A stretch of 64,000 bases of DNA, taken from the NCBI RefSeq assembly GCF_019884725.1, contig NZ_CP082322.1, positions 2,418,001 through 2,482,000 on the forward strand. Direction: 5' to 3'. Below the pieces are notes generated by a model. That model saw only the letters and a program-made list of their open reading frames with translations. It was not told where the DNA came from and did not search any database. How positions within the stretch are numbered: position 1 is the first letter of the stretch; each line of letters opens with the position of its first letter. Positions 1 to 64,000 of the stretch are shown here, in pieces. The stretch comes from Leucobacter tenebrionis (GTDB lineage: Bacteria > Actinomycetota > Actinomycetes > Actinomycetales > Microbacteriaceae). The translations under genes and the position numbers were made by a program.

Positions 1-1
1 C

Positions 2-403
2 GGCGGGGGCGAGGCGCTGGGCGCGATGCTCTCGGGCACCACTACCGCGGGGATGTCGGGCTACAACGAAGTCGCCGGCCAGATCGAGTCGGGCGAGCTG
101 CGCCTGCTCGCGATCTCCGCGCCCGAGCCCGTCGAGGGCATCGACGCGACGACCTTCGTGGAGGCCGGATACGACGTGACGATGACCAACTGGCGCGGCT
201 ACGTCGCACCGCCCGGGATCTCGGATGCGGAGCGGCAGGAGCTGCTCGACATCCTCACCGAGATGCACGACACCGAGGCCTGGACCGAGGCCCTGGAGCG
301 CAACTCGTGGACCGACTCCTGGCTCACCGGCCCGGAGTTCGAGGAGTTCGTGCGCTCCGAGCAGGAAGACGCCGACTCGATCGTGAAGGAGCTTGGACTG
401 TGA
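2..403 (+). CDS. tctC: TctC-type tricarboxylate-binding protein, C-terminal part
   Basis: Partial gene: the frame is open to the left edge, so the signal peptide and N-terminal lobe are outside the window. The remaining 134 residues match the C-terminal part of the extracytoplasmic solute receptors of tripartite tricarboxylate transporters (Bug/TctC family). They include the glycine-rich stretch SGTTTAGMSGYNEV, a segment GELRLLAISAPEPV typical of the family, and the closing helical region with NWRGYVAPPGISDAERQEL. Such receptors bind carboxylates such as citrate and hand them to TctAB. The stop codon overlaps the GTG start of tctB (GTGA), so translation is coupled. The substrate cannot be told from this fragment. 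Confidence 0.88.
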   Translation, partial: GGGEALGAMLSGTTTAGMSGYNEVAGQIESGELRLLAISAPEPVEGIDATTFVEAGYDVTMTNWRGYVAPPGISDAERQELLDILTEMHDTEAWTEALERNSWTDSWLTGPEFEEFVRSEQEDADSIVKELGL

Positions 404-1035
404 CCACCACGACCAGGGACCGCGCGAAGTCGCGGCCTCGCACAATCAGATGGGGCGACCTGCTGGTCGCCGCCATCGGGCTCGGGATCGCCGCTGTGCT
501 GTTCGCGGGCGTTGCCACCATGGAGGTGCGCGGGCAGTCGGTCCCCGGCCCCCAGTTCTTCCCCCTCATCGTGGCGATCCTTCTTGCCGCCGTGAGCGGG
601 TTCCTGCTGCTGCGCGCGGCGATTCCCGCGAAGCGGGTCGAGGAGCACGACGACATCCGCCCCGACATCTCGCGGGAGATGCTCATCGACGTCTCTCACA
701 CCAGCACCCAGCTCATTGACCTGGAGCGCGACCACCAGCGCGAGTCGGAGGCCGACGCCGCGGGGTCCGCCGCGGGCGACGACAGTCCCGGCGATCTCGA
801 CTGGAGGGCGCTGCTCATCGCCGCCGCCTCTATGGCCGGATTCATCGTCCTCCTGCCGGTGCTCGGGTGGATCATCAGCTGCACGCTGCTGTTCGCGGGG
901 GTGACCCTCGCGTTCGGCTCGAAGCGGATCTGGTTCAACCTCGCCATCGGCCTCTTCATCGGGGCACTGGTGCAGCTCGTCTTCAGCGGTCTGCTCGGCC
1001 TCGCGCTGCCGGCCGGCTTCATCGGAGGGATTTAG
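400..1035 (+). CDS. tctB: TctB small membrane subunit of tripartite tricarboxylate transporter
   Basis: A 211-residue membrane protein. I chose the GTG at 400 because it overlaps the tctC stop in a GTGA arrangement and gives a normal TctB N-terminus (MTTTTRDRAK, then the first hydrophobic helix at about residues 20-40). The second helix follows the family-typical segment PGPQFFPLIVAILLA. Two more helices lie near the C-terminus. Between helices 2 and 3 is a hydrophilic loop of about 65 residues, rich in Asp, Glu and Ser, longer than in many TctB proteins. The small subunit is thought to support the large permease TctA. It sits between tctC and tctA in the usual C-B-A order. Confidence 0.88.
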   Translation: MTTTTRDRAKSRPRTIRWGDLLVAAIGLGIAAVLFAGVATMEVRGQSVPGPQFFPLIVAILLAAVSGFLLLRAAIPAKRVEEHDDIRPDISREMLIDVSHTSTQLIDLERDHQRESEADAAGSAAGDDSPGDLDWRALLIAAASMAGFIVLLPVLGWIISCTLLFAGVTLAFGSKRIWFNLAIGLFIGALVQLVFSGLLGLALPAGFIGGI

Positions 1036-1037
1036 TT

Positions 1038-2597
1038 ATGGAACAGCTCGACCTGCTGATGCAGGGATTCGCGTCGGCGATCACGCCGATGAACATGCTC
1101 TGGGTTCTGATCGGCGCCGTTATGGGGACGGCCGTGGGGGTGCTGCCCGGCCTCGGCTCGTCGATGGCCGTGGCGCTGCTGCTGCCGGTCACCTTCAGTC
1201 TCGACCCGGTCGCGGCGTTCATCATGTTCGCGGGCATTTACTTCGGCGGCATGTTTGGCGACTCGACCGCGGCGATCCTGCTCAACACCCCGGGGCAGTC
1301 GTCGGCGATCGCGTCGACGTTCGAAGGGCACCGCCTCGCCAAGAGCGGGAGGGCGGGGCAGGCGCTCGCGACCGCGGCGATCGGCGCGTTCGTGGGCGGC
1401 CTGCTGGCCACGATCCTCACGGTCTTCCTCATCCCCTATCTCACGAAGCTGGCGACGATCTTCGGCCCGGCCGAGTACTTCGCGCTCGCGGTGTTCGCGT
1501 TCCTCGCGGTCTCGAGCGTGGTATCGGAATCGGTCGTCAAGGGGCTCATCGCTCTCGGCATCGGCCTCGCACTGACGCTCGTGGGCATCGACGGTCCCTC
1601 GGGCACCGAGCGGTTCACGTTCGGCGTGCCCGACCTGCTGGACGGCTTCTCGATCGTCACGATCACCGTCGGACTCCTCGCCCTCGGCGAGGTGCTGAGC
1701 GTGGCGTCGAAGGCCCGCAGCGGAGCGCATCAGAAGCTTCAGCAGCAGAGGCGCGTGTTCCTGCCGTGGAGCGACTTCAAGTCGACGCTGCCGGCGTGGC
1801 TGCGCGGAACCGCCTTCGGGCTCCCGTTCGGTATCATCCCCGCGGGCGGAGCGGAGGTGCCCACGTTCCTCGCATATGGCACCGAGAAGTCGCTCGCGAA
1901 GCGCCGCGGCGACACGACCTTCGGCACCACCGGCTCGCTGCGCGGTCTGGCGGCACCCGAGGCTGCGGGCAACGCGACGACTGGCACCGCGATGGGAACG
2001 CTGCTCGCGCTCGGCCTGCCCGTGTCTACGACCGCGGCGATCATGCTGGCGGCCTTCCAGCAGTACGGCCTGCAGCCCGGCCCGCTGCTGTTCACAAACA
2101 ACGCCGATCTGGTGTGGACGCTGCTCGCCTCCCTGTTCATCGGACTCGTGGTGCTGCTGGCGCTCAACCTCTTCCTCGCCGGCTGGTGGGGCAAGCTGCT
2201 CGATGTGCCGGAGCACTACCTGTACGCCGGCATCACCGTTCTCGCCATGCTCGGCGTCTACGCCGTCGGCTCTTCGGTGACCGACCTCTGGGTGCTGTTC
2301 GCGGTCGGAGTGCTCGGCTTCGTGATGCGGCGCTACCGCGTGCCGCTCGCCCCGGTCATGATCGCGGTCGTGCTGGGACCGCTCGCGGAGACTGAGCTGC
2401 GCCGAGCGCTCGCCGTCTCCGAAGGCGACGTGTCGGTGCTCTGGGGCTCGCCGTTCACCATCGGCCTCTACAGCCTGCTGGCGATCGCGCTGATCGTCTC
2501 GGCCGTGCAACACCTGCGCGCCCGCCGGCGCGCGGCGCTCGCCGCGAAGACGGAAGCGATCCGGGTGGTCGCGACCGAGACCGAGGACGCACGCTAG
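1038..2597 (+). CDS. tctA: TctA large permease subunit of tripartite tricarboxylate transporter
   Basis: A 519-residue polytopic protein, the usual length for TctA. The ATG at 1038 is preceded by the ribosome binding site GGAGGGA at 1024-1030, inside the end of tctB. TctA hallmarks are visible: [17 protein letters not shown] near residue 35, then [19 protein letters not shown], and in the second half [20 protein letters not shown] followed by [19 protein letters not shown]. It is the proton- or sodium-driven channel partner of the TctC receptor. The last gene of the operon; a palindromic repeat element follows. Confidence 0.93.
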
Positions 2598-2620
2598 CGC
2601 GCCGCGTCGACGTGTTCGGT

Positions 2621-2692
2621 TAGGAGATCCGCGCCCACGCGGGCGAATGCTCGATTATCGTCCGTTTGGGTGCGGATCTCCTACTTGGAGAG
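2621..2692. repeat. Dispersed palindromic repeat, copy A (TAGGAGATCC family)
   Basis: The core 2621-2683 begins TAGGAGATCC and ends GGATCTCCTA, a perfect 10-bp terminal inverted repeat around 43 bp. The right end continues CTTGGAGAG. A second copy with the same ends, nearly the same length (64 bp) and the same right flank (CCTGGAGAG) lies at 51637-51709. The interior is only partly conserved (GCGGG near the left, TCCG in the middle). The element lies between tctA and purE and could also act as a transcription terminator. Confidence 0.8.
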
Positions 2693-2701
2693 GAGGAGAA
2701 G

Positions 2702-2757
2702 TGGAGGGCTGGAAGGCTGGATGGCTGGAGGGCTGGAGAAGCGGAGGAGCGGAGGGA
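2702..2757. repeat. Purine-rich short tandem repeat (GGCTGGA units)
   Basis: Four to five imperfect 7-8 bp units of the form GGCTGGAR run from about 2707 to 2738 and are followed by GGAGGAGCGGAGGG. The tract lies just upstream of the purE promoter. It has no open frame of its own that looks real. Function unknown; it may be a slippage-prone sequence. Confidence 0.55.
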
Positions 2758-2765
2758 TCGCCCGC

Positions 2766-2771
2766 TACGAT
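2766..2771 (+). promoter_or_regulatory. -10 box of a leaderless purE promoter
   Basis: TACGAT ends 7 nt before the ATG at 2779, and there is no Shine-Dalgarno sequence before that ATG. This is the spacing expected if transcription starts at the A of the start codon. The same arrangement recurs in front of at least ten other genes in this window. Confidence 0.6.
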
Positions 2772-2778
2772 TGACCCC

Positions 2779-3291
2779 ATGAGCGAGACCGCAGCGCCCC
2801 TCGTCGGCGTGATCATGGGCAGTGACAGCGACTTCTCGGTGATGGCCGATGCGGTGCAGGTGCTGAAGGACTTCGGCATCGCGCACGAGGTCGAGGTGGT
2901 GAGCGCGCACCGCACCCCCGAGAAGATGGTGAGTTACGCGCGCGAGGCCGCGGGCCGGGGCCTGCGCGTGATCATCGCCGGGGCCGGCGGCGCGGCGCAC
3001 CTTCCCGGCATGGTGGCCTCGATGACCACTCTGCCCGTCGTGGGCGTGCCGGTGCCGCTCGCGAAACTCGACGGGCTCGACTCGCTGCTGTCGATCGTGC
3101 AGATGCCCGGCGGCATTCCCGTGGCGACGGTCAGCATCGGCGGGGCGAAGAACGCCGGTCTGCTCGCAGCGCGCATCCTGGGCGCGAGCGACCCCGATCT
3201 CGCGCGGCAGCTGGATGCCTATGCTCAGCAGCTCACCGACATGGTGGAGACCAAGAACGCGGCCTTGCAGGCTCGTATCGCGGCCGAATAG
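2779..3291 (+). CDS. purE: N5-carboxyaminoimidazole ribonucleotide mutase PurE
   Basis: A 170-residue class I PurE, which moves the carboxyl group of N5-CAIR to give CAIR in purine synthesis. The characteristic motifs are all present: GSDSDFSVM near residue 14, SAHRTPEKM with the catalytic His near residue 45, [12 protein letters not shown], and [14 protein letters not shown] followed by [12 protein letters not shown]. The start is the ATG preceded by a leaderless -10 box; the reading frame is open further upstream, but through the purine-rich repeat. The partner purK is not next to it in this window. An MFS transporter gene follows after 12 nt. Confidence 0.95.
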
Positions 3292-3303
3292 GCGGGTCGC
3301 ATC

Positions 3304-4527
3304 GTGGCGGGAGCCGACGGCGAAGATCTCCGTGCCGAGGCCGGCAGCCCGCGCTATCGCCGCGCCCTGATCGCTCTCTTCTGCGCGGGTCTCGCGACCT
3401 TCGCGCAGATGTATTCCCCGCAGGGCATACTGCCGGATCTGGCCCGCGACTTCGGCATCTCGGCCGGGCAGTCGTCGTGGGCCGTGGGAGCCGCGACGAT
3501 CGGGGTGGCGATCGGCGTGCTGCCCTGGGCGAGGCTCTCCGACCGCATCGGGCGGGTGCGGGCGATGCGGATCGCGATGGCCTCGGCCATGGTCGTGGGG
3601 CTGGCGACCCCGTTCATCCCGAGCTTTGCGTGGTTCATCGCGGCGCGCTTCACGGAGGGGCTGCTGCTGGCCGGTCTCGCGGCGATCGCGGTGACCGCCA
3701 TCGGGGAGACGGTGCATCCGCGAGCGCTCGGCTCGGCGGTGGGCACCTATATCGCGGGCACCACGATCGGCGGGCTGGTCGGCCGTATTCTCGCGGCGGT
3801 GGTGGCGGATCACGGCGACTGGCGGTGGGGCATGAGCACGGTCGCGGTGCTCGCCGCCGCAGCCACGGTCGTGTTCCTCGTGCGGATCCCGCCCACCGCC
3901 GTCCCCGCTCGCGGCGGGCTGCCGATCCTCGCCGCGACCCTCGCCAATCTGCGCACGCCGGGTGTGATGGTGCTCGTGGCGCAGGCCTTTCTGCTGATGG
4001 GCGGCTTCGTCGCGACGTACAACTACCTCGCCTTCCGGCTGCAGCACGAGCCGTTCGGGCTCTCGCTCGCGCAGACGGCGTGGATCTTCCTGGCGTATCT
4101 CGCGGGCGCCGCGTCTTCGCGCTGGGTGTGGGGCGTTACGCGGCGGATCCCTCCGACCGGCACGCTCGTCGGCTGCGCGGGCATCATGCTCGCCGGGCTC
4201 GCGCTGACTCTTTCGAGCGTGCTGCCGGTGGTGGTCGTCGGCCTCGTGCTCTTCACCGGGGCATTCTTCGCCGCGCACACGATCGCGAGCGGGCTCATCA
4301 ATCGGCGCGCCGGGGCCGGGCGCAGCCTCGCGCCGCCGCTCTACAACCTCGGCTACTACGCCGGTTCGAGCGTGCTCGGGTGGCTCGGCGGCCTCGCGTT
4401 CGGCGCCGGAGGATGGTGGGCGACCGTGGGGTTCGTCGCGGCGGCGACCGCGCTCGCGGCGTTCATCGCGTGGTGGTACGCGCGGTCGAGGGGCGGGATC
4501 GCCGCCGTCGACGACCCCCGGCGCTGA
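3304..4527 (+). CDS. MFS transporter, YnfM/AraJ-like
   Basis: A 407-residue major facilitator with 12 predicted helices. It starts at GTG 3304, 12 nt after purE, probably co-transcribed with it. The family motif between helices 2 and 3 is present as WARLSDRIGRVRAMRIA. The N-terminal sequence ATFAQMYSPQGILPDLARDF resembles the YnfM/YbcL-like drug or sugar-efflux branch. Substrate unknown; neighbourhood with purE is common in this family of bacteria but does not prove a purine link. It runs convergently into the next gene with only 3 nt between the stops. Confidence 0.82.
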   Translation: MAGADGEDLRAEAGSPRYRRALIALFCAGLATFAQMYSPQGILPDLARDFGISAGQSSWAVGAATIGVAIGVLPWARLSDRIGRVRAMRIAMASAMVVGLATPFIPSFAWFIAARFTEGLLLAGLAAIAVTAIGETVHPRALGSAVGTYIAGTTIGGLVGRILAAVVADHGDWRWGMSTVAVLAAAATVVFLVRIPPTAVPARGGLPILAATLANLRTPGVMVLVAQAFLLMGGFVATYNYLAFRLQHEPFGLSLAQTAWIFLAYLAGAASSRWVWGVTRRIPPTGTLVGCAGIMLAGLALTLSSVLPVVVVGLVLFTGAFFAAHTIASGLINRRAGAGRSLAPPLYNLGYYAGSSVLGWLGGLAFGAGGWWATVGFVAAATALAAFIAWWYARSRGGIAAVDDPRR

Positions 4528-4530
4528 GGC

Positions 4531-5652
4531 TCAGAGGTTGGCGTGCGTCTCCCACAGCTGCCAGGCCGCGCTGCGCCAGCTGAAGCTGCGGCCGCGGTCG
4601 CGGGCGAGCACCGAGAGCTGAGCGAGTGCGTCCGAGTCGCGGAAGAGCCGACTGTACTCGGCGGCGAAGGGGCCCGGCTCCTCGGCTGCAACACCGGCGT
4701 CGAGCACCAGTTCGGCCGTCGCCTCCTGGTCGGCGTGCAGCACGGGCACGCCGGCGCTGAGCGCACCGAGCACGGTGTATCCGGTATCGGAGTAGGTCTG
4801 CGGCTGCAGCAGCACAGAGGCCCCGCCGAGCACGGCGCCGACGTCCGCGAGCTCGCGGGGCTTGACCACCAGCACCCGGTTCTGCAGCTCAGCAGGCACG
4901 GCGACTTCGGAGACCCGCTGCTCCTTCTCCTTCCCGTTCGCCGGGGGCCTGGGATCGAGCCCGTCGAGCACGACCAGCGTCGGGAGCGAGGGATCGGCGC
5001 GCAGCGCGTCGAACAGCCACTCGAGGCGGCCGAACTCGCCGGGCATCGCGGTGGTCAGCGCGTAGCGCTCGGGGAGCTCGAGCGCGGCACGCCGGTCGGC
5101 CGCGTCGTCGCCTGCCAGGTATTCAGCGGGCGGCGAGAGGGGGAGCACCTGCACGGGCAGGTGCTCGCCGTACTGGCGCTGCAGCACGCGCGCGGTGGCG
5201 TGCGTCGGAGTGAGCAGCACGTCGGCGAGTTTGACGGCGCGGCGCGTGAACGCCCTGAAGAGCCGTGCCTGGGTGCTGCCGAGCAGCGACGGCGCCTCCC
5301 ATGCGAGGATGTGCGGAATTGTGACCGAGGTCTGCGAGCCGTCGTCATCGCCGCGGGAGCGCAGCGGGAGCATCGGGGTGAGGGCGTGCACGAACTCGCC
5401 GTCGAGCGGGCGGGCCGTCGTGCCGCTCTGCCAGACGTAGGGCAGCATGCTCGCCCGGATCGGCAGCTGGTCGACGCGGATCAGCGGTGAGCGGAACTCT
5501 GGCTGGTCGCCGCCGCGGGCGACGAGGAAGCGGGCGCTGCAGCTGCGCGGGGCGGTGGCGGCGACCGCGTCTGCGAGCTCGCGCGCCGCAGCCGACTGCG
5601 CGGGGGCCTCCCAGTCGGGGAAGGGCTCTGCGATAAGGGTCAGCGTAGCCAT
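4531..5652 (-). CDS. GT4-like glycosyltransferase
   Basis: A 373-residue protein with a two-lobed GT-B appearance. The ATG at 5652 is chosen because AGGGGAG lies 6-7 nt upstream on this strand; the frame stays open beyond it but runs towards the galE promoter. The C-terminal lobe carries LLQPQTYSDTGYTVLGALSA followed by GVPVLHAD, a variant of the GT4 EX7E region in which the first acid is replaced (TYSDTGYTVLGA). The middle segment IPHILAWEAPSLLG fits an acceptor-side loop. The role is probably in envelope polysaccharide assembly, given galE on the other side. Donor and acceptor unknown. Confidence 0.7.
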   Translation of the reverse strand: MATLTLIAEPFPDWEAPAQSAAARELADAVAATAPRSCSARFLVARGGDQPEFRSPLIRVDQLPIRASMLPYVWQSGTTARPLDGEFVHALTPMLPLRSRGDDDGSQTSVTIPHILAWEAPSLLGSTQARLFRAFTRRAVKLADVLLTPTHATARVLQRQYGEHLPVQVLPLSPPAEYLAGDDAADRRAALELPERYALTTAMPGEFGRLEWLFDALRADPSLPTLVVLDGLDPRPPANGKEKEQRVSEVAVPAELQNRVLVVKPRELADVGAVLGGASVLLQPQTYSDTGYTVLGALSAGVPVLHADQEATAELVLDAGVAAEEPGPFAAEYSRLFRDSDALAQLSVLARDRGRSFSWRSAAWQLWETHANL

Positions 5653-5718
5653 ACCGTCTCCCCTCAGTGCGTCCCCTGCGGCTGATCCGCACGCGTCTGG
5701 ACTCATGCTACTTGAGGG

Positions 5719-5739
5719 CTCCCGGGGAAAACCCGGGAG
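5719..5739. promoter_or_regulatory. Perfect 8-bp stem-loop between glycosyltransferase and galE
   Basis: CTCCCGGG and CCCGGGAG flank the 5-nt loop GAAAA. The hairpin lies about 70 bp before the minus-strand glycosyltransferase start and 100 bp before galE. The heptamer ACTCATG occurs on both sides (5701-5707 and 5740-5746). There is no U-tract, so it is less likely to be a simple terminator and may be an operator or an mRNA 5' hairpin. Confidence 0.5.
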
Positions 5740-5771
5740 ACTCATGGGCGAGTTGGGCGTCAGGCGTCGCC

Positions 5772-5787
5772 GTAACCAAAATGTGAC
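5772..5787 (+). promoter_or_regulatory. MtrA-box-like direct repeat upstream of galE
   Basis: GTAAC (5772-5776) and GTGAC (5783-5787) form a direct repeat with an 11-bp period. This resembles the GTAAC-N5/6-GTAAC site known for the actinobacterial cell-wall regulator MtrA. It lies about 53-68 bp upstream of the predicted galE transcription start. One site with one mismatch is weak evidence. Confidence 0.35.
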
Positions 5788-5827
5788 CTTCGGGGCCTTC
5801 TGACGGCCTCCCGCAGGTTCGCCCCAG

Positions 5828-5833
5828 TAACCT
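5828..5833 (+). promoter_or_regulatory. -10 box of a leaderless galE promoter
   Basis: TAACCT ends 6 nt before the galE ATG at 5840 and no ribosome binding site precedes that ATG, so the transcript is predicted to begin at or next to the start codon. Confidence 0.6.
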
Positions 5834-5839
5834 AGGGGC

Positions 5840-6853
5840 ATGCGTGTATTGCTGACCGGCGGCGCCGGATACATCGGTTCCCACACCGCCCTGGTGCTGC
5901 TCGAGCGCGGGCACGAGGTCGTCGTGCTCGACGATTTCTCGAACAGCAGCCCGGAAGCCGTGCGCAGGGTCGAGCAGCTGACGGAGCGCGAGATCCCGAT
6001 CATCGAGGCTGATCTCGCCGACCGCGAAGCAGCCGCAGCCGCGCTCGCGGGCGTCGACTTCGAGGCCGTCATCCACTTCGCCGGGCTCAAGTCGGTCGGC
6101 GAATCGGTGGTGCAACCCACCCGCTACTACCGCGTCAACATCGACTCGACGCTCGTGCTGCTCGACCTCATGCGCGAGCGCGGCGTCGAGAAGCTGGTGT
6201 TCAGCTCGTCCGCCACGGTGTACGGCGACCCCGAGACGGCTCCCATCGACGAGTCGCATCGGGCGGGGGTGGGCCTCACCAATCCCTACGGCTGGTCGAA
6301 GTTCATGAACGAGCAGATCATCCGCGACACGCACACGGCATGGCCCGAGCTCGCGGCGGTGCTGCTGCGCTACTTCAACCCGGTCGGCGCGCACCCCTCG
6401 GGGCGCATCGGCGAGGATCCCTCGGGGATCCCGAACAACCTCATGCCGTTCATCGCGCAGGTGGCGGTCGGCAAGCGCGAGAAGCTCAGCGTGTTCGGCG
6501 ACAGCTACCCGACCCCCGACGGCACCGGTGTGCGCGACTACATTCACGTGATGGATCTCGCCGAGGGGCACGTCGCAGCGCTCGAGCGCATCGAGGCGGG
6601 CATCGAGACCTACAACCTCGGCTCCGGCGTCGGATCGAGCGTGCTCGAGGTGGTGCGGGCCTTCGAGGAGGCCTCCGGGCGGCCGGTGCCGTACGCCGTC
6701 GCACCGCCGCGGCCGGGCGACGTCGCCGAGGTCGTGGCCGATCCCCGCCGCGCGAACGAGCGCCTCGGCTGGAGCACGACCCGTGACCTCGCCGAGGCCT
6801 GCCGGGACTCGTGGGCCTGGCAGTCGGCCAACCCGGGCGGCTACGGCGCATGA
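5840..6853 (+). CDS. galE: UDP-glucose 4-epimerase GalE
   Basis: A 337-residue short-chain dehydrogenase/reductase of the extended type. It interconverts UDP-glucose and UDP-galactose. The NAD-binding motif TGGAGYIGSH is at residues 6-15. The catalytic Ser and Tyr/Lys lie in SSSATVYGDP and NPYGWSKFMNEQ (YxxxK). The substrate-side motifs RYFNPVGAHPSG and YIHVMDLAEGH are typical of GalE. It would supply UDP-galactose for the UDP-galactopyranose mutase at 41383 and so for the GlfT-type transferases. Its stop overlaps the next start (ATGA), coupling it to the LCP ligase gene. Confidence 0.94.
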   Translation: MRVLLTGGAGYIGSHTALVLLERGHEVVVLDDFSNSSPEAVRRVEQLTEREIPIIEADLADREAAAAALAGVDFEAVIHFAGLKSVGESVVQPTRYYRVNIDSTLVLLDLMRERGVEKLVFSSSATVYGDPETAPIDESHRAGVGLTNPYGWSKFMNEQIIRDTHTAWPELAAVLLRYFNPVGAHPSGRIGEDPSGIPNNLMPFIAQVAVGKREKLSVFGDSYPTPDGTGVRDYIHVMDLAEGHVAALERIEAGIETYNLGSGVGSSVLEVVRAFEEASGRPVPYAVAPPRPGDVAEVVADPRRANERLGWSTTRDLAEACRDSWAWQSANPGGYGA

Positions 6854-8259
6854 GCCTCGACCTCGAGCGGCCCCTGCGCAATCCCGATCTCTCAGCCGGG
6901 CCGCTGATGAGCAAGCGAGCCCGGTGGCTCGTCGTGCTCGGGTTCCTGCTGCCGGGCAGCGCGCAGGTACTCGCGGGCAGCCGCAGGCTGGGGCGGCTCG
7001 GGCTGATCGCGACCTTCGTGCTGCTCGCGGGCGGCGTTGTGGCGCTCCTCGGCCTGCTGGTGGCGAGGGTCGCGACGCTGTCGTTCTTCACGAACGACAT
7101 CGTGCTGCTCGTGGTGCAGATCCTGCTGTTCGCCTACGCGGTGCTCTGGCTGGTGCTCGGGATCGACACGCTGCGCCTGACCCGGCTCGTGCGGGTGCCG
7201 CGCAACTGGCGCGCCCCGGTGGCGATCCTCTCGGTGATCCTCACCCTCGTGCCGGTCGCGGGAGCCGGCTGGGCCGGCTCGGCGGTGGGGGCGGGTCGCA
7301 GCCTGCTGAGCGGGCTCTTCCAGGGCGCCCCCGCGGTGGAACCGGTCGACGGCCGCTACAACATCCTGCTGCTCGGCACCGACGCGGGCGCCGATCGCGA
7401 GGGGCTGCGCCCGGACAGCATCTCCCTGGTGAGCGTCGACGCGAAGACGGGCCAGTCGGCGATCATCGGCCTGCCGCGCGAACTCGCGGAGGTGCCGTTC
7501 GCCGAGGGGTCTCCCATGCAGCAGATGCACCCGTACGGATTCGGCGTCGCGCCGAACGAGTTCGGCGACTGGGGCGGCTGCGCGGTCGAGCGCTGCATCC
7601 TCAACGGCGTCTACGCCGAGGGAGAGCTGTTCTACCCCGAGCTCTACCCCGACGCGGTGTCGCGCGGCTCCTCGCCGGGCATCGAGGCGACGAAGGACGC
7701 GGTGACCGGTGCGACCGGTCTGCAGGTGCAGTTCTACGTCCTGGTGAACATGGACGCCTTCGAGAGCCTCATCGACGCGCTCGGCGGTGTGACGATCGAG
7801 GTGCCCGAGCCGCTGCCCGTGGGCGGCCGCATCGACGAGTACACGGGCGAGCTGGTCGACGTGGAGTGGTGGATCGAGCCGGGCGTGCACACCGTCGACG
7901 GCTACACCGCCCTCTGGTTCGCGCGCTCCCGCTACGGCTCGGCGGGCGGCGACTACGCGCGCATGGAGCGTCAGCGCCAGCTGCAGGCGGCGATCCTCGA
8001 CCAGATGAATCCCAGCAATGTGCTGCTGCGCTTCCAGGAGGTCGCTTCGGCCGGCACGCAGCTGGTGCAGACCGACATCCCCGACTCGATGCTCGGGCGC
8101 TTCGTTGACCTCGCCTCCAAGGCTCGCGAGCACAGCCCGGTGAACGTCGAGCTGGTACCGCCCGCGATCGATCCCGAGGCCCCCGATTACGCCGCTGTGC
8201 AGCAGCTCGTGGCGCAGGGGATCGCCGAGGCGTCGCCGCCGGAGGAGTCCGCGGAGTAG
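6850..8259 (+). CDS. LytR-CpsA-Psr (LCP) family polymer-wall ligase with multi-helix N-terminus
   Basis: A 469-residue protein starting at ATG 6850, overlapping the galE stop (ATGA). LCP enzymes transfer undecaprenyl-linked polymers to peptidoglycan outside the membrane. The LCP domain occupies about residues 170-430: NILLLGTDAGADREGLRPDS, then IIGLPRELAEVPF, and late in the domain LWFARSRYGSAGGDYARMER, the usual Arg-rich pocket. Instead of one membrane anchor, about four hydrophobic segments fill residues 25-160. It is followed by an LTA-synthase-like gene, so the two may act on the same polymer. A short stem-loop follows the stop. Confidence 0.9.
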   Translation: MSLDLERPLRNPDLSAGPLMSKRARWLVVLGFLLPGSAQVLAGSRRLGRLGLIATFVLLAGGVVALLGLLVARVATLSFFTNDIVLLVVQILLFAYAVLWLVLGIDTLRLTRLVRVPRNWRAPVAILSVILTLVPVAGAGWAGSAVGAGRSLLSGLFQGAPAVEPVDGRYNILLLGTDAGADREGLRPDSISLVSVDAKTGQSAIIGLPRELAEVPFAEGSPMQQMHPYGFGVAPNEFGDWGGCAVERCILNGVYAEGELFYPELYPDAVSRGSSPGIEATKDAVTGATGLQVQFYVLVNMDAFESLIDALGGVTIEVPEPLPVGGRIDEYTGELVDVEWWIEPGVHTVDGYTALWFARSRYGSAGGDYARMERQRQLQAAILDQMNPSNVLLRFQEVASAGTQLVQTDIPDSMLGRFVDLASKAREHSPVNVELVPPAIDPEAPDYAAVQQLVAQGIAEASPPEESAE

Positions 8260-8262
8260 GCG

Positions 8263-8281
8263 AGGGCGGTCCTTCCGCCTT
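8263..8281 (+). terminator. Short stem-loop after the LCP gene
   Basis: AGGGCGG and CCGCCTT flank the loop TCCTT directly after the LCP stop codon. The stem is GC-rich with a small T-rich tail, so it may be a weak terminator. Confidence 0.4.
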
Positions 8282-8333
8282 CTCACGGGGCGGCCAGCCG
8301 CCTCGGATGAACGATCGGTAAACTCGTGCCACT

Positions 8334-9980
8334 GTGACGAGTGAAGACCGCGATGCCGTTCCGTCGACGGCGCCGCCCGCGCAGGGAGAACCGCTGAGCG
8401 CCGCGACTCCGGCAGCCCCGAGTCGCCGTTCGCGTCTCCTCTGGGGCGTTGCCATCGTCGGCTTCTGGCTGCTCGTGCTGACCGGGGCGATCCTGATCGG
8501 CGCGGCGCTGTGGGTGCTGCGCACGTTCGGGCCGCTCTCGGTCGACCAGCTGCTCATGAACATCCCCGGCGGCGAGGGCGCGGGCGGTGACGGGCTCGTG
8601 CGCGGCGCCGTCGTATCGATCCTGCTCATCCCGGCCGGCATCGTGCTCGTGCTCGCACTGCTGTGCGAGAAGTCGCGGCGCGAGCTGCGGCGCGGCGGAG
8701 TGCTGCGCCCCCGCTGCAGACGGGTGCTGCTGCGCGGGATCGCCGCTGTGCTGGCCGTGGTCGTGCCCGTCGGCGGCGCCGTGGCCTTCGGCTCCACCAT
8801 CGGGGCGGGAGCGTACCTGCAGTCGTACGCGCGCGAGGCCTCGGGGGAGGCGACCCTCGCCGACTACTACGTCGTTCCGCGGTACGGGATGGCCGCGAAC
8901 ACCCAGGGCGGCCCGGGCATGCGCTCGGACCCGAGCGGAGCGTCGGAGCGACGCAACCTCGTGGTCATCTACCTCGAGTCCGTCGAGGACTCCTTCTCCG
9001 ACGACCGCACCTTCGAGAAGAACATGCTCGAGCCGGTGCAGCAGGCCACCGCGGGCTGGGATTCGATCCCGAGCTTCCGGCAGTACGACGGCGGGGGCTG
9101 GACCATGTCCGGCATCGTGAGCACGCAGTGCGGGATCCCGCTGCGCACCGCCGGCTCGCTCGCGGACGCGACGACGCTCAACAGCATCGGCGCCGACGGG
9201 GCCACCCCTGAGAGCTACCTGCCGGGCGCCACCTGCCTGGGCGACGTGCTCGCGCGCGAGGGGTACCGCAACGTCTTCATGGGCGGCGCCGACGCGAGCT
9301 TCGCGGGCAAGGGCAGCTTTCTCGAGACGCACGGCTACGACGAGGTGCACGACCTGCGGGAGTGGCGCGAACTCGGCGAGACCGAGGTGCGCGACGACTG
9401 GGGGCTCTCGGACCGCCGGCTGTTCGAGCGCGCGCGTGAGGAGGTGACGCGGCTGCACGAGCAGGAGCAGCCCTTCAACCTGACCATGCTGACGCTCGAC
9501 ACGCACGAGGGGCCGCGCGTCTACGAGTACTGCGACTGGGACACCGAGGTGGCGATGACCTCGATCACATCGTGCTCGATGCAGCAGGTCGCCGGGTTCG
9601 TCGATTACCTCGACGAGACGGGGGTGCTCGAGGACACCACGGTCGTGCTGATGGGCGACCACCTGAAGATGATCGCCGAGGGCGGCAGCTTCTGGGAGGA
9701 GTTGAAGGATCGCGAGGATCGCACCATCTTCAACCGGATCCGGACCCCCGAGGGCGTCGAGATCGTGCGCGACGACATCGACCAGTTCAGCATGTACCCG
9801 ACGCTGATCGAGCTGGCGGGCATCGAGCTCGAGGATCACCGGGCCGGTGTGGGGGTGTCGGCGCTCGCGGGGCCGGAGGACGTGCCGCCCGGCACGATCC
9901 TCGATCTCGATGCGCAGGAGTATCGCGCCCTCGTGAAGTCGCGCGCAGCGGAGTTCTACCGCGAGCTGTGGGGCGAGTGA
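8334..9980 (+). CDS. LTA-synthase / phosphoglycerol transferase family membrane enzyme
   Basis: A 548-residue alkaline-phosphatase-superfamily protein with three hydrophobic segments in residues 35-165 and a large extracytoplasmic domain. The pattern fits LtaS/MdoB-type enzymes that move phosphoglycerol or related groups: NLVVIYLESVEDSFSD (metal-binding Glu), GGGWTMSGIVSTQCGIPL with the probable nucleophile Thr257, TMLTLDTHEGP, and VVLMGDHLKMIAEG with the metal-binding Asp-His pair. It starts at GTG 8334; TAAACT at 8319-8324 is 9 nt upstream. The position after the LCP ligase suggests modification or extension of a wall polymer. The exact group transferred is unknown. Confidence 0.83.
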   Translation: MTSEDRDAVPSTAPPAQGEPLSAATPAAPSRRSRLLWGVAIVGFWLLVLTGAILIGAALWVLRTFGPLSVDQLLMNIPGGEGAGGDGLVRGAVVSILLIPAGIVLVLALLCEKSRRELRRGGVLRPRCRRVLLRGIAAVLAVVVPVGGAVAFGSTIGAGAYLQSYAREASGEATLADYYVVPRYGMAANTQGGPGMRSDPSGASERRNLVVIYLESVEDSFSDDRTFEKNMLEPVQQATAGWDSIPSFRQYDGGGWTMSGIVSTQCGIPLRTAGSLADATTLNSIGADGATPESYLPGATCLGDVLAREGYRNVFMGGADASFAGKGSFLETHGYDEVHDLREWRELGETEVRDDWGLSDRRLFERAREEVTRLHEQEQPFNLTMLTLDTHEGPRVYEYCDWDTEVAMTSITSCSMQQVAGFVDYLDETGVLEDTTVVLMGDHLKMIAEGGSFWEELKDREDRTIFNRIRTPEGVEIVRDDIDQFSMYPTLIELAGIELEDHRAGVGVSALAGPEDVPPGTILDLDAQEYRALVKSRAAEFYRELWGE

Positions 9981-9991
9981 CGGCCGGCGCC

Positions 9992-10024
9992 CGCAGGATG
10001 ACGAGCACACGCGCAGGATGACGA
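9992..10024. repeat. Tandem half-copies of a GTCATCCTGCG-type repeat
   Basis: CGCAGGATGACGA occurs at 9992-10004 and again at 10012-10024. The 3' arm of the full hairpin repeat at 47652-47730 has the same AGGATGACGG end. This looks like a degenerate remnant of that repeat family between two envelope genes. Confidence 0.5.
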
Positions 10025-10070
10025 CCTCGGAACAACCTCGCGCGCTCAGGGGCCTGCTCGGGCGAGCGGT

Positions 10071-10076
10071 TAGACT
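10071..10076 (+). promoter_or_regulatory. -10 box before the GlfT1-like gene
   Basis: TAGACT would start transcription near 10083. The resulting short leader carries a strong ribosome binding site, GAAGGAG at 10094-10100, which decides the ATG at 10108 over the GTG at 10102. Confidence 0.5.
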
Positions 10077-10107
10077 GGGCGGGTTCGAATCCTGAAGGAG
10101 AGTGCGC

Positions 10108-11082
10108 ATGCACGTGACGGCCGTGCTGGTCGCCTACAACCGACGCGAGCTGCTGCGGGAATCGCTTCAGGCTCTCGCGGCGCAGAGCCGTCCCGTCGAC
10201 CGGCTCGTAGTGGTCGACAACGCGTCGGACGACGGATCCCGCGAGGTCGCGGCCGAGCTGCTCGAGCCGTGGGGCGCGCGGGCGCGGCTGATCCCGCTCA
10301 TCGAGAACACCGGCGGGGCCGGCGGGTTCGCGACCGGCATCGCGGCCGCGGTCGCCGAGGACGATGTCGACTGGGTATGGGTGATGGATGATGACACCGT
10401 GCCCGGCCCCGACGCGCTCGCGGGCGCGCTCGCGGCTCACGAGCGGTACTGCGCGACCGGGCAGGACGACCTGGCGGTGATGGGATCCCGCGTCGTCTGG
10501 ACCGACGGCGAGGATCACCCGATGAACACGCCGAAGGCGAAGATCCGGGCCTCCGCCGATGAGCGCGCCCGGGCCGCCGAGATCGGCTGCATGGAGATCC
10601 GGTCGATCTCGTTCGTCTCGGCGTTCCTCCGGGCGCCGCGGGTGCGCGAGCAGGGGCTGCCTATCGCGGACTACTTCCTGTGGAACGACGACTTCGAGTA
10701 TTCGGCCCGCCTGCTGCGCGGCGCCCGGGGCCTGTACGTGCCCGGTTCGGTCGTCACGCACAAGACCGCGAAGCGGGGGTCGAGCGATGCCGATCCCGGC
10801 CCTCGGTTCTACTACGAGGTGCGCAACAAGCTGTGGGTGTTCCGCCTGTCGAAGGCGCTCCACGGCTGGGAGAAGCTGCTCTACATCGGGGCGACCGCCC
10901 GCCGCTGGCTGCGCACCTTCCGCGCCTCGTCCGACCGCGCACAGCTGCGCGACTGCCTGAAACGGGGCTGGCGCGACGGCTGGTTGCGCGCGCCGCGCTC
11001 GACCCGCGAGGTGCTGCGCGACACCGGGGTGCCGGTCGACGTGATGATCGAGGTCGAGCGCCTCTCGAAGCCGGGCCGCTAG
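10108..11082 (+). CDS. GT2 galactofuranosyl/rhamnosyl transferase, GlfT1-like
   Basis: A 324-residue GT2 enzyme. The ATG at 10108 is 7 nt after GAAGGAG; the alternative GTG six bases earlier is too close to that site. The nucleotide-binding start is VTAVLVAYNRRELLRESLQA. ENTGGAGGFATGI followed by WVWVMDDDTVPG (Asp 94-96) is the arrangement seen in GlfT1 and related enzymes, where DDD binds the metal and UDP-sugar. A later DYFLWNDDFEYSARLL supplies the catalytic acid pair. GlfT1 adds the first galactofuranose units to a lipid-linked acceptor; with glf and a clear glfT2 in this window this role is likely, though rhamnosyl transfer remains possible. Confidence 0.75.
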   Translation: MHVTAVLVAYNRRELLRESLQALAAQSRPVDRLVVVDNASDDGSREVAAELLEPWGARARLIPLIENTGGAGGFATGIAAAVAEDDVDWVWVMDDDTVPGPDALAGALAAHERYCATGQDDLAVMGSRVVWTDGEDHPMNTPKAKIRASADERARAAEIGCMEIRSISFVSAFLRAPRVREQGLPIADYFLWNDDFEYSARLLRGARGLYVPGSVVTHKTAKRGSSDADPGPRFYYEVRNKLWVFRLSKALHGWEKLLYIGATARRWLRTFRASSDRAQLRDCLKRGWRDGWLRAPRSTREVLRDTGVPVDVMIEVERLSKPGR

Positions 11083-11090
11083 GCGAGCGT

Positions 11091-11951
11091 ATGGCGCAGA
11101 ACGCTCCGCAGGCCGACTTCTCGCTGCTGCTCCCGGTGTACGCGGGGGACGATCCCGGGTTCCTGCGGCTCGCCTTCGAGTCATCGGTGGATCGCCAGAG
11201 CCTGCGTCCGGCCGAGGCCGTGATCGTGCAGGACGGGCCGGTGCCCGAGCCGCTGGCCGACGAGCTCTCGCGGATCGAGGCGCACAGCCCGATCCCGACC
11301 CGCATCGTGCGCCTCCCCGAGAACCGGGGCCTCACCGAGGCCCTCAACGCCGGTCTCGACGCGTGCTCGCACCCCGTCGTGGCCCGGATGGACGCCGACG
11401 ACGTCTCCCTGCCCGGCCGCTTCGAGCGCCAGTGGGCGCTGCTGCAGCGGGGCTTCGACCTCGTGGGCACGGGCATGGTCGAGTTCGAGAGCGATCCCGA
11501 GCAGCCCGTCGCGACCCGGGTGCCGCCCGTCGGCTCGCAGCGCATCCGCGACCACGCGCGCACCCACAACCCGTTCAACCACCCGACGATGATGTACCGC
11601 GTCGAGGCGCTCGACCGCGTCGGCCGCTACCGCCCCTTCGGCAAGATGGAGGACTACTGGTTGGGGATCCGGCTCATCGACAGCGGCGCACGCGTGGAGA
11701 ACATCGCGGATCCGCTGCTCGCCTACCGCGTCGGCTCGGGGGCGTTCGCGCGCCGCGGCGGGTGGGCCGAGGCGCGCACGGAGTGGCGACTGCAGCGAGA
11801 GATGCTGCGCATGGGCTTCGTGACGCGCGGCCAGTACCTGCGCAACGTCGTGATGAAGGGCGCGTATCGTCTGATGCCCGCGCGGCTGAAGCGCGTGCTG
11901 TTCCGCGGACTCGTGGGGCGCGGGCTGCCGGGGGATCGCGCCGCGGAGTAG
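11091..11951 (+). CDS. GT2 glycosyltransferase, AmsE-like
   Basis: A 286-residue GT-A enzyme starting at ATG 11091, 8 nt after the previous stop, so probably co-transcribed. It has FSLLLPVYAGDDPGFLRLAF at the N-terminus, the acceptor-facing ENRGLTEALNAGLDA, and the metal-binding MDADDVSLPGRFERQ. The later HPTMMYRVEALDRVG and EDYWLGIRLI match the amylovoran-type (AmsE) branch of GT2. The acceptor is probably a lipid-linked oligosaccharide of the same envelope polymer. The sugar donor cannot be read from the sequence. Confidence 0.8.
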   Translation: MAQNAPQADFSLLLPVYAGDDPGFLRLAFESSVDRQSLRPAEAVIVQDGPVPEPLADELSRIEAHSPIPTRIVRLPENRGLTEALNAGLDACSHPVVARMDADDVSLPGRFERQWALLQRGFDLVGTGMVEFESDPEQPVATRVPPVGSQRIRDHARTHNPFNHPTMMYRVEALDRVGRYRPFGKMEDYWLGIRLIDSGARVENIADPLLAYRVGSGAFARRGGWAEARTEWRLQREMLRMGFVTRGQYLRNVVMKGAYRLMPARLKRVLFRGLVGRGLPGDRAAE

Positions 11952-11964
11952 CGGCGTCGGCCGA

Positions 11965-14139
11965 TCAGCGCGTCGTGAGCCCCGGCGACTGGGCCCGCGA
12001 AGGCGGGATCTGCGCGAGGATCTGCTGCAGGCGCTCCTGCAGCTCAGGGGCCATGGTCGCGGCGTAGAGGCTGCTCAGGTGGTTGTCGTCCATGTACACG
12101 TTGACGTTGCCGATCACCGCCGGGCAGGTGTCATCCGGGCAGATGAGGTCGGTCATGTCGAGCGTGAACACGTCGGGGCCCGCCAGCTCCTCGGCCGGGT
12201 TGCGCTCGGCCAGGGCCTGCGAGCGCTGCACCCCGCACTCCTCGGCATCTTCGGCCTGCTCGACGCACAGGTAGCTGTCGAACGTGAACCGGGGATTGTC
12301 GCGGATGAGCACGACCGGGACGCCCATCTTCCGCAGCCGCTCGATGGACTCGTCGGCGCCGTCGAGCACGTGCTCGCGCTCGCCCGCATCCTGCGGGTGA
12401 TCGGCGTCGGTGGGTTCCGTGGCGGCGCCGATCGTGAGCACGGCGTCGGGGTCGATCTCCTCGATGAGGTCGAGCACGTCCTCGTTCCACTGCCGGCACT
12501 CGGCGCTGTGGAAGACGTCGTCGCTCTCTTGCGTGTCGCGCAGGCCGAAGGCGCATGCCGCGTAAAGGAACGAGACGGCGTGCCAATCGCTCTGCTCGGC
12601 CGCGATCGCGAGGGGGTCGAGCCACTGCTGGGCGTGAGAGTTTCCGATGACGACGATGGTGCGGGCGGGGCGATCGACGGGTTCCGTCTGCCGGCACAGT
12701 TCGACGCTCTGCGGCAGCGGCAGCAGCTCGCCGCTCGAGCAGTCGTCTGGCAGGCCTCCCCACTGGCGGCCCAGTTCTTGCGGCAGCGGGCGGCGGGGAG
12801 CATCGGGATCGACTTCGCCTTCCCACCCCGGAAGCAGCACGGCGGCGCCGGGGTTCGGCTGCTCTCGCTCGTCGTCCGCAGCAGACCCTGATTCCGACTC
12901 CGCGATGATCTCGTCGGCCTGCTTCGCCGACGAGTACTGGATGGCCGTGAGCGGACCCGCGACGAGCGCGATCGACACCACGATGACCAGGAGGCCCCTG
13001 GGGTTGCTGCTGTTGGCCCAGTGGCTCCGGCGGAGCGGGGAGTCGACCGCCCACGTGAGCAGGCGCGCGAGAACGATGGAGACGAGGATCAGGATCAGGC
13101 CCTCGACGAAGCCGAGCGGCTCGCCTCGACGGCTCACGAGCGTGAGCACGAGGATCGGCCAGTGGACCAGGTACAGCGCATAGGCGTCCCGGCCGAGCAT
13201 GAGCACGGGGCGGGTCTCGAGGATCACCGCGGGGCCGAGACCGCGATCCTCCGGGGTGCCCGCGAGGATGATCGCCGCGACCGAGAGCACCGGCCACAGC
13301 GCGAGGTAGCCGGGGAAGCCGCCCTGCACGTCGAGCACCATGCCGCAGGCGAGCAAGGCCGCGAGGCCGACCCAGCCGATGATCGCGCTGAGCCCGCGCG
13401 GCAGGCTGATCCAGGGCAGCACGACCGCGAGCAGGGACCCCGCGGCGAACTCCCAGAGCCTCGCGCCCGTGTCGAAGTAGGCGAACTGCTGGTGGTCTCG
13501 GGTGGTGATGACCGAGTAGGCGAGGGACGCGGCGAAGAGCAGCGCGAAGAAGACGAGAGCGACCGCGCGTACGCTCCGCAGCCGGAAAGTCCAGCGTACG
13601 AACGCGATGACTGCGAAGAGCAGCGGCCAGAGCAGGAAGACCTGACCCTGCACCGATAGCGACCAGAAATGCTGCAGCGGCCCCGCGAGCGCGGTGTCGG
13701 CGTAGTAGTCGACCGATTCGAACGCGAGCGCCCAGTTCTCGGAGTAGAAGAGGGACGCCCAGGCGTGGTGCCACAGCGCGGGGTGAGATGAGGCGGGGAG
13801 CACGAAGGTGCCGGCGATGACGGTGGCGGTGATCACCACGACCGCGGCGGGCAGCAGGCGCTTGAACGTGCGGATCCACTGCCCGGCGATCGCGAGGGGT
13901 GCGCCCACCTCGAGACGCCGCACGAAGGAACCGGTGAGGAAGAACGCGGAGATCATCAGGAACGCGTCGACTCCGCCCGACACCCTGCCCAGCCACACGT
14001 GGTAGATCACGACCAGCAGCACGGCGACCGCGCGCAGCCCGTCGATATCGTGACGGTAGCGAAGCTGCGGGCGCGAGGACGAGGGCTTCGGCGAAGACGA
14101 CGGCATGCGCGAAATAGGCGCAGCTGCTGTCTCGGGCAT
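11965..14139 (-). CDS. OafA/YrhL-type acyltransferase fused to an SGNH domain
   Basis: A 724-residue two-domain protein. Residues about 25-400 form an acyltransferase-3 membrane domain, beginning YRHDIDGLRAVAVLLVVIYH with its conserved Arg and His, and about ten helices. Residues about 480-720 form an extracytoplasmic SGNH hydrolase-like domain: VVIGNSHAQQWLDPL supplies the Ser block and MDDNHLSSLYA supplies the Asp-x-x-His block. Such proteins O-acetylate sugars or peptidoglycan at the outer face. The start at 14139 is supported by the leaderless -10 box TACCAT 6 nt upstream; an internal ATG at 14106 is possible. Convergent with the AmsE-like gene. Confidence 0.88.
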   Translation of the reverse strand: MPETAAAPISRMPSSSPKPSSSRPQLRYRHDIDGLRAVAVLLVVIYHVWLGRVSGGVDAFLMISAFFLTGSFVRRLEVGAPLAIAGQWIRTFKRLLPAAVVVITATVIAGTFVLPASSHPALWHHAWASLFYSENWALAFESVDYYADTALAGPLQHFWSLSVQGQVFLLWPLLFAVIAFVRWTFRLRSVRAVALVFFALLFAASLAYSVITTRDHQQFAYFDTGARLWEFAAGSLLAVVLPWISLPRGLSAIIGWVGLAALLACGMVLDVQGGFPGYLALWPVLSVAAIILAGTPEDRGLGPAVILETRPVLMLGRDAYALYLVHWPILVLTLVSRRGEPLGFVEGLILILVSIVLARLLTWAVDSPLRRSHWANSSNPRGLLVIVVSIALVAGPLTAIQYSSAKQADEIIAESESGSAADDEREQPNPGAAVLLPGWEGEVDPDAPRRPLPQELGRQWGGLPDDCSSGELLPLPQSVELCRQTEPVDRPARTIVVIGNSHAQQWLDPLAIAAEQSDWHAVSFLYAACAFGLRDTQESDDVFHSAECRQWNEDVLDLIEEIDPDAVLTIGAATEPTDADHPQDAGEREHVLDGADESIERLRKMGVPVVLIRDNPRFTFDSYLCVEQAEDAEECGVQRSQALAERNPAEELAGPDVFTLDMTDLICPDDTCPAVIGNVNVYMDDNHLSSLYAATMAPELQERLQQILAQIPPSRAQSPGLTTR

Positions 14140-14145
14140 CAGCCG

Positions 14146-14151
14146 ATGGTA
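14146..14151 (-). promoter_or_regulatory. -10 box of leaderless acyltransferase promoter
   Basis: On the minus strand TACCAT is followed by 6 nt and then the ATG at 14139, with no ribosome binding site between them. It fixes the start of the acyltransferase. Confidence 0.55.
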
Positions 14152-14252
14152 CCACCGCGACGGAGGCAGTTCGGTGTCTCGGAAATGACCCCGAGGTGTC
14201 CTCTTGCGGCGGACCTCTAGAATTGCTGGAGACTTCGACGAGGGGAACTGCT

Positions 14253-16820
14253 GTGTCGACTGGACTGAACGAGACGAACGACGACGGGACGCGTCGGCGG
14301 CTCCTCTCCATACGGCCGGCGCTGCTCGTGACCGCGCTGATCGCGGCTCTCGCGATGGTGTTCTCACCGCTCGTGGCGCCGACGGCGGCTCAGGCGAGCA
14401 ACCCGTCGACCGGCTTCAACCCGGGGCACATCATCTCGGACGCCAACTTCTACGACGGCAACGGCATGACGGCCGCGCAGATCCAGACGTTCTTGAACAA
14501 GCGGGTGCCCCGCTGCACCATCGGCGACCCGGGCCGCGAGGCATACCGCCCGTGGGGCAGCACCAAGGTCGCCGGGTTCTGTCTCAAGAACAGCTCGTTC
14601 AGCTACCAGGCCCGTGCTGCGAATTCGTACTGCAAGGCGGTCGCGGGAGGCACCAGGGAATCGGGCGCGACGGTCATCGCCAAGGTCGGCAGGGCGTGCG
14701 GCATCAACCCGAAGGTGCTGCTCGTGATGCTCGAGAAGGAGCAGAGCCTCGTCACCGACACGTGGCCGACCGTGCGGCAGTTCGACGTCGCGATGGGGTA
14801 CGCGTGCCCGGATTCGGGACCGAACAACTCGGCGAACTGCGACCCGAGTCAGACCGGCTTCTTCCAGCAGGTGTATCGCGCGGCGTGGCAGTTCAAGGTC
14901 TACCGGGCATTCCCGAACAGCTACGGCTACAAGCCGTTCCAGACCAACACGATCCAGTGGCATCCGAACGCCGGCTGCGGCACGTCGCGGGTCTACATCG
15001 AGAACTGGGCCACCGCCGCGCTCTACATCTACACCCCGTACCGCCCGAACCAGGCGGCGCTCGACGCGGGTTGGGGCACGGGTGACAGCTGCTCGAGCTA
15101 CGGCAACCGAAACTTCTACAACTTCTACAAGCAGTGGTTCGGGTCGCCCGCGCTGGCCGTGGATGCTCGCCTGCAGAAACTGTACTCCGCGAACAGCGCT
15201 GTCATCGGAGCGCCCAGGGCCAACGCGCAGGAGGTCGCGGGGGGCATTCGGCAGGAGTTCGAGCGCGCGACGATGTACTGGCACTCGGCGACGGGGGCGT
15301 CCTTCGTCAGCGGCGGGATCCGCACCACCTATCTCGGCACGGGCGGACCCGGCGGATCGCTCGGGTTCCCCCGCTCCCTGCAGAAGAGCGAGGGATCGGG
15401 CTGGAACCAGTCGTTCCAGCGGGGCTCCGTCTTCTGGCACTCCCGCTACGGCGGCAAGATCCTGAGCGGCGGGATCGAGAGCGCCTACCGCGCCCAGCAG
15501 GGCGTCAGCCGGCTCGGATACCCGACGGGGAATATGACCGCGATGTCTCGAGGCTGGATCCAGCGTTTCGAACGCGGCAGCATGACCTGGGCGAGCGGAG
15601 CCGGAGGCGTGCAGGTGACCGGCGGTATCCACACCTACTACCGGGCGCAGCGGGGGCCCTCGACTCTCGGGTTCGCCCGTGCGCCTGAGCGCTACATCGC
15701 CGGCGCGTGGTGGCAGCCGTTCGACAAGGGCGACATCTACTGGCGCAGCGGCGCCGGGGGCACTGTGGTCTCCGGCGGCATCCGCAACGGCCTCGCGGCG
15801 TTCGGCGGCGCGGCGAAGCAGGGATACCCGCTGGGAGCGCAGAGGAAGCAGGCCGACGGTCTGTGGCGTCAGAGCTTCCGCAACGGGGTGGTCGCCTGGT
15901 CTCCCCAGGGGGGATCCGCCCTGCTCACCGGACAGATCCTCAAGCACTACAACGCCAAGGGGTCGTCGGTCCTAGGCTTCCCCTCGGGGGCTCAATCGGC
16001 GGTCGGCGCGGGGATCAAGCAGGAGTTCACGAAGGGCACGCTCTACAAGTCGCCCGCTACACCGTTCGTGCTCACTTCGGGCGGTATCCGGAACGCTCTG
16101 GGGGCTGCGGGCGGTGTGCGCGCGGTCGGATTCCCGATGAAACCCGAGCGTCGTATGCCCACGGGGGAATGGCGCCAGGAATACGAGCGCGCGCTCGTGC
16201 TGTGGTCTCCCCAGGGAGGGGGCGGTGCGGTGACCGGGGCCATTCGCAACGCCTACGTCTCAGGATCCATCGCGGGTGCTGGCTTCCCGCGCGGCAATGC
16301 GTGGACCGAGGGCGCGGGCAGGGCCCAGGAGTTCACGAAGGCGACCGTGTACGCCCGCGATACCCGCGTCGTGCCGGTAGCCGGTGGCATCCGCGCCGAG
16401 TTCAACCGTCAGGGGGGAACGAGGGTTCTCGGCTTCCCCCTCTCCGCGGAGCGCAAGCTCTCGAACGGTACCTGGCAGCAGCGGTTCGAGAAGGGCACGA
16501 TCACCTGGAGCGCGAAGGGCGTGAGGGTGGCCTGGCGCGGGCTTCCGGACGCGCCGGTCGCCGATGATACGACGGGGACCGAGGAACCCGACAGCCGGAC
16601 GACCGAGCCGGAGCAGGAGGGGACCTCCGATCCCGAGCAGCCCGCGGGTGACGGCGAGCAGGGGCAGTCGGATGCCTCCGGCGATCCCGAGCAGGGGAAC
16701 GCTGCCGCGGATCCGGCCCAGGGCGGGGAGGAGGAGCCCCCGGCGCCTCCCGAGCAGGAGGCCTCGGCCGACTCCCGGTCCGAGAGCGGAACCTCGGCTG
16801 CGGATGAGCCCCGCGGCTAG
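14253..16820 (+). CDS. Secreted LGFP-repeat protein with lysozyme-like N-terminal domain
   Basis: An 855-residue exported protein. GTG 14253 follows GAGGGGA with good spacing. A signal peptide ends at about Ala48 (APTAAQA/SNP). Residues about 50-300 form a Cys-containing domain common in secreted actinobacterial proteins, with ACGINPKVLLVMLEKEQSLV, which looks like a lytic-transglycosylase-type helix, and NRNFYNFYKQWFGSP at its end. Then come nine LGFP-type repeats of about 50 residues (cores such as SLGFPRS, RLGYPTG, VLGFPLS, each followed by a QxF..G segment). The last 90 residues are rich in Glu, Asp, Pro and Gln. LGFP repeats are thought to bind wall polysaccharide. No membrane anchor or LPxTG motif is visible. 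Confidence 0.88.
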   Translation: MSTGLNETNDDGTRRRLLSIRPALLVTALIAALAMVFSPLVAPTAAQASNPSTGFNPGHIISDANFYDGNGMTAAQIQTFLNKRVPRCTIGDPGREAYRPWGSTKVAGFCLKNSSFSYQARAANSYCKAVAGGTRESGATVIAKVGRACGINPKVLLVMLEKEQSLVTDTWPTVRQFDVAMGYACPDSGPNNSANCDPSQTGFFQQVYRAAWQFKVYRAFPNSYGYKPFQTNTIQWHPNAGCGTSRVYIENWATAALYIYTPYRPNQAALDAGWGTGDSCSSYGNRNFYNFYKQWFGSPALAVDARLQKLYSANSAVIGAPRANAQEVAGGIRQEFERATMYWHSATGASFVSGGIRTTYLGTGGPGGSLGFPRSLQKSEGSGWNQSFQRGSVFWHSRYGGKILSGGIESAYRAQQGVSRLGYPTGNMTAMSRGWIQRFERGSMTWASGAGGVQVTGGIHTYYRAQRGPSTLGFARAPERYIAGAWWQPFDKGDIYWRSGAGGTVVSGGIRNGLAAFGGAAKQGYPLGAQRKQADGLWRQSFRNGVVAWSPQGGSALLTGQILKHYNAKGSSVLGFPSGAQSAVGAGIKQEFTKGTLYKSPATPFVLTSGGIRNALGAAGGVRAVGFPMKPERRMPTGEWRQEYERALVLWSPQGGGGAVTGAIRNAYVSGSIAGAGFPRGNAWTEGAGRAQEFTKATVYARDTRVVPVAGGIRAEFNRQGGTRVLGFPLSAERKLSNGTWQQRFEKGTITWSAKGVRVAWRGLPDAPVADDTTGTEEPDSRTTEPEQEGTSDPEQPAGDGEQGQSDASGDPEQGNAAADPAQGGEEEPPAPPEQEASADSRSESGTSAADEPRG

Positions 16821-16828
16821 GGCTTTTT
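16807..16828 (+). terminator. Stem-loop with T-tract overlapping the end of the LGFP gene
   Basis: AGCCC and GGGCT pair around an 8-nt loop containing the stop codon, followed by TTTT. It looks like a small intrinsic terminator for the LGFP gene. Confidence 0.5.
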
Positions 16829-16843
16829 CGAATCTGGAGCGGG

Positions 16844-16879
16844 TACCCTGTTCTGATAGCACCAACAACTCTCGGTGCT
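16844..16879 (+). promoter_or_regulatory. Promoter and 5' hairpin of the GT2-TagF gene
   Basis: TACCCT at 16844-16849 is a plausible -10 box. The predicted transcript start (near 16857) coincides with an inverted repeat, AGCACC (16858-16863) and GGTGCT (16874-16879). The hairpin would cap the 5' end of the mRNA or mark an operator. The ribosome binding site GAAGGAG follows at 16894. Confidence 0.4.
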
Positions 16880-16912
16880 CAGCAGGGGTATGCGAAGGAG
16901 AATTTGCATCGT

Positions 16913-19792
16913 ATGAGCGAAGCAGCCGAGTCTGAGGTGCAGACGTTGGCGAACCCGTACAGCTCCGTCGTGCTCCCCGAGCTGGGCGAGGACCGGGTTC
17001 CCGATGTGTCCGTGGTCATCATCTGCTACAACGATGCCGAGCACCTGCCGTCGGCGGTCGAATCGGTGCGCATCCAGACGCTCGAGAACGTCGAGATCCT
17101 CATCTGCGACGATCACTCCACCGACGATACTCCCGCCGTCGCGGCCGCTCTGTGCGCCGAGGACAGCCGGATCTCGTACCACCGCCTCGAAGTGAACTCA
17201 GGAGGATGCGGAGGACCGCGTAATCGGGGCATCCGCGAGGCCCGCGGCCGCTACCTCATGTTCCTCGACTCGGACGATCAGCTCGAGCGACACGCCTGCA
17301 AGAACATGATGCTCGCAGCCGAGCGCGACGGGAGCGAACTCGTCACGGGGCTCATGCAGCGGAGGTATCTCGACGGATCGGGGATCCGCGAGCCGTGGTA
17401 CGGCTGGCTGTACACGGAGCGCCGTCTGCTGCAGAGCATCGCCGATTTCCCGGAGCTCATCCACGACACGACCGCGACCAACAAGCTGTACAGGCGCGAG
17501 TTCTTCGACCGTACGGGCCTGCGGTTCCCCGAGGATATGCACTACGAGGACATCGCCTTCTCCGCGAAGGCCCTCTGCAGCGCTCGGGGGATCAGCGTCA
17601 TCCCCGAGTACATCTACTTCTGGAACGTGTATCCCTCCGAGACCCGGGAGTCGATCACCAACCAGAGAGATGACGAGAAGAATCTCCGAGACCGCATGTT
17701 CGCGATCGATATCGCGCAGTCGGAATACGAGGCCGTGTCCGACGAACTGCGCGAGGAGATGGAGCTCAAGATCCTGAAGCACCATCTGCGCCTCTACCTG
17801 AACGACATTCCGAAGTACGACGACGAGCGCGCGGCCGCGATCGTCCATGCGGTGCTGCCGTACGTCGAGAAGATCAATCTCGAGACGGTCGAGAAGCTGA
17901 ACCTCGGTGAGCGGGCGCTCTACGCGGCCCTCTTCACGGGGGATATCGAGGCCGTCAAACGCTGCATGCTCGTCGGGCGGCACGGGTCCGTCGGCGGCGA
18001 GGTGGTCGCGGCCGAGGGCGGTGCGTTCTGGAGGCCGGGTCCCTCGGGCGAGCGCCCCGTCGGCTCGCCGATGGCGGCCGCGCTGAGCGATTTCAGCCAG
18101 ACCCACTACGTCGAGCAGGCGCACACCCAGATCTCGTACGCGTATGTGCTCACCGAGGTCAATGTCGAGAACGACAAGCTCATCCTGCGCGGGATCGCGT
18201 CCGATCCGCTCGGCAAATTGAAACTACCGGGAAGCGCCTTGAGGATCGGTCTGCGGAAGTTCGGCGAGGGGACCACCTTCTCCGATTACGTGCCGCTCGT
18301 CGCAGCGGGCGACCAGGTCACCTGGAGCGTCGAACTGCCGCTGCCGCGGCGCAATTCATTGAGGGAGCGGGCCGACCGCGAGTTCTACGTCGATACGAGG
18401 CTCGCGGGCGGATCGACGAACTCCGCCCCGCTGCGCATGGCGCCCAGCCTCGAGGGCGAGTTGCAGGCCATCGTCGACCGCACGCTCATGGGGCGGATGC
18501 TGCGGGACCGCTGGTCGTTCCAGGCCGGGTTCCGCGACATGGCGCTCCTCAAGGTGGATATCTCGCCGTGGGGCGATTTCGTGCGACGCACGGCGAAGGG
18601 AGCCGTCAAGTACCTGCCCGGCCGGAAATGGATGGCCGCTCGACTGGACGATCTGCGCAACCCGTACTCCTCCCTCAACCGGGATACCGTCTACCCGCTC
18701 ATGCGACGCTTCCCGATCAAGGACGACCTGGCGCTGTTCGAAGCCAACATGGGGTCTTCGGTCTTCGACAATCCCCGAGCGGTGTTCGAGCAGCTGAGGC
18801 GCAGCAATCCCGAGATCAACGCGGTCTGGGCGGTCAACGGCAACCCGCGGCTCGATGCCGAACTCGGTTCCGCACCGCGCGTTCAGCGCGGGTCGCTCCG
18901 ATACCTCTGGATGCTCGCCCGGGCGAAGTACATCGTCGACAACCAGTCGCTGCCCAATTACTTCGTGAAGCGCGACGAGCAGCGGTATCTGCAGACCTGG
19001 CACGGTATTCCCTATAAGAAGATCGGCTTCGACCTGGTGCTCACCATGTCCAAGCAGGAGCAGAAGCGGGTGAGCGAGGCGGTGGCCGCCTGGGACGGGC
19101 TCGTCTCGCCGAGCGACTACTTCGAAGAGGTCTTCCTCCCCGCCTTCGACTACCACGGTCCGCTCATCCGCGGCGGGTACCCGCGCAACGACGTGCTGCT
19201 GCAGCTCGCGGAGCGCAAGCGCGAGCTGCGAGCGAAGCTCGACATCGGGGCGGATCGCAAGGTCGTGCTCTACGCCCCCACGTTCCGCGATGGAACGCGG
19301 GGCAAGCGCGATGAGGAGCTGCACTTCGACATCGAGAAGTGGGACGAACGGTTCGGCGACGACGTCACCCTGCTCATCCGCTCCCACTACCTCAATCGGT
19401 TCTCGATCCCCGAGCGTTTCAAGGGCCGCTGCATCGACGTCTCCGACTACGGTGACGTTGCGGAGCTGTACGCCATCTCCGACGTGCTCGTCACGGACTA
19501 CTCCTCGGTGATGTTCGACTTCGCGCTGCTGGGCAGACCGATCGTGATCTTCGCACCCGATTACGAGGAGTTCACGACTCAGAGCCGCGGGGCGTACTTC
19601 GATCTCTCCGCGAATGCCCCCGGTGCCTTCACCCTGACGGAGGACGAGATGTTCAATGCAGTGCGGGCCGGACTGAGCGCCGACACCGCTTCCGCGGAGC
19701 TCCTCGATTTCCGGCGGAAGTTCTGCGGGGAAGAGGACGGGCGCGCCTCGGAACGCGCGGTGCAGTTCTTGCTGAGCGGAGGGAACTCATGA
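16913..19792 (+). CDS. tagF: GT2 glycosyltransferase fused to CDP-glycerol glycerophosphotransferase (TagF)
   Basis: A 959-residue bifunctional protein. Residues about 30-260 are a GT2 domain (VSVVIICYNDAEHLPSAVES; metal-binding FLDSDDQLE at 117-125). Residues about 560-950 are a TagF-type domain that polymerises glycerol phosphate from CDP-glycerol: TWHGIPYKKIG with the catalytic His697, a second His in LLIRSHYLNRF, and VTDYSSVMFDFALLGRPIV from residue 860. The ATG at 16913 is chosen; GAAGGAG ends 12 nt upstream, and the in-frame TTG at 16904 would be too close. The next gene overlaps its stop (ATGA). Together with the TagGH-like exporter it suggests a teichoic-acid-like wall polymer. Confidence 0.9.
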   Translation: MSEAAESEVQTLANPYSSVVLPELGEDRVPDVSVVIICYNDAEHLPSAVESVRIQTLENVEILICDDHSTDDTPAVAAALCAEDSRISYHRLEVNSGGCGGPRNRGIREARGRYLMFLDSDDQLERHACKNMMLAAERDGSELVTGLMQRRYLDGSGIREPWYGWLYTERRLLQSIADFPELIHDTTATNKLYRREFFDRTGLRFPEDMHYEDIAFSAKALCSARGISVIPEYIYFWNVYPSETRESITNQRDDEKNLRDRMFAIDIAQSEYEAVSDELREEMELKILKHHLRLYLNDIPKYDDERAAAIVHAVLPYVEKINLETVEKLNLGERALYAALFTGDIEAVKRCMLVGRHGSVGGEVVAAEGGAFWRPGPSGERPVGSPMAAALSDFSQTHYVEQAHTQISYAYVLTEVNVENDKLILRGIASDPLGKLKLPGSALRIGLRKFGEGTTFSDYVPLVAAGDQVTWSVELPLPRRNSLRERADREFYVDTRLAGGSTNSAPLRMAPSLEGELQAIVDRTLMGRMLRDRWSFQAGFRDMALLKVDISPWGDFVRRTAKGAVKYLPGRKWMAARLDDLRNPYSSLNRDTVYPLMRRFPIKDDLALFEANMGSSVFDNPRAVFEQLRRSNPEINAVWAVNGNPRLDAELGSAPRVQRGSLRYLWMLARAKYIVDNQSLPNYFVKRDEQRYLQTWHGIPYKKIGFDLVLTMSKQEQKRVSEAVAAWDGLVSPSDYFEEVFLPAFDYHGPLIRGGYPRNDVLLQLAERKRELRAKLDIGADRKVVLYAPTFRDGTRGKRDEELHFDIEKWDERFGDDVTLLIRSHYLNRFSIPERFKGRCIDVSDYGDVAELYAISDVLVTDYSSVMFDFALLGRPIVIFAPDYEEFTTQSRGAYFDLSANAPGAFTLTEDEMFNAVRAGLSADTASAELLDFRRKFCGEEDGRASERAVQFLLSGGNS

Positions 19793-20946
19793 GGAAGCCG
19801 TCGCGCATCATCTTCGTCCAGAACCGGCTCGACGACCTCGGGGGCGTCTCCCGCTGGTGCGCGACGATCTCGGCGGAACTGCTCGAGCGCGGATACTCGG
19901 TCGAGATCGGCGGTGTCGTGCCGGCCCCCGATGACGAGCGCGCCGGCTACTACTCGGATGCCATCCGCACCTGGACGCTCTCGCCCGGGGCTCGGCCGCA
20001 CCCTGACGATTACGGCTCCTTCTTCGGAAGGAACCGGTTCAACCGGGCTGAGAGCCGTTTCCAGCACGGTGTCAGGAGCAGCGCGAGGAAGATCCTTCGC
20101 GGTTACGGACACGACGATCTGATGATCTTCACCCAGATCTTCGCCAGGGAGAGCTTCGCCCCGGCCTTCGGCGACCTGGAGTTCCGGGATCGCCCGAGAA
20201 CTATCGGGCAGTACCACAGCTCGTTCTCCCTGGCGACGGCCGACGGTGACCGGAGGCGGGCGCTCGACGCCTACCGCAACGACGATCTCTTCTCCTGCCT
20301 GACTCCGGAGGACGCCGAGCTCTTCACGCGCTACGGCCTCAACAACTCGATATCGGTCGACAACCCGGTGACGCTGCCGGGAGAAGCGAGCATGGCGGCC
20401 CTCGAAGCGCCCATCGCGGTGTCGCTCAGCCGATACGACTCCATCAAACAGGTGGACCACATGGTGAAGGCCTGGGCGCTCGTGCACCGCGAGGCCCCGG
20501 AGTGGCAGCTCCATCTGTACGGCAGCGGTCCGCTCGAGGACGAACTGCGGCAGGAGATCGTCGACGCGGGGCTCGATGGCAGCGTGCGCCTCATGGGACC
20601 AACCGACCGGCCCGCCGAGGTGCTCTCGAACGCCAGCATTTCGCTGAACAGTTCGAGGCACGAGGGTTTCGGGCTGGCGCTCGGCGAGGCCGCGCTGCTC
20701 GGCGTACCGAGCGTGGCCTACGCGTGCAGCCCCGGTGTGGAAGAGGTCGTCCGCGACGGGGAGACCGGCGTGGTGGTGCCCGCGAACGACGTGAGCGCCC
20801 TGGCGCACGGCATTCTCTCGCTGATCCGCGATCCGCAGCTGCGCCGGCAGTACGGTGCCGCCGCTCGCGAATATGTGAGCGAGCGCTTCGGAGTGCAGCG
20901 CGTGGTCGACCAGTGGGAGCGCGTGTTCGAGAACGTCTACCGCTGA
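19789..20946 (+). CDS. GT4 glycosyltransferase coupled to tagF
   Basis: A 385-residue GT-B enzyme whose ATG overlaps the tagF stop (ATGA). The N-terminal segment IIFVQNRLDDLGGVSRWCAT is typical for GT4 enzymes, as is the retaining GT4 motif NSSRHEGFGLALGEAALLGV with the EX7E pair (Glu in HEGFG and in LGEA). ACSPGVEEVVRDGETGVVV forms the donor-side loop. Such partners of TagF commonly decorate or prime the polymer, for example by adding alpha-linked glucose or GlcNAc. The donor is unknown. A strong stem-loop lies after the stop. Confidence 0.86.
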   Translation: MRKPSRIIFVQNRLDDLGGVSRWCATISAELLERGYSVEIGGVVPAPDDERAGYYSDAIRTWTLSPGARPHPDDYGSFFGRNRFNRAESRFQHGVRSSARKILRGYGHDDLMIFTQIFARESFAPAFGDLEFRDRPRTIGQYHSSFSLATADGDRRRALDAYRNDDLFSCLTPEDAELFTRYGLNNSISVDNPVTLPGEASMAALEAPIAVSLSRYDSIKQVDHMVKAWALVHREAPEWQLHLYGSGPLEDELRQEIVDAGLDGSVRLMGPTDRPAEVLSNASISLNSSRHEGFGLALGEAALLGVPSVAYACSPGVEEVVRDGETGVVVPANDVSALAHGILSLIRDPQLRRQYGAAAREYVSERFGVQRVVDQWERVFENVYR

Positions 20947-20970
20947 GCCGCCGCACGAAGCGACTCGTTC

Positions 20971-21004
20971 GAGCCCCGGCGCCGGATCGGTGACGCCGGG
21001 GCTC
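20971..21004. terminator. Bidirectional terminator between the GT4 gene and the exporter operon
   Basis: GAGCCCCGGCG (20971-20981) and CGCCGGGGCTC (20994-21004) form a perfect 11-bp stem with a 12-nt loop. It lies between two converging genes and would stop transcription from both sides. Confidence 0.75.
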
Positions 21005-21014
21005 GGGTCGTTCT

Positions 21015-22187
21015 TCAGCCCAGGGACGGTGCCGGCTGCGCGTCCGGCTGCTCTCGAGGAGCGAAGGTGAGGCCGTCCTCGAGGGTGAAGGTGGCCGTGC
21101 CGTTCTGGAAGTCCAGCATCCGCGGCTTGTCGTCCTCGAGCCACCCCCCGTACGGGTGGCCGGCGAGGTATCCCCACGGGCCCGTCGGACCGCCGTGCTT
21201 GAGGTACGACGTGAGGAAGATGTCTCTCGTGAGGCCGACGGTGCGGCGCTCGTCGCCGTCGAGGTACGAGGTGATGATGCCCCACTGGAACTCCTGGTAC
21301 GAGCCGCCGCCGTTGGCGTCGGTCTCGATCCGCGGGCCCAGGGGCTTGCCGAACCTGCCGGGCTTCTCGAGGTAGACCTCGGCGAAGTCGCCGGTGATCG
21401 GGAAGCGGTCGTCGTCGGCCGACGAGGAGTCGGCGGCCGCGCCGTTGAGGTGCAGCACGGCCTCCTCGATCGGCCCGTCGAACACGATGCGCCCGTGGTC
21501 GAGCACGACGCCCCGCTCGCAGAGGCGGCGCACCTGGGAGACGCTGTGGCTGACGATGAACATCGTCTTGCCCTGCTCGCGCATCTCCATCATCTTCTGG
21601 TCGCACTTCTGCCTGAACTGCGCGTCGCCGACCGAGAGCACCTCGTCGACGAGCAGCACGTCGACTTCGGTGTGCACGGCGACGGAGAACCCGAGGCGGG
21701 CGTACATGCCCGACGAGTATCGCTTCACCTCGGTGTCGATGAACTCCCCGATCTCGGAGAACTCGAGGATGCTCTCGAAGCGCTCGTCGGTCTCCTCCTT
21801 CGACATGCCGAGGATCGCCGCGTTCAGGTAGACGTTCTGCCGCCCGGAGAGGTCGGGATGGAAGCCGGCGCCGACCTCGAGGAGACCCGCGATTCGACCG
21901 CGAGTGCGCACCCAGCCCTGATCGGGGCGGAGCACACCGGAGAGCAGCTTGAGGGTCGTCGACTTGCCCGAGCCGTTCCGGCCCATGATCGCGATCGACT
22001 CGCCCTCGGCGACCTGGAGGCTGAGATGATCGACCGCGTTGAAGCTCGTCTTGAGCTGCTTGCGCTTCAACCAGGCCACGAACGACTCCTTGAAGGAGTG
22101 CGTGTGGTTGATGTTGAAGGACTTGCAGACGTCTTCGAAGACGATCGCCGGCTTGCGGTTGTCTTCGTGGTCAGAGGCGTTGGGCAA
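21015..22187 (-). CDS. tagH: TagH-type polysaccharide exporter ATPase with two C-terminal LGFP-like repeats
   Basis: A 390-residue ABC ATPase. Walker A is GRNGSGKST at 69-77, the signature RYSSGM at 156-161, Walker B VLLVDE at 177-182, and the switch His at 214. This matches the teichoic acid or O-antigen exporter class (TagH/Wzt). Residues about 278-375 are an extra domain. It reads as two LGFP-type repeats: FGKPLG followed by SYQEFQWGIITSY, then LTSYLKHGGPTGPWGYLAGHP followed by MLDFQNGTATF. The gene overlaps the permease gene by 17 nt. By analogy with Wzt the C-terminal domain may recognise the exported polymer. Confidence 0.87.
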   Translation of the reverse strand: MPNASDHEDNRKPAIVFEDVCKSFNINHTHSFKESFVAWLKRKQLKTSFNAVDHLSLQVAEGESIAIMGRNGSGKSTTLKLLSGVLRPDQGWVRTRGRIAGLLEVGAGFHPDLSGRQNVYLNAAILGMSKEETDERFESILEFSEIGEFIDTEVKRYSSGMYARLGFSVAVHTEVDVLLVDEVLSVGDAQFRQKCDQKMMEMREQGKTMFIVSHSVSQVRRLCERGVVLDHGRIVFDGPIEEAVLHLNGAAADSSSADDDRFPITGDFAEVYLEKPGRFGKPLGPRIETDANGGGSYQEFQWGIITSYLDGDERRTVGLTRDIFLTSYLKHGGPTGPWGYLAGHPYGGWLEDDKPRMLDFQNGTATFTLEDGLTFAPREQPDAQPAPSLG

Positions 22188-23037
22188 AGGACCCCTCCAG
22201 CTTGCGGAATACGAACTGGCCGAGCACGAGCGTGAAGATCGTCAGGCCGATGCCGATGAACGTGTTGATGAGGAGGTCGCCGGGCCTCGGCACGTCGGGG
22301 GCCAGCGGATGCCAGAAGACGTCGTGGAAGAGCTCTACCGCGGTGGTCATCGGGTTCGCCATGAACAGGTGGTAGAGCCACGAGGGCGCCCGCTCGTACA
22401 CCATGGTCCACGAGTACAGCACCGGGGATGCCCAGGTGGAGAACATGAGGATGAGGTCGACGAAGTTCCTCGCATCCCGGTACGCGACGTTGATCGCTCC
22501 GAAGAACAGGCCCAGGCCGAGCGCGAACAGCACGATGATCGCGACGCCGGTGATGAAGGCGAGGACCTGCAGCCAGCTGACCGTCCAACCGCACAGCAGC
22601 ACCACCACGAGCAGCAGCACCGCCTGCGGGAGGAAGTGGACGAGGGCGACGCCGACGGCGGAGACGGGGAACAGCTCGCGCGGCAGATAGATCTTCTGCA
22701 CGAGGGCGCGGTTGTCGACGATGGCGCTCGTGGTGTTGCGCAGCACCTCCCCGAACAGGTTGACGGCGACGATCCCCGCGAACAGATAGATGGGGAAGAA
22801 CGCGATGTCGCGGTGGGCCTGCATGATGACCCCGATGACGAGGTAGTACATGAGGAACTGGGCGCCGGGGCGGATGTACGACCAGACCCAGCCGAGCACC
22901 GAGCCGTAGTATCGCGTCGCAATCCCCTTGTTGAGGAGCAGCGACAGCAGATACCGATGGCGGAATACATCGATGAGCCCCTTGCTCTTACCCGGAGTGT
23001 CGAACTCGGGATCGTTGAGCGCTGAGTATTGGGTCAC
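22171..23037 (-). CDS. tagG: TagG/Wzm-type polysaccharide exporter permease
   Basis: A 288-residue ABC-2 permease with six helices. Typical elements are the N-terminal amphipathic segment before GSVLGWVWSYIRPGAQFLMY, the central YLPRELFPVSAVG motif, and the RDARNFVDLILMFSTWASPV segment near helix 5. It pairs with the TagH-like ATPase encoded by the overlapping next gene. The pair would export a lipid-linked polymer, most plausibly the product of the GT2-TagF locus on the other side. The upstream gene (LpxA-like) lies 36 nt away on the same strand and may share its transcript. Confidence 0.87.
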   Translation of the reverse strand: MTQYSALNDPEFDTPGKSKGLIDVFRHRYLLSLLLNKGIATRYYGSVLGWVWSYIRPGAQFLMYYLVIGVIMQAHRDIAFFPIYLFAGIVAVNLFGEVLRNTTSAIVDNRALVQKIYLPRELFPVSAVGVALVHFLPQAVLLLVVVLLCGWTVSWLQVLAFITGVAIIVLFALGLGLFFGAINVAYRDARNFVDLILMFSTWASPVLYSWTMVYERAPSWLYHLFMANPMTTAVELFHDVFWHPLAPDVPRPGDLLINTFIGIGLTIFTLVLGQFVFRKLEGSFAQRL

Positions 23038-23073
23038 GAACGTGAAGTTTACCTCTTCATCCAGGGCGTCTGC

Positions 23074-23805
23074 TCAAGAGGCCAAGGCGGTGGCCACCGG
23101 GCGCAGTTCGGCTTGGGAGGCCCACCAGGTCGCGATGCCGCTCAGCGTTCCGAGCTCCGACGATCCCGGATCGGCGTCGGTGAGGAGATCCCCCGAGCGG
23201 TAGCGCGCGAGCAGCACCTCGGCCAGGCGGGGATCGTGCCCGGCTCGCTCGAGACCCACCGCGTTCACGCCCGCGAGGCGGGGCGGCGTGCCGTAGACCT
23301 TCGCGAACGGGGGCACATCGCGGGTGACGGGGGTGCCCATGCCGACCATGGCGCCGGGGGCGATGATGCGGCGCTGGTGCACGACGGCGTTCATGCCGAT
23401 GTTCACCCGATCCCCGATCACGCAGTGGCCGCCGATCGAGACGCCGGCCGAGACGGTCGCATCGTCGCCCAGGAGCACGTCGTGAGCCAGGTAAGCGCGA
23501 TTCAGCACCCAGCTGCGGGAGCCCACGGTGGTCTCCCGGTAGGTGCCCTGATGGATCACGGCCCCCTCGCGGATCACCGCGCCCGATCGGATGCGCACCC
23601 CCGCGTGCTGCAGGTCGCCGCTCCAGGCGGCGTTCTGGGGCAGGCTCGACATCTCGGGCGGAGCGCCGATCTGGGCCCCCGGCCCGATCCAGACGTCGTC
23701 CTCGATCGTGCAGGGGCCGAGGATGACGGCCCCCGGCCCGATCTTCACGTTGCTGCCGAGGGTGACGCCCTCGCCGATGACCGCGTGGGGGCTGATATCG
23801 CTCAT
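23074..23805 (-). CDS. LpxA-like left-handed beta-helix acyltransferase
   Basis: A 243-residue hexapeptide-repeat enzyme that aligns along its length with LpxA, the UDP-GlcNAc acyltransferase of lipid A synthesis. The catalytic His of LpxA corresponds to His108 in YLAHDVLLGDD. The other conserved histidines are His127 and His143 (VVHQRRIIAPG). DVPPFAKVYGTPPRLAGVNA matches the LpxA C-terminal region. At the position of E. coli Gly173, the acyl-length ruler, there is Met156, which favours shorter acyl groups. An actinobacterium of this type should have no lipid A, so the substrate is probably a 3-amino sugar nucleotide or a wall sugar. The start has a leaderless -10 box. Confidence 0.83.
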   Translation of the reverse strand: MSDISPHAVIGEGVTLGSNVKIGPGAVILGPCTIEDDVWIGPGAQIGAPPEMSSLPQNAAWSGDLQHAGVRIRSGAVIREGAVIHQGTYRETTVGSRSWVLNRAYLAHDVLLGDDATVSAGVSIGGHCVIGDRVNIGMNAVVHQRRIIAPGAMVGMGTPVTRDVPPFAKVYGTPPRLAGVNAVGLERAGHDPRLAEVLLARYRSGDLLTDADPGSSELGTLSGIATWWASQAELRPVATALAS

Positions 23806-23812
23806 GGCATCG

Positions 23813-23818
23813 AGCTTA
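23813..23818 (-). promoter_or_regulatory. -10 box of leaderless LpxA-like gene promoter
   Basis: On the minus strand TAAGCT is followed by 7 nt and the ATG at 23805, with no ribosome binding site. Confidence 0.5.
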
Positions 23819-23836
23819 GTGCGCGCGCCGCGCTCC

Positions 23837-25816
23837 TCAGCAGGAGACCCGGTAGAGCGCCGCCTCTCCCTCGCGGTCGATCTCGGTGAGGATCGGCGAG
23901 TGTTCGAGGCCCTTCATCTGCTCGAAGGGGCCCTCGCGCGTCGGATCGTTCTCGAAGATGTAGTCGGTGCCGAAGTCGAGCACGTACTCGACGCCGATCT
24001 CGGCCGAGAGCGCGCAGGCGGCTGCGGGGTCGGGCACGAGGGCGCCGACGAACTCGTAGTAGCGCGGATCGTAGGTGCCGTTGGCGTGGGGGAAGAACAC
24101 CGGGCGATCGGCCAGCGCGTAGGCCAGGGCGCTGCCGTTGAGCGGGTTGTTCGCGATCAGCGCGCCCTCGGGCACCTCCGAGGGGAGGCGCTCGAGAAGC
24201 CGCAGCTCGTCGGTGCTGAGCGACGTGCCCTTCTCTGCGTCGTAGCGCACCTGCACCTCTCGCAGAGCCGAGTCGCTGCCCGCCTGACCCAGTGCGACGA
24301 GGAAGACGAGGGCTGCGGCTGTCAGGCCCCGCGCTGCTCGGCGGGGGCGGGCTGAGAACGATGCGGCGAGGCGCCGCAGGCCCGGCCTGAGCATGGCCCA
24401 CCCGGCCGATGCGCCGAGCACGGCCAGCGGGAACGCTCCGAAGGGCACGAGCGAGGCGAGCCTGCGGGGATCGTTGTACCAGGGGTTCAGGAAGAGCGTG
24501 CGCCAGTCGGAGGAGGGGAAGCCGTCTGCGATGAGGTAGAACGCGGCGAGAGCCGCTGCGCTGCCGACGGCCCAGCGCAGCGGCCGGAAGCGCCAGGCGA
24601 GCGCGGCGCCGAGCAGCACGAGCGCGGAGACCGCCCAGGCGTGGCCCTCCAGGTAGGGCGTGCCCCCGAGGATCTCGAGGGCGGCTCGCTTCGGTCCGTA
24701 GAAGCCCTCCCACTTGTTATCGCTCGTACGCCCCGCGATCCACGCCACGGCGGCGAGCGCCACGAAGGCGATCACCCCGATCGCGGCGCCGAGGCTGCGC
24801 GCCCAGCGGGGGAACCGGCTCGACGCGCGCTGGCCGCCGGGCCCGGCGACAGCACCCCCGCGCCAGGCGCGCACCGCCGCGAACAGCACCGGGAATGCGG
24901 CCCACACCAGCAGAGTGTGGAGCGCGCTGGGGTGCGCGAGCACGGCGGCCCCGAGCGCACCGAGCAGGAGCAACCAGCGGGTCGCGCTCTGCAGCGGCAT
25001 CGCCCGACGGGCGGGGCCCAGGTTCAGCAGCTGCAGCACCGCCACGAACAGGAACGGCAGCAGCGCGAGCGAGAGCAGGTTGGGGTAGAGCACCCCGTAG
25101 CCCGTGAGGAACAGCGGGAAGTTCGCGAACGCCGCCGAGAGCGCCCCCGAGATCGCGGTCACCCGCGTGCTCGGGCCGGCGATCGCGCGTCCGAGGGCGA
25201 CGGCGCCGATCGGCCAGACCACGGCGGCGACGGCGAGAAGCGCGCCGTTGGTCGCGAGGGGGATCGTGGCGCCGCTCAGCTGCGCCACGAGCGCGACGTA
25301 GGCGTGCCAGAGAGTCGGATAGAAGACCGGTGCTCCCGGAGAGATGAGATCCACGGCCAGCGGCGTCGCCGACCCCGAATCGAGGATGTCGCGCACCTCG
25401 TTGAGGTGGAAGATCGCGTCGAATGTCTGAGACACCGCTCCGGGGGATCCGAGCCCCGCGAGCACTGAGAGCGCGATCGCGCCTCCGCCGACGGCGGCCG
25501 CTCCGACCGGCAGCCAGAAGGACCTCGTGAAGGATCGCGCGCGCTCCGCCCGGACGGGCCCGATCCACCGGCGCAGCACGAGCAGTACGAGCGCGAGCGC
25601 GAGCGCGCAGCCGAGGGCCGGCAGCAGCGACCAGCCGAGTCCGGCGAACGGGGCTGCGATGCTGGCGAGCGCGAGGGCGGCGAATCCAGCGGGAATCGCC
25701 ACGACTGCCGCGGTGAACCCGCGCAGGCGGAGCGCGAGCGCCGCCGGGGCTCCGAGCACGGCGATGATCGCGACGGCGATCAGGGACGCGGCGGCGAGCG
25801 AGAGCCAGGTCATCAC
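23837..25816 (-). CDS. DUF6541-like large membrane protein
   Basis: A 659-residue protein with about 14 hydrophobic helices, resembling DUF6541 membrane proteins found in actinobacterial cell-wall loci. Visible landmarks are FDAIFHLNEVRDILDSGSAT in the first large loop, YPTLWHAYVALVAQL, TGYGVLYPNLLSLALLP, and a C-terminal extracytoplasmic part with NNPLNGSALAYALADRP. The layout recalls GT-C glycosyltransferases, with acidic residues in the first outer loop, but I cannot confirm catalysis. GTG 25816 overlaps the DUF2304 stop; ATG 25813 is the alternative. It is encoded with DUF2304 and a DPM-like GT2. Confidence 0.7.
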   Translation of the reverse strand: MMTWLSLAAASLIAVAIIAVLGAPAALALRLRGFTAAVVAIPAGFAALALASIAAPFAGLGWSLLPALGCALALALVLLVLRRWIGPVRAERARSFTRSFWLPVGAAAVGGGAIALSVLAGLGSPGAVSQTFDAIFHLNEVRDILDSGSATPLAVDLISPGAPVFYPTLWHAYVALVAQLSGATIPLATNGALLAVAAVVWPIGAVALGRAIAGPSTRVTAISGALSAAFANFPLFLTGYGVLYPNLLSLALLPFLFVAVLQLLNLGPARRAMPLQSATRWLLLLGALGAAVLAHPSALHTLLVWAAFPVLFAAVRAWRGGAVAGPGGQRASSRFPRWARSLGAAIGVIAFVALAAVAWIAGRTSDNKWEGFYGPKRAALEILGGTPYLEGHAWAVSALVLLGAALAWRFRPLRWAVGSAAALAAFYLIADGFPSSDWRTLFLNPWYNDPRRLASLVPFGAFPLAVLGASAGWAMLRPGLRRLAASFSARPRRAARGLTAAALVFLVALGQAGSDSALREVQVRYDAEKGTSLSTDELRLLERLPSEVPEGALIANNPLNGSALAYALADRPVFFPHANGTYDPRYYEFVGALVPDPAAACALSAEIGVEYVLDFGTDYIFENDPTREGPFEQMKGLEHSPILTEIDREGEAALYRVSC

Positions 25817-26187
25817 GGGGCGGCGCCCTCGTCGCCGTCTCGACGGTCGTTCTGCTCGCGGATGCGCGCCTCCATGAGTGCGACCGACCGCGCGAGGTCG
25901 GTGACCCTGGCGTCGGTGCGAGCCTTCGCGCGTACGACCGCGACCGCGAATGCGATCAGCGCCACGATGAAGAGGTAGAGCAGCAGATCGGTGCCGCGAC
26001 CGATGCCGAAGAAGTGCGCGACGTGCGTGAGCATGCCGGGGAAGAGGATCGCGGCGACAGCCGCGACGACGAAGACGATGGCGAAGAGGCGTTTGAGGGC
26101 GAGGGAGCGCTCGCCCGGGATGAATCGCAGGGCGAACGCCGCCGCCACGAAGACCGCCACGATGAGCAGGAGCTGGAAGAGAGTCAT
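25813..26187 (-). CDS. DUF2304 small membrane protein
   Basis: A 124-residue protein with three hydrophobic segments (residues about 3-20, 33-52, 67-85) and a charged C-terminal helix with DARVTDLARSVALMEARIRE, matching DUF2304. DUF2304 proteins are regularly encoded beside a polyprenyl-phosphate mannosyltransferase-like GT2, as here, and may help anchor that enzyme or move its product. It overlaps the DUF6541 gene and lies 7 nt after the GT2 gene, so the three form one operon. Confidence 0.8.
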   Translation of the reverse strand: MTLFQLLLIVAVFVAAAFALRFIPGERSLALKRLFAIVFVVAAVAAILFPGMLTHVAHFFGIGRGTDLLLYLFIVALIAFAVAVVRAKARTDARVTDLARSVALMEARIREQNDRRDGDEGAAP

Positions 26188-26194
26188 GGGGCGC

Positions 26195-26890
26195 CTAACG
26201 GATGATGAGGTCCACGAGGATGTTCACGGAGTTGAGCAGCGACTGGCCCTTGGCCTTCGAGTAGTCGCTGTAGATGACCTCGACGGGTTGCTCGGCGTAG
26301 GGCAGGCCGGTCTTGCCGAGCTGCACGACGATCTCGGTGCCGTGCGCCATTCGATCCTGCCTCAGCTTGATCATGCGCAGCGCATCGTCGCGGATCACGC
26401 GCAGCCCGTTGTGGGCGTCGGTGAGGCGCGTATGCGTCGTGAGATTGGTCACCCAGACGGCGGTCTTCAGCACGATCCTCTTGAGCACGCCGGGGTCGGT
26501 GCGGTCGTCGAGGAATCGGGATCCGAACACGATCGCCAGATCCTCCGCTCGGGCCCGCTCGAGCATCGCCGCGGCGTCTTCGACGCGGTGCTGGCCGTCG
26601 GCGTCGAACGTGACCACATAGCGCGCCCCGCGCTCGAGCGCGTACTCGAAACCCGTCTGCAGGGCAGCGCCCTGGCCGAGATTGATCGGGTGGGTGACGA
26701 GGTGCGCGCCCGCGGCGGCGGCGATGGCTCCGGAGCCGTCGCGGGACCCGTCGTCGATGCACACGACCTGCGGAAACAGGGGCAGCAGCCCCCGCACCAC
26801 CTCCGCGATCACGGTCGCCTCGTTGTACAGCGGAATGACCACCCAGGTGTCGGCGGCAGGGGGGCGCTCACCCGCAGGTTCGAGGGACAT
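26195..26890 (-). CDS. Polyprenyl-phosphate glycosyltransferase (DPM1/DolP-mannose synthase-like GT2)
   Basis: A 231-residue GT2 enzyme without C-terminal membrane helices. The motifs are VVIPLYNEATVIAEVVRGLL, CIDDGSRDGSGAIA, INLGQGAALQTGFEYAL and the metal-binding TFDADGQHRVEDA, followed by VFGSRFLDDR. The family makes polyprenyl-phosphate mannose or glucose as donors for GT-C enzymes on the outer face. Here the adjacent DUF6541 protein would be a natural user. The ATG at 26890 overlaps a short palindrome ATACATGTAT; CAGAAT 6 nt upstream could be a leaderless -10 box. Confidence 0.86.
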   Translation of the reverse strand: MSLEPAGERPPAADTWVVIPLYNEATVIAEVVRGLLPLFPQVVCIDDGSRDGSGAIAAAAGAHLVTHPINLGQGAALQTGFEYALERGARYVVTFDADGQHRVEDAAAMLERARAEDLAIVFGSRFLDDRTDPGVLKRIVLKTAVWVTNLTTHTRLTDAHNGLRVIRDDALRMIKLRQDRMAHGTEIVVQLGKTGLPYAEQPVEVIYSDYSKAKGQSLLNSVNILVDLIIR

Positions 26891-26950
26891 ACATGTATTC
26901 TGACAGATAGGACTAGCGCGCTTTCTGGGGCGCGCGAAAGGTGTGTTTCT
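26891..26950. promoter_or_regulatory. Divergent promoter region between the GT2 operon and the aminotransferase
   Basis: The 60-bp gap must drive both strands. Minus strand: CAGAAT at 26897-26902, 6 nt before the GT2 ATG. Plus strand: TAGGAC near 26908 followed by an inverted pair GCGCGC (26917-26922 and 26932-26937) and then the short leader of the aminotransferase. The close packing suggests that the two directions share control. Confidence 0.4.
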
Positions 26951-28063
26951 ATGTCGACGGACTTCATCCCCGCAGCCAAGCCGATCGTCGGCGACGAGGA
27001 GCGAGAGGCAGTCGATCGGGTGCTGCGCTCGGGCATGATCGCGCAGGGCCCCCAGGTGGCCGCGTTCGAGCGGGAGTTCTCCGATCACTTCGTCGAGGGC
27101 CGCGACGTGGTCGCGGTGAACTCGGGCACCAGCGGTCAGCACCTCGGCCTGCTCGCAGCGGGGGTCGGCTCCGGCGACGAGGTCATCGTGCCCTCCTTCA
27201 CGTTCGCGGCGACCGGCAACTCGGTGGCGCTCACGGGCGCGACGCCCGTGTTCGTCGACATCGAGCCCGACTACTTCACCCTCGACCCCGAAGCGGTGCG
27301 CGCGGCCATCACCCCGCGCACGAAGGGCATCATGCCCGTGCACCTCTACGGTCACCCGTTCCTGGTCGACCGGATCGAGGCGATCGCCCGCGAGCACGGC
27401 CTCGCGATCTACGAGGACGCGGCACAGGCGCACGGCGCCTCCTGGAGCGGTCGCCCGGTCGGCACGATCGGCGACTTCGCGATGTTCAGCCTGTACCCGA
27501 CGAAGAACATGACGTCCGGCGAGGGCGGCATGGTGTCGTGCGCGAACGGCGAGCTCGCCCGCAACGTGCGTCTGCTGCGCAACCAGGGCATGGAGAAGCA
27601 GTACGAGAACGAGGTCATCGGCTTCAACGCCCGCATGACCGATATCCACGCCGCGATCGGGCGCGTGCAGCTCACGAAGGTCGACGGCTGGACCGCGCAA
27701 CGGCAGCGCAACGCGGCCGCCCTGAACGAGGGTCTCGCCGGTCTCGCCGGCGTGCAGACCCCGAAGGTCGCCGAGGGGGCCGTGCACGTCTACCACCAGT
27801 ACACCGTGCGTCTCGACGCCGGTGAGCGCGACCGCATCCACGTCGCACTCAAGGAGGAGCACGGGGTCGGATCGGGCGTTTACTATCCGATCCCGAACCA
27901 CCGGCTGCCCTCGCTGACGAAGTTCGCCCCCGGCCTCGACCTCCCCGAGACCGAGCGCGCGGCGCGCGAGGTGCTCTCGCTGCCCGTGCACCCCTCGCTC
28001 ACCGAGGGCGACCTCGAGCGCATCGTCGCGGCCGTCACCGCCGTGGTGAACGCCGGCGCCTGA
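26951..28063 (+). CDS. DegT/DnrJ/EryC1 sugar-nucleotide aminotransferase
   Basis: A 370-residue PLP enzyme of fold type I. It converts a keto sugar nucleotide to an amino sugar. The N-terminus AAKPIVGDEEREAVDRVLRS and MIAQGPQVAAFE are typical of the GnnB/WbpE/WlbC branch acting on 3-keto-GlcNAc nucleotides. Cofactor residues: Asp156 in IYEDAAQAHG, and the Schiff-base Lys185 in SLYPTKNMTSGEGG. YHQYTVRL and GVYYPIPNH complete the active site. A dehydrogenase of the matching Gfo/Idh/MocA type (37359) and an LpxA-like acyltransferase (23074) lie in the same locus. The exporter gene follows after 10 nt. Confidence 0.88.
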   Translation: MSTDFIPAAKPIVGDEEREAVDRVLRSGMIAQGPQVAAFEREFSDHFVEGRDVVAVNSGTSGQHLGLLAAGVGSGDEVIVPSFTFAATGNSVALTGATPVFVDIEPDYFTLDPEAVRAAITPRTKGIMPVHLYGHPFLVDRIEAIAREHGLAIYEDAAQAHGASWSGRPVGTIGDFAMFSLYPTKNMTSGEGGMVSCANGELARNVRLLRNQGMEKQYENEVIGFNARMTDIHAAIGRVQLTKVDGWTAQRQRNAAALNEGLAGLAGVQTPKVAEGAVHVYHQYTVRLDAGERDRIHVALKEEHGVGSGVYYPIPNHRLPSLTKFAPGLDLPETERAAREVLSLPVHPSLTEGDLERIVAAVTAVVNAGA

Positions 28064-28073
28064 TCCTCACCGC

Positions 28074-29870
28074 ATGAAACAGATCTGGATCACCCTCCGG
28101 CAGCTCCTCCCGCTCCTCCCGAAGGGCGCGCAGCGCTACTTCGCCATGTACATGGCGGTGACGAGCGTCATCACGATCCTGGACGCGATCGGGATCACGA
28201 TGCTCATGATCGTGATCCAGCCCGCCATCACGGGAGCACCGATCAAGCTGCCGGTGATCGGCGCCCTCTCGCCCGAGGTCGCTCCCGTGCTCGTGCTCAT
28301 CTCGCTCGCGCTCATGGTGACGAAGTCGGTGCTGAACATCGTGCTGCAGTGGTTCGCGACGCGGCGCTTCGCGCAGTACGAGCTCGCGATCGGCGACCGC
28401 CTGTTCCGCGCGTACATCGGCTCGAGCTGGGAAGAACGCTCGAAGCGCTCCGTCGCCGAGATCACGCGCATCGCCGACGCCGGCATCGCGAACACCATGG
28501 CCGGCTTCATCCTGCCGATCATGCGCCTGCCGAGCTTCCTCTTCACCTTCCTGTTCGCCCTCGGCGCGCTCGTGGTCTCGAACCCCGCGACCTCGGCGAT
28601 CGCCCTCGTCTACCTGTCGCTCGTCACCCTGCTCGTGCACTTCGTCGTCACGAGGAAGGCGCTCGAGGCGGGCCAGGTGAACCTCGACTACAGCTACCGC
28701 GTGGCGAACCTCATGACCGAGATGATCGAGGCGCTCAAGGAGCTCAGCCTGCGCAATCGGTTGAGCGAGGTGGCGGATCTCGTGACCGACAACCGCCGCC
28801 ACAGCACCCGGGCGCGCGCCAACGGCTCGTTCCTCGGCATCCTGCCCGGTTTCGCGTTCGAGGCCGCCCTCATCGGCGGCATCGTGCTCATCGGCGGGTT
28901 CGCGTACTTCCAGGGCGGCATGACCGCGGCGCTCACCGCCGTGGCCGCGTTCGCAGTGGCGGGCGTGCGCCTCATCCCGGCGATCACGGGGCTGCAGGGC
29001 GGCATCGTGCAGGCCACCGCCAGCATCCCGGGCGCGAACGACGTCGTGGGCGACCTCATCGCCGCCGAGCGCGACATGGAGACCTCGCAGACGCCGGCCG
29101 ACACCGCCGAGCTCGCGGAACGCCCGAAGCGGCTGCGTCTCGACGACGTGCGCTTCCGGTACCCGGGCGCCGACGCCGACGTGATCCGCGGCATGTCCCT
29201 CGAGATCCCGCTCGGCAGCTCGATCGGCATCGTCGGCCCCTCGGGCGCCGGCAAGTCGACCCTCATTGACCTGCTGCTCGGTCTCAGCCAGCCCTCATCG
29301 GGCGCCATCGAGCTCGACGGCGAGCCCCTGCGGTCGGTGCTGCGGCAGTGGCGCGGCCGCGTCGGCTACGTGCCGCAGCGAGTGGCGCTGTTCGACGGCA
29401 GCATCGCGCAGAACGTGGCGCTCACCTGGACCGACGCCGAGATCGATCGCGACCGCGTGGAGTACGCGCTGAAGCGCGCGCAGCTCGGGTCGCTCATCGC
29501 CGACCGTGCGAACGGCATCGACGAGCGCATCGGCGAGCGCGGCGTCTCGCTCTCGGGCGGGCAGCAGCAGCGGCTCGGGATCGCCCGCGCGCTCTACACC
29601 GACCCGCTCGTGCTGGTGCTCGACGAGGCCACGAGCTCGCTCGACACGAAGACCGAGGACGAGGTGACGAAGTCGATCAAGCAGCTGCAGGGCGAGGTGA
29701 CGCTCATCTCGGTGGCGCACCGCCTCTCCACGATCAAGGACTACGACCGCGTCTGCTATCTCGACGAGGGCGTCATCGTGGCGCAGGGCACCTTCGCCGA
29801 GGTCGCGCGCCAGCACCCCGCGTTCGGCGAGCAGGTCGCGCTGGCCGGTCTCGCGGGCGAGGTGCAGTAG
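28074..29870 (+). CDS. ABC exporter (fused permease-ATPase), flippase-like
   Basis: A 598-residue half-transporter. About six helices fill residues 20-310. The ATPase domain has GPSGAGKST at 388-396, the signature LSGGQ near 493, Walker B VLVLDEATSSLDT, and the switch VAHRLSTIKDYD. The architecture resembles PglK/WlaB lipid-linked oligosaccharide flippases, which are also encoded among glycosyltransferases. It probably moves a lipid-linked saccharide made by the surrounding enzymes, but a lipid or drug exporter cannot be excluded. It follows the aminotransferase on the same transcript and converges on a GT2 gene. Confidence 0.8.
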   Translation: MKQIWITLRQLLPLLPKGAQRYFAMYMAVTSVITILDAIGITMLMIVIQPAITGAPIKLPVIGALSPEVAPVLVLISLALMVTKSVLNIVLQWFATRRFAQYELAIGDRLFRAYIGSSWEERSKRSVAEITRIADAGIANTMAGFILPIMRLPSFLFTFLFALGALVVSNPATSAIALVYLSLVTLLVHFVVTRKALEAGQVNLDYSYRVANLMTEMIEALKELSLRNRLSEVADLVTDNRRHSTRARANGSFLGILPGFAFEAALIGGIVLIGGFAYFQGGMTAALTAVAAFAVAGVRLIPAITGLQGGIVQATASIPGANDVVGDLIAAERDMETSQTPADTAELAERPKRLRLDDVRFRYPGADADVIRGMSLEIPLGSSIGIVGPSGAGKSTLIDLLLGLSQPSSGAIELDGEPLRSVLRQWRGRVGYVPQRVALFDGSIAQNVALTWTDAEIDRDRVEYALKRAQLGSLIADRANGIDERIGERGVSLSGGQQQRLGIARALYTDPLVLVLDEATSSLDTKTEDEVTKSIKQLQGEVTLISVAHRLSTIKDYDRVCYLDEGVIVAQGTFAEVARQHPAFGEQVALAGLAGEVQ

Positions 29871-29886
29871 GGCGAACGCGACGGCT

Positions 29887-30969
29887 TCAGGCCCGCTTCA
29901 TCACGCGGTAACCGGCGAACAGCGTGCGGAACGGCGCCTGCGGGTGCAGCGCGTAGAAGAGGTTGCGGGTGAGCAGCGAGGCCGGGGAGAGGTAGGCGTG
30001 ACGCGCCTCGAGGGCTGCGATGATGCGCTCGGGGGTGGCTTCGGGATCGCGCAGCGCGTCGAAGACCGCGTGGTCGGCCCGCGAGAGCAGCCGTCCCACG
30101 CGGGGGGCCAGCCGTTGGAAGTGATGGAGCAGGCCGAGCAGTTCGTCGCGGTGCTCGGCGAGGTCTTCCGCGGTGCGCACTCGGGCGAGGATCGCGTCGA
30201 AGACATGGATGCGCACGAGCTTCGCGATGATCGAGGCGCGATCCGCGAGGGGAGCCTCCGCGAACCAGGGCAGGCTCTCCAGCTCGTCCATGAACGCGAA
30301 ATCCTGCGCGACGGGGCGGGCCGAGAAGGTGACGCGGTCGCCGGCGTCGTCGTTGATGACGTAGGCCGGGCCGTCGAGATCGTAGGCCAGCGCGTCGCTG
30401 GTGAACCAGACGGTGAGTGAGTACGTGAGATCCTCACCGGATGCGAGGCCCTCGGTGAGCCGCAGCCCTCCGAAGCGCTCCCTGCTGATGAGGCCGAGGG
30501 GTGCACTGCGGTAGGCGAGGCGGTCCTTGCGGGGGTGGAGGCGGCGCGTGCGTCGTCCGCCGCGCACGGGAGGGTAGGGGTCGGTCGATCCCGTCGCGAG
30601 CCGAATGCGGGCGAGCACGGCGTCGGCGCCGGTCTCGCGCTGCAGCGCGAGCCAGGAGTCGACGGCGCCCGGTGCGAGCTCGTCGTCGGAGCCCATCACC
30701 GAGATGAACGGCGCCGTCGACGAGGCGAAGCCGTGGTTCATCGGACCGGCCGGCGAGTGGATGCCGTCGGCGAGGTGCAGCAGGCGCAGCCGAGGGTCGT
30801 CGGCATACGCTCCGAGGTTCTCGCGAATGATCTCGGGGTCGATGTTGTGCGCGACCACGTTCACGCGCACGGGCGCCCGGGTGTGGTCGAGCACCGAGGC
30901 GGCGGCGCGGGCGACGGGTCGAGTGCGCGAGTGGACGGCGATGGTGAGGTCGACGAGCGGCTCGGTCAT
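29887..30969 (-). CDS. GT2-like glycosyltransferase, tandem paralogue 1
   Basis: A 360-residue GT-A-type protein. It starts VDLTIAVHSRTRPVARAAAS and has the acceptor-facing HSPAGPMNHGFASS and the metal-binding VMGSDDELAPGAVDSW. LASGEDLTYSLTVWFTS is probably the catalytic-base region (GEDL). It shares order and many residues with the next gene upstream (31016-32077), so the two are tandem duplicates, with PAGPxNHG, SDDxLxPGA, GLASGEDL and a C-terminal LTRN..F/L.LHxQ block in common. The -10 box TAGCAT sits 6 nt before the ATG, so the gene has its own leaderless promoter. Donor unknown. Confidence 0.75.
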   Translation of the reverse strand: MTEPLVDLTIAVHSRTRPVARAAASVLDHTRAPVRVNVVAHNIDPEIIRENLGAYADDPRLRLLHLADGIHSPAGPMNHGFASSTAPFISVMGSDDELAPGAVDSWLALQRETGADAVLARIRLATGSTDPYPPVRGGRRTRRLHPRKDRLAYRSAPLGLISRERFGGLRLTEGLASGEDLTYSLTVWFTSDALAYDLDGPAYVINDDAGDRVTFSARPVAQDFAFMDELESLPWFAEAPLADRASIIAKLVRIHVFDAILARVRTAEDLAEHRDELLGLLHHFQRLAPRVGRLLSRADHAVFDALRDPEATPERIIAALEARHAYLSPASLLTRNLFYALHPQAPFRTLFAGYRVMKRA

Positions 30970-30975
30970 GCTTCG

Positions 30976-30981
30976 ATGCTA
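30976..30981 (-). promoter_or_regulatory. -10 box of leaderless GT2 paralogue 1
   Basis: TAGCAT on the minus strand ends 6 nt before the ATG at 30969, without a ribosome binding site. Confidence 0.5.
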
Positions 30982-31015
30982 GTGCCCCCGCACCGCGGAC
31001 CGGCGGGTGCGACCC

Positions 31016-32077
31016 TCACACCGTCATGTCGCGCATGGTGCGGCGCGGGCCCTGGCGGTGCAGCGAGAGCAGTGGATTGCGGGTCAGGATCGCGTCGACG
31101 CCGCCGAGCCAGCGCGCTTCGAGCAGCGACATCACGAGCGCGGAGTCGGAGTCGGGACTGAGGGCCGCGTCGATCGCGGCTCGGTCGCGGCGGGAGAGGA
31201 GGGCGAGGGATCCGGGTGCCATGCCCTCGATGCGCCGCACCAGCGCGGCGAACTCCTGGCGGTGCGCCGCGAGCCCGCCCTCGCCGTGCAACCGGGCGAG
31301 CACCGCGTCGAAGAAGTGGAGCCTGAACACCTTCACCCCGAACACTCGCCGCTGACGGCGGCTCAGGCGGCGGAACCACCCTCCCTCGGCCACGACCTCG
31401 AGGAAGGCGAAGTCCTCATCGAGGCTGCGCCGCACCGCGGTGACCCGGTCTTCCGCGTCATCGCCGAAGACGTAGGCGGGCCCGTGGCGATCGTAGGCGA
31501 TCGAGGCGCCGCTGAACCAGATCCGCGCGGAGAGCTCGAGATCCTCACCCGAGGCCAGGCCGGGTGTGTACCGGAGGTCGTCGAAACGGGTGCGGGAGAG
31601 GAGCCCGACGGGCTCGTTGCGGTAGGGGAGCCGGTCGAGGACGGGGTCGAGGTTCCGCGTGCGCCCCGGTCGGGTCGGGGGCAGCGGATCCGGTGCATCC
31701 GATCCCGCGCGCTCGATCCGCGCGAGCACCGCCTCGGCCCCGGACGACGCGAACGCGAGCCAGGAGTCGAGCGCTCCGGGCCGCAGCGTGTCATCCGAGT
31801 CGAGGAACGAGAGGTAGGGGGCCGAGGCGTGATCGATGCCGTGGTTGCGGGGACCGGCGGGGGAGCGGATCCCGTCGTGCAGTTCGAGCAGGTCGACTCC
31901 GGGGTGATCCGCGAACTCTCCGAGGGCGGCGCGGATGCTCTCGGGGTCGGTGTTATGGGCGACCACGATCACGCGCACCGCTGCGGCCGTCGCGTCGATC
32001 ACCGAAGCGACGGCGCGCGTCACGGGCCGTGCCGGCGAGTGCACGGGAATGATGACGTCGACGGTGTGCTCGCTCAC
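31016..32077 (-). CDS. GT2-like glycosyltransferase, tandem paralogue 2
   Basis: A 353-residue GT-A-type protein and close relative of its downstream neighbour. It has VDVIIPVHSPARPVTRAVAS, IRSPAGPRNHGIDH, the metal-binding FLDSDDTLRPGALDSW and PGLASGEDLELSARIW. I place the start at GTG 32077 because TAGGAT on this strand ends exactly 7 nt before it. The ATG at 32086, three codons upstream, overlaps that -10 box and so could not be in its transcript. The same TAGGATGAGCG layout occurs before the gene at 56671. The two paralogues probably act on neighbouring positions of one glycan. Confidence 0.74.
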   Translation of the reverse strand: MSEHTVDVIIPVHSPARPVTRAVASVIDATAAAVRVIVVAHNTDPESIRAALGEFADHPGVDLLELHDGIRSPAGPRNHGIDHASAPYLSFLDSDDTLRPGALDSWLAFASSGAEAVLARIERAGSDAPDPLPPTRPGRTRNLDPVLDRLPYRNEPVGLLSRTRFDDLRYTPGLASGEDLELSARIWFSGASIAYDRHGPAYVFGDDAEDRVTAVRRSLDEDFAFLEVVAEGGWFRRLSRRQRRVFGVKVFRLHFFDAVLARLHGEGGLAAHRQEFAALVRRIEGMAPGSLALLSRRDRAAIDAALSPDSDSALVMSLLEARWLGGVDAILTRNPLLSLHRQGPRRTMRDMTV

Positions 32078-32084
32078 GACGCTC

Positions 32085-32090
32085 ATCCTA
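32085..32090 (-). promoter_or_regulatory. -10 box of leaderless GT2 paralogue 2
   Basis: TAGGAT on the minus strand overlaps the ATG at 32086 and ends 7 nt before GTG 32077. It decides between the two starts. Confidence 0.5.
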
Positions 32091-32268
32091 CTGGTCTGGA
32101 TATGGCACGGATACGTCGCTCACAGGAGCCTGTTCACGGCAGTTCTCCACAGTTTCTGGTTTCCAGCTTCGTGCCGGAGCGGAGCGTCGTATATTCGTTG
32201 GAATGGGTGCCTGCATCGGGCCCTCGGCCGAAAGATGGCCGGTCGCCGGTCTGCAGCTGAGGTGAGTG
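32091..32268. other. Gene-free stretch between two minus-strand glycosyltransferase genes
   Basis: About 180 bp without a convincing gene. The middle (about 32130-32210) is clearly less GC-rich than the rest of the window. Close to the downstream stop the segment GGCCGAAAGATGGCCGG could form a short hairpin. It separates the GT2 pair from the NYAGQG gene group and may hold the promoter of the former's own regulation or the terminator of the latter. Confidence 0.4.
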
Positions 32269-34746
32269 TCAGCGCCCAGAAGGGCGTTCGATCCAGCCGT
32301 CGATGAGCGCCCTCGCGCTGGCCTCGCCCGAGTGCACCCTGCGTACGAACGCGGGCCCGGCCGCGGCGATCCTCCTGGAGCGTTCCGGATCCCGGACCAG
32401 CCCCTCGATCACCTCTCGGAGCGTGTCCGGGGTCGCCTCGACGATGGGCAGCTCGATCCCGAAGTCGCGCAGCACCCGCTCGCGCACGAAGGGCAGCACG
32501 TGCCCCACGACGATCCTGCCGGCGGCCATCGCCTCGCACGCGGCGACCCCGTAGGAGCCCAGCCTGAACTGGTCGAGCACGATATCAGCGGCTGAGAAGA
32601 CGCGGGGCATCTCACTCGTCGGCACGGCCGTGATGAGCTCGTACTCGACCAGACCCTCGGCGACGAGCTCCGCGAGGGCGGGTTCGATACGGTCGCTGCC
32701 CTTCTGCACCGCGTTGCTCGACGCATGGATGACGCGCGCGGGGCCGCCGGACAGGACCGGCCCGTCGCTCGCGAATCGCTCCGGGTCGACCACCACCGGG
32801 CACCACGAGGCCGAGGGTACCTCGACGGCGAGATCGGGGGTTGAGATGAAGGTCGGGCGACGCAGGCGCCCGAGCAGTGCGAGGTTCTCGCGAGCGTCCT
32901 CGCGGAGGTCGTCGACTCTCGGATCGTCGAGATAGGGCGACCACGGGGTGAGTTCCATGTGGCGATCGGGATCGCGCACGTCGGTTCCGTGGCAGAGGAA
33001 CGCGACGGAGATCCCCTCAGCCTCGAGCGCCGCGATCTCGGCCTCGAGATCGCGCCCGAACCGCTTGCCGAACATCGAGCGCTCGGCCTCGACGAGCACG
33101 TGCGTGAAGCGCCGCGCGGCCTCCCACTCGGCCTCCGCCCACTCCGACGACGCGTTGACCGCGGCGATCGGCACCAGGGTGTCGGCCGGGAACGCGAAGC
33201 CGCCGGGCAGCTCGACCGCCATGTTGCGCGCCGCGATCCGCGAGTCAGCGGTCTCGAGCGCGCGGCCCCAGAGATATCCCTGACCCGCGTAGTTCGTGGG
33301 GGCGATGTAGACGCGCACCTCGGCCTCGGGCACGGTCGTGACGGGCGCCGACCCACCCCCCAGCAGTCGGCCGGCGAGTCGACCGACGAGGCCGTCGGGG
33401 TTGCGCGCCGCCGACTCCATGGTGCGCTGCGCCCAGCGCGGCATCTTGGAGCGATGCTTCACCGCCCAGCTCGCGATGGCACCGAAGAAGCCGCTCAGGT
33501 CCGGTCTCGGCTTCTGCTCGCCGGAGGCAGCAGAGCCGTCGGAGGCCGGGTTCTCGCCCGAGCCGTCAGGAGCGGAGCCGCCGTGGGCTGCGGCCGCCCC
33601 GCCGCCGACGCGCACGACCGTGTCGGCTACGCGCTCGGTAACCGAGCGCATGGAGTGGTGCGCGGCGGTCCACTCGGCCACCTGCCGGCGCTGCGCCGGA
33701 GTGCGTGGGTGATCCGCGATGTTCCGCATCGCCTCGGCGATCGCTGCCGGCGAGTAGTCGACGGCGGCCCCCACCGGCGCCTCGGCCGCGGCCCGCTCGA
33801 TGAACGGCGCGGTGGGACCCGGGCCGGCGAAGATGACCGGGCATCCCGTCGCGAGCGAGGAGTACGCCTTCGACGTGAACGCGTACTCGTAGCCGCCGCC
33901 CGGCCGCAGCGTCGCGAGGCTGGCGAGCGCCGACGCGAGCTGCGGGCGCAGCTCCTCGGCCGGCACCGCCTCCGCGAACTCGACCGCTGCGCCGACGCCG
34001 AGGTTCTCGGCGCGCTGCCGCATGGGCTCCTGCTCGGTGCTGTTGCCGATGAAGCGCAGCCGATACCCGGGGTGCGTGCGAGAGAACTCGGCGAACGCGT
34101 CGACCAGCACCTCGGCGCCGTGGAGGGGGGTGTAGGTGCCTGCGTAGATGAAGGTGCGTTCGATCTCGCGATCCTCGTATCCGAACACCTCCGTGTCGGC
34201 GCCGAAACCGGTCACCGCGATCGGCGCCCGCACCCCGAGTGCGCGTACGCGATCCACGACTCCCTGCGAGATCGTGACCATCGAGGCCGCACCGCGCATC
34301 GCGAACGTCTCGAGCCACCGCAGCACCCTGACCACGAGCCCCGAACTCGTCGCGTGGCCCGCCGCGTCCGACCAGATGTCGGCGGCGTCGTAGACGTAGG
34401 GGATGCGGCGGATCGCGCAGATCACCCGCACGACCGCGCCGGTGGTGGGCGGCGGCTCCACGAACACCGCCGCGGGGCGCTTCGCGAACAGCAGTCGGAA
34501 CGCGAGCGGGACGTCGAAGCTCATGTACTGCACGTAACCGCGCACATAGCCGCTCGCGTCGCGCAGCACCGGGAAGGTGCTGATCCGCTCGCCGCGCGAA
34601 CCCTCGCCCTGACCGGGCAGAGGCTTCGCGGTGAGCACCTCGACCTCGTGCCCCGCGCTCGTGAGCGCGTCGGCCACGCCGCCGAGGAAGAACGAGGCGG
34701 CCGAGGGCTCGGGGCGGTAGATTCGGGAGACGATGAGGAAGCGCAC
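32269..34746 (-). CDS. Fusion of a GT4 glycosyltransferase with a NYAGQG-type module
   Basis: An 825-residue two-part protein. Residues about 1-390 are a GT4-type enzyme: RFLIVSRIYRPEPSAASFFL, YDAADIWSDAAGHATSSGL, FIYAGTYTPLHGAEVLVDAF and GGGYEYAFTSKAYSSLATGC. A Gly/Ala/Pro-rich linker at about 395-435 follows. Residues about 490-825 repeat the module found alone in the two genes upstream: APTNYAGQGYLWGRALETAD, LCHGTDVRDPDRHME, STPDLAVEVPSASWCPVVV and DIVLDQFRLGSYGVAACEAM. The GTG at 34746 starts 1 nt after the previous stop behind a GGGGG ribosome site. Both halves look intact. It may add two sugars in succession. Confidence 0.8.
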   Translation of the reverse strand: MRFLIVSRIYRPEPSAASFFLGGVADALTSAGHEVEVLTAKPLPGQGEGSRGERISTFPVLRDASGYVRGYVQYMSFDVPLAFRLLFAKRPAAVFVEPPPTTGAVVRVICAIRRIPYVYDAADIWSDAAGHATSSGLVVRVLRWLETFAMRGAASMVTISQGVVDRVRALGVRAPIAVTGFGADTEVFGYEDREIERTFIYAGTYTPLHGAEVLVDAFAEFSRTHPGYRLRFIGNSTEQEPMRQRAENLGVGAAVEFAEAVPAEELRPQLASALASLATLRPGGGYEYAFTSKAYSSLATGCPVIFAGPGPTAPFIERAAAEAPVGAAVDYSPAAIAEAMRNIADHPRTPAQRRQVAEWTAAHHSMRSVTERVADTVVRVGGGAAAAHGGSAPDGSGENPASDGSAASGEQKPRPDLSGFFGAIASWAVKHRSKMPRWAQRTMESAARNPDGLVGRLAGRLLGGGSAPVTTVPEAEVRVYIAPTNYAGQGYLWGRALETADSRIAARNMAVELPGGFAFPADTLVPIAAVNASSEWAEAEWEAARRFTHVLVEAERSMFGKRFGRDLEAEIAALEAEGISVAFLCHGTDVRDPDRHMELTPWSPYLDDPRVDDLREDARENLALLGRLRRPTFISTPDLAVEVPSASWCPVVVDPERFASDGPVLSGGPARVIHASSNAVQKGSDRIEPALAELVAEGLVEYELITAVPTSEMPRVFSAADIVLDQFRLGSYGVAACEAMAAGRIVVGHVLPFVRERVLRDFGIELPIVEATPDTLREVIEGLVRDPERSRRIAAAGPAFVRRVHSGEASARALIDGWIERPSGR

Positions 34747-34747
34747 G

Positions 34748-35962
34748 CTACCCCCGGTTTCCGGATCCGTCGGATTCCGCGGTCGCCGTCCCCGCGATGA
34801 AATCCATGAGCACGCCGCGCGAGAAGCGGCCGTCGTGCAGGCGGCGAACGAACTCGGGCCCCTGCGCGGCGATCCGCCGATAGCGCTCGCGGCCATCGAT
34901 CGAGGCGATATCGCGCAGCACCTCCTCGACGCTGTCGAGGGTGGTCTCGGGGATCGGCAGCGGCATCCCGGCCTGTCGCTCGACCTCCTCGCGCACCTGC
35001 TCGCTCACGTGCGCGAGCACCACCCGGCCAGCGGCCATGGTCTCGCACGCGGCGACCCCGTAGTCTCCGACGCGGAACTGGTCGAGCACCACGTCGGCCT
35101 CCGCGAACACGCGCGGCATCTCGCTGTGGGGGATGCCCTCCAGCTCGACGTACTCGATCACGCCCTCGTCGTGCAGCTTGCGCGCCACCGGAGCGACGTG
35201 CGTGGTGCCCTTGAGCTTGGGATTGGTGGGGGCGTGCACGACCCTGATGCGATCCCGCACGAGCAGCGGCTCGTCGTTGGCCCAGCGATCGGGGTCGACG
35301 ATCACGCCGATGAGCTTCGCGGACGGCACGTCCTCGAGCAGGCCCGCCGTCGACACGAAAGTGGGCCGCTGCAGTCGTTCGAGCAGTTCGAGATTGCCGG
35401 CCGCGACGGGCTCGATGATGTCGACGGACTCCCAGACGCCGTCGCGGAACTGCGACCACGGCTCACGCGCCACGTGCGCCGACGGGAGCCGGATCTCGTT
35501 GCCGTGCCCGATCATGCCGACCGTCAGACCGCGGCTCTCGAGCAATTCGACCTGCTTCAGGATGTCTCCCTTGAAGAGGCCGCCGAGGACCGGCATGCAC
35601 GCCTCGAAGAACACGTGCGTGTAGTGGTTCGAGAGCGTCTCGACCATGTCCTTCTGCCACGCACGCGAGTGCTCGGCGGTGCGCCAGCTCATGGTGAAGT
35701 CGGCAGGATAGCCGAGCGGGTTGTTGCCCGAGTGCACGTAGTTCTTCGCCGAGACGAGGCCCGTCGACTCGAGCGCACGCGCCCACAGGTGCCCCTGGCC
35801 GGCGTAGTTGACCGGGCCGATGAGCACGCGGTACGGCTTCGCCGGGTCCGGAAGCGGGGTGGGCGGTGCCTTCACGCCGCGAGCACGGTCGACGGAGGTC
35901 GCGATCGTATCCTGCGCGATCTTGGGCATGGCGCGCCAGAGCCGTTCAGCTACCGGGTGCAT
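34748..35962 (-). CDS. Glycosyltransferase-like NYAGQG module protein, paralogue 2
   Basis: A 404-residue protein, cytoplasmic by sequence. It has VLIGPVNYAGQGHLWARALE near the N-terminus, GMIGHGNEIRLPSAHVARE in the middle, STAGLLEDVPSAKLIGVIV, then RVVHAPTNPKLKGTTHVAPV and ADVVLDQFRVGDYGVAACET followed by MAAGRVVLAHV. The last segment looks like the donor-binding loop of GT-B enzymes (GxxEAMAxGxPV). It is the most divergent of the three modules: the SARNM-FDVPGGF region reads SAKNYVHSGNNPLGYP. It overlaps the upstream paralogue by 17 nt and lies 1 nt from the downstream fusion gene. Confidence 0.72.
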   Translation of the reverse strand: MHPVAERLWRAMPKIAQDTIATSVDRARGVKAPPTPLPDPAKPYRVLIGPVNYAGQGHLWARALESTGLVSAKNYVHSGNNPLGYPADFTMSWRTAEHSRAWQKDMVETLSNHYTHVFFEACMPVLGGLFKGDILKQVELLESRGLTVGMIGHGNEIRLPSAHVAREPWSQFRDGVWESVDIIEPVAAGNLELLERLQRPTFVSTAGLLEDVPSAKLIGVIVDPDRWANDEPLLVRDRIRVVHAPTNPKLKGTTHVAPVARKLHDEGVIEYVELEGIPHSEMPRVFAEADVVLDQFRVGDYGVAACETMAAGRVVLAHVSEQVREEVERQAGMPLPIPETTLDSVEEVLRDIASIDGRERYRRIAAQGPEFVRRLHDGRFSRGVLMDFIAGTATAESDGSGNRG

Positions 35963-37205
35963 GATCCGTCTCCTCTCGTCCGGGGCGGGGATCCGCGGGT
36001 GCCCGCCCGCTCTGCGGCGCGATCCAGTGATCGAGCAGAGCGCGAGCCGCGCTCCGACCGTCGTGCAACTCGCGTACGAATCGCCGCCCCGCGAGGCGAT
36101 GCGGCTCCAGGTCCCGAACCTCGGCCAACGCTCGTAATTCGGCTTCCAGGGTATCCGGTGTCGCCTCGACGATCGGCAGATCCAGTCCGCTCGCCTCGCG
36201 CACCGCCGCCCTGGCCTGCTCGGATACGTGTCCCATCACCACGCAGCCCGCGGCCATCGCCTCGCACGCGACCACGCCGTAGGCGCCCAGCCGGAACTGG
36301 TCGAGCACCACGTCGGCCGCCGCGAGCCGGGCAGGCATCTCCGCGGAGGGCACACCCTGGATCAGGCTGAACTCGATCACGCCCTCCGCATGGAGCCGTT
36401 CGAGTATCGGAACGATCAGAGCGGTGCCCTTCACGGCGGCGATCGAGGGCGCGTGCACCACTCTCAACCGCCGACCCGGAGCGTCTTCCCTCCTCGGGGC
36501 GCTCCAGCGCTCCGGGTGGACCGCCACCGGGCACCACACGGCCTCGGGCAGATCGATCAACAGATCCGGGGTCGACACGAAGAGGGGCAGCCCGCTCGAG
36601 CGCAGGAGATCGATGTTGCGGGATGCCAGTGTTTCGGCTCGAGGCCAGTAGACGGAGGGATCGCGGAAGTAGGACCACTCGTTCGCCTCCATGTGGCGTG
36701 AGGGCAGCCGGACGTCGACGCCGTGCCCGAGGTAGGCCGTGCTCACGCCGCGCTCGAGCAGGGCCGCGACCTGCGCCGCCACCGATCGGCCGAACAAACG
36801 CCCGAAGGGAGGTTCCTCCGCCTCTACCAGCACGTGCGTCGCGCTCGCCGCCGCCTCCAGCTGCCGCCGCTGCCAGTCGGGATCGTTGTGGTAGGTGCCC
36901 ACGGGGACCACGAGATCGGCATCGAAGGAGAACCCGCCCGGCACATCGAACGCCATGTTCCTGGCCGAGATCGAGGCGTCAGCCGCTTCGAGCGCCGCCG
37001 CCCACGCCCGCCCCTGCCCCGAGTAGTTCACCGGAGCGATGAGCACTCTCGTGGGGCGGTCGTCGAAGGAGGTCGTCGGTACGCTCCCGATGGGAGCGGG
37101 CCGACCGAGGCGTTTCGCAGCGAGGCGACCGACGGCACTCTCAGGCGAGTCGGCGATGCGATCGATGATCGAATTCGCCCAGCGGGGCAGGGTGTTGCGG
37201 TTCAC
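35946..37205 (-). CDS. Glycosyltransferase-like NYAGQG module protein, paralogue 1
   Basis: A 419-residue protein. Its N-terminal helix MNRNTLPRWANSIIDRIADS is followed by RVLIAPVNYSGQGRAWAAAL, SARNMAFDVPGGFSFDADLV, AYLGHGVDVRLPSRHMEANE, STPDLLIDLPEAVWCPVAV, then ADVVLDQFRLGAYGVVACEA and MAAGCVVMGHV. It is the first gene of a three-gene operon of paralogues. The GTG at 37205 overlaps the stop of an upstream 12-codon ORF (GTGA) and has no clear ribosome binding site of its own. The substrate is unknown; the fold appears to be GT-B. Confidence 0.75.
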   Translation of the reverse strand: MNRNTLPRWANSIIDRIADSPESAVGRLAAKRLGRPAPIGSVPTTSFDDRPTRVLIAPVNYSGQGRAWAAALEAADASISARNMAFDVPGGFSFDADLVVPVGTYHNDPDWQRRQLEAAASATHVLVEAEEPPFGRLFGRSVAAQVAALLERGVSTAYLGHGVDVRLPSRHMEANEWSYFRDPSVYWPRAETLASRNIDLLRSSGLPLFVSTPDLLIDLPEAVWCPVAVHPERWSAPRREDAPGRRLRVVHAPSIAAVKGTALIVPILERLHAEGVIEFSLIQGVPSAEMPARLAAADVVLDQFRLGAYGVVACEAMAAGCVVMGHVSEQARAAVREASGLDLPIVEATPDTLEAELRALAEVRDLEPHRLAGRRFVRELHDGRSAARALLDHWIAPQSGRAPADPRPGREETDHAPGS

Positions 37206-37240
37206 GTTTCGAGTAGCCCCGCTCGGCCGGTGGTCAGCAT
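37202..37240 (-). CDS. Putative 12-codon leader ORF, translationally coupled
   Basis: ATG at 37240 begins MLTTGRAGLLET and stops at TGA 37204-37202, overlapping the GTG start of the NYAGQG paralogue 1 gene by two bases. TAGGAT at 37253-37248 ends 7 nt before the ATG, so the mRNA should be leaderless and ribosomes should load on this small ORF. The main gene has no ribosome site of its own, so re-initiation from the leader would explain its expression. The peptide is not rich in any single amino acid, so classic attenuation is unlikely. Confidence 0.5.
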   Translation of the reverse strand: MLTTGRAGLLET

Positions 37241-37247
37241 GCGGGCA

Positions 37248-37253
37248 ATCCTA
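37248..37253 (-). promoter_or_regulatory. -10 box of the NYAGQG operon
   Basis: TAGGAT on the minus strand, 7 nt before the ATG of the 12-codon leader. Only about 40 bp separate it from the plus-strand -10 box of the dehydrogenase gene, so both directions share one short control region. Confidence 0.55.
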
Positions 37254-37293
37254 TCCCGCCATGATGGGGCGGGGCGCACCCGGGGGAATCTCG

Positions 37294-37299
37294 TAAACT
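37294..37299 (+). promoter_or_regulatory. -10 box of the Gfo/Idh/MocA dehydrogenase gene
   Basis: TAAACT gives a transcript start near 37306 and a leader of about 50 nt that ends with the ribosome binding site TTAGGAG at 37345-37351. Confidence 0.5.
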
Positions 37300-37358
37300 G
37301 GTGTGGTTCGCGCCGCCCCGGCCGGGATGGCGCCGCTCTCGTCGTTAGGAGATGGCTC

Positions 37359-38312
37359 ATGGCTCAGCCGAACGTGGTGCTCTTCGGCGCCGGATCGATG
37401 GGGCGCAATCACGCCCGCATCATCTCGTCTTCGGCTCGGGCCAATCTGGTCGGGATCGTCGATCCCTTCGAGCAGAACGGACGGGCCGCGGCAGAGCAGT
37501 ACGGCGGCGAGTGGTTCCCCGAGGCCGGCGAGGCGCTGAAGCGGGCCGACGCCGCGGTGGTCGCAGCCTCGACCGAGTACCACTACGGCATCGCCAAGGA
37601 GATCCTCGACGCCGGTATCCCGGTGCTCATCGAGAAGCCGGTCTGCCCCTCGCTCGAGCAGACCGAAGAGATCCTCGCGACCGCCGAGCAGCGCGGAGTG
37701 CCGGTGCAGTGCGGTTTCCTCGAGCGCTACAACGCGGGGGTCATCGCAGCGCAGTCCCTCATCGAGGAGCCCGTCTACGTGCGGGCCGAGCGGCACTCGC
37801 CCTACTGGTCGCGCATCAAGACCGGCGTGGCGTGGGACGTGCTCGTGCACGACGCCGACCTCATCTCGCGCATGTTCGGATCGCAGACCCCCGACAAGGT
37901 CAATGCCGAACTCGGCTACTTCCACCCCGAGTCGGTCGAGGGCGCTGAAGACGTGATCGACATGACCCTGCGCTTCCCCGGCAACGGCATCGCCTCCGCC
38001 TCCGCCAGCCGCGTCGGGCAGCGCAAGGTGCGCAAGCTCACCATCCAGTCGCTCGACTCCATGGTCGAGGTCGACCTGCTGCTGCGCAGCGTCACCAAGT
38101 ACCGCCACACCAACATCGAGAGCACCAACGATCGCGCCGGTTTCAAGCAGATGACCGAGATCGAGGTGCCCGAGGTCTCGGGGCTCGAACCGCTCGCCGC
38201 GCAGTTCGAGTACTTCGTCGACCTCGTGGAGGGCGCGGTCGATGCCGATGACGAGCGCCGCAGCATCCTTCCCGCGCACCGCATCATCGCTTCGGCGCTG
38301 CAGCAGGGCTGA
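37359..38312 (+). CDS. Gfo/Idh/MocA sugar-nucleotide dehydrogenase (GnnA/WlbA-like)
   Basis: A 317-residue NAD(P)-dependent oxidoreductase. The dinucleotide-binding motif is VVLFGAGSMGRNHARII (residues 6-22). The family EKP motif occurs in PVLIEKPVCPSLEQTEEILA, and the catalytic His in DVLVHDADLISRMF. N-terminal GAGSMGRNHAR is typical of enzymes that oxidise C3 of UDP-GlcNAc or its uronic acid. In the same locus the DegT aminotransferase (26951) and the LpxA-like acyltransferase (23074) would act next. The ATG at 37359 is 7 nt after TTAGGAG. A myo-inositol dehydrogenase-type role is less likely from the context. Confidence 0.82.
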   Translation: MAQPNVVLFGAGSMGRNHARIISSSARANLVGIVDPFEQNGRAAAEQYGGEWFPEAGEALKRADAAVVAASTEYHYGIAKEILDAGIPVLIEKPVCPSLEQTEEILATAEQRGVPVQCGFLERYNAGVIAAQSLIEEPVYVRAERHSPYWSRIKTGVAWDVLVHDADLISRMFGSQTPDKVNAELGYFHPESVEGAEDVIDMTLRFPGNGIASASASRVGQRKVRKLTIQSLDSMVEVDLLLRSVTKYRHTNIESTNDRAGFKQMTEIEVPEVSGLEPLAAQFEYFVDLVEGAVDADDERRSILPAHRIIASALQQG

Positions 38313-38323
38313 CGGGCGCCGCC

Positions 38324-39226
38324 TCAGTTCGCGCGCACGAGCGTCAACGACTCCCAATCGGCCGGATCAGGAGCGGCGCTGTCGGTGATCATGAGCTTGC
38401 CGCCGTCGCCGAGTGCGAAGCCGTCGGCCTCGGAGAGCCGCATCGGGAGATTGACGGTGTCGATGGTGTCGCAGCTCATCTCGGTCATGCCGGAGGTCAG
38501 CTCCACCTCGATGACCCCGGGGATGAGCGCGGCTCCGTCGGCGCCGGCGGCTCCGCCGGCGTCCCCGTCAAAGACACCCCCGTTGTAGTCCTCGCTCGCG
38601 TGGGCTTTCCAGCTGCCTGCAGCGCTGTTGCAGCCGTCCGAGCCTGTCCAGGTGCCGTCTTCGCGGAGTTCGACGAAGGAGTCGCCGGTGCTCCGCTCGT
38701 CCTCGGTGACCCATCGGCCCGCAAGGGAGATGCTCCCGGCGCGCGCCCGCACCAGTTCGAAAGCGGTGCCCTCGCCGTCGATGAGTCTGAGTTCTCCGTC
38801 TCCGAGCTCGGCCGATTCCGCCGCCCATACCGCGCTCGGGATCGGCACGTTGTCGCACCCGATCTGGGTGAGCACACCGCCGTCGCTCGTGCGGAAATCT
38901 CCCTCGGCGGTGACCGCCCACGTGCCGTTCGCGCGGTTGCAGCCGTCGGAGGCGAACCACAGCCCGTACTCCGTGAACTCGACGAACGCGTCCTGATTGG
39001 CGGGCGGCGGAGCCTGCCACCGGCCGAGGAACGCCTCGTCCGTGTCATCGGAGTGCGCGGGATCCTTCCGCGGCTCCTCCGGCGGTTGATGACCGGAGTC
39101 GTCCACGTGGACCGGCCTCTGCGGATCCCGATCCGGCTCGGTGAGCAGGTAGGCTCCTCCGACAGCGGCGAAGGCGATGAGCCCCGCCGCGAGCATCCCG
39201 ACCGTGTGCTTGAACGTATCCGACAT
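38324..39226 (-). CDS. Membrane-anchored protein with two META/HslJ-like domains
   Basis: A 300-residue protein with one N-terminal membrane helix (residues about 9-30), an acidic Pro-rich linker and two similar domains. Each has the META-type core: FTEYGLWFASDGCNRANGTW with GGVLTQIGCDN in the first, ELREDGTWTGSDGCNSAAGS with TEMSCDTID in the second. The paired Cys residues in each domain may form disulfides outside the cell. The ATG at 39226 is preceded by AGGGAGGC. META domains occur in heat-shock HslJ and in secreted proteins; the function here is unknown. Confidence 0.78.
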   Translation of the reverse strand: MSDTFKHTVGMLAAGLIAFAAVGGAYLLTEPDRDPQRPVHVDDSGHQPPEEPRKDPAHSDDTDEAFLGRWQAPPPANQDAFVEFTEYGLWFASDGCNRANGTWAVTAEGDFRTSDGGVLTQIGCDNVPIPSAVWAAESAELGDGELRLIDGEGTAFELVRARAGSISLAGRWVTEDERSTGDSFVELREDGTWTGSDGCNSAAGSWKAHASEDYNGGVFDGDAGGAAGADGAALIPGVIEVELTSGMTEMSCDTIDTVNLPMRLSEADGFALGDGGKLMITDSAAPDPADWESLTLVRAN

Positions 39227-39451
39227 GATGCCTCCCTGCATGCCGGGCGGCTGCGGTGCCGCCGCGGCAGTCGCGCTACCACCCCAGCATACGTGGGGTT
39301 CGCGCCCGGTCTCGGCCCGGACTCGGCCCAGTCTCCGCTCGGTCTCGGACCTCGGTCGGCCCGGTCCGCCGTCGAGCCGGCCCGAAAGTATCGAGCCGGC
39401 CTGGGATTCACGTGAAATATGGGCTGACTCGATACAAAGGGGTCGTCTCGG
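39227..39451. repeat. Gene-free stretch with degenerate GGTCTCGGCCC repeats and a GTATCGAGCC palindrome
   Basis: About 225 bp. From 39310 to 39370 the units CGGTCTCGG, CGGACTCGG and CGGTCGGCC recur imperfectly. From 39386 to 39437 GTATCGAGCC and GGGCTGACTCGATAC form an imperfect palindrome; the half GGCTCGATACAA occurs again at 59889-59900. I see no gene. It lies between the start of the META gene and the end of the LicD-methyltransferase gene on the minus strand. Confidence 0.5.
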
Positions 39452-41338
39452 TCAGGTGCCGCTGGGCTGGGGGCCGGTGCTGGGCTCGCCGCGCTCGGGC
39501 CGCGCCGCCCCCGGGGTCTGTCGAGCCTCCGACCCCGGGGCCTGCCGAGGTGCCGACCCCGGCGCCGCCCCCGGCGTGAGCGTCTGCTCGGCGAGGTCGA
39601 TGAGCTCGGCCACGCGCAGGTTGTCGCGACGCACCTCCTCGAGCTCGTTCTCGAGTTCGGTGACGCGGGCCCGAAGCGTCTCGACCTCGGCGCGTGTGCT
39701 GCTCTGACCCGCCCGCAACAGGATTCGTTTGAGCCGCTGTTTCATGGAGAGGTCCTTTCGCGGGTATGGGGCGTCGGCGAGCCTGAAGACGGCCCCGTAG
39801 GGTTTGCGACCGCGTTCCTCGGGCCGACTATCGCCGGTAACGCGTTCATCGAGATCGACGATATCCACGGCCATGCCGAGTTCTCGTGCATCCAGGCGCA
39901 GCAGGAACTTGTCGAGATGCCAGGTGGTCGGATCGGCCTCGTCGATCCGCGCGGCGGGAGCTCCGTTGCAGACCGCGTACACGCGCCCTCCCGAACGGAG
40001 CGCCATGCGGAACATGCGCAGCGCGATGGGCCTCGCCAGGTGCCCGACCTGGTCGAGGAGGTGGTTGGAAACGATGTCGAAGGGCCCGTCGACCCCGAGC
40101 CGAGCGGGCAGCGTCAGCGAGAAGAGACGGTAGAGGTTGATGTGCGCCACCTCGATGTTGGGTGCGGTCTGCACTCGCGCGACCGTGCGCTGGGCGGCTA
40201 CCGAGTAGTCGGCGGCGATGATCCGCGTTCCCGGGTGCCCCGAGGCCAGACGGCCTGCCAGTCTGCCGCCGCCGCTCCCCAGATCGAACACGGTGCCGCT
40301 CTCGAACGGCTGCCCCGCGAGCCACGCCACTCCCGATTCCCAGACCTCGTCCTGCGCGACGGCCTCGGGTCGCTCGTAGCGCTCGTCCCAGAACTCGCGC
40401 AGCAGGTTGAAGCCCCCGAACCAGGCGTCGAAGCGCCGCCTCGTGTCGGGAGGAGTCTCGAGGCGGTAGCCGGGGATCGGGGTGCGCCAGTTCTCGTCGT
40501 AGTTGATGGTGAGCCAGCGGTCGACGTCGGCTGGGGCCGGGAAGTCGACGCCCTCGAGTGTGACCGTGCCGAAGGGGAGCATCTGCTCCCGGCGCATCTC
40601 GCCGCGCACGTGGAAGGGCTGGTTGATGCGGCCGTCGTCGGTGAAGAACGCCGAGAACACGTCGATGTAGTGCTGGATCGACCCCGTCGCGCTGCGGAAG
40701 ATGAGCTGCATGTGCGTGGCGCTGTGGCGCCTGATCTCGTACCCGAGCTCCTCGAGGCGGTGGCCCAGCCTGAAGGCCTCGGCGGCGACGTCGGCGGGGG
40801 CCGTGAACCGGGAGAGGTATGCGATGTCGGCGTCGTCGTCGTGCGGCAGCAGCGATCCCGTTCTCACCGCGCCGAGCAGCGTGCCGCCGACCACGAACGG
40901 CTCGAAGCCGAGTCCGCGCAGCTGCTCGACGATCAGGGCGGACCGCTCGACGATGAGCCGCCTCGTCGAGTCGTCCATGGCTTCGAGCGCGACGCCGAGT
41001 CGGCCCCACTTGTTCAGCATGAGCGGCACGCCGTCATCGTTCTGCACCCTCACGCGGTCTTCACGCCCGTCGAACGAGACGCCCCCGTCGAGCAGCACCT
41101 CTCCCGATGCGGAGTCGACGACGCTGACGTGCGTGCGGCCCGTCAGGAACGGACGCAGCGGCTCGGGCCACGGCAGACGGAGCTCGTGTTCGGCCGGGTC
41201 CTTCTCGAGCTCGCGCACATCGATCGACCAGATCCGCTTCTCGTCGAAGAGCACATCGACGGAGGCCGTGCCCCGAGGGATCCCGGTGAGCACGAGGGCG
41301 TCGGCGCTGGCGAGGGAGGGGGGCGAAGTCATAGGCAT
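39452..41338 (-). CDS. LicD-like nucleotidyltransferase fused to a SAM methyltransferase
   Basis: A 628-residue multidomain protein. Residues about 1-95 are a beta-rich segment. Residues about 130-280 are a LicD/Fukutin-type domain: FVVGGTLLGAVRTGSLLPHD followed by DDADIAYLS, with the metal-binding acids. Residues about 345-500 are a class I methyltransferase, with VFDLGSGGGRLAGRLAS binding SAM and FDIVSNHLLDQVGHL. A coiled coil follows (TLRARVTELENELEEVRRDN), then a repetitive Pro/Gly/Ala tail with PGSAPRQAPGS-type units. LicD enzymes attach phosphocholine or similar groups to glycans. MPMTS gives two possible starts, 41338 or 41332. Confidence 0.8.
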   Translation of the reverse strand: MPMTSPPSLASADALVLTGIPRGTASVDVLFDEKRIWSIDVRELEKDPAEHELRLPWPEPLRPFLTGRTHVSVVDSASGEVLLDGGVSFDGREDRVRVQNDDGVPLMLNKWGRLGVALEAMDDSTRRLIVERSALIVEQLRGLGFEPFVVGGTLLGAVRTGSLLPHDDDADIAYLSRFTAPADVAAEAFRLGHRLEELGYEIRRHSATHMQLIFRSATGSIQHYIDVFSAFFTDDGRINQPFHVRGEMRREQMLPFGTVTLEGVDFPAPADVDRWLTINYDENWRTPIPGYRLETPPDTRRRFDAWFGGFNLLREFWDERYERPEAVAQDEVWESGVAWLAGQPFESGTVFDLGSGGGRLAGRLASGHPGTRIIAADYSVAAQRTVARVQTAPNIEVAHINLYRLFSLTLPARLGVDGPFDIVSNHLLDQVGHLARPIALRMFRMALRSGGRVYAVCNGAPAARIDEADPTTWHLDKFLLRLDARELGMAVDIVDLDERVTGDSRPEERGRKPYGAVFRLADAPYPRKDLSMKQRLKRILLRAGQSSTRAEVETLRARVTELENELEEVRRDNLRVAELIDLAEQTLTPGAAPGSAPRQAPGSEARQTPGAARPERGEPSTGPQPSGT

Positions 41339-41357
41339 ATGCGTGGGGATTGGATCA

Positions 41358-42522
<1,165 letters not shown>

Positions 42523-42537
42523 GCGGCCGCGGCGCGG

Positions 42538-44442
42538 CTACCGGCCCTCGAAGGTCTTCTTCCACTCCTCGACGGAGGTCATTCGGGGCAGGGCCGCGCG
42601 GTACTGTGCGGCGAGCGCGTCCCAGTTCTTCTCGATCTCCTGCGTGAGCTTGCGGCTCTGCTGCAGCAGGCGGCGGAACTTGGCGCGGTCGTGCCGGTAC
42701 CACGACTTGCCCGCTCCGTCGGCGGTGCCCACGATCACACTCCGGTGGTGCGGGATCTGCCACCAGAAGGCATCGCGCTTCGCGTACTCCAGTTCGGGCT
42801 GGGGTGCGCGGGTCTCGTCGCCGTCGCGCCGCCAGTGCTGCGGCACCATGCGCAGCGTGAACAGCGCGAGGCCAGCGCCCCTGGGCGATTCGGGCCTCTC
42901 GCCGAGGAAGGGGAGGGCGCGGCCGCCTCGCGCGATTGGCATCTCGGGGTCGCCCGGGCGGTAGACGCGGGTCTCGGGGAAGTCCTTGGCCAGCGCGCGG
43001 GCGCGGGGCATGGCGGTCGAGATGTCTTCGTGCAGCCCCTCTGGGCCGTCGAGCACGGCCTGCAGCGCGTCGACCGCGAGCTGCACCGCGTAGTACTGCA
43101 TGTTGAGCAGCTTCTTCAGATCCTGCCTGCCGCTGTTCTGCAGCAGGCGGCCGCCGCGCGGCCGATCCGAGTGCAGCAGACCGGCGATGATCCGGTTGCG
43201 CGTATGGAAGAACGCCTGCCAGTCCTGGGTGTCGTCCTTGTCGAGCCACGACACGTGCCACAGCGCCACGCCGGGCATCGAGACGGTGCGGAAGCCGGCG
43301 TCGCGGGCGCGCAGGCCGTACTCCGCGTCGTCCCACTTGATGAAGACGGGGAGGGGTAGGCCGATCTGCTCGATGATCCGCTTCGGGATCATGCACATCC
43401 ACCAGCCGTTGTAGTCGGCGTCGAGGCGGGCGTGCATCCACGCGGTCTGGCGCAGGTTCTGCTTGCGGAAGTCGTGGCGGTGCTGCTCCTCGAACGACGG
43501 ACCCCACATGAAGGGATCGGGGCGCACCACCTCGGCCCAGGCGTGCATGACCGGCTTGTCGAGCAGGTCGAACATGTGGCCGCCGACGATCACGGGGGTG
43601 CGGCTGAACCTGCCGAACTGGTGCGCGCGCAGCGCGCTCTCGGTCTCGAACTCGACGTCGTCGTCGAGCAGCATGAGGAAATCGGTGTCGTCGAGCTCGA
43701 GGGTCTCGGCCATCGAGCGCGCGAAGCCGCCCGATCCGCCCAGGTTCGGCTGCTCGATGACGCGCAGCTTCTCGCCCAGTCGCGCGGCGACCTCGTCGAA
43801 GCCGGCCTCGTCCCGCACCCTGCGATCGCCCTGGTCGACCAGCAGGATCCGGTCGATCGCCTCGGTCAGCGCCGCGCTCCCGGCGATGTTCTCGAGCGTC
43901 GCCACGCAGTAGTCGGGCTTGTTGAACGTGGTCATGCCGAGGCTCAGCTTGCCCGGTACGGTCGGCTCCGCCTCGGTGGTCCATTCGCCGCCCTCGAGCA
44001 CCAGATCCTCATCGCCCGCGATGAGATCGAACCAGTACCAGCCGCCGTCGCCGAAGGCCGTGAGCGGCAGCTCGAACTCGGAGACGCTCTCGCCGGTCAC
44101 CGGGCGGGAATCGATGCGCTGCTGCGCGCCGTTCGAGTTGGAGCGGTAGACCAGCACCGTGCCGGCCCCGCGGGTGCGCAGGGTCAGCGTGACCCGGTCC
44201 ACGACGGTCCACCGCTGCCAGTAGGCCGCGGGGAACGCGTTGAAGTAGGTGCCGTACGAGACGCGGCGCCCCGCCCGCACGCGCGCGCTCGATCGGGAGA
44301 GCACGTTATCGATGCTCGCCACGGCGCTGAGTCGAACGGCTGAGCCGTTGATGGTCGACCAGGTCTCGGGATCGGCGTAGAGGGGCAGCACATCGGGATC
44401 CTTCCCCTGGGGGAAGACGACGTTCTGAAGTGTGTTGGACAT
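42538..44442 (-). CDS. glfT2: Polymerising galactofuranosyltransferase GlfT2
   Basis: A 634-residue GT2 enzyme nearly the same length as the mycobacterial GlfT2 (637). The N-terminal beta-barrel-like domain (residues about 5-160) precedes the GT-A domain with DQGDRRVR, QPNLGGSGGFARSM and the metal-binding LLDDDVEFE (Asp 260-262). The GlfT2 catalytic set is in register: Trp347-Trp348 in YNGWWMCMIP, Asp371-Asp372 in IKWDDAEYG, and His396 in ALWHVSW. It builds a galactofuranose chain on a lipid carrier. The organism is not expected to make mycobacterial arabinogalactan, so a different galactan is implied. It converges on glf with 15 bp between. Confidence 0.93.
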   Translation of the reverse strand: MSNTLQNVVFPQGKDPDVLPLYADPETWSTINGSAVRLSAVASIDNVLSRSSARVRAGRRVSYGTYFNAFPAAYWQRWTVVDRVTLTLRTRGAGTVLVYRSNSNGAQQRIDSRPVTGESVSEFELPLTAFGDGGWYWFDLIAGDEDLVLEGGEWTTEAEPTVPGKLSLGMTTFNKPDYCVATLENIAGSAALTEAIDRILLVDQGDRRVRDEAGFDEVAARLGEKLRVIEQPNLGGSGGFARSMAETLELDDTDFLMLLDDDVEFETESALRAHQFGRFSRTPVIVGGHMFDLLDKPVMHAWAEVVRPDPFMWGPSFEEQHRHDFRKQNLRQTAWMHARLDADYNGWWMCMIPKRIIEQIGLPLPVFIKWDDAEYGLRARDAGFRTVSMPGVALWHVSWLDKDDTQDWQAFFHTRNRIIAGLLHSDRPRGGRLLQNSGRQDLKKLLNMQYYAVQLAVDALQAVLDGPEGLHEDISTAMPRARALAKDFPETRVYRPGDPEMPIARGGRALPFLGERPESPRGAGLALFTLRMVPQHWRRDGDETRAPQPELEYAKRDAFWWQIPHHRSVIVGTADGAGKSWYRHDRAKFRRLLQQSRKLTQEIEKNWDALAAQYRAALPRMTSVEEWKKTFEGR

Positions 44443-44483
44443 CGAGCGTGGGACCTCTCAGCCGTTGACGATGGTGCAGTGCA

Positions 44484-44489
44484 ATCCTA
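44484..44489 (-). promoter_or_regulatory. -10 box before glfT2
   Basis: TAGGAT on the minus strand would start the glfT2 transcript near 44477, with a 5' leader of about 35 nt carrying GAGAGG. Confidence 0.45.
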
Positions 44490-44535
44490 GCGAGCCGCTG
44501 CTGAAGCACCGCGCCCCGTTTCGCGGGGAGCGCCC

Positions 44536-44892
44536 CTACCCCACCTGGAGATCGTGGCTCGCCCGCCACACCGCCACCGTGAGCGGGGGCGCAGCGGCCG
44601 CGATCTCGCGCAGCAGCTCGAACTCCACGCGATCCGCGTTGAGGCGGTGCTCCTGGGCGTCGGGCCCTCCCGAGCGCGCAGCGAGCCTGGCCAGCCCGAA
44701 CTCGGCGAGCTGACCGCGATCCTCGAGCATCTCGTCGCGCAGCGCCAGCACCACGAGGTCGTCGATCTCGGGCACCTCCGCGTAGGCGGTGGCCGGGTCC
44801 TCGCCGTCGCGCACTCGGTGCTCCATCATCGTGTCGCGCTCGACGCGCGCCTCGGCCCGCAGCTGTACGAGGCGCTCCGTGGTCATGTCCAT
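44536..44892 (-). CDS. Small hypothetical protein coupled to the Wzy-like gene
   Basis: A 118-residue acidic protein, mostly helical by composition, with no membrane segment. I recognise no family. Segments include EARVERDTMMEHRVRDGEDP and VEFELLREIAAAAPPLTVAV. It starts (MDMTTERL, ATG 44892) 4 nt after the stop of the Wzy/ligase-like gene, so it is probably co-translated. An alternative start is ATG 44886. The position suggests a helper of polymer synthesis, but nothing in the sequence shows it. Confidence 0.6.
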   Translation of the reverse strand: MDMTTERLVQLRAEARVERDTMMEHRVRDGEDPATAYAEVPEIDDLVVLALRDEMLEDRGQLAEFGLARLAARSGGPDAQEHRLNADRVEFELLREIAAAAPPLTVAVWRASHDLQVG

Positions 44893-44896
44893 GGCG

Positions 44897-46300
44897 TCAC
44901 CGTGCCCGCGTCTGCCGCGGAATATCGATGGCGCCGGTCGCTCGGGGGATCGGCACGCGCCGCCAGGGGAGCGCCGTCGGCTCCGCATCCTGCGACGGCA
45001 GCTCGAAGTCGAAGCGCGACTTCACCGCCAGCAGTACGAGCAGCACCCAGTTGCCCTCGATCAGCAGCCGGCTCTCGGTGAGCGACTGCACGATCAGCGC
45101 GACCATCACGAGGAACGGCCACAGCGCACTCGTGGCGTACGGCAGGGGCGGCCCGAAGCCGCGGCGGGGCGGATCGACCGCCCGGAACCACACCCGCCAC
45201 ACGGTGAGCACCACGAGCGGCGCGAAGGCGAGCACGCCCACGATGCCGAGCTGCAGCCACACGTCGAGCCAGGCGTTGTGCGCGCTCATCACGGGCAGGC
45301 CCGCCTTCTCGTCGAGCGACTTGAACGGCTCCGCCCAGGGAGCCCAGTAGCTCACCCAGCCCCAGCCGAACCACGGCCGCTGCTCGGCGAGCCGGATCAC
45401 CGCCTCCCAGGTCTCGAGCCGCCCGGTCATGTCGCCGCTCTTGCCGAGCAGGCCGAACACGAAGTCGCGGGCGAACAGCACCGCGGCGACGGCCGCGACG
45501 ACGAGCGCGCCCGCCGTCACGTAGAGCGGAACCCGGTGCTCCGGCTGCAGACGTCGAGCCCACAGCGCGAGCCCCAGCGCCACCACAACCGCGGCGAGTG
45601 CCACCCACACCGTCGCTCCGCGGGTCAGCAGCAGGGTCGCGACGGCCGCCGCGACCCAGAACCAGCCGGCGAACGGCCGAACGAGCCCGGCGCGCAGCTG
45701 GATCCCGAACACGATCAGCCCCAGCAGGCCGATGAAGCCGAACAGCACCGAACTCGCGACGACCCCCTGGATCGGGCCGCCCGAGAACAGCAGGTCGCGG
45801 CTCCAGTAGAGCAGCTTCGAGGGCTTGCCCTCCTCGGGCACATCGACGAACACCAGGAAGTTCTGGAACACCGGTTCGCGAATGAACAGCGACACCCACA
45901 GCTCGAACGCGAACGACAGCCCGATCAGGTACCGCAGCGCCGTGCCGAGGGTGCGCAGCACCTCGTGCCAGGTGAGCACGAACGCCAGCACCACCGCGAG
46001 CAGCGTCGTGGCAAGCTGCGCGATCACGCCGAGCACGCTCTCGAGGCGGTACTGGGACCAGGCGATGGAGAGCGCCGCCAGCACCAGGAACCAGTAGACC
46101 GGGGAGGGGAGGCGGTACCAGCGGAACCGCGCCGGCTTCTCGCGCACGAAGAGCACCGCGCCCCACACGGTGAGCGCTGCGGCCAGCGCGAGGAACCCCC
46201 ACCAGCCCACCACGTTGCGCACGCCGTTGCTGCCGAGCGCGAGCACGAAGACGCAGATCGCGTACGCGCTCACGCCGAGTCGGGTTCTGCTCTGCGCCAT
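44897..46300 (-). CDS. O-antigen ligase / Wzy-type polymerase-like membrane protein
   Basis: A 467-residue protein with about 12 helices. The large outer loop has the Wzy_C pattern, GDMTGRLETWEAVIRLAEQR followed by PWFGWGWVSYW, and SAHNAWLDVWLQLGIVGVLA with the conserved His. Members join or transfer lipid-linked oligosaccharides outside the membrane. The start is ATG 46300 because the minus-strand -10 box TACCAT ends 7 nt before it. The frame is open upstream, but it runs into manA. It is divergent from manA and followed by a small coupled gene. Confidence 0.85.
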   Translation of the reverse strand: MAQSRTRLGVSAYAICVFVLALGSNGVRNVVGWWGFLALAAALTVWGAVLFVREKPARFRWYRLPSPVYWFLVLAALSIAWSQYRLESVLGVIAQLATTLLAVVLAFVLTWHEVLRTLGTALRYLIGLSFAFELWVSLFIREPVFQNFLVFVDVPEEGKPSKLLYWSRDLLFSGGPIQGVVASSVLFGFIGLLGLIVFGIQLRAGLVRPFAGWFWVAAAVATLLLTRGATVWVALAAVVVALGLALWARRLQPEHRVPLYVTAGALVVAAVAAVLFARDFVFGLLGKSGDMTGRLETWEAVIRLAEQRPWFGWGWVSYWAPWAEPFKSLDEKAGLPVMSAHNAWLDVWLQLGIVGVLAFAPLVVLTVWRVWFRAVDPPRRGFGPPLPYATSALWPFLVMVALIVQSLTESRLLIEGNWVLLVLLAVKSRFDFELPSQDAEPTALPWRRVPIPRATGAIDIPRQTRAR

Positions 46301-46306
46301 AGTCGG

Positions 46307-46313
46307 TATGGTA
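46307..46313. promoter_or_regulatory. Overlapping divergent -10 boxes for manA and the Wzy-like gene
   Basis: The 7 bp TATGGTA read TATGGT on the plus strand (6 of 6 TANNNT) and TACCAT on the minus strand. The minus-strand box ends 7 nt before ATG 46300 (leaderless). The plus-strand box would start manA transcription near 46319, about 31 nt before ATG 46350. RNA polymerase cannot occupy both at once. Confidence 0.55.
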
Positions 46314-46349
46314 GAGCATTGCCCATGGCAGGCGGCATGAGGAGGGGCC

Positions 46350-47615
46350 ATGCTGATCTTCATCGAGAACACTCCGCGCACCTATGCGTGGGGCTCGCGA
46401 GACGCGCTCCCCGACCTGCTCGGTCTCGCGCCGACGGGCGAGCCTCAGGCGGAGCTCTGGCTCGGCACGCACCCGGGCAGCCCCGCGCACGTGGCGAAGG
46501 CCTCGGCGGGCGACCGCACGCTCATCGACCTGGTCGAGAGCGACCCCGAGCTGTACGGGGTCGACGGCGGCCCGCTGCCCTTCCTGCTCAAAGTGCTGGC
46601 CATCGGGGCGCCGCTGTCGCTGCAGGTGCACCCCGACCTCGAGCAGGCCGCGGCCGGATACGCTGCCGAGGAAGAGGCCGGCGTGCCCCGCGACGCCCCG
46701 CACCGCAATTACGGCGATCCCAATCACAAGCCCGAGCTGCTCGTCGCGCTCAGCGAGGTCAGGGCACTCAGCGGATTCCGCCCGCTCACCGCGGCCCGCG
46801 ACGAACTGCGGCTGCTCGCGGCTGCCGCTCGCCGCGCCGGAGAGCACGATGGCGCGGAGGCGCTCGAAGCGGTCGAGGCGAGACTGCGGGGGGCGGATCC
46901 CGAGACCCTGCGACGCGAATTCCTCGTGTGGGCGTTCAGCGGCGACGAGATCGTGGGGCGCGCCCTCGCGGCGCTCGCGGCCGCGGTGCAGGGGGAGGAG
47001 AGCCCGCTCGATCCCGACCGTGCGTGCGTACTGCGGGATCTCGTTGCCTCCCACCCGGGCGACCCCGGTGTGCTCGTCTCCCTGCTGCTGCACCTCGTGA
47101 GGCTCGAACCCGGCGAGGCCGTCTACCTGCGCGCCAGGCAGATGCACGCCTACCTGAGCGGCATCGCGGTCGAGGTGATGGCGTCATCCGACAACGTGCT
47201 GCGGGCCGGGCTCACCCCGAAGCACGTCGACATCGCGGAGCTGTGCCGCATCGTCGATACGGGCGAGCTCGCCGAGCCGCGCTTCCCGTGCGAGCGCGTG
47301 GGGCGCGGGCTCGTCGCGTGGAGGCCCGACGTGCCCGACTTCGTACTGCTGCGGGCGAGGCTCTGCGATCCCGAGGAGAGCATGAGGGCGGAGGCCCCCG
47401 AGGGCAGCTCCCCGCTCGTGGAGGTGCCGGCTCCGCACCCGCTCGTGCTCATGGTGACCTCCGGCCGGGTGCGAGTGGAGCGCAAGGCCGAGGGCGAGCA
47501 TGGACTCGCGGAGGTGGCGTCGGCCAGGCGCGGGCAGTCGCTCTACGTCTCGGCGGGCGATCCGGTGCGGCTCACCGGGCACGGCGAGGTCTTCCTCGCG
47601 ACCGTGGGGGAGTAG
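46350..47615 (+). CDS. manA: Mannose-6-phosphate isomerase, class I
   Basis: A 421-residue zinc enzyme that interconverts fructose-6-phosphate and mannose-6-phosphate. The zinc ligands are visible: Gln92 and His94 in SLQVHPDLEQA, Glu129 in GDPNHKPELLVAL, and His266 in ARQMHAYLSGIAVEV. SDNVLRAGLTPKHVDI carries the conserved active-site Arg. It supplies mannose precursors, for example GDP-mannose for envelope glycans. The ATG follows GGAGGGG at 46341-46347 with short spacing. No GDP-mannose pyrophosphorylase gene is in the window. Confidence 0.94.
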   Translation: MLIFIENTPRTYAWGSRDALPDLLGLAPTGEPQAELWLGTHPGSPAHVAKASAGDRTLIDLVESDPELYGVDGGPLPFLLKVLAIGAPLSLQVHPDLEQAAAGYAAEEEAGVPRDAPHRNYGDPNHKPELLVALSEVRALSGFRPLTAARDELRLLAAAARRAGEHDGAEALEAVEARLRGADPETLRREFLVWAFSGDEIVGRALAALAAAVQGEESPLDPDRACVLRDLVASHPGDPGVLVSLLLHLVRLEPGEAVYLRARQMHAYLSGIAVEVMASSDNVLRAGLTPKHVDIAELCRIVDTGELAEPRFPCERVGRGLVAWRPDVPDFVLLRARLCDPEESMRAEAPEGSSPLVEVPAPHPLVLMVTSGRVRVERKAEGEHGLAEVASARRGQSLYVSAGDPVRLTGHGEVFLATVGE

Positions 47616-47651
47616 GCGGGGCGCTTCCGTCAATCTGCGCGAGCCTGTATT

Positions 47652-47730
47652 CCGTCATTCTGCGTGAACGCAGGGAGTCGCAGAATCCGGCGGCGATCCT
47701 GCGACTCGCTCCGCTCGCCCAGGATGACGG
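47652..47730. repeat. Long imperfect hairpin repeat (CCGTCATYCTG family)
   Basis: The 79-bp element begins CCGTCATTCTGCG and ends CCAGGATGACGG. Each arm of about 40 nt contains GAGTCGCAG(A/G)AT, and the two arms match over most of their length, so the RNA would fold into a long stem. Related ends occur at 61738-61823 and as half-copies at 9992-10024. Similar palindromic repeats ending in GTCATCCT are known from many high-GC genomes. Confidence 0.75.
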
Positions 47731-47753
47731 CCGGCCTCGGAGCCGTGCCCGGG

Positions 47754-47759
47754 TAAACT
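47754..47759 (+). promoter_or_regulatory. -10 box of leaderless ribF operon promoter
   Basis: TAAACT ends exactly 7 nt before GTG 47767, which it marks as the start of the four-helix membrane protein over the in-frame GTG at 47761. Confidence 0.55.
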
Positions 47760-47766
47760 TGTGGTC

Positions 47767-48249
47767 GTGTCGAAATCCGTGCCCCAGAGCGAACAGCCGG
47801 CGACCGCTGCGGCGGCGCGAACCGCGGAACAGTCGAGCGGGCTCGGCAAGGTGCTCATCGCGGTCTACCTGGTGCTCGCCATCGCGGCGACGTTCCGCTC
47901 GGTCTACCAGATCCTGACCAAGTTCGACGAGGCCCCGCTCGCGTACTCGCTCTCCGCCGTCGCCGGTCTGGTCTACATCGTGGCGACGGTCGCGCTGATC
48001 AAACGCGGGCACGGCGCCTGGCGCGCCGTCGCGCGATGGGCCCTCGTCTTCGAGCTCTGCGGCGTGCTGATCGTCGGCACGCTGAGTCTCATCGCCCCCC
48101 AGCTCTTCGCGCACCCCTCGGTCTGGTCGCAGTACGGCATCGGCTACGTCTTCATCCCGCTCGTGCTGCCGGTGCTCGGCCTGCTGTGGCTGCGGAGCAC
48201 CGGGCGCGAGGCAGCCGGGGCCCCGGCTCGAGGCGAGGGATCCGCCTGA
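47767..48249 (+). CDS. Four-helix membrane protein upstream of ribF
   Basis: A 160-residue protein with four hydrophobic segments (about residues 25-45, 60-82, 90-112, 128-150). The soluble N-terminus is rich in Ala, Ser and Gln. LGKVLIAVYLVLAIAATFRS and IVATVALIKRGHGAWRAVAR resemble a family of unknown-function proteins found next to ribF in actinobacteria. GTG 47767 is chosen from the leaderless -10 box. The stop overlaps the ribF ATG (TGATG), so the two are translated together. Function unknown. Confidence 0.75.
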   Translation: MSKSVPQSEQPATAAAARTAEQSSGLGKVLIAVYLVLAIAATFRSVYQILTKFDEAPLAYSLSAVAGLVYIVATVALIKRGHGAWRAVARWALVFELCGVLIVGTLSLIAPQLFAHPSVWSQYGIGYVFIPLVLPVLGLLWLRSTGREAAGAPARGEGSA

Positions 48250-49190
48250 TGCGCATCATCGAGACGCTCGACGCGATCCGCCCCTCCGATTACCCCGATG
48301 GCAGCAGTGTCGCCATCGGCAAGTTCGACGGCCTCCATCTCGGGCACCAGGCGATCCTGCGCAGCCTCGTCGACGACTCGCACGCGGCGGGTCGGCCCGC
48401 CGTCGTGTTCACCTTTTCCAACAACCCCCTCAGCCTGCTGCGCCCCGAGCTCTGCCCCAAGCCGCTCATGAGCCGGGAGCAGCGCCTCGAGGGGTTCGCA
48501 GCCGCCGGAGTCGACGACTGCGTGATGATCGAGTTCGACGAGGCGGTGGCCTCGATCCCGGCCGTGGACTTCGTGCGCGAGGTGCTGGTCGAGCGGTTGC
48601 GCGCGCGCCACATCATCATGGGCGCCAACTTCCGTTTCGGCCACCGGGGGGCCGGCGATGTCGAACTGCTGCGGGAGCTGGGCGAGCGCTACGGCTTCAC
48701 CGCGCGGATGCTGCAGCTCGTGGCGGCCGAGGGCGATCACCAGGTGTCCTCGTCGCGAGTGCGCGAGGCGCTGCTCGCGGGCGAGGTCGAGGCGGCCGGA
48801 CGCATGCTGGGGCGCTCGCCCGCGGTGCGCGGCGAGGTCGTGCACGGTGACGCCCGGGGTCGGGAGATCGGATTCCCCACGGCGAACCTGGGCGGGGCCA
48901 TCGAGGGGTTCGTGCCCGGAGACGGGGTCTACGCCGGCTGGGCGGTGCTGGGGGGCGCCGATCCGCGTCCCGCTGCGATCTCCGTCGGCAACAACCCCAC
49001 CTTCACCCCGGAGGGGCAGTCGCGCGTCGAGGCCTTCCTGCTCGACTTCTCGGGCGACCTGTACGGGCAGCGGATGGAGGTGCGCTTCACGCGCCGGCTC
49101 CGCGGCACGGAACGGTTCGACTCGCTCGAGGATCTGCTGGTGCAGATGAAGGCCGATGTGGCTCGCGCCCGAGAGATCCTCGTCCACTGA
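48249..49190 (+). CDS. ribF: Bifunctional riboflavin kinase / FAD synthetase RibF
   Basis: A 313-residue enzyme that phosphorylates riboflavin to FMN and adenylates FMN to FAD. The FAD synthetase half has AIGKFDGLHLGHQAILR (residues about 22-38) and VTFSNNPL-type and GANFRFGHRGAGDVELL segments. The kinase half has GREIGFPTANLGG, with the metal- and nucleotide-binding Thr-Ala-Asn, and ISVGNNPTF. The ATG overlaps the stop of the upstream membrane protein gene. The usual neighbour truB is not visible in the window. Confidence 0.95.
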   Translation: MRIIETLDAIRPSDYPDGSSVAIGKFDGLHLGHQAILRSLVDDSHAAGRPAVVFTFSNNPLSLLRPELCPKPLMSREQRLEGFAAAGVDDCVMIEFDEAVASIPAVDFVREVLVERLRARHIIMGANFRFGHRGAGDVELLRELGERYGFTARMLQLVAAEGDHQVSSSRVREALLAGEVEAAGRMLGRSPAVRGEVVHGDARGREIGFPTANLGGAIEGFVPGDGVYAGWAVLGGADPRPAAISVGNNPTFTPEGQSRVEAFLLDFSGDLYGQRMEVRFTRRLRGTERFDSLEDLLVQMKADVARAREILVH

Positions 49191-49209
49191 ATCTCCCAGC
49201 CTCGAGTGG

Positions 49210-49215
49210 TAGGAT
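49210..49215 (+). promoter_or_regulatory. -10 box and long leader before the helicase gene
   Basis: TAGGAT would start transcription near 49222, giving a 5' leader of about 120 nt. Within it TCGCG-ATT-CGCGA (49226-49238) is a perfect short palindrome. An in-frame ATG at 49255 exists but has no ribosome site. Confidence 0.4.
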
Positions 49216-49344
49216 CGGGGCACGGTCGCGATTCGCGAAGCGTTCTCGAGCCCCATGCCGCGCATGAGGTCAGGCTCGGAAGCCGCGTGCGACCCGACTC
49301 CCGGCATGCAGGCCGGGGTCGCACCACGCCGATCAGGAGATCCA

Positions 49345-51561
49345 TTGGCATTCACCACTGCCGAGCGTCAGCCCGCTGCGAACAGTTCAGTCGAGCCCGC
49401 GCCCAAGTCTTCCCGCACGCCGAAGGCCCAGGCCCCGCAGAAGTCGCAGGGAGCCCAGAAGAACGGTCAGCGGGGCGGCTCTCGCCGCAAGCAGCACACC
49501 CACAACGAGGGCATCATCCCGCTGCTGGCCCGCGCCGTGCGCGAGGTCGAGGCTTCGGCGCAGCGCGGTAAGGCGAGCCCGGCCGGACGCACGAAGTTCC
49601 ACGTGATCGCGCTGCTCATGCGCGAGGAGCGCGCTCGCGTCAAGACCGACGAGAACGTGAGCGAGGCCGAGCGCGCCGAGACCCTCAAACGGCTCGACGG
49701 CGTGGCGGCGATCCTCGCGAAGACGGCCGCGCGCGACACGAGCCTCATCACGCTGCTCGAGCCCGCCGCGCCCATCACCGAGGCGACCCGCCTGCTCAAG
49801 CGCAAGATGCTCACCCAGGCCGGCATCGAGCTCCCCGACGACGAGCCGAGCAAGGCCGAGCCCGCGCAGGCCTTCGTGCCGCCGGAGCTCGCCGAGCGCC
49901 AGGTCGAGCCCGCCGGCATCGAGGCCCGCATGCTCGCCAACCCGTTCCTCGCGCCCGACCTCACGCCGCCGAGCAAGCCGACCCCCGTCGTGCGCCTCGC
50001 CAACTGGGAGCTGCTCGGGCCGCTGCTCAAGGCGTTCGAGCAGGGCGGCGGCGGATCCGCGTGCATGGACCTGCCCGCGCCCCCCGTGCCGGACCGCCTG
50101 GCTCCCCCCGGACGCGAGCTCATGCCGCACCAGGCGCGGTTCCTCGCGAGCGTGAGCGAGGGGCATCGCAGCTTCCTCCTCGCCGACGAGCCGGGCCTCG
50201 GCAAGACCGCGCAGTCGGTGCTCGCGGCATCGGTGGCGGGCGCCTACCCGCTGCTCGTGGTCGTGCCCAACGTCGTGAAGATGAACTGGGCGCGCGAGGT
50301 CGAGCGGTGGACGCCGCAGCGGCGCGTCACGGTGATCCACGGCGACGGCCAGGACATCGACGCTTTCGCCGACGTGTTCGTGGTGAACTACGAGATCCTC
50401 GACCGCCATCTGAGCTGGATCTCCCGCTTCGGGTTCAAGGGCATGGTCGTCGACGAGGCCCACATGATCAAGAACGTGCAGTCGCAGCGATCCCGCAACG
50501 TGCTCGCGATCGCAGAGAGCATCCGCGAGCGCACCCCCGGCGTCTCCCCGCTGCTCGTCGCGCTCACCGGCACGCCGCTCATCAACGACATCGACGACTT
50601 CCGGGCCATCTGGCGGTTCCTCGGCTGGATCGACGCCGAGAAGCCCGGCCCCGAGCTCATGGCCAGGCTCGAGAACAACGGCTGGACCCCCGCCGACCCG
50701 ACCTTCTACCCCGAGGCGCGGCAGAGCGTGGTCGACATGGGCATCGTGCGCCGCCGCAAGATCGACGTCGCCGCCGACCTGCCCGCGAAGCGCGTGGTCG
50801 ATCTGCCCGTCGAACTCGACGACGAGCTCGGCCGCGGCATCCGCGACGCCGAGGCGAAGCTCGCCCGCAAGCTGGTCGATCGCTTCAACGCCGTCAAGAA
50901 CGGCAAGCTGGGCGAGAAGCTCTCCGACGCGGCGATCATCCGCATGGTGTGCGCGCAGGAGCTCGAGGAGTCGAACGCCTCCGCCGACGGCACGAACGTG
51001 TTCACGATGGTGCGCCAGATCGGCCAGGCGAAGGCCGGGCTCGCCGCCGACTACACCGCGCAGCTCGCACGCTCGGTGGGCAAGGTCGTGTTCTTCGCCA
51101 AGCACATCGACGTGATGGATCGGGTCGAGGCGCAGCTCGCCGAGGCCGGGCTCAAGACCGTCTCGATCCGCGGTGATCAGACGGCGGCGTTCCGCCAGGA
51201 GCAGATCGACGCGTTCAACAAGGACCCCGAGGTGGCCGTCGCGGTCTGCTCGCTCACCGCGGCCGGCGTGGGCGTGAACCTGCAGGCCTCGTCGAACGTG
51301 GTGCTCGCCGAGCTCTCGTGGACCGACGCCGAGCAGACCCAGGCCATCGACCGCGTGCACCGCATCGGCCAGGAGGAGCCCGTGACCGCGTGGCGCATCG
51401 TCGCAGCGCAGACGATCGACGCGAAGATCGCCGAGCTGATCGACGGCAAGGCCGGGCTTGCGGCCCGGGCGCTCGACGGCGCCGCCGCGCCGGCGGAGGA
51501 CGCCGACTCGGTGCAGCTGCTCGCCCTCATCGGCGTGCTGGAGAAGGCGCTGGGCTCCTGA
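49345..51561 (+). CDS. SNF2/DEAD-like superfamily 2 helicase
   Basis: A 738-residue ATPase. The start is TTG 49345, chosen because AGGAG at 49335-49339 sits 5 nt upstream; the N-terminal 75 residues are basic and disordered (TPKAQAPQKSQGAQKNGQRG). The helicase core begins around residue 235: LMPHQARFLASVSEGHRSFL, then Walker A DEPGLGKTAQS, MVVDEAHMIKN (DEAH), ALTGTPLINDI, and in the second lobe VFFAKHIDVMDRV and AIDRVHRIGQEEPVTAWRI. This is the SNF2/HARP-like family that remodels DNA or protein-DNA complexes. It stands alone, without a nuclease or methylase partner, so a restriction or defence role is not indicated. Confidence 0.87.
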   Translation: MAFTTAERQPAANSSVEPAPKSSRTPKAQAPQKSQGAQKNGQRGGSRRKQHTHNEGIIPLLARAVREVEASAQRGKASPAGRTKFHVIALLMREERARVKTDENVSEAERAETLKRLDGVAAILAKTAARDTSLITLLEPAAPITEATRLLKRKMLTQAGIELPDDEPSKAEPAQAFVPPELAERQVEPAGIEARMLANPFLAPDLTPPSKPTPVVRLANWELLGPLLKAFEQGGGGSACMDLPAPPVPDRLAPPGRELMPHQARFLASVSEGHRSFLLADEPGLGKTAQSVLAASVAGAYPLLVVVPNVVKMNWAREVERWTPQRRVTVIHGDGQDIDAFADVFVVNYEILDRHLSWISRFGFKGMVVDEAHMIKNVQSQRSRNVLAIAESIRERTPGVSPLLVALTGTPLINDIDDFRAIWRFLGWIDAEKPGPELMARLENNGWTPADPTFYPEARQSVVDMGIVRRRKIDVAADLPAKRVVDLPVELDDELGRGIRDAEAKLARKLVDRFNAVKNGKLGEKLSDAAIIRMVCAQELEESNASADGTNVFTMVRQIGQAKAGLAADYTAQLARSVGKVVFFAKHIDVMDRVEAQLAEAGLKTVSIRGDQTAAFRQEQIDAFNKDPEVAVAVCSLTAAGVGVNLQASSNVVLAELSWTDAEQTQAIDRVHRIGQEEPVTAWRIVAAQTIDAKIAELIDGKAGLAARALDGAAAPAEDADSVQLLALIGVLEKALGS

Positions 51562-51636
51562 TCCGCGCCCGGGCACTGGGCCCGGGCGCTGCCGCGTCTA
51601 GGTGCTGCCGCGTCCGGGTAGGAAGCTGTGCCCAGG

Positions 51637-51709
51637 TAGGAGATCCGTCCCTGTGCGGGTGCTTCTGCCTGTTTCCGCCCGCAGAGACGAGGATCTCCTG
51701 CCTGGAGAG
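51637..51709. repeat. Dispersed palindromic repeat, copy B (TAGGAGATCC family)
   Basis: The 64-bp core 51637-51700 begins TAGGAGATCC and ends GGATCTCCTG, followed by CCTGGAGAG. It shares ends, length and right flank with copy A at 2621-2692. It sits in the 295-bp gap between the helicase gene and pfkA, which holds no other gene that I can see. The copy immediately follows two GCTGCCGCGTC(T/C) units at 51590-51614. Confidence 0.8.
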
Positions 51710-51856
51710 CGCTCGCACCCGCACCCGTGGCAGATTCCGTATCGAAGTTGGCGGAAATCTACCTGTCAGGCGCATTCTCGCCACCGCTAGCATGGGTCAG
51801 GTCTGAACGGGTGGGCGTCGCGAGCCCGCCCGGTGCTCGATCCGGGAGGAAACGAC

Positions 51857-52894
51857 ATGCGCATCGGTGTGCTCTGCTCCGGCGGCGACAGTCCCGGCAT
51901 GAACGCGGCGATTCGCGGCACGGTGCTGCGCGGGGTCGACGTGCACGGCTTCGAGATGGTCGGCTTCATGGACGGCTGGCGCGGCTTCCACGAGGGCGAC
52001 TTCGTGCCGCTCGACCGGCCCGCGGTGCGCGGCCTCTCTCCCCTCGGCGGTGTGATGCTCGGCACGAGTCGCGTGCCCCCGTTCGAGAAGGGCAGTGATC
52101 CCGACGCCGGTCTCGAGGCGGTTCGGGATCGCATCGCGCAGTACGGCCTCGACGGTCTGCTGCTGATCGGCGGCAACGGCACGCAGACCGTCGCGAACCT
52201 GCTCAACGACGGCGGGATCCCGGCGATCGGCCTGCCGAAGACGATCGACAACGATCTCGGCGGCACCGACTACACCTTCGGCTTCGACACCGCGGTGTCG
52301 ATCGCCTCGGAGGCGATCGACCGGCTGCGCACCACGGGCGAGTCGCATCGCCGCTGCATGGTGCTCGAGGTGATGGGCAGGGACGCGGGGTGGATCGCGC
52401 TCCACGCCGGTATGGCCGCAGGCGCCCAGGTCTCGCTGATCCCCGAGTTCCCCGAGTCCATCGAGCAGATCGGGGAGTGGGTGCTGAGCGTTCGGGATCG
52501 CGGGCGCTCGTCGCTCGTGGTCGTGGCGGAGGGTTTCCGGCTCGAGGGCTCCGCGGGGGCGGTGACCCGTGACGGGCTCGACGGCTTCGGGCGGCCGCGG
52601 CTGGGCGGCATCGCCGAGGTGCTCGCCCCGCTCATCGAGCAGCGCACCGGCATCGAGGCGCGCGCGACCGTGCTGGGGCACGTGCAGCGGGGAGGATCGC
52701 CCACCGCGTTCGACCGCGTGCTCGCCACGCGCACCGGTATCGCCGCCGCCGACGCCGTGCTCGCGGGTCAGTGGGGCACCATGGCCGGGCTGCGCGGCGA
52801 CCGCATCGAGATGGTGCCGCTCGCCGAGGCCGTCGGGCGCCTCAAGACGGTGCCCGCGGAGCGCTACGAGGAGGCGCGCCTCAACTTCGGGTAG
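51857..52894 (+). CDS. pfkA: 6-phosphofructokinase, actinobacterial type
   Basis: A 345-residue PFK that phosphorylates fructose-6-phosphate. Motifs: GVLCSGGDSPGMNAAIRG at residues 4-21, LPKTIDNDLGGTDYTFGFDT with the catalytic Asp131, VMGRDAGWIALHAG, and VLGHVQRGGSPTAFDR. In the nucleotide site the usual Gly-Gly-Asp/Glu-Gly reads IGGNGTQT: Gly108 (position 104 of E. coli) favours ATP over pyrophosphate, but the metal-binding acid is Asn107. Lys128 stands where E. coli has Gly124, as in the mixed group III enzymes. The ATG follows GGGAGGAAACGAC. Confidence 0.93.
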   Translation: MRIGVLCSGGDSPGMNAAIRGTVLRGVDVHGFEMVGFMDGWRGFHEGDFVPLDRPAVRGLSPLGGVMLGTSRVPPFEKGSDPDAGLEAVRDRIAQYGLDGLLLIGGNGTQTVANLLNDGGIPAIGLPKTIDNDLGGTDYTFGFDTAVSIASEAIDRLRTTGESHRRCMVLEVMGRDAGWIALHAGMAAGAQVSLIPEFPESIEQIGEWVLSVRDRGRSSLVVVAEGFRLEGSAGAVTRDGLDGFGRPRLGGIAEVLAPLIEQRTGIEARATVLGHVQRGGSPTAFDRVLATRTGIAAADAVLAGQWGTMAGLRGDRIEMVPLAEAVGRLKTVPAERYEEARLNFG

Positions 52895-52900
52895 CGGGAG

Positions 52901-53173
52901 TCAGAGTCCCAGGGCTGCCTTCACGTCGTTCAGCGACGGGTTCGTAGCGGTGGAGCCGTCGGGGTAGACGACCGTGGGCACGGTCTGGTTGCCGCCGTTG
53001 ACCTGCTCGACTAGCTCGGGCGTGCCGGGGGTGCGTTCGATGTCGACCTCCGTGTAGCCGATGCCGCTCTTGTCGAGCATGAGCTTGAGGCTCCTGCAGT
53101 AGCCGCACCACTCGGTCGAGAACATCGTGATGGTGCCGGTCTCGGGTACGAAGTCGCTCAGTGCCGCGCTCAT
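52901..53173 (-). CDS. Mycoredoxin / glutaredoxin-like protein
   Basis: A 90-residue thioredoxin-fold protein with the active site EWCGYCRSLKLMLD (CGYC) at about residue 22, TVPTVVYPDGS with the cis-Pro, and a short C-terminal helix. It fits actinobacterial mycoredoxin-1 type proteins, which reduce mycothiol mixed disulfides. The ATG at 53173 is preceded by GAGGAGAG on this strand. Converges on pfkA with 6 bp between. Confidence 0.88.
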   Translation of the reverse strand: MSAALSDFVPETGTITMFSTEWCGYCRSLKLMLDKSGIGYTEVDIERTPGTPELVEQVNGGNQTVPTVVYPDGSTATNPSLNDVKAALGL

Positions 53174-53248
53174 GCTCTCTCCTCGGTCGTAGGATGCGAT
53201 CCTGCCCCACACTACTCGCCCTGCCTCCGTTGCCTCCCTCTTCTGTAA

Positions 53249-53306
53249 CGCGGAGTCCCGTATTGCTGCTTCATGCGATGGGGAGGCAGCAGAATGGGAC
53301 TCCGCG
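53249..53306. repeat. Palindromic element CGCGGAGTCCC...GGGACTCCGCG
   Basis: A perfect 11-bp inverted repeat, CGCGGAGTCCC (53249-53259) and GGGACTCCGCG (53296-53306), with a partly paired interior (TTGCTGC / GCAGCAG). The length, 58 bp, resembles the other dispersed palindromes in the window but the ends differ. It lies between the mycoredoxin start and the pit promoter. Confidence 0.65.
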
Positions 53307-53369
53307 CCGACGGGGAGTTGGCTCCGGAGCCGCAGATCGCCGCCTCTTTCGAACCTCAGGTAAACGGCC

Positions 53370-53466
53370 GGTGAACTTCGGCGTCTGGCTTGACCTGTGG
53401 GGGGTGAGGTGCAACCATGATTTACGGCGCGCGCGGGGCGCTGGTGGACGCGAACGAATTGTGAAC
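53370..53466 (+). promoter_or_regulatory. Promoter region of pit with GTGAAC motifs
   Basis: A -35-like TTGACC (53390-53395) and AACCAT (53413-53418) are 17 bp apart. GGTGAAC (53370-53376) and TTGTGAAC (53459-53466) resemble half-sites of Pho-type operators (GTTCACC on the opposite strand). The gap from 53174 to 53522 holds no gene apart from the palindrome at 53249. Confidence 0.35.
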
Positions 53467-53522
53467 ATCGTGTGTCTTCGCGGGTGATCCAAGCACCGCA
53501 AGCTCCCGAACGAAAGACGCCG

Positions 53523-54872
53523 GTGGAACTCACTCTCATCGTGCTGCTGGTCATCGTGCTGGCACTCTTCTTCGACTTCACCAATGGCTTTCACGACACC
53601 GCGAACGCCATGGCCACGCCCATCGCGACCGGCGCTCTCAAACCGAAGACCGCCGTGCTGCTGGCTGCGATCCTCAACCTCGTGGGAGCCTTCCTCTCCA
53701 CGGAGGTCGCCAAGACCATTTCGGGCGGGCTGATCAACGAGGGCGACGGCGGGGTGCTCATCACCCCCGAGATGATCTTCGCCGGGCTCATCGGCGCCAT
53801 CGTGTGGAACCTGCTGACGTGGCTCTACGGGCTCCCGTCGAGCTCGTCGCACGCGCTCTTCGGCGGACTGATCGGCGCGGCCATCGTCGGCGCGGGCATC
53901 TCCTCGGTCAACGGGGGCGTCTTCCTCTCGAAGATCCTGATCCCGATGCTCGCAGCCCCCCTCACCGCCGGTATCGTCGCGTTCTCGGCGACCCGCGTGG
54001 CGTACGCGATCACGCGCCGCCACGACGGCAAGAAGGACGGCCGCGGCCGCTTCCGCTACGCGCAGATCGCGTCGTCCTCGCTCATCGCCCTGGCGCACGG
54101 CACCAACGATGCGCAGAAGACCATGGGCGTCATCACGCTCACGCTCGTCGCCGCGAATCTGCAGGATCCCGGCACCGGCCCCCACATCTGGGTGATCACG
54201 GCGTGCGCCCTCGCGATCGCGCTCGGCACCTACTCGGGCGGCTGGCGCATCATCCGCACGCTCGGAGCGGGCCTGACCCAGGTCAAGCCCGCGCAGGGCT
54301 TCGCCGCCGAGACGAGCACCGCCGCCACGATCCTGGCTTCGAGCCACCTGGGCTTCGCCCTCTCGACCACGCAGGTCGCCTCCGGGTCCGTGATCGGCTC
54401 CGGTCTCGGCCGCCGGGGCTCGAGCGTGCGGTGGCGTGCGGTGGGCCGCATCAGTCTCGGATGGCTCTTCACGCTGCCCGCATCGGGCGTGGTCGCCGCG
54501 ATCGCCGCGCTCATCGCGCACATCGGCCCGGTCGGCATCGTCATCGACGCCGTGCTCGGCTTCGGGTTCATCCTCTTCATCTTCTGGCGCTCGCGCCGCA
54601 ACCGGGTGGATCACTCGAACGCCATTCCCGTGCCCGACGTCGCCGAGGCCGGTTACGCCGTCCGCGTGAAGAAGGGCAAGGTCAAGCCGGTCAAGACCAA
54701 GACGGGCACGATCCCGCCCCTCACCCCGGTCGCCCAGTCCGCCGTGCGCGACGACATCGCCGCCCGCGAAGCGGTGAAGGCGGCGAAGGAGGCCGCCGCG
54801 GCCGAGAAGGAGGCCGACGCCGCGGTCGCCGCCTCGGATCGGGACCGTGCGGATCGGAAGGATGAGCGATGA
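53523..54872 (+). CDS. pit: Low-affinity inorganic phosphate transporter, PiT family
   Basis: A 449-residue membrane protein with the PiT signatures at both inverted halves: FFDFTNGFHDTANAMATPIA near the N-terminus and IALAHGTNDAQKTMGVITLT in the middle. GLPSSSSHALFGGLIGA and STTQVASGSVIGSGL are the other conserved segments. The C-terminal 75 residues are Ala/Glu/Lys-rich and cytoplasmic. GTG 53523 gives the usual family start (MELTLIVLLV); GTG 53472 is the alternative, with 17 more residues. It overlaps the next small gene (ATGA). Confidence 0.93.
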   Translation: MELTLIVLLVIVLALFFDFTNGFHDTANAMATPIATGALKPKTAVLLAAILNLVGAFLSTEVAKTISGGLINEGDGGVLITPEMIFAGLIGAIVWNLLTWLYGLPSSSSHALFGGLIGAAIVGAGISSVNGGVFLSKILIPMLAAPLTAGIVAFSATRVAYAITRRHDGKKDGRGRFRYAQIASSSLIALAHGTNDAQKTMGVITLTLVAANLQDPGTGPHIWVITACALAIALGTYSGGWRIIRTLGAGLTQVKPAQGFAAETSTAATILASSHLGFALSTTQVASGSVIGSGLGRRGSSVRWRAVGRISLGWLFTLPASGVVAAIAALIAHIGPVGIVIDAVLGFGFILFIFWRSRRNRVDHSNAIPVPDVAEAGYAVRVKKGKVKPVKTKTGTIPPLTPVAQSAVRDDIAAREAVKAAKEAAAAEKEADAAVAASDRDRADRKDER

Positions 54873-55168
54873 GCATCGACTGGATGGCCTTTCTGATCGT
54901 CTTCGCCTCGGCACTGCTCTCGGCCGTGTTCGTGGTGGCGCTCTACTCGTTCGGGATCCGCTTCCTCGCGACGCCCCCGCCCCGGGTGCGGCGCGCCGAC
55001 GGGAGCTTCGAGCCCGACGGCCCCTCGCGGGACGACGAGGACGACGATGTGGACGATCTGGGCCGGCCGCGCTGGGCCACGGTGGCCGCCTACGCCTGCT
55101 TCTCCCTGTCGGGCCTCGCGGTGCTGGTCGGGATCTTCCTGATCGTGCCCGCGCTGCACTTCTGGTGA
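54869..55168 (+). CDS. Small two-helix membrane protein coupled to pit
   Basis: A 99-residue protein with helices at residues about 6-29 and 72-95. Between them is a very acidic loop (SRDDEDDDVDDLG). Its ATG overlaps the pit stop (ATGA), and such small proteins follow pit in related genomes. It may regulate or stabilise the transporter; the acidic loop could bind metal ions. No recognised domain. Confidence 0.75.
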   Translation: MSIDWMAFLIVFASALLSAVFVVALYSFGIRFLATPPPRVRRADGSFEPDGPSRDDEDDDVDDLGRPRWATVAAYACFSLSGLAVLVGIFLIVPALHFW

Positions 55169-55208
55169 GGCCGCGGCGGCCCTGACCGTGCATGTCAGCG
55201 GCCGAGAG

Positions 55209-55214
55209 TAGCCT
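55209..55214 (+). promoter_or_regulatory. -10 box of leaderless aldehyde dehydrogenase promoter
   Basis: TAGCCT ends 6 nt before the ATG at 55221, with no ribosome binding site. Confidence 0.5.
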
Positions 55215-55220
55215 TGGCGC

Positions 55221-56624
55221 ATGAACGACACCGAGGTGGATCGGATCGCCGGGATCGTGGCCGGCTTGCGGCACGGCTTCGAGCGAGGGGTCACGCGCCC
55301 CGAGGCTTGGCGGCGCGAGATGCTGCGGCGTCTGCGCGCGCTGCTGATGGAGCGCGGTGCGGAATTCGAGGCGGCCCTCTATCAGGATCTGGGCAAGTCG
55401 GGTGCGGAGGCGCAGCTCACCGAGATCGGCTTCCTGATCGCGGAGATCGATCACGCGCTCGCTCGCCTGCACGGATGGATGCGCCCTCGAAGGGTCGGCG
55501 TGCCCCTCGCCGTGCAGCCCGCTTCGGCTCGGGTCGTGCCAGAGCCCCTCGGGGTCGCGCTCATCATCGCGCCCTGGAACTATCCGCTCATGCTCGCGCT
55601 GTCCCCGGCGATCGGCGCGATCGCGGCGGGCAACGCGGTGGTGGTCAAACCGAGCGAGCTCGCGCCGGCGACGTCGCACCTCATCGCGAGCACGGTCCCA
55701 GATGCGCTCGACCGCCGCGCGGTCGCCGTGGTCGAGGGCGGCGTGCCCCAGACCACCGCGCTGCTCGAGCAGCGGTTCGACCACATCTTCTACACGGGCA
55801 ACGGGCGCGTGGGCCGCATCGTCGCCCGCGCCGCGGCCGAGCATCTGACCCCGACCACACTCGAACTGGGCGGCAAATCGCCCGTCTACGTCGACGACTC
55901 GGTCGATCTGCCGCAAGTCGCGATGCGCATCGCCTGGGGCAAGTTCATGAACGCGGGTCAGACCTGCGTCGCGCCGGACTACGTGCTGGGCAGCCCGCGG
56001 GTGCTCCGCGCGCTCGGCCCGCTGCTCGCCGAGGCGATCCATCATCTCTACGGCAGCGCCCCCGACCGCAACCCCGACTACGGGCGGATCGTGAACGACG
56101 CGCAGTTCGAACGGCTGGTCGGCTATCTGAGCGACGGAGAGGTGCTCGTCGGCGGTGGTCACGATGCCGCCGCCCGTTTCATCGAACCGACGGTGCTGCG
56201 CGGCGTGGCTCGAGACGCCGCTGTGATGCGCGACGAGATATTCGGCCCGATCCTGCCCCTCGTCGAGGTCTCGGACCTCGACGACGCGCTCGCCTTCGTC
56301 ACCGCCCGCGACAAGCCGCTCGCGGCCTACGTCTTCAGCGACTCGGCCGAGGCGCGCGATCGGTGGGAGCGGGAGACCAGCTCGGGGGCCCTCGGATTCG
56401 GGGTGCCGGTGCTGCACCTCGTCGCGCCCGAGCTGCCGTTCGGCGGTGTCGGGGAGAGCGGATCGGGCGCGTATCACGGCGAGAGATCGTTCAGGGTGTT
56501 CAGCCACGAGAAGGCCGTGCTCTCGAAACCACTGGCCCCGGACACGCTGGGAGCCACGATCATGCCGCCGTTCACACCGCAGAAGGAGGCGCTCGTGCGG
56601 CGCTGGCTGCGGAGGCTGCTGTGA
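55221..56624 (+). CDS. NAD(P)-dependent aldehyde dehydrogenase, ALDH3-like
   Basis: A 467-residue enzyme that oxidises aldehydes to acids. Catalytic residues: Asn120 in IIAPWNYPLML, Lys143 in VVVKPSELAP, Glu215 in TLELGGKSPVY and the nucleophile Cys249 in NAGQTCVAPDY. The cofactor loop reads FYTGNGRVGRIV, matching class 3 (fatty or coniferyl aldehyde) enzymes rather than the classic FTGS. EIFGPILPLV and FGGVGESGSGAYHG are also typical. The shorter length, under 470, supports ALDH3. Context gives no specific aldehyde. Confidence 0.92.
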   Translation: MNDTEVDRIAGIVAGLRHGFERGVTRPEAWRREMLRRLRALLMERGAEFEAALYQDLGKSGAEAQLTEIGFLIAEIDHALARLHGWMRPRRVGVPLAVQPASARVVPEPLGVALIIAPWNYPLMLALSPAIGAIAAGNAVVVKPSELAPATSHLIASTVPDALDRRAVAVVEGGVPQTTALLEQRFDHIFYTGNGRVGRIVARAAAEHLTPTTLELGGKSPVYVDDSVDLPQVAMRIAWGKFMNAGQTCVAPDYVLGSPRVLRALGPLLAEAIHHLYGSAPDRNPDYGRIVNDAQFERLVGYLSDGEVLVGGGHDAAARFIEPTVLRGVARDAAVMRDEIFGPILPLVEVSDLDDALAFVTARDKPLAAYVFSDSAEARDRWERETSSGALGFGVPVLHLVAPELPFGGVGESGSGAYHGERSFRVFSHEKAVLSKPLAPDTLGATIMPPFTPQKEALVRRWLRRLL

Positions 56625-56657
56625 GCGCCCATATCAGCCGGCGCACCCTCGGATCGA

Positions 56658-56663
56658 TAGGAT
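56658..56663 (+). promoter_or_regulatory. -10 box of leaderless AI-2E-type permease gene
   Basis: TAGGAT ends 7 nt before GTG 56671 and overlaps the in-frame ATG at 56662. It favours the GTG start, as at 32077 on the other strand. Confidence 0.5.
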
Positions 56664-56670
56664 GAGCGCT

Positions 56671-57867
56671 GTGGAAGAGCCCAGAAGCCGAGACGGCGAG
56701 GCCGTGTCAGATGACGCCGCGCACGAGCTCCCGCTCGGCGTGCGGGTCGCGGCGGCCTGGTCCTGGCGCCTGATCCTCATCGGCCTCGCGTGCGCCGGGG
56801 TGCTGTGGCTCATCGTGCAGGTGCGCATCATCGTGATCCCGCTGCTCGTGGCGATCCTGCTCACCGCCCTGCTCGCCCCGGTGGTGCAGTGGTTCGAGCG
56901 ACGGGGCGCCCCCCGCTGGCTGGGGGTCATATTCGCTCTCGCGATGTTCGTCGCCGCGGTCTGGATCCTCGTCACCCTCATCGCCACTCAGCTGCGCAGC
57001 GGCTTCGACGACGTGGCGAAGCGCTCCGAAGAGGTGTGGTGGGAGCTGCTGAACTGGGGTGAGGCCAACTTCGGGTTCTCGGCGGCCGAGATCAAGGGCT
57101 TCACCGCTCAGCTCATGAAGACGGTCGAGGAGCACCAGTCCGAGATCTGGAACGGGGCTCTCGGCGTCGCCACGACCGCCGGGCAGCTGCTCACCGGTAC
57201 ACTGCTCACCCTCTTCTCGCTCATCTTCATGCTCATCGACGGCCGCCGCATCTGGTTCTGGGTGCTCGGCTTCCTGCCGGCGCGGGCGCACGCCCCGGTC
57301 GATGCGGCAGGGCGCGCGGGCTGGATCTCGGTGGGGCAGTACGTGCGCGTGCAGATCTTCGTGGCGTTCGTGGACGCGGTCGGCATCGGCGCCGGCGCCG
57401 CGCTGCTCGGGGTGCCGCTGGCGATCCCGATCGCGGTGCTCGTGTTCCTCGGATCCTTCATCCCGTTCCTCGGCGCCATCACCACTGGCGCACTCGCCGC
57501 GTTCATCGCGCTCGTCTACAACGGGCCGGTCAACGCGCTCATCATGCTCGGCATCGTGATCCTCGTCAACCAGATCGAGGGACACGTGCTGCAGCCGCTC
57601 GTCATGGGCAGCGCCGTCAAGGTGCATCCGCTGGGCGTCGTGCTCGCGGTGTCGACCGGTGCACTGCTCGCGGGTATTCCAGGCGCCCTGTTCGCGGTAC
57701 CCATCGCGGCCTCGGCCAACTCGATCGTCAACACGCTGGTGCATAGGCAGTGGCATACGGATGCAGACCCCGTCGCCGACTATCACCGACGTGAGAAAAC
57801 CTCTCAGCGGGCGCGTCACCGCGCTCGCAACGTCGCGCGCTTGCAGCGCAAGGAAGGACACTCATGA
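56671..57867 (+). CDS. AI-2E (PerM/YdiK) family membrane protein
   Basis: A 398-residue membrane protein with about eight helices. The family pattern is clear: IPLLVAILLTALLAPVVQWF near residue 60, GASSIPFLG-type GSFIPFLGAITTGALAA in the C-terminal half, then LVNQIEGHVLQPLVMGSAVK and HPLGVVLAVSTGALL. Members export quorum-signal precursors or act as Na+/H+ antiporters; the role here is unknown. The C-terminal tail is very basic (TSQRARHRARNVARLQRKEG). The gene overlaps ilvA (ATGA). The start GTG 56671 is favoured; ATG 56662 would add three residues. Confidence 0.87.
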   Translation: MEEPRSRDGEAVSDDAAHELPLGVRVAAAWSWRLILIGLACAGVLWLIVQVRIIVIPLLVAILLTALLAPVVQWFERRGAPRWLGVIFALAMFVAAVWILVTLIATQLRSGFDDVAKRSEEVWWELLNWGEANFGFSAAEIKGFTAQLMKTVEEHQSEIWNGALGVATTAGQLLTGTLLTLFSLIFMLIDGRRIWFWVLGFLPARAHAPVDAAGRAGWISVGQYVRVQIFVAFVDAVGIGAGAALLGVPLAIPIAVLVFLGSFIPFLGAITTGALAAFIALVYNGPVNALIMLGIVILVNQIEGHVLQPLVMGSAVKVHPLGVVLAVSTGALLAGIPGALFAVPIAASANSIVNTLVHRQWHTDADPVADYHRREKTSQRARHRARNVARLQRKEGHS

Positions 57868-59111
57868 GCGAGGCCGCTCCCACCGCTCCCGCACTCGAAG
57901 ACTTCGAGCGCGCACTCGAGAACGTGCACCGGGTCACCCAGCGCACGCCCTTCGAGTCGTCGCGCTACCTCGCCGAGATCCTCGATGTGCCGCACGTCTA
58001 TCTGAAGTGCGAGAACCTGCAGCGGACGGGCGCCTACAAGCTGCGCGGAGCGTACAACCGGCTCACGCAGCTCACGGAGGAGGAGCGCGCGCGCGGCGTG
58101 GTCGCCGCATCGGCCGGTAACCACGCCCAGGGGGTCGCCTTCGCGGCCCGCGAGCTGGGCATCAAGGCGACGATCTTCATGCCGCTCGGCGTCGCGCTGC
58201 CGAAGCTGCAGGCGACGCGGCACTACGGTGCCGAGGTGGTGCTCGAGGGTGAGACCTTCGACGAGACCAATCGCGCCGCTCGGGAGTTCGTCGCTGAGAG
58301 CGGGGCGATGTTTATCCCGCCGTTCGATCACCCCGCCGTGATCGAGGGGCAGGGCACGGTCGCGCTCGAGATGCTGCAGCTGCAGCCCGACATCGAGACG
58401 ATCATCGTGCCCATCGGGGGAGGCGGCCTCATCTCGGGTGTGGCCGTCGCGGCCAAGCAGTGGGCGGAGCGCGAGGGGCGCCAGATGCGGGTCATCGGCG
58501 TGCAATCGGAGAACGCGGCACCGTTCAAGCCCTCCATCGAGGCCGGGCACCCCATCACCGTGCAGACCCGGCCCACCATCGCCGACGGCATCGCGGTCGC
58601 GCGGCCCGGCGACCTCACCTTCGAGCTGGTGCGCGATTACGTCGACGAGATCGTGACGGTCAGCGATGACGACATCGCGCGCGCGATCGTCATGCTGCTC
58701 GAGCGGGCGAAGCTGGTGGTCGAGCCCGCCGGCGCGGCGGGCGTCGCGGCGATCCTCGCGGGCAAGGCGCGCGCGACCGGCGTGACCGCGTCGATCCTGT
58801 CGGGCGGCAACATCGACCCGCTGCTGCTGCAGCGAGTCATCGGCCACGGGCTCGCAGCCTCCGCCCGCTACCTCAAGCTGCGCATCCTGCTCCCCGACGT
58901 GCCGGGCCAGCTGGTGCGCACGGCTTCGATCGTCGCCGCGCAGAACGCGAACGTGGTCGAGGTGATCCACACCAGGCACGCGACCGAACTGCCCGTCAGC
59001 GAGGTGGAGCTGGAGCTGCACATCGAGACGCGGGGGCACGAGCACGGCGACGCGGTCGCGCAGGCGCTGCGTGACGCCGGCTACGTCGTGCGGGTCGGCG
59101 AGCGGTACTGA
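57864..59111 (+). CDS. ilvA: Threonine ammonia-lyase (dehydratase) IlvA
   Basis: A 415-residue PLP enzyme that deaminates threonine to 2-oxobutyrate. The PLP Lys59 lies in RTGAYKLRGAYN; AASAGNHAQGVAFAA is the substrate loop, and PIGGGGLISGVAVAAK binds the cofactor phosphate. SILSGGNIDPLLLQ and a C-terminal ACT-like domain (YLKLRILLPDVPGQLVRTAS) follow. The length matches the single-ACT (short) IlvA/TdcB type. It overlaps the AI-2E gene, so both are expressed together. The 3' end is marked by an inverted repeat between it and the converging tetR gene. Confidence 0.94.
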   Translation: MSEAAPTAPALEDFERALENVHRVTQRTPFESSRYLAEILDVPHVYLKCENLQRTGAYKLRGAYNRLTQLTEEERARGVVAASAGNHAQGVAFAARELGIKATIFMPLGVALPKLQATRHYGAEVVLEGETFDETNRAAREFVAESGAMFIPPFDHPAVIEGQGTVALEMLQLQPDIETIIVPIGGGGLISGVAVAAKQWAEREGRQMRVIGVQSENAAPFKPSIEAGHPITVQTRPTIADGIAVARPGDLTFELVRDYVDEIVTVSDDDIARAIVMLLERAKLVVEPAGAAGVAAILAGKARATGVTASILSGGNIDPLLLQRVIGHGLAASARYLKLRILLPDVPGQLVRTASIVAAQNANVVEVIHTRHATELPVSEVELELHIETRGHEHGDAVAQALRDAGYVVRVGERY

Positions 59112-59120
59112 GGACTGGGT

Positions 59121-59171
59121 CTGCCTGACCCGTCGAGAGATACTGACGGCCAGGCCTGCCTGACCCGTCGA
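59121..59171. repeat. Direct repeat CTGCCTGACCCGTCGA
   Basis: The 16-bp sequence occurs at 59121-59136 and 59156-59171, 35 bp apart, just after the ilvA stop. The second copy runs into the stem at 59169. This may be a remnant of duplication or a double protein-binding site. Confidence 0.6.
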
Positions 59172-59219
59172 AAGGCGGGTTGCGCATCTCGAACCCGCGC
59201 AGGCGAAATCCGCCTTTCG
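59169..59219. terminator. Bidirectional terminator-like inverted repeat between ilvA and tetR
   Basis: CGAAAGGCGG (59169-59178) and CCGCCTTTCG (59210-59219) form a perfect 10-bp stem. Inside it GCGGGTT (59175-59181) and AACCCGC (59192-59198) form a second, overlapping stem, so two alternative folds compete. It separates two converging genes. Confidence 0.6.
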
Positions 59220-59254
59220 GCGCGGTTCGAGGGGGTGCGCTGCGTGCAGCGCCC

Positions 59255-59854
59255 CTAGTCGGGCAGCGCGCAACCGGCCTGCCCGGCGAAGAGGCGTATC
59301 GCGCGCCGCGCGTCGTCGAGGGTGATGCTGCCGCCGGCGACGATGTGCAGCCCGTAGGCGTCTTCGAGCGCGACGAGGTTCATGGCGGTGTCGTCGAGCG
59401 GCCCGGTGAGCGAGAAGACCCCGCTCTCGACGCCCTCGGCGAGGATGCCGCGATAGAGGTCGAGCTGCTCGAGGTAGAGCCGCTGCACGAGCTCGTCGTG
59501 CAGCGGCGACTTGCCGGCGAGCACGTCGAACTCGTAGAGCAGTCGCATGAGGGCGTCGTCCGGCCCCTCGGGCAACCCGGCCTCGATCGCCGTCGCGAGC
59601 TTCGCCGCGGCGCCCTCCTGCTGCGCGACGAGTTGCGCGCGCTCCGAGCCGACGCGCTCCATGCCGGCGGCGTGGGCTTCGACGAGGATCGCCTCGAGGT
59701 CGTCGTAGTAGTAGAGCAGCGCACCGCGAGTGACGCCGGCCTGGTTGGCGACGTCGGTCAGCGAGAGGTTGCGCAGGCCGTGCTCGGCGGCTGCGGCGAG
59801 CGCGGCGTCGACCACTTCGCGTCGGCGCTGCTTCTGGGTGCTGGGGCGTGCCAT
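59255..59854 (-). CDS. TetR-family repressor of the divergent amidohydrolase-permease operon
   Basis: A 199-residue regulator. The helix-turn-helix lies at residues about 28-55, LSLTDVANQAGVTRGALLYY followed by YYDDLEAILVEA. The C-terminal helical ligand domain has AIEAGLPEGPDDALMRLLYE and a TetR_C-type ending. The -10 box CATACT lies 7 nt before the ATG, so the mRNA is predicted leaderless. The perfect palindrome GAGTAAATTAATTTACTC at 59931-59948, within the divergent promoter, is the obvious operator. The inducer is probably the substrate or product of the amidohydrolase. Confidence 0.88.
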   Translation of the reverse strand: MARPSTQKQRRREVVDAALAAAAEHGLRNLSLTDVANQAGVTRGALLYYYDDLEAILVEAHAAGMERVGSERAQLVAQQEGAAAKLATAIEAGLPEGPDDALMRLLYEFDVLAGKSPLHDELVQRLYLEQLDLYRGILAEGVESGVFSLTGPLDDTAMNLVALEDAYGLHIVAGGSITLDDARRAIRLFAGQAGCALPD

Positions 59855-59861
59855 GCCTGCC

Positions 59862-59867
59862 AGTATG
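59862..59867 (-). promoter_or_regulatory. -10 box of leaderless tetR promoter
   Basis: CATACT on the minus strand ends 7 nt before the ATG at 59854. It lies about 65 bp from the operator, so autoregulation would need a second or more distant contact. Confidence 0.45.
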
Positions 59868-59921
59868 CCAGGCCCGGGCGGGGTTCCTCGGCTCGATACA
59901 AGGCTCTGGCGATCGAGTTTC

Positions 59922-59950
59922 TTGACATTTGAGTAAATTAATTTACTCTG
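59922..59950 (+). promoter_or_regulatory. Sigma70-type promoter with embedded TetR operator
   Basis: TTGACA (59922-59927) is followed by a 17-bp spacer and TACTCT (59945-59950), a near-ideal housekeeping promoter. The perfect 18-bp palindrome GAGTAAATT-AATTTACTC (59931-59948) fills the spacer and enters the -10 box. It is strikingly AT-rich for this window. A bound TetR dimer would block RNA polymerase. Confidence 0.82.
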
Positions 59951-60014
59951 GAGTGAAAGAACTCGTCAGTGAGGCCGTGACGACACCGGCCGAGCCGAAC
60001 AGGCAGGAGATGAC

Positions 60015-61730
60015 ATGGCCGTCGACACCCTCTTCACCGGTGGTAGGATCCGCACCTTCGACCCCGAGCAGCCCTGGGCCGAGGCCCTCGGGATCACCGG
60101 GGACCGGATCAGCTACGTAGGATCCGCCGCAGACGCTCCCGCCGCCCGCCGCACCGTGCAGCTCGAGGGTCGACTGCTCACCCCCGGCGTCGCAGACACC
60201 CACAACCACCTGCTGCTGGGCTTCGACGACCTCGCGGTCAGCCTCGACCAGGTGACGAGCCTCGACGTCGTGCGCGCCCGCATCGCCGAGTTCGCCGAGA
60301 CCCACCCCGAACTCGAGTGGATCTGCGCCGAGAACGCGCTCTACTCCGTCGTCGAGGGCCGCCGCCCCAACGCCGACGACCTCGTGGGCGTCACCGACAA
60401 GCCCGTCTTCATCACCACGTACGACCAGCACTCCGTCTGGCTCAACCGGCCCGCGCTCGCGAAGCTCGGCATCCTGAACGGCGGAGACATCGCTTGGGGC
60501 AACCCCGAGATCGACGCGACCACGGGCGACCCCACCGGCTGGGTCACCGACTTCTACACGAGCGCCATGACGATCGACGGTCTGGCGGAGCTGCAGCGCG
60601 ACATCCCCATGTACTCGCCCGATCGCCGCTACGCGAAGATCGCGAACAGCCTGGACATGGCGGCGCGCTTCGGCATCACGACCGTCGTCGAACCGCAGGT
60701 GCCGCTCGCCGAGCTCGACCTCTTCGCCCGCGCCGAGCGCGAGGGACGCCTCACGAGCCGCACGATCGCGGCCATCTACCACCCGGTCGGCGCCGACGGC
60801 GACTTCCGCGCCCGCATCACCGAGGCGATCCGCGAGACGCCCCAGCACGAGCGCTTCAAGCTCGGCCCCGTCAAGCTCTACGCCGACGACGTGATCGAGC
60901 CCCACACCGCCGCGATGCTGCAGGACTACGCCAACCGCCCCGGGCACCGCGGCCACACGAGCCTCGAGCCGACCGAGTTCACCAAGCTCTTCATCGAGCT
61001 CGACCGTCTCGGCTACCAGGTGCACACGCACGCGACCGGCGACTGGGGGATTCAGCTCACCCTCGACTCGATCGAGGCCGCGCAGCGCGCCAACGGACGC
61101 GTCGACACCCGCCACGGCATCGTGCACGTCGAGTGCCTCGCCCCCGAGGATCTCCCGCGCTTCCGCGATCTCGGCGTCGTCGCCGCGATGCAGCCGCGCC
61201 ACGCGTCCCCCGATCTCGTCGCCGGGACCTGGATGGAGAACGTGGGGGAGGCCCGCTGGGATCGCGCCTGGCGCTTCCGCTCCATGATCGAGTCGGGTGC
61301 GCGCGTCACCTTCTCGAGCGACTGGCAGGTCGGCGAGATGGATCCGCTCGTGGGCGTCTACAGCGCGATGACCCGCGCGGGCCTGGACGGGTCGCAGGCG
61401 TGGACGCAGGGCGAGCGCGTCGGGCTCGACGCCACGCTCGAGGCGTACACGAAGGGCGGCGCGGATGCGTTCCACCACGAGAACGCGCTCGGCATGCTGC
61501 GCGAGGGCTACCTGGCCGACGTGGTGGTGTGGTCGGGCGACCTCTACGGCATGGAGCCCGCCGAGATCCTCGAGCAGCGAGCGGACCTCACGGTCGTCGG
61601 CGGAGCCGCGATCCACGACGTACGGGGCGAGCTCGGCGGTGCGGAGGCCGCGGCGAACGTGCAGGATCCGGCCGGCGCCGGGCAGAGCTGCACCGAGCCC
61701 GACGACAGCCACCACTGCCACAGCCACTGA
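60015..61730 (+). CDS. Amidohydrolase of the YtcJ-like (amidohydrolase 3) family
   Basis: A 571-residue metal-dependent hydrolase. The metal ligands begin in PGVADTHNHLLLGFDDL (His63 and His65); later conserved segments are VHTHATGDWGIQLTLD and ARVTFSSDWQVGEMDPLVGV with the probable Asp ligand. The ATG at 60015 follows AGGAGA. The C-terminus ends CTEPDDSHHCHSH, a metal-binding-looking tail after a variable stretch. YtcJ-like proteins open N-acyl, imide or ring amide bonds, but the substrate is unknown. It is under the TetR-regulated promoter and is followed by an APC permease, so it probably uses an imported amine or amino acid derivative. Confidence 0.85.
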   Translation: MAVDTLFTGGRIRTFDPEQPWAEALGITGDRISYVGSAADAPAARRTVQLEGRLLTPGVADTHNHLLLGFDDLAVSLDQVTSLDVVRARIAEFAETHPELEWICAENALYSVVEGRRPNADDLVGVTDKPVFITTYDQHSVWLNRPALAKLGILNGGDIAWGNPEIDATTGDPTGWVTDFYTSAMTIDGLAELQRDIPMYSPDRRYAKIANSLDMAARFGITTVVEPQVPLAELDLFARAEREGRLTSRTIAAIYHPVGADGDFRARITEAIRETPQHERFKLGPVKLYADDVIEPHTAAMLQDYANRPGHRGHTSLEPTEFTKLFIELDRLGYQVHTHATGDWGIQLTLDSIEAAQRANGRVDTRHGIVHVECLAPEDLPRFRDLGVVAAMQPRHASPDLVAGTWMENVGEARWDRAWRFRSMIESGARVTFSSDWQVGEMDPLVGVYSAMTRAGLDGSQAWTQGERVGLDATLEAYTKGGADAFHHENALGMLREGYLADVVVWSGDLYGMEPAEILEQRADLTVVGGAAIHDVRGELGGAEAAANVQDPAGAGQSCTEPDDSHHCHSH

Positions 61731-61737
61731 TCCAACC

Positions 61738-61823
61738 CCGTCATCTCGCGGCCGCGGATCGCACGATCCGCACCGGTCGGGATCCTGCGATTCCGACCCG
61801 GTGACGTCGGCGCGGGATGACGG
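61738..61823. repeat. Hairpin repeat (CCGTCATC family) between amidohydrolase and permease
   Basis: The ends CCGTCATCTCGCG and CGCGGGATGACGG pair imperfectly over an 86-bp element. An inner stem, GGTCGG and CCGACC around 61776-61797, is also present. It shares its ends with the element at 47652-47730. As an mRNA structure inside the operon it may reduce expression of the permease relative to the hydrolase. Confidence 0.65.
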
Positions 61824-61851
61824 ATAACCCCACGAAGAAGTGAAGGAACCC

Positions 61852-63261
61852 ATGTCAAGCCTCCCCTCCCGCACCGGCGTCGCCGCCGGTGATGATCAGA
61901 TCGCGCACGCGATCACCCACGAGCCCGGTCAGCTCAAGCGCACGCTGAAGCTGCGGCACCTGGTCTTCATCGGCCTCGCCTACATGGCGCCGATGGCCGT
62001 GTTCGACATGTTCGGCATCGTCTCCGACGAGACGGACGGCCACGTGCCGCTCGCCTATCTCGTGGTGATGATCGCGGTGCTGTTCACCGCGTTCAGCTAC
62101 TCCCGGATGGTGCGGATCTTCCCGATCGCCGGCTCGGCGTACACCTACGTCAAGGAGGCGATCAACGCCCACCTCGGCTTCATGGTGGGGTGGGCCGCGA
62201 CGCTCGACTACCTGCTGCTGCCGATGATCAACGCGATCCTGTCGGCCATCTACATGGGAGCGGTGTTCCCGGACGTGCCGTTCTGGGTGTGGGTGCTGCT
62301 GACGGTCGGGATCTGCACCGTGCTCAACCTGGTCGGCGTGAAGCTGGCCGCGAGCATGAACGTGCTCCTCGTGCTCATCCAGCTGGTCGTCGCGGTGCTC
62401 TTCGTGATCTTCACCGTGATCAACATCAACAGCGGGGCGAACGGCGCCGAGTACACGATCCGGCCGTTCCTCGAGCCGGGGATGCACACGGCGTCGATCG
62501 CGGCCGGCGCGGCACTGCTGGCGCTGTCGTTCCTCGGGTTCGACGCGGTCTCGACGCTCGCGGAGGAGGCGGAGCGGCCCACGAAGGACATCCCGCGCGC
62601 CATCTTCATGATCGTGCTCGTGGCCGGAGCCTTCTTCATGACCGTGACCTACCTCATGCAGACGCTCTTCCCCGATGTCTCCCAGCTCGGCGACATCGTC
62701 GGCGCCTCGCCCGAGATGGCCAAGTACGTCGGCGGCGCCGCGTTCCAGGCGATCTTCGTCGGCGGCTACATGATGGCCGTGCTCGGGTGCGGCATCACCC
62801 AGCAGATGAGCGCCGCGCGCCTGCTCTACGCGATGGGCCGCGACGGTGCGCTCCCGAAGCGCCTGTTCAGCATGGTCAACCGCGTCGGCGTGCCTGTGGG
62901 CAACGTGCTGCTCGTCGGCCTGGTCGCGCTCACGGCCATGTTCGTGGACCTCGATCAGGCCTCCTCGATGATCAACTTCGGCGCCTTCATCGCGTTCATC
63001 TTCGTGAACCTGTCGGTGATCTTCACCTTCTTCAAGTTCATGCGTCGCAGGGGGCCGCTGATGTGGATCGGCTACGTCGTCGTGCCCGCGGTGGGCGTGG
63101 CGATCAACCTATGGCTGTGGTCGAGCCTCGACCCGACCTCGATGCTGATCGGCGCGGGCTGGGTGGTGCTCGGCTTCGTGTACCTGCTCGTGAAGACGCG
63201 CGGGTTCCGGGCACCGGCGCCGGACCTCACGGGGCCGATCAACATCTCGATGTACGAGTAG
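61852..63261 (+). CDS. APC-superfamily amino acid/polyamine permease
   Basis: A 469-residue transporter with about 12 helices. Signature parts: LRHLVFIGLAYMAPMAVFDM at the N-terminus, then FPIAGSAYTYVKEAINAHLG, LALSFLGFDAVSTLAEEAER with the APC EEAExP motif, and GITQQMSAARLLYAMGRDGA. It resembles putrescine importer PuuP and related permeases. The ATG at 61852 follows AAGGA at 61843-61847; GTG 61840 is an alternative. It is the second gene of the TetR-controlled operon, 120 nt after the hydrolase. Confidence 0.88.
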   Translation: MSSLPSRTGVAAGDDQIAHAITHEPGQLKRTLKLRHLVFIGLAYMAPMAVFDMFGIVSDETDGHVPLAYLVVMIAVLFTAFSYSRMVRIFPIAGSAYTYVKEAINAHLGFMVGWAATLDYLLLPMINAILSAIYMGAVFPDVPFWVWVLLTVGICTVLNLVGVKLAASMNVLLVLIQLVVAVLFVIFTVININSGANGAEYTIRPFLEPGMHTASIAAGAALLALSFLGFDAVSTLAEEAERPTKDIPRAIFMIVLVAGAFFMTVTYLMQTLFPDVSQLGDIVGASPEMAKYVGGAAFQAIFVGGYMMAVLGCGITQQMSAARLLYAMGRDGALPKRLFSMVNRVGVPVGNVLLVGLVALTAMFVDLDQASSMINFGAFIAFIFVNLSVIFTFFKFMRRRGPLMWIGYVVVPAVGVAINLWLWSSLDPTSMLIGAGWVVLGFVYLLVKTRGFRAPAPDLTGPINISMYE

Positions 63262-63321
63262 GGTCGGGGGCGACCCGCCCTCGCCCCCCCACCGTCCGGC
63301 GTGGGTCTCCGCTCCAACCGC

Positions 63322-63327
63322 TAGTCT
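63322..63327 (+). promoter_or_regulatory. -10 box before the response regulator gene
   Basis: TAGTCT would give a transcript with about 30 nt before the ATG at 63363 and the ribosome site GGAGAAG. Confidence 0.4.
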
Positions 63328-63362
63328 GAAGACACGCTCTCGGACCGGGCGGAGAAGCCGAC

Positions 63363-64000
63363 ATGAAGATCCTTATCGTTGAAGACGACGACCGCGTCTC
63401 CGACGCGCTCAGCGCGTTCCTGCACCAGGCGGGGTACACGACCGTCTGCGTGGCGGAGGGCGCTGCGGCGCTGGAGGCCCTCGGCGCCGACACGGAGGTC
63501 GTGCTGCTCGACCTGGGGCTGCCCGACATGGACGGCATCGACGTGTGCCGCCGGATCCGCGGTCTTTCGGGCGTGCCGATCATCGTCGCGACGGCGCGCA
63601 GCCACGTCGAGGAGCGGATCAAGGGTCTTCACGCCGGCGCCGACGACTTCGTGGTGAAGCCGTACGACGTGCGCGAGCTGGTGGCGCGCATCGAGGCGGT
63701 GACCCGTCGCACCCGTCCGCTGCAGGTCGAGTCGGGAGAGGCTGCAGGGATCACGGTCGACGGCGTCCACATCGACTTCATGAGCCGGCTGGTGCTCGTC
63801 GACGGAGCGCCCGTCGAGCTCACGCCGAAGGAGTTCGACATCATCGCCGTGCTGGCGCGCTACCCGGGGGTCGTGGTGCCGCGGGATCGCATCATCCGCG
63901 AGGTGTGGGGCACCGACTGGAGCGGCTTCAACCGCTCGCTCGAGGTGCACGTCGGCTCGATCCGCCGCAAACTCGACCGGCCCTCGCTCATCGCGACGCT
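63363..64000 (+). CDS. OmpR/PhoB-type response regulator, cut by the window edge
   Basis: Partial gene, 212 residues visible. The receiver domain has the acidic pocket EDDD at residues 7-10, the phospho-acceptor Asp50 in VVLLDLGLPDMDG, a Thr/Ala switch in IIVATARSHVEER and Lys near residue 99 in FVVKPYDVRELVAR. The winged-helix domain from about residue 125 shows VELTPKEFDIIAVLAR and RSLEVHVGSIRRKLD. It is probably followed by its sensor kinase outside the window. Its target genes cannot be told from here. Confidence 0.92.
   Translation, partial: MKILIVEDDDRVSDALSAFLHQAGYTTVCVAEGAAALEALGADTEVVLLDLGLPDMDGIDVCRRIRGLSGVPIIVATARSHVEERIKGLHAGADDFVVKPYDVRELVARIEAVTRRTRPLQVESGEAAGITVDGVHIDFMSRLVLVDGAPVELTPKEFDIIAVLARYPGVVVPRDRIIREVWGTDWSGFNRSLEVHVGSIRRKLDRPSLIAT

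Follow-up and report, generated by a model that had tools for sequence, protein, structure and literature searches.

Genes encoding a Gfo/Idh/MocA dehydrogenase, a DegT aminotransferase and an LpxA-like acyltransferase lie within a locus for wall-polymer export in a Leucobacter-like actinobacterium and make up one conserved, sporadically distributed cassette whose co-occurrence goes beyond chance. We propose, with a probability of roughly 0.55, that the three enzymes form a three-step pathway to the neutral sugar UDP-2,3-diacetamido-2,3-dideoxyglucose (UDP-GlcNAc3NAc) for a wall glycopolymer. The Gfo enzyme would oxidize UDP-GlcNAc at C3 to a 3-keto sugar, the DegT enzyme would transaminate the 3-ketone to a 3-amino sugar, and the LpxA-like enzyme, in which His108 and Asp109 would stand for the catalytic His125 and Asp126 of LpxA and whose acyl tunnel probably lacks the width to take up fatty acyl groups, would N-acetylate the 3-amine; the resulting UDP-GlcNAc3NAc may then enter a wall glycopolymer made by the surrounding transferases and ABC exporter. 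The proposal is based on the co-occurrence of the genes, the kept LpxA residues, the bulky tunnel, the match to Pcryo_0615, the replacement of the acyltransferase by WlbB-type enzymes and the result for LpxC (0/5 genomes); from such observations on enzyme families, cassette and residue conservation and gene context we infer the substrates, products, acyl donor and use in a wall polymer.

The window, i.e. the whole stretch of DNA that was analyzed, comprises 64,000 nucleotides. The three open reading frames reported by the sequence-only reading were confirmed in it, and a profile scan agreed with their families (Hexapep; DegT, 414.7 bits; GFO_IDH_MocA, 83.3 bits). The trio and its surroundings are the following:

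16904..19792, plus strand: GT2 and TagF-like (Glyphos_transf) protein (PF04464, PF00535)
21015..22187, minus strand: ABC transporter ATPase of the polysaccharide-export kind (PF00005), found in 4/4 congeners
22171..23037, minus strand: ABC-2 permease adjoining the acyltransferase gene, weakly like the galactan exporter Wzm (PF01061)
23074..23805, minus strand: LpxA-like left-handed beta-helix acyltransferase, proposed UDP-GlcNAc3N 3-N-acetyltransferase (PF00132/PF13720, tree, residues)
23837..25816, minus strand: DUF6541 membrane protein adjoining the acyltransferase gene (PF20176), found in 4/4 congeners
26951..28063, plus strand: DegT/DnrJ/EryC1 aminotransferase, proposed 3-aminotransferase (PF01041, tree)
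28074..29870, plus strand: ABC transporter/flippase-like protein, just 3' of the DegT gene (ABC_tran)
29887..37205, minus strand: block of glycosyltransferase genes separating DegT from Gfo (Pfam GT families, two of them weak)
37359..38312, plus strand: Gfo/Idh/MocA dehydrogenase, proposed UDP-GlcNAc 3-dehydrogenase (PF01408; NF040723 below cut-off; 7bvj; tree)
41371..42522, plus strand: UDP-galactopyranose mutase-like protein, named from sequence reading, 91-94% kept in 4/4 congeners
42538..44442, minus strand: GlfT2-like galactofuranosyltransferase (PF19320, PF17994)

The three genes do not form a single operon, which counts against the proposed pathway. The flippase-like gene adjoins the DegT gene in two of the four congeners, and lies 2.4 kb off in L. 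celer and about 5 kb off in L. zeae; the glycosyltransferase block differs in gene content among the congeners. The ABC-2 permease reached 47 bits against NF050109, far under its cut-off, and a search of the window for RNA families gave none at the gathering threshold.

GnnA, GnnB and LpxA form a comparable route in Acidithiobacillus and Leptospira. Its steps to UDP-GlcNAc3N, and the acylation of this sugar in lipid A, are defined in PMC5644692. The present locus has the same three enzyme families, with a Gfo enzyme nearest to 7bvj among solved structures and an acyltransferase of the LpxA branch; unlike that route, it lies among wall-polymer genes, has no LpxC, carries bulky residues at the ruler and at a second tunnel glycine, and has a DegT that falls in one group with the DegT of a Wbp-like cassette. 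The Wbp/Wlb route leads to UDP-GlcNAc3NAcA and ManNAc3NAcA in Pseudomonas (PMC10622841), and the utr genes of Streptomyces griseus specify a route of this type for a wall polymer (PMC13274773). It resembles the present locus in combining Gfo, DegT and a hexapeptide N-acetyltransferase, in serving a wall polymer in Streptomyces and in the grouping of DegT; in contrast, it needs a 6-dehydrogenase, which this locus lacks, and its acetyltransferase WlbB/WbpD belongs to another branch.

That the trio is one unit, as previously supposed, is borne out by its distribution. Among 248 sampled genomes of the order, the source genome included, the acyltransferase was matched in 6, this one among them, and Gfo in 10 at E<=1e-25; the six Gfo matches below 1e-79 fell in exactly the six acyltransferase-bearing genomes. 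DegT was found in the same locus in all six, in one of them (G206) as a fragment only, at a contig end. All three genes are kept in 5/5 Leucobacter-type genomes (this one and four congeners). Of 566 stretches confirmed in a wider scan, the best 80 were taken, and this list was cut by hand at L109, leaving 60 loci. Most of these are actinobacterial, alongside Dormibacterota and Chloroflexi bins, and in 18 a flank falls short of 10 kb. Of these 60 loci from the best 80, 43 have a canonical DegT gene ending no more than 200 bp upstream of gfo, 3 have a detected 6-dehydrogenase, and 36 have an LpxA-type gene at a distance of up to 10 kb; a WlbB-type enzyme takes the place of the LpxA type in 6, the two types never occur together, and neither was found within 10 kb in 18, a fraction that counts against the proposal. 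The mutual exclusion of both types (36 versus 6, both 0, neither 18) gives a Fisher p of 0.003 with related Micromonospora loci counted as independent. The hexapeptide matches of L052, L053 and L056 were excluded from the count because the tree placed them elsewhere. The genera listed with the cassette and an LpxA-branch enzyme include Leucobacter, Microbacterium, Amycolatopsis, Lentzea, Rhodococcus and others.

The acyltransferase falls within the LpxA branch and outside the WlbB-type group in a tree that has no CysE or WcaB rows, and its profile scores (LpxA 145.5 bits, CysE 34, WcaB 27) rule out a serine/colanic-type acetyltransferase; the LpxA kinship claimed from sequence alone thus holds. 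It stays under the curated LpxA equivalog cut-offs (NF003657, 145.5 of 226 bits; TIGR01852, 137.7 of 231.05 bits). With the single sequence as query, the best solved match is 8e62 (E 3.2e-31), followed by LpxA (3e-23), with 3mqg, for comparison with the WlbB/WbpD type, at 5e-6; once relatives are added to the query, LpxA profiles lead. The title of the 8e62 entry names Pcryo_0615, a Psychrobacter N-acetyltransferase for a 2,3-diacetamido-2,3-dideoxy sugar; this protein resembles our enzyme in that Met fills both tunnel sites and Glu stands where LpxA has Gln73, and differs in belonging to a Gram-negative O-antigen. We take Pcryo_0615 to act on a uronic substrate, and this counts against a neutral product.

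Alignment to E. coli LpxA confirmed the residues pointed out earlier, His108, His127, His143 and Met156 corresponding to His125, His144, His160 and Gly173. In all, LpxA His125, Asp126, His144, His160, Gln161, Asn198 and Arg204 are present in the window enzyme and kept in 49, 49, 46, 49, 49, 49 and 47 of 49 cassette rows; the window enzyme lacks His122 and Lys76. Met138 and Met156 occupy the positions of the tunnel glycines Gly155 and Gly173; in the cassette rows Gly173 is replaced by Met in 48/49 and Gly155 by Met or Leu in 45/49. The comparison used, of 75 tree rows, 49 of cassette type, 8 of LpxA type (L042 included) and 8e62, with 17 dropped; the cassette rows are not independent, since close relatives and two pairs of identical sequences are among them.

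A short acyl group on the 3-amine is likely, as the sequence-only reading had predicted, but Met156 does not point to acetyl: known LpxA with Met as ruler residue are specific for C10, as is the Pseudomonas enzyme with Met at 173 (PMC6408518). Acetyl is instead suggested by the kinship to Pcryo_0615, the second bulky tunnel residue and the WlbB-type replacement in other genera. A longer group, such as a 3-hydroxyacyl from ACP that would yield a lipid-like 3-acylamino sugar, would fit the LpxA grouping, the lead of the LpxA profiles and the C10 precedent; we consider it unlikely, given that the second tunnel glycine is also bulky, that the best single-sequence match is an N-acetyltransferase, that WlbB-type enzymes substitute in six of the 60 loci from the best 80, and that LpxC was found in 0/5 genomes (positive in 4/14 controls, E. 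coli among them). The LpxC result also agrees with the earlier description of a bacterium devoid of lipid A. A quinovosamine-type route is considered improbable; QdtC matched the acyltransferase weakly and QdtB was one among many DegT matches. A structure model of the acyltransferase (mean pLDDT 72.8, 11 sequences) was set aside; its handedness is probably wrong, because LpxA fits it at about 12 Å rmsd and pectate lyases at 2.8-3.6 Å.

For the Gfo enzyme, the best solved match of the single sequence is 7bvj (74.8 bits), which we take to be GnnA of A. ferrooxidans. Its best NCBIfam match is NF040723, the archaeal UDP-GlcNAc 3-dehydrogenase family of the Methanococcus route, at 126 bits against a cut-off of 450. 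The Gfo of a Wbp cassette also has 7bvj as best solved match and scores higher on both (86.7 and 211 bits), hence neither match proves a UDP-GlcNAc substrate, and such similarity scores do not separate neutral from uronic substrates. With the 7bvj row removed, the Gfo profile gave 144 bits to 7bvj and 117.5 to an inositol dehydrogenase; the 323 bits of an earlier profile were circular, as it held part of 7bvj. Inositol dehydrogenase, the second-best solved match, is compatible with the sequence and unlikely by context. The Gfo tree drew on 41 of the best-80 loci (length filter 220-420). No sister group was resolved for the enzyme, and placing the enzyme with the Wbp type was not rejected (p-AU 0.112), which together with the Wbp-type scores counts against the neutral pathway. 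A motif common to actinobacterial Gfo and 7bvj, chosen post hoc and therefore weak, occurs in 34/38 actinobacterial, 3/8 GnnA/LpxA-linked and 0/2 Wbp-type rows, and in 5/9 remaining rows, which count one Wbp-type row and L044.

The DegT tree (34 of the best-80 loci, length filter 300-460) groups the window DegT with that of a Wbp-like, 6-dehydrogenase-bearing uronic cassette and with a Nocardioides DegT, and not with the usual cassette DegT, again a point against the neutral product. The likening of the pair to GnnA/GnnB stands as to families; beyond that, the Gfo scores are unspecific and the DegT is not the usual cassette partner. From this type and from the gene's position apart from both partners it could be argued that DegT serves another sugar pathway and is not used by Gfo and the acyltransferase. 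This is quite improbable: the genome has no other strong DegT match (seven more are partial, 20.8-33.2 bits), the protein is kept at 82-86% within the locus in 4/4 congeners, and in Nocardioides cavernae, where a search within 10 kb detected no canonical DegT, the same type lies next to the acyltransferase gene. Second DegT genes were noticed in L. chromiireducens (L170), with neighbours unrelated by reading, and in L. sp. 7(1) (L169), compared by similarity only.

The weightiest alternative concerns the oxidation state at C6. It was correctly stated that the window has no UDP-GlcNAc 6-dehydrogenase: none passed the cut-off, and one Rossmann match remained sub-threshold at 26 bits. Nevertheless, the source genome has two 6-dehydrogenases outside the window, one position (G000:C1:1351787) being an unlinked UDP-HexNAc 6-dehydrogenase candidate, and a 6-dehydrogenase gene lies directly upstream of gfo in two of the four congeners, L. 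celer and L. zeae; for these reasons the absence from the window is a weak argument against a uronic route, and the linked genes count against the neutral one. Some 6-dehydrogenase-like match was found in 8/9 genomes searched, the source genome included. It is thus possible, though doubtful, that an unlinked 6-dehydrogenase supplies UDP-GlcNAcA, which the trio would convert to UDP-GlcNAc3NAcA for a teichuronic-acid-like polymer as in Streptomyces griseus. Such a route would suit the DegT grouping, the Gfo scores, which favour the Wbp type at least equally, the presumed uronic role of Pcryo_0615, and the GlcNAc3NAcA and ManNAc3NAcA known in Streptomyces walls (PMC13274773). It fits poorly with an acyltransferase that is not of WlbB type and with linkage of a 6-dehydrogenase in just three of the 60 loci from the best 80. 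We still prefer the neutral route, chiefly on account of L. chromiireducens, which keeps the trio and in whose draft genome, of unstated completeness, no 6-dehydrogenase passed the Pfam cut-off. The pathway to UDP-GlcNAc3NAc is also supported by how few positions cleanly separate congeners with a linked 6-dehydrogenase from the rest (2 in Gfo, 2 in DegT, 6 in the acyltransferase). We tentatively suggest, with rather low confidence, that the cassette makes the neutral sugar and that, with the trio unchanged, gain or loss of a UDP-sugar 6-dehydrogenase gene directly upstream of gfo decides whether one and the same wall polymer carries a neutral diamino sugar or an acidic diamino-uronic one; wall charge would then be a one-gene trait, like surface serotypes.

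None of the open-licence papers listed dealt with a route of LpxA type for the wall of a Gram-positive bacterium. If the proposal is correct, an enzyme of the LpxA branch, usually associated with lipid A, would serve wall-sugar synthesis in many Gram-positive genera, and a neutral 2,3-diacetamido sugar is predicted in the walls of those that bear the cassette. Related diamino-uronic wall sugars act as a receptor for antibacterial toxins of Streptomyces (PMC13274773). Finally, Gram-negative LpxA rows stand among actinobacterial rows in the unrooted tree, on a long branch of unsure placement, and for this reason the cassette may bear on the origin of LpxA.

At the coordinates proposed in a sequence-only reading of the window, three genes are found in the one-contig, 3.38 Mb genome of L. 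tenebrionis, of which the window covers positions 2418001-2482000 (G000:C1):

23074-23805, minus strand, LpxA-like acyltransferase
26951-28063, plus strand, DegT aminotransferase
37359-38312, plus strand, Gfo/Idh/MocA dehydrogenase (Gfo)

Around this trio are encoded an ABC exporter pair, a GT2/TagF-like protein, a GlfT2-like galactofuranosyltransferase, an O-antigen-ligase-like protein, several glycosyltransferases, and DUF6541 and DUF2304 proteins; from these neighbours, the surroundings would fit a wall glycopolymer locus. LpxC was detected in none of five genomes (the window genome and its congeners L. celer, L. zeae, L. chromiireducens and L. sp. 7(1)) by a search that was positive in 4 of 14 control genomes, and on this basis lipid A synthesis would not be expected in the Leucobacter-type genomes. 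The protein encoded at 39452-41338 combines a LicD-like part, a weak methyltransferase part and a DUF6752 tail. By reading, two glycosyltransferases encoded within 32269-37205 are alike and also resemble the C-terminal half of another, with a shared start NYAGQG/NYSGQG, a pattern that looks like tandem duplication; two congeners have the full set of three, and the other two have it only partially.

In the order sample of 248 genomes, the acyltransferase was matched in six, window genome counted, and Gfo in 10 (E<=1e-25); the six Gfo matches below 1e-79 fall in the identical six genomes. With the window genome excluded, the chance of such a 5/5 overlap among 247 is about 1.4e-10 if genomes are assumed independent, an assumption that does not hold, as three of the five have one family code in common. 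The DegT gene lies within the same locus in all six, in one of them (G206) as a fragment at the contig end. The three genes make up a genuine unit. Six of 396 genomes in the phylum sample had an acyltransferase match, and four of these carry the trio (window genome counted); the distribution of the cassette is thus sporadic. One match (G588, on a 3.3 kb contig) was placed among LpxA rows with low support; another (G534) is weak and has an internal stop, with a 6-dehydrogenase and a DegT gene nearby and no Gfo match. LpxA-like 3-N-acetyltransferases (Pcryo_0615) and three-step 3-amino routes (GnnA/GnnB) are known singly; no report of a conserved cassette of LpxA-type, Gfo and DegT genes from wall loci of Gram-positive bacteria was found in the part of the open-licence literature covered.

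The GTDB species genomes were scanned with a Gfo alignment, and the first 60 of the best 80 loci (L050-L109, mostly actinobacterial) were counted. Within 10 kb of gfo, 36 of these 60 have an LpxA-type gene and 6 a WlbB-type acetyltransferase; no locus has both, and 18 have neither, including four Leucobacter loci whose LpxA-type gene is more distant or on a separate contig. A canonical DegT gene ends at most 200 bp upstream of gfo in 43/60, and a UDP-sugar 6-dehydrogenase was detected in 3/60 (L. celer, L. zeae and one Chloroflexi bin); among the 42 of these loci with full flanks, 26 carry the LpxA-type gene and 2 the 6-dehydrogenase. Of the six loci with a WlbB-type enzyme, five belong to Micromonospora, whose protein matches 3mqg (1e-50), an entry titled 3-N-acetyltransferase WlbB. 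This exchange between loci suggests that the LpxA-type enzyme performs the same chemistry, N-acetylation.

Among solved structures, the single acyltransferase sequence retrieved 8e62 (3.2e-31) ahead of LpxA (3.3e-23) and by a wide margin over WlbB (5e-6), and a profile from 11 relatives placed LpxA entries on top and 8e62 at 15th. The title of 8e62 names Pcryo_0615, an N-acetyltransferase for a diacetamido-2,3-dideoxy sugar; its substrate is presumably uronic. A 75-row tree places the window protein among actinobacterial rows, within which the LpxA rows form a long branch; 8e62 stands immediately outside them, and WlbB-type and LpxD rows are separate. Equivalents of E. coli LpxA His125, Asp126, His160, Gln161 and Asn198 occur in 49/49 cassette rows, of His144 in 46/49 and of Arg204 in 47/49. 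Lys76 is not retained, and Tyr105 of the window protein occupies the place of His122; PMC7072397 describes the 6-OH in PaLpxA as bound by the Lys76 and His144 equivalents. The Gly173 position is Met in 48/49 cassette rows, and Gly155 is replaced by Met or Leu in 45/49, each being Gly in 7/8 LpxA rows. A short acyl group had been read from Met156, the window residue at the Gly173 position; since G173M shifts E. coli LpxA from C14 to C10 specificity (PMC6408518), Met156 alone would not mean acetyl, which is nevertheless the likeliest group given the second bulky tunnel residue and the kinship to Pcryo_0615.

Gfo scores highest in NCBIfam against the archaeal UDP-GlcNAc 3-dehydrogenase (126 bits, cut-off 450) and among solved structures against 7bvj (74.8 bits by single sequence), which we take to be A. 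ferrooxidans GnnA; a profile built without 7bvj gave 7bvj 144 bits versus 117.5 for an inositol dehydrogenase. These matches are not specific, because the Gfo of a Wbp-like cassette in another sampled genome, G159, scores 211 and 86.7 bits on the same NCBIfam model and 7bvj. A 54-row tree unites the actinobacterial Gfo proteins in a single clade (38 rows, 100/100) apart from the long-branch G159 Gfo, with 7bvj in a nearby group where several Gfo proteins adjoin genuine lpxA genes; joining the clade to G159 (p-AU 0.112) or to the GnnA group (0.27) was not rejected. At L111, L112, L122 and L125 (Planctomycetota, WOR-3, Longimicrobiales and an unnamed bacterium) Gfo lies directly downstream of a gene for an LpxA 43-45% identical to that of E. 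coli, possibly a sign of diamino lipid A in these groups.

The window DegT, the sole strong DegT match in its genome, is of a separate type, 43-49% identical to canonical cassette DegT where full length and 66% to the DegT of G159, whose locus also holds a 6-dehydrogenase, Gfo and a WlbB-type enzyme. A nine-row tree group (100/100) unites the window, G159, Nocardioides cavernae and second DegT copies of two congeners. In N. cavernae the window-type DegT adjoins an LpxA-type gene and no canonical DegT was detected within 10 kb, so exchange of DegT type within the cassette seems to be tolerated. The DegT had been proposed as a partner in the trio, and it is indeed kept in the locus; its type, however, matches the Wbp-like G159 cassette, the main point beyond that proposal, and this kinship leaves room for a uronic substrate. 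A second DegT occurs around Gfo in 33/60 loci (range L034-L105, e.g. L054:12444-13583), 35-39% identical to the window DegT in three examples; this type was not found in the window genome.

Among the matches listed, the closest named relatives of the window Gfo are the four Leucobacter genomes (87-88% identity; acyltransferase 78-81%, DegT 82-86%). The trio is kept in 5/5 Leucobacter-type genomes, in a single locus or, for L. sp. 7(1), split over two contigs, with variable glycosyltransferases between its genes. In L. celer and L. zeae a 6-dehydrogenase gene lies 90-150 bp upstream of gfo, and L. celer has another some 34 kb off; near the place of the gfo-linked gene, an unrelated hexapeptide protein is encoded in L. 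sp. 7(1) and L. chromiireducens (L052 near 504-1010; L168 near 4436-4933), and the window genome has glycosyltransferase genes. A clean split between the two genomes carrying the linked 6-dehydrogenase and the remaining three is seen at only 2 Gfo, 2 DegT and 6 acyltransferase positions, which gives no sign of a changed substrate, and UDP-GlcNAc would be the simplest common one. We favor, with a probability of roughly 0.55, a neutral product, UDP-GlcNAc3NAc, rather than a uronic one. A uronic sugar, formed if a 6-dehydrogenase first gives UDP-GlcNAcA, is possible and rather unlikely: UDP-glucose-type and WecC/TviB/Cap5O-like 6-dehydrogenases are encoded outside the window, the DegT grouping permits it, and PMC13274773 describes a Streptomyces griseus wall polymer with ManNAc3NAcA and GlcNAc3NAcA, its utr genes being assigned to a Pseudomonas-like route. 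No PF03721 match over the cut-off was found in the L. chromiireducens draft genome; against this, with one 6-dehydrogenase as query (E<=1e-10), 8 of 9 genomes, including the window genome, gave a match, mostly unlinked. A UDP-HexNAc 6-dehydrogenase candidate lies outside the window at G000:C1:1351787-1352869, more than 1 Mb away from it; by reading, the adjacent gene encodes a sugar-phosphate transferase.
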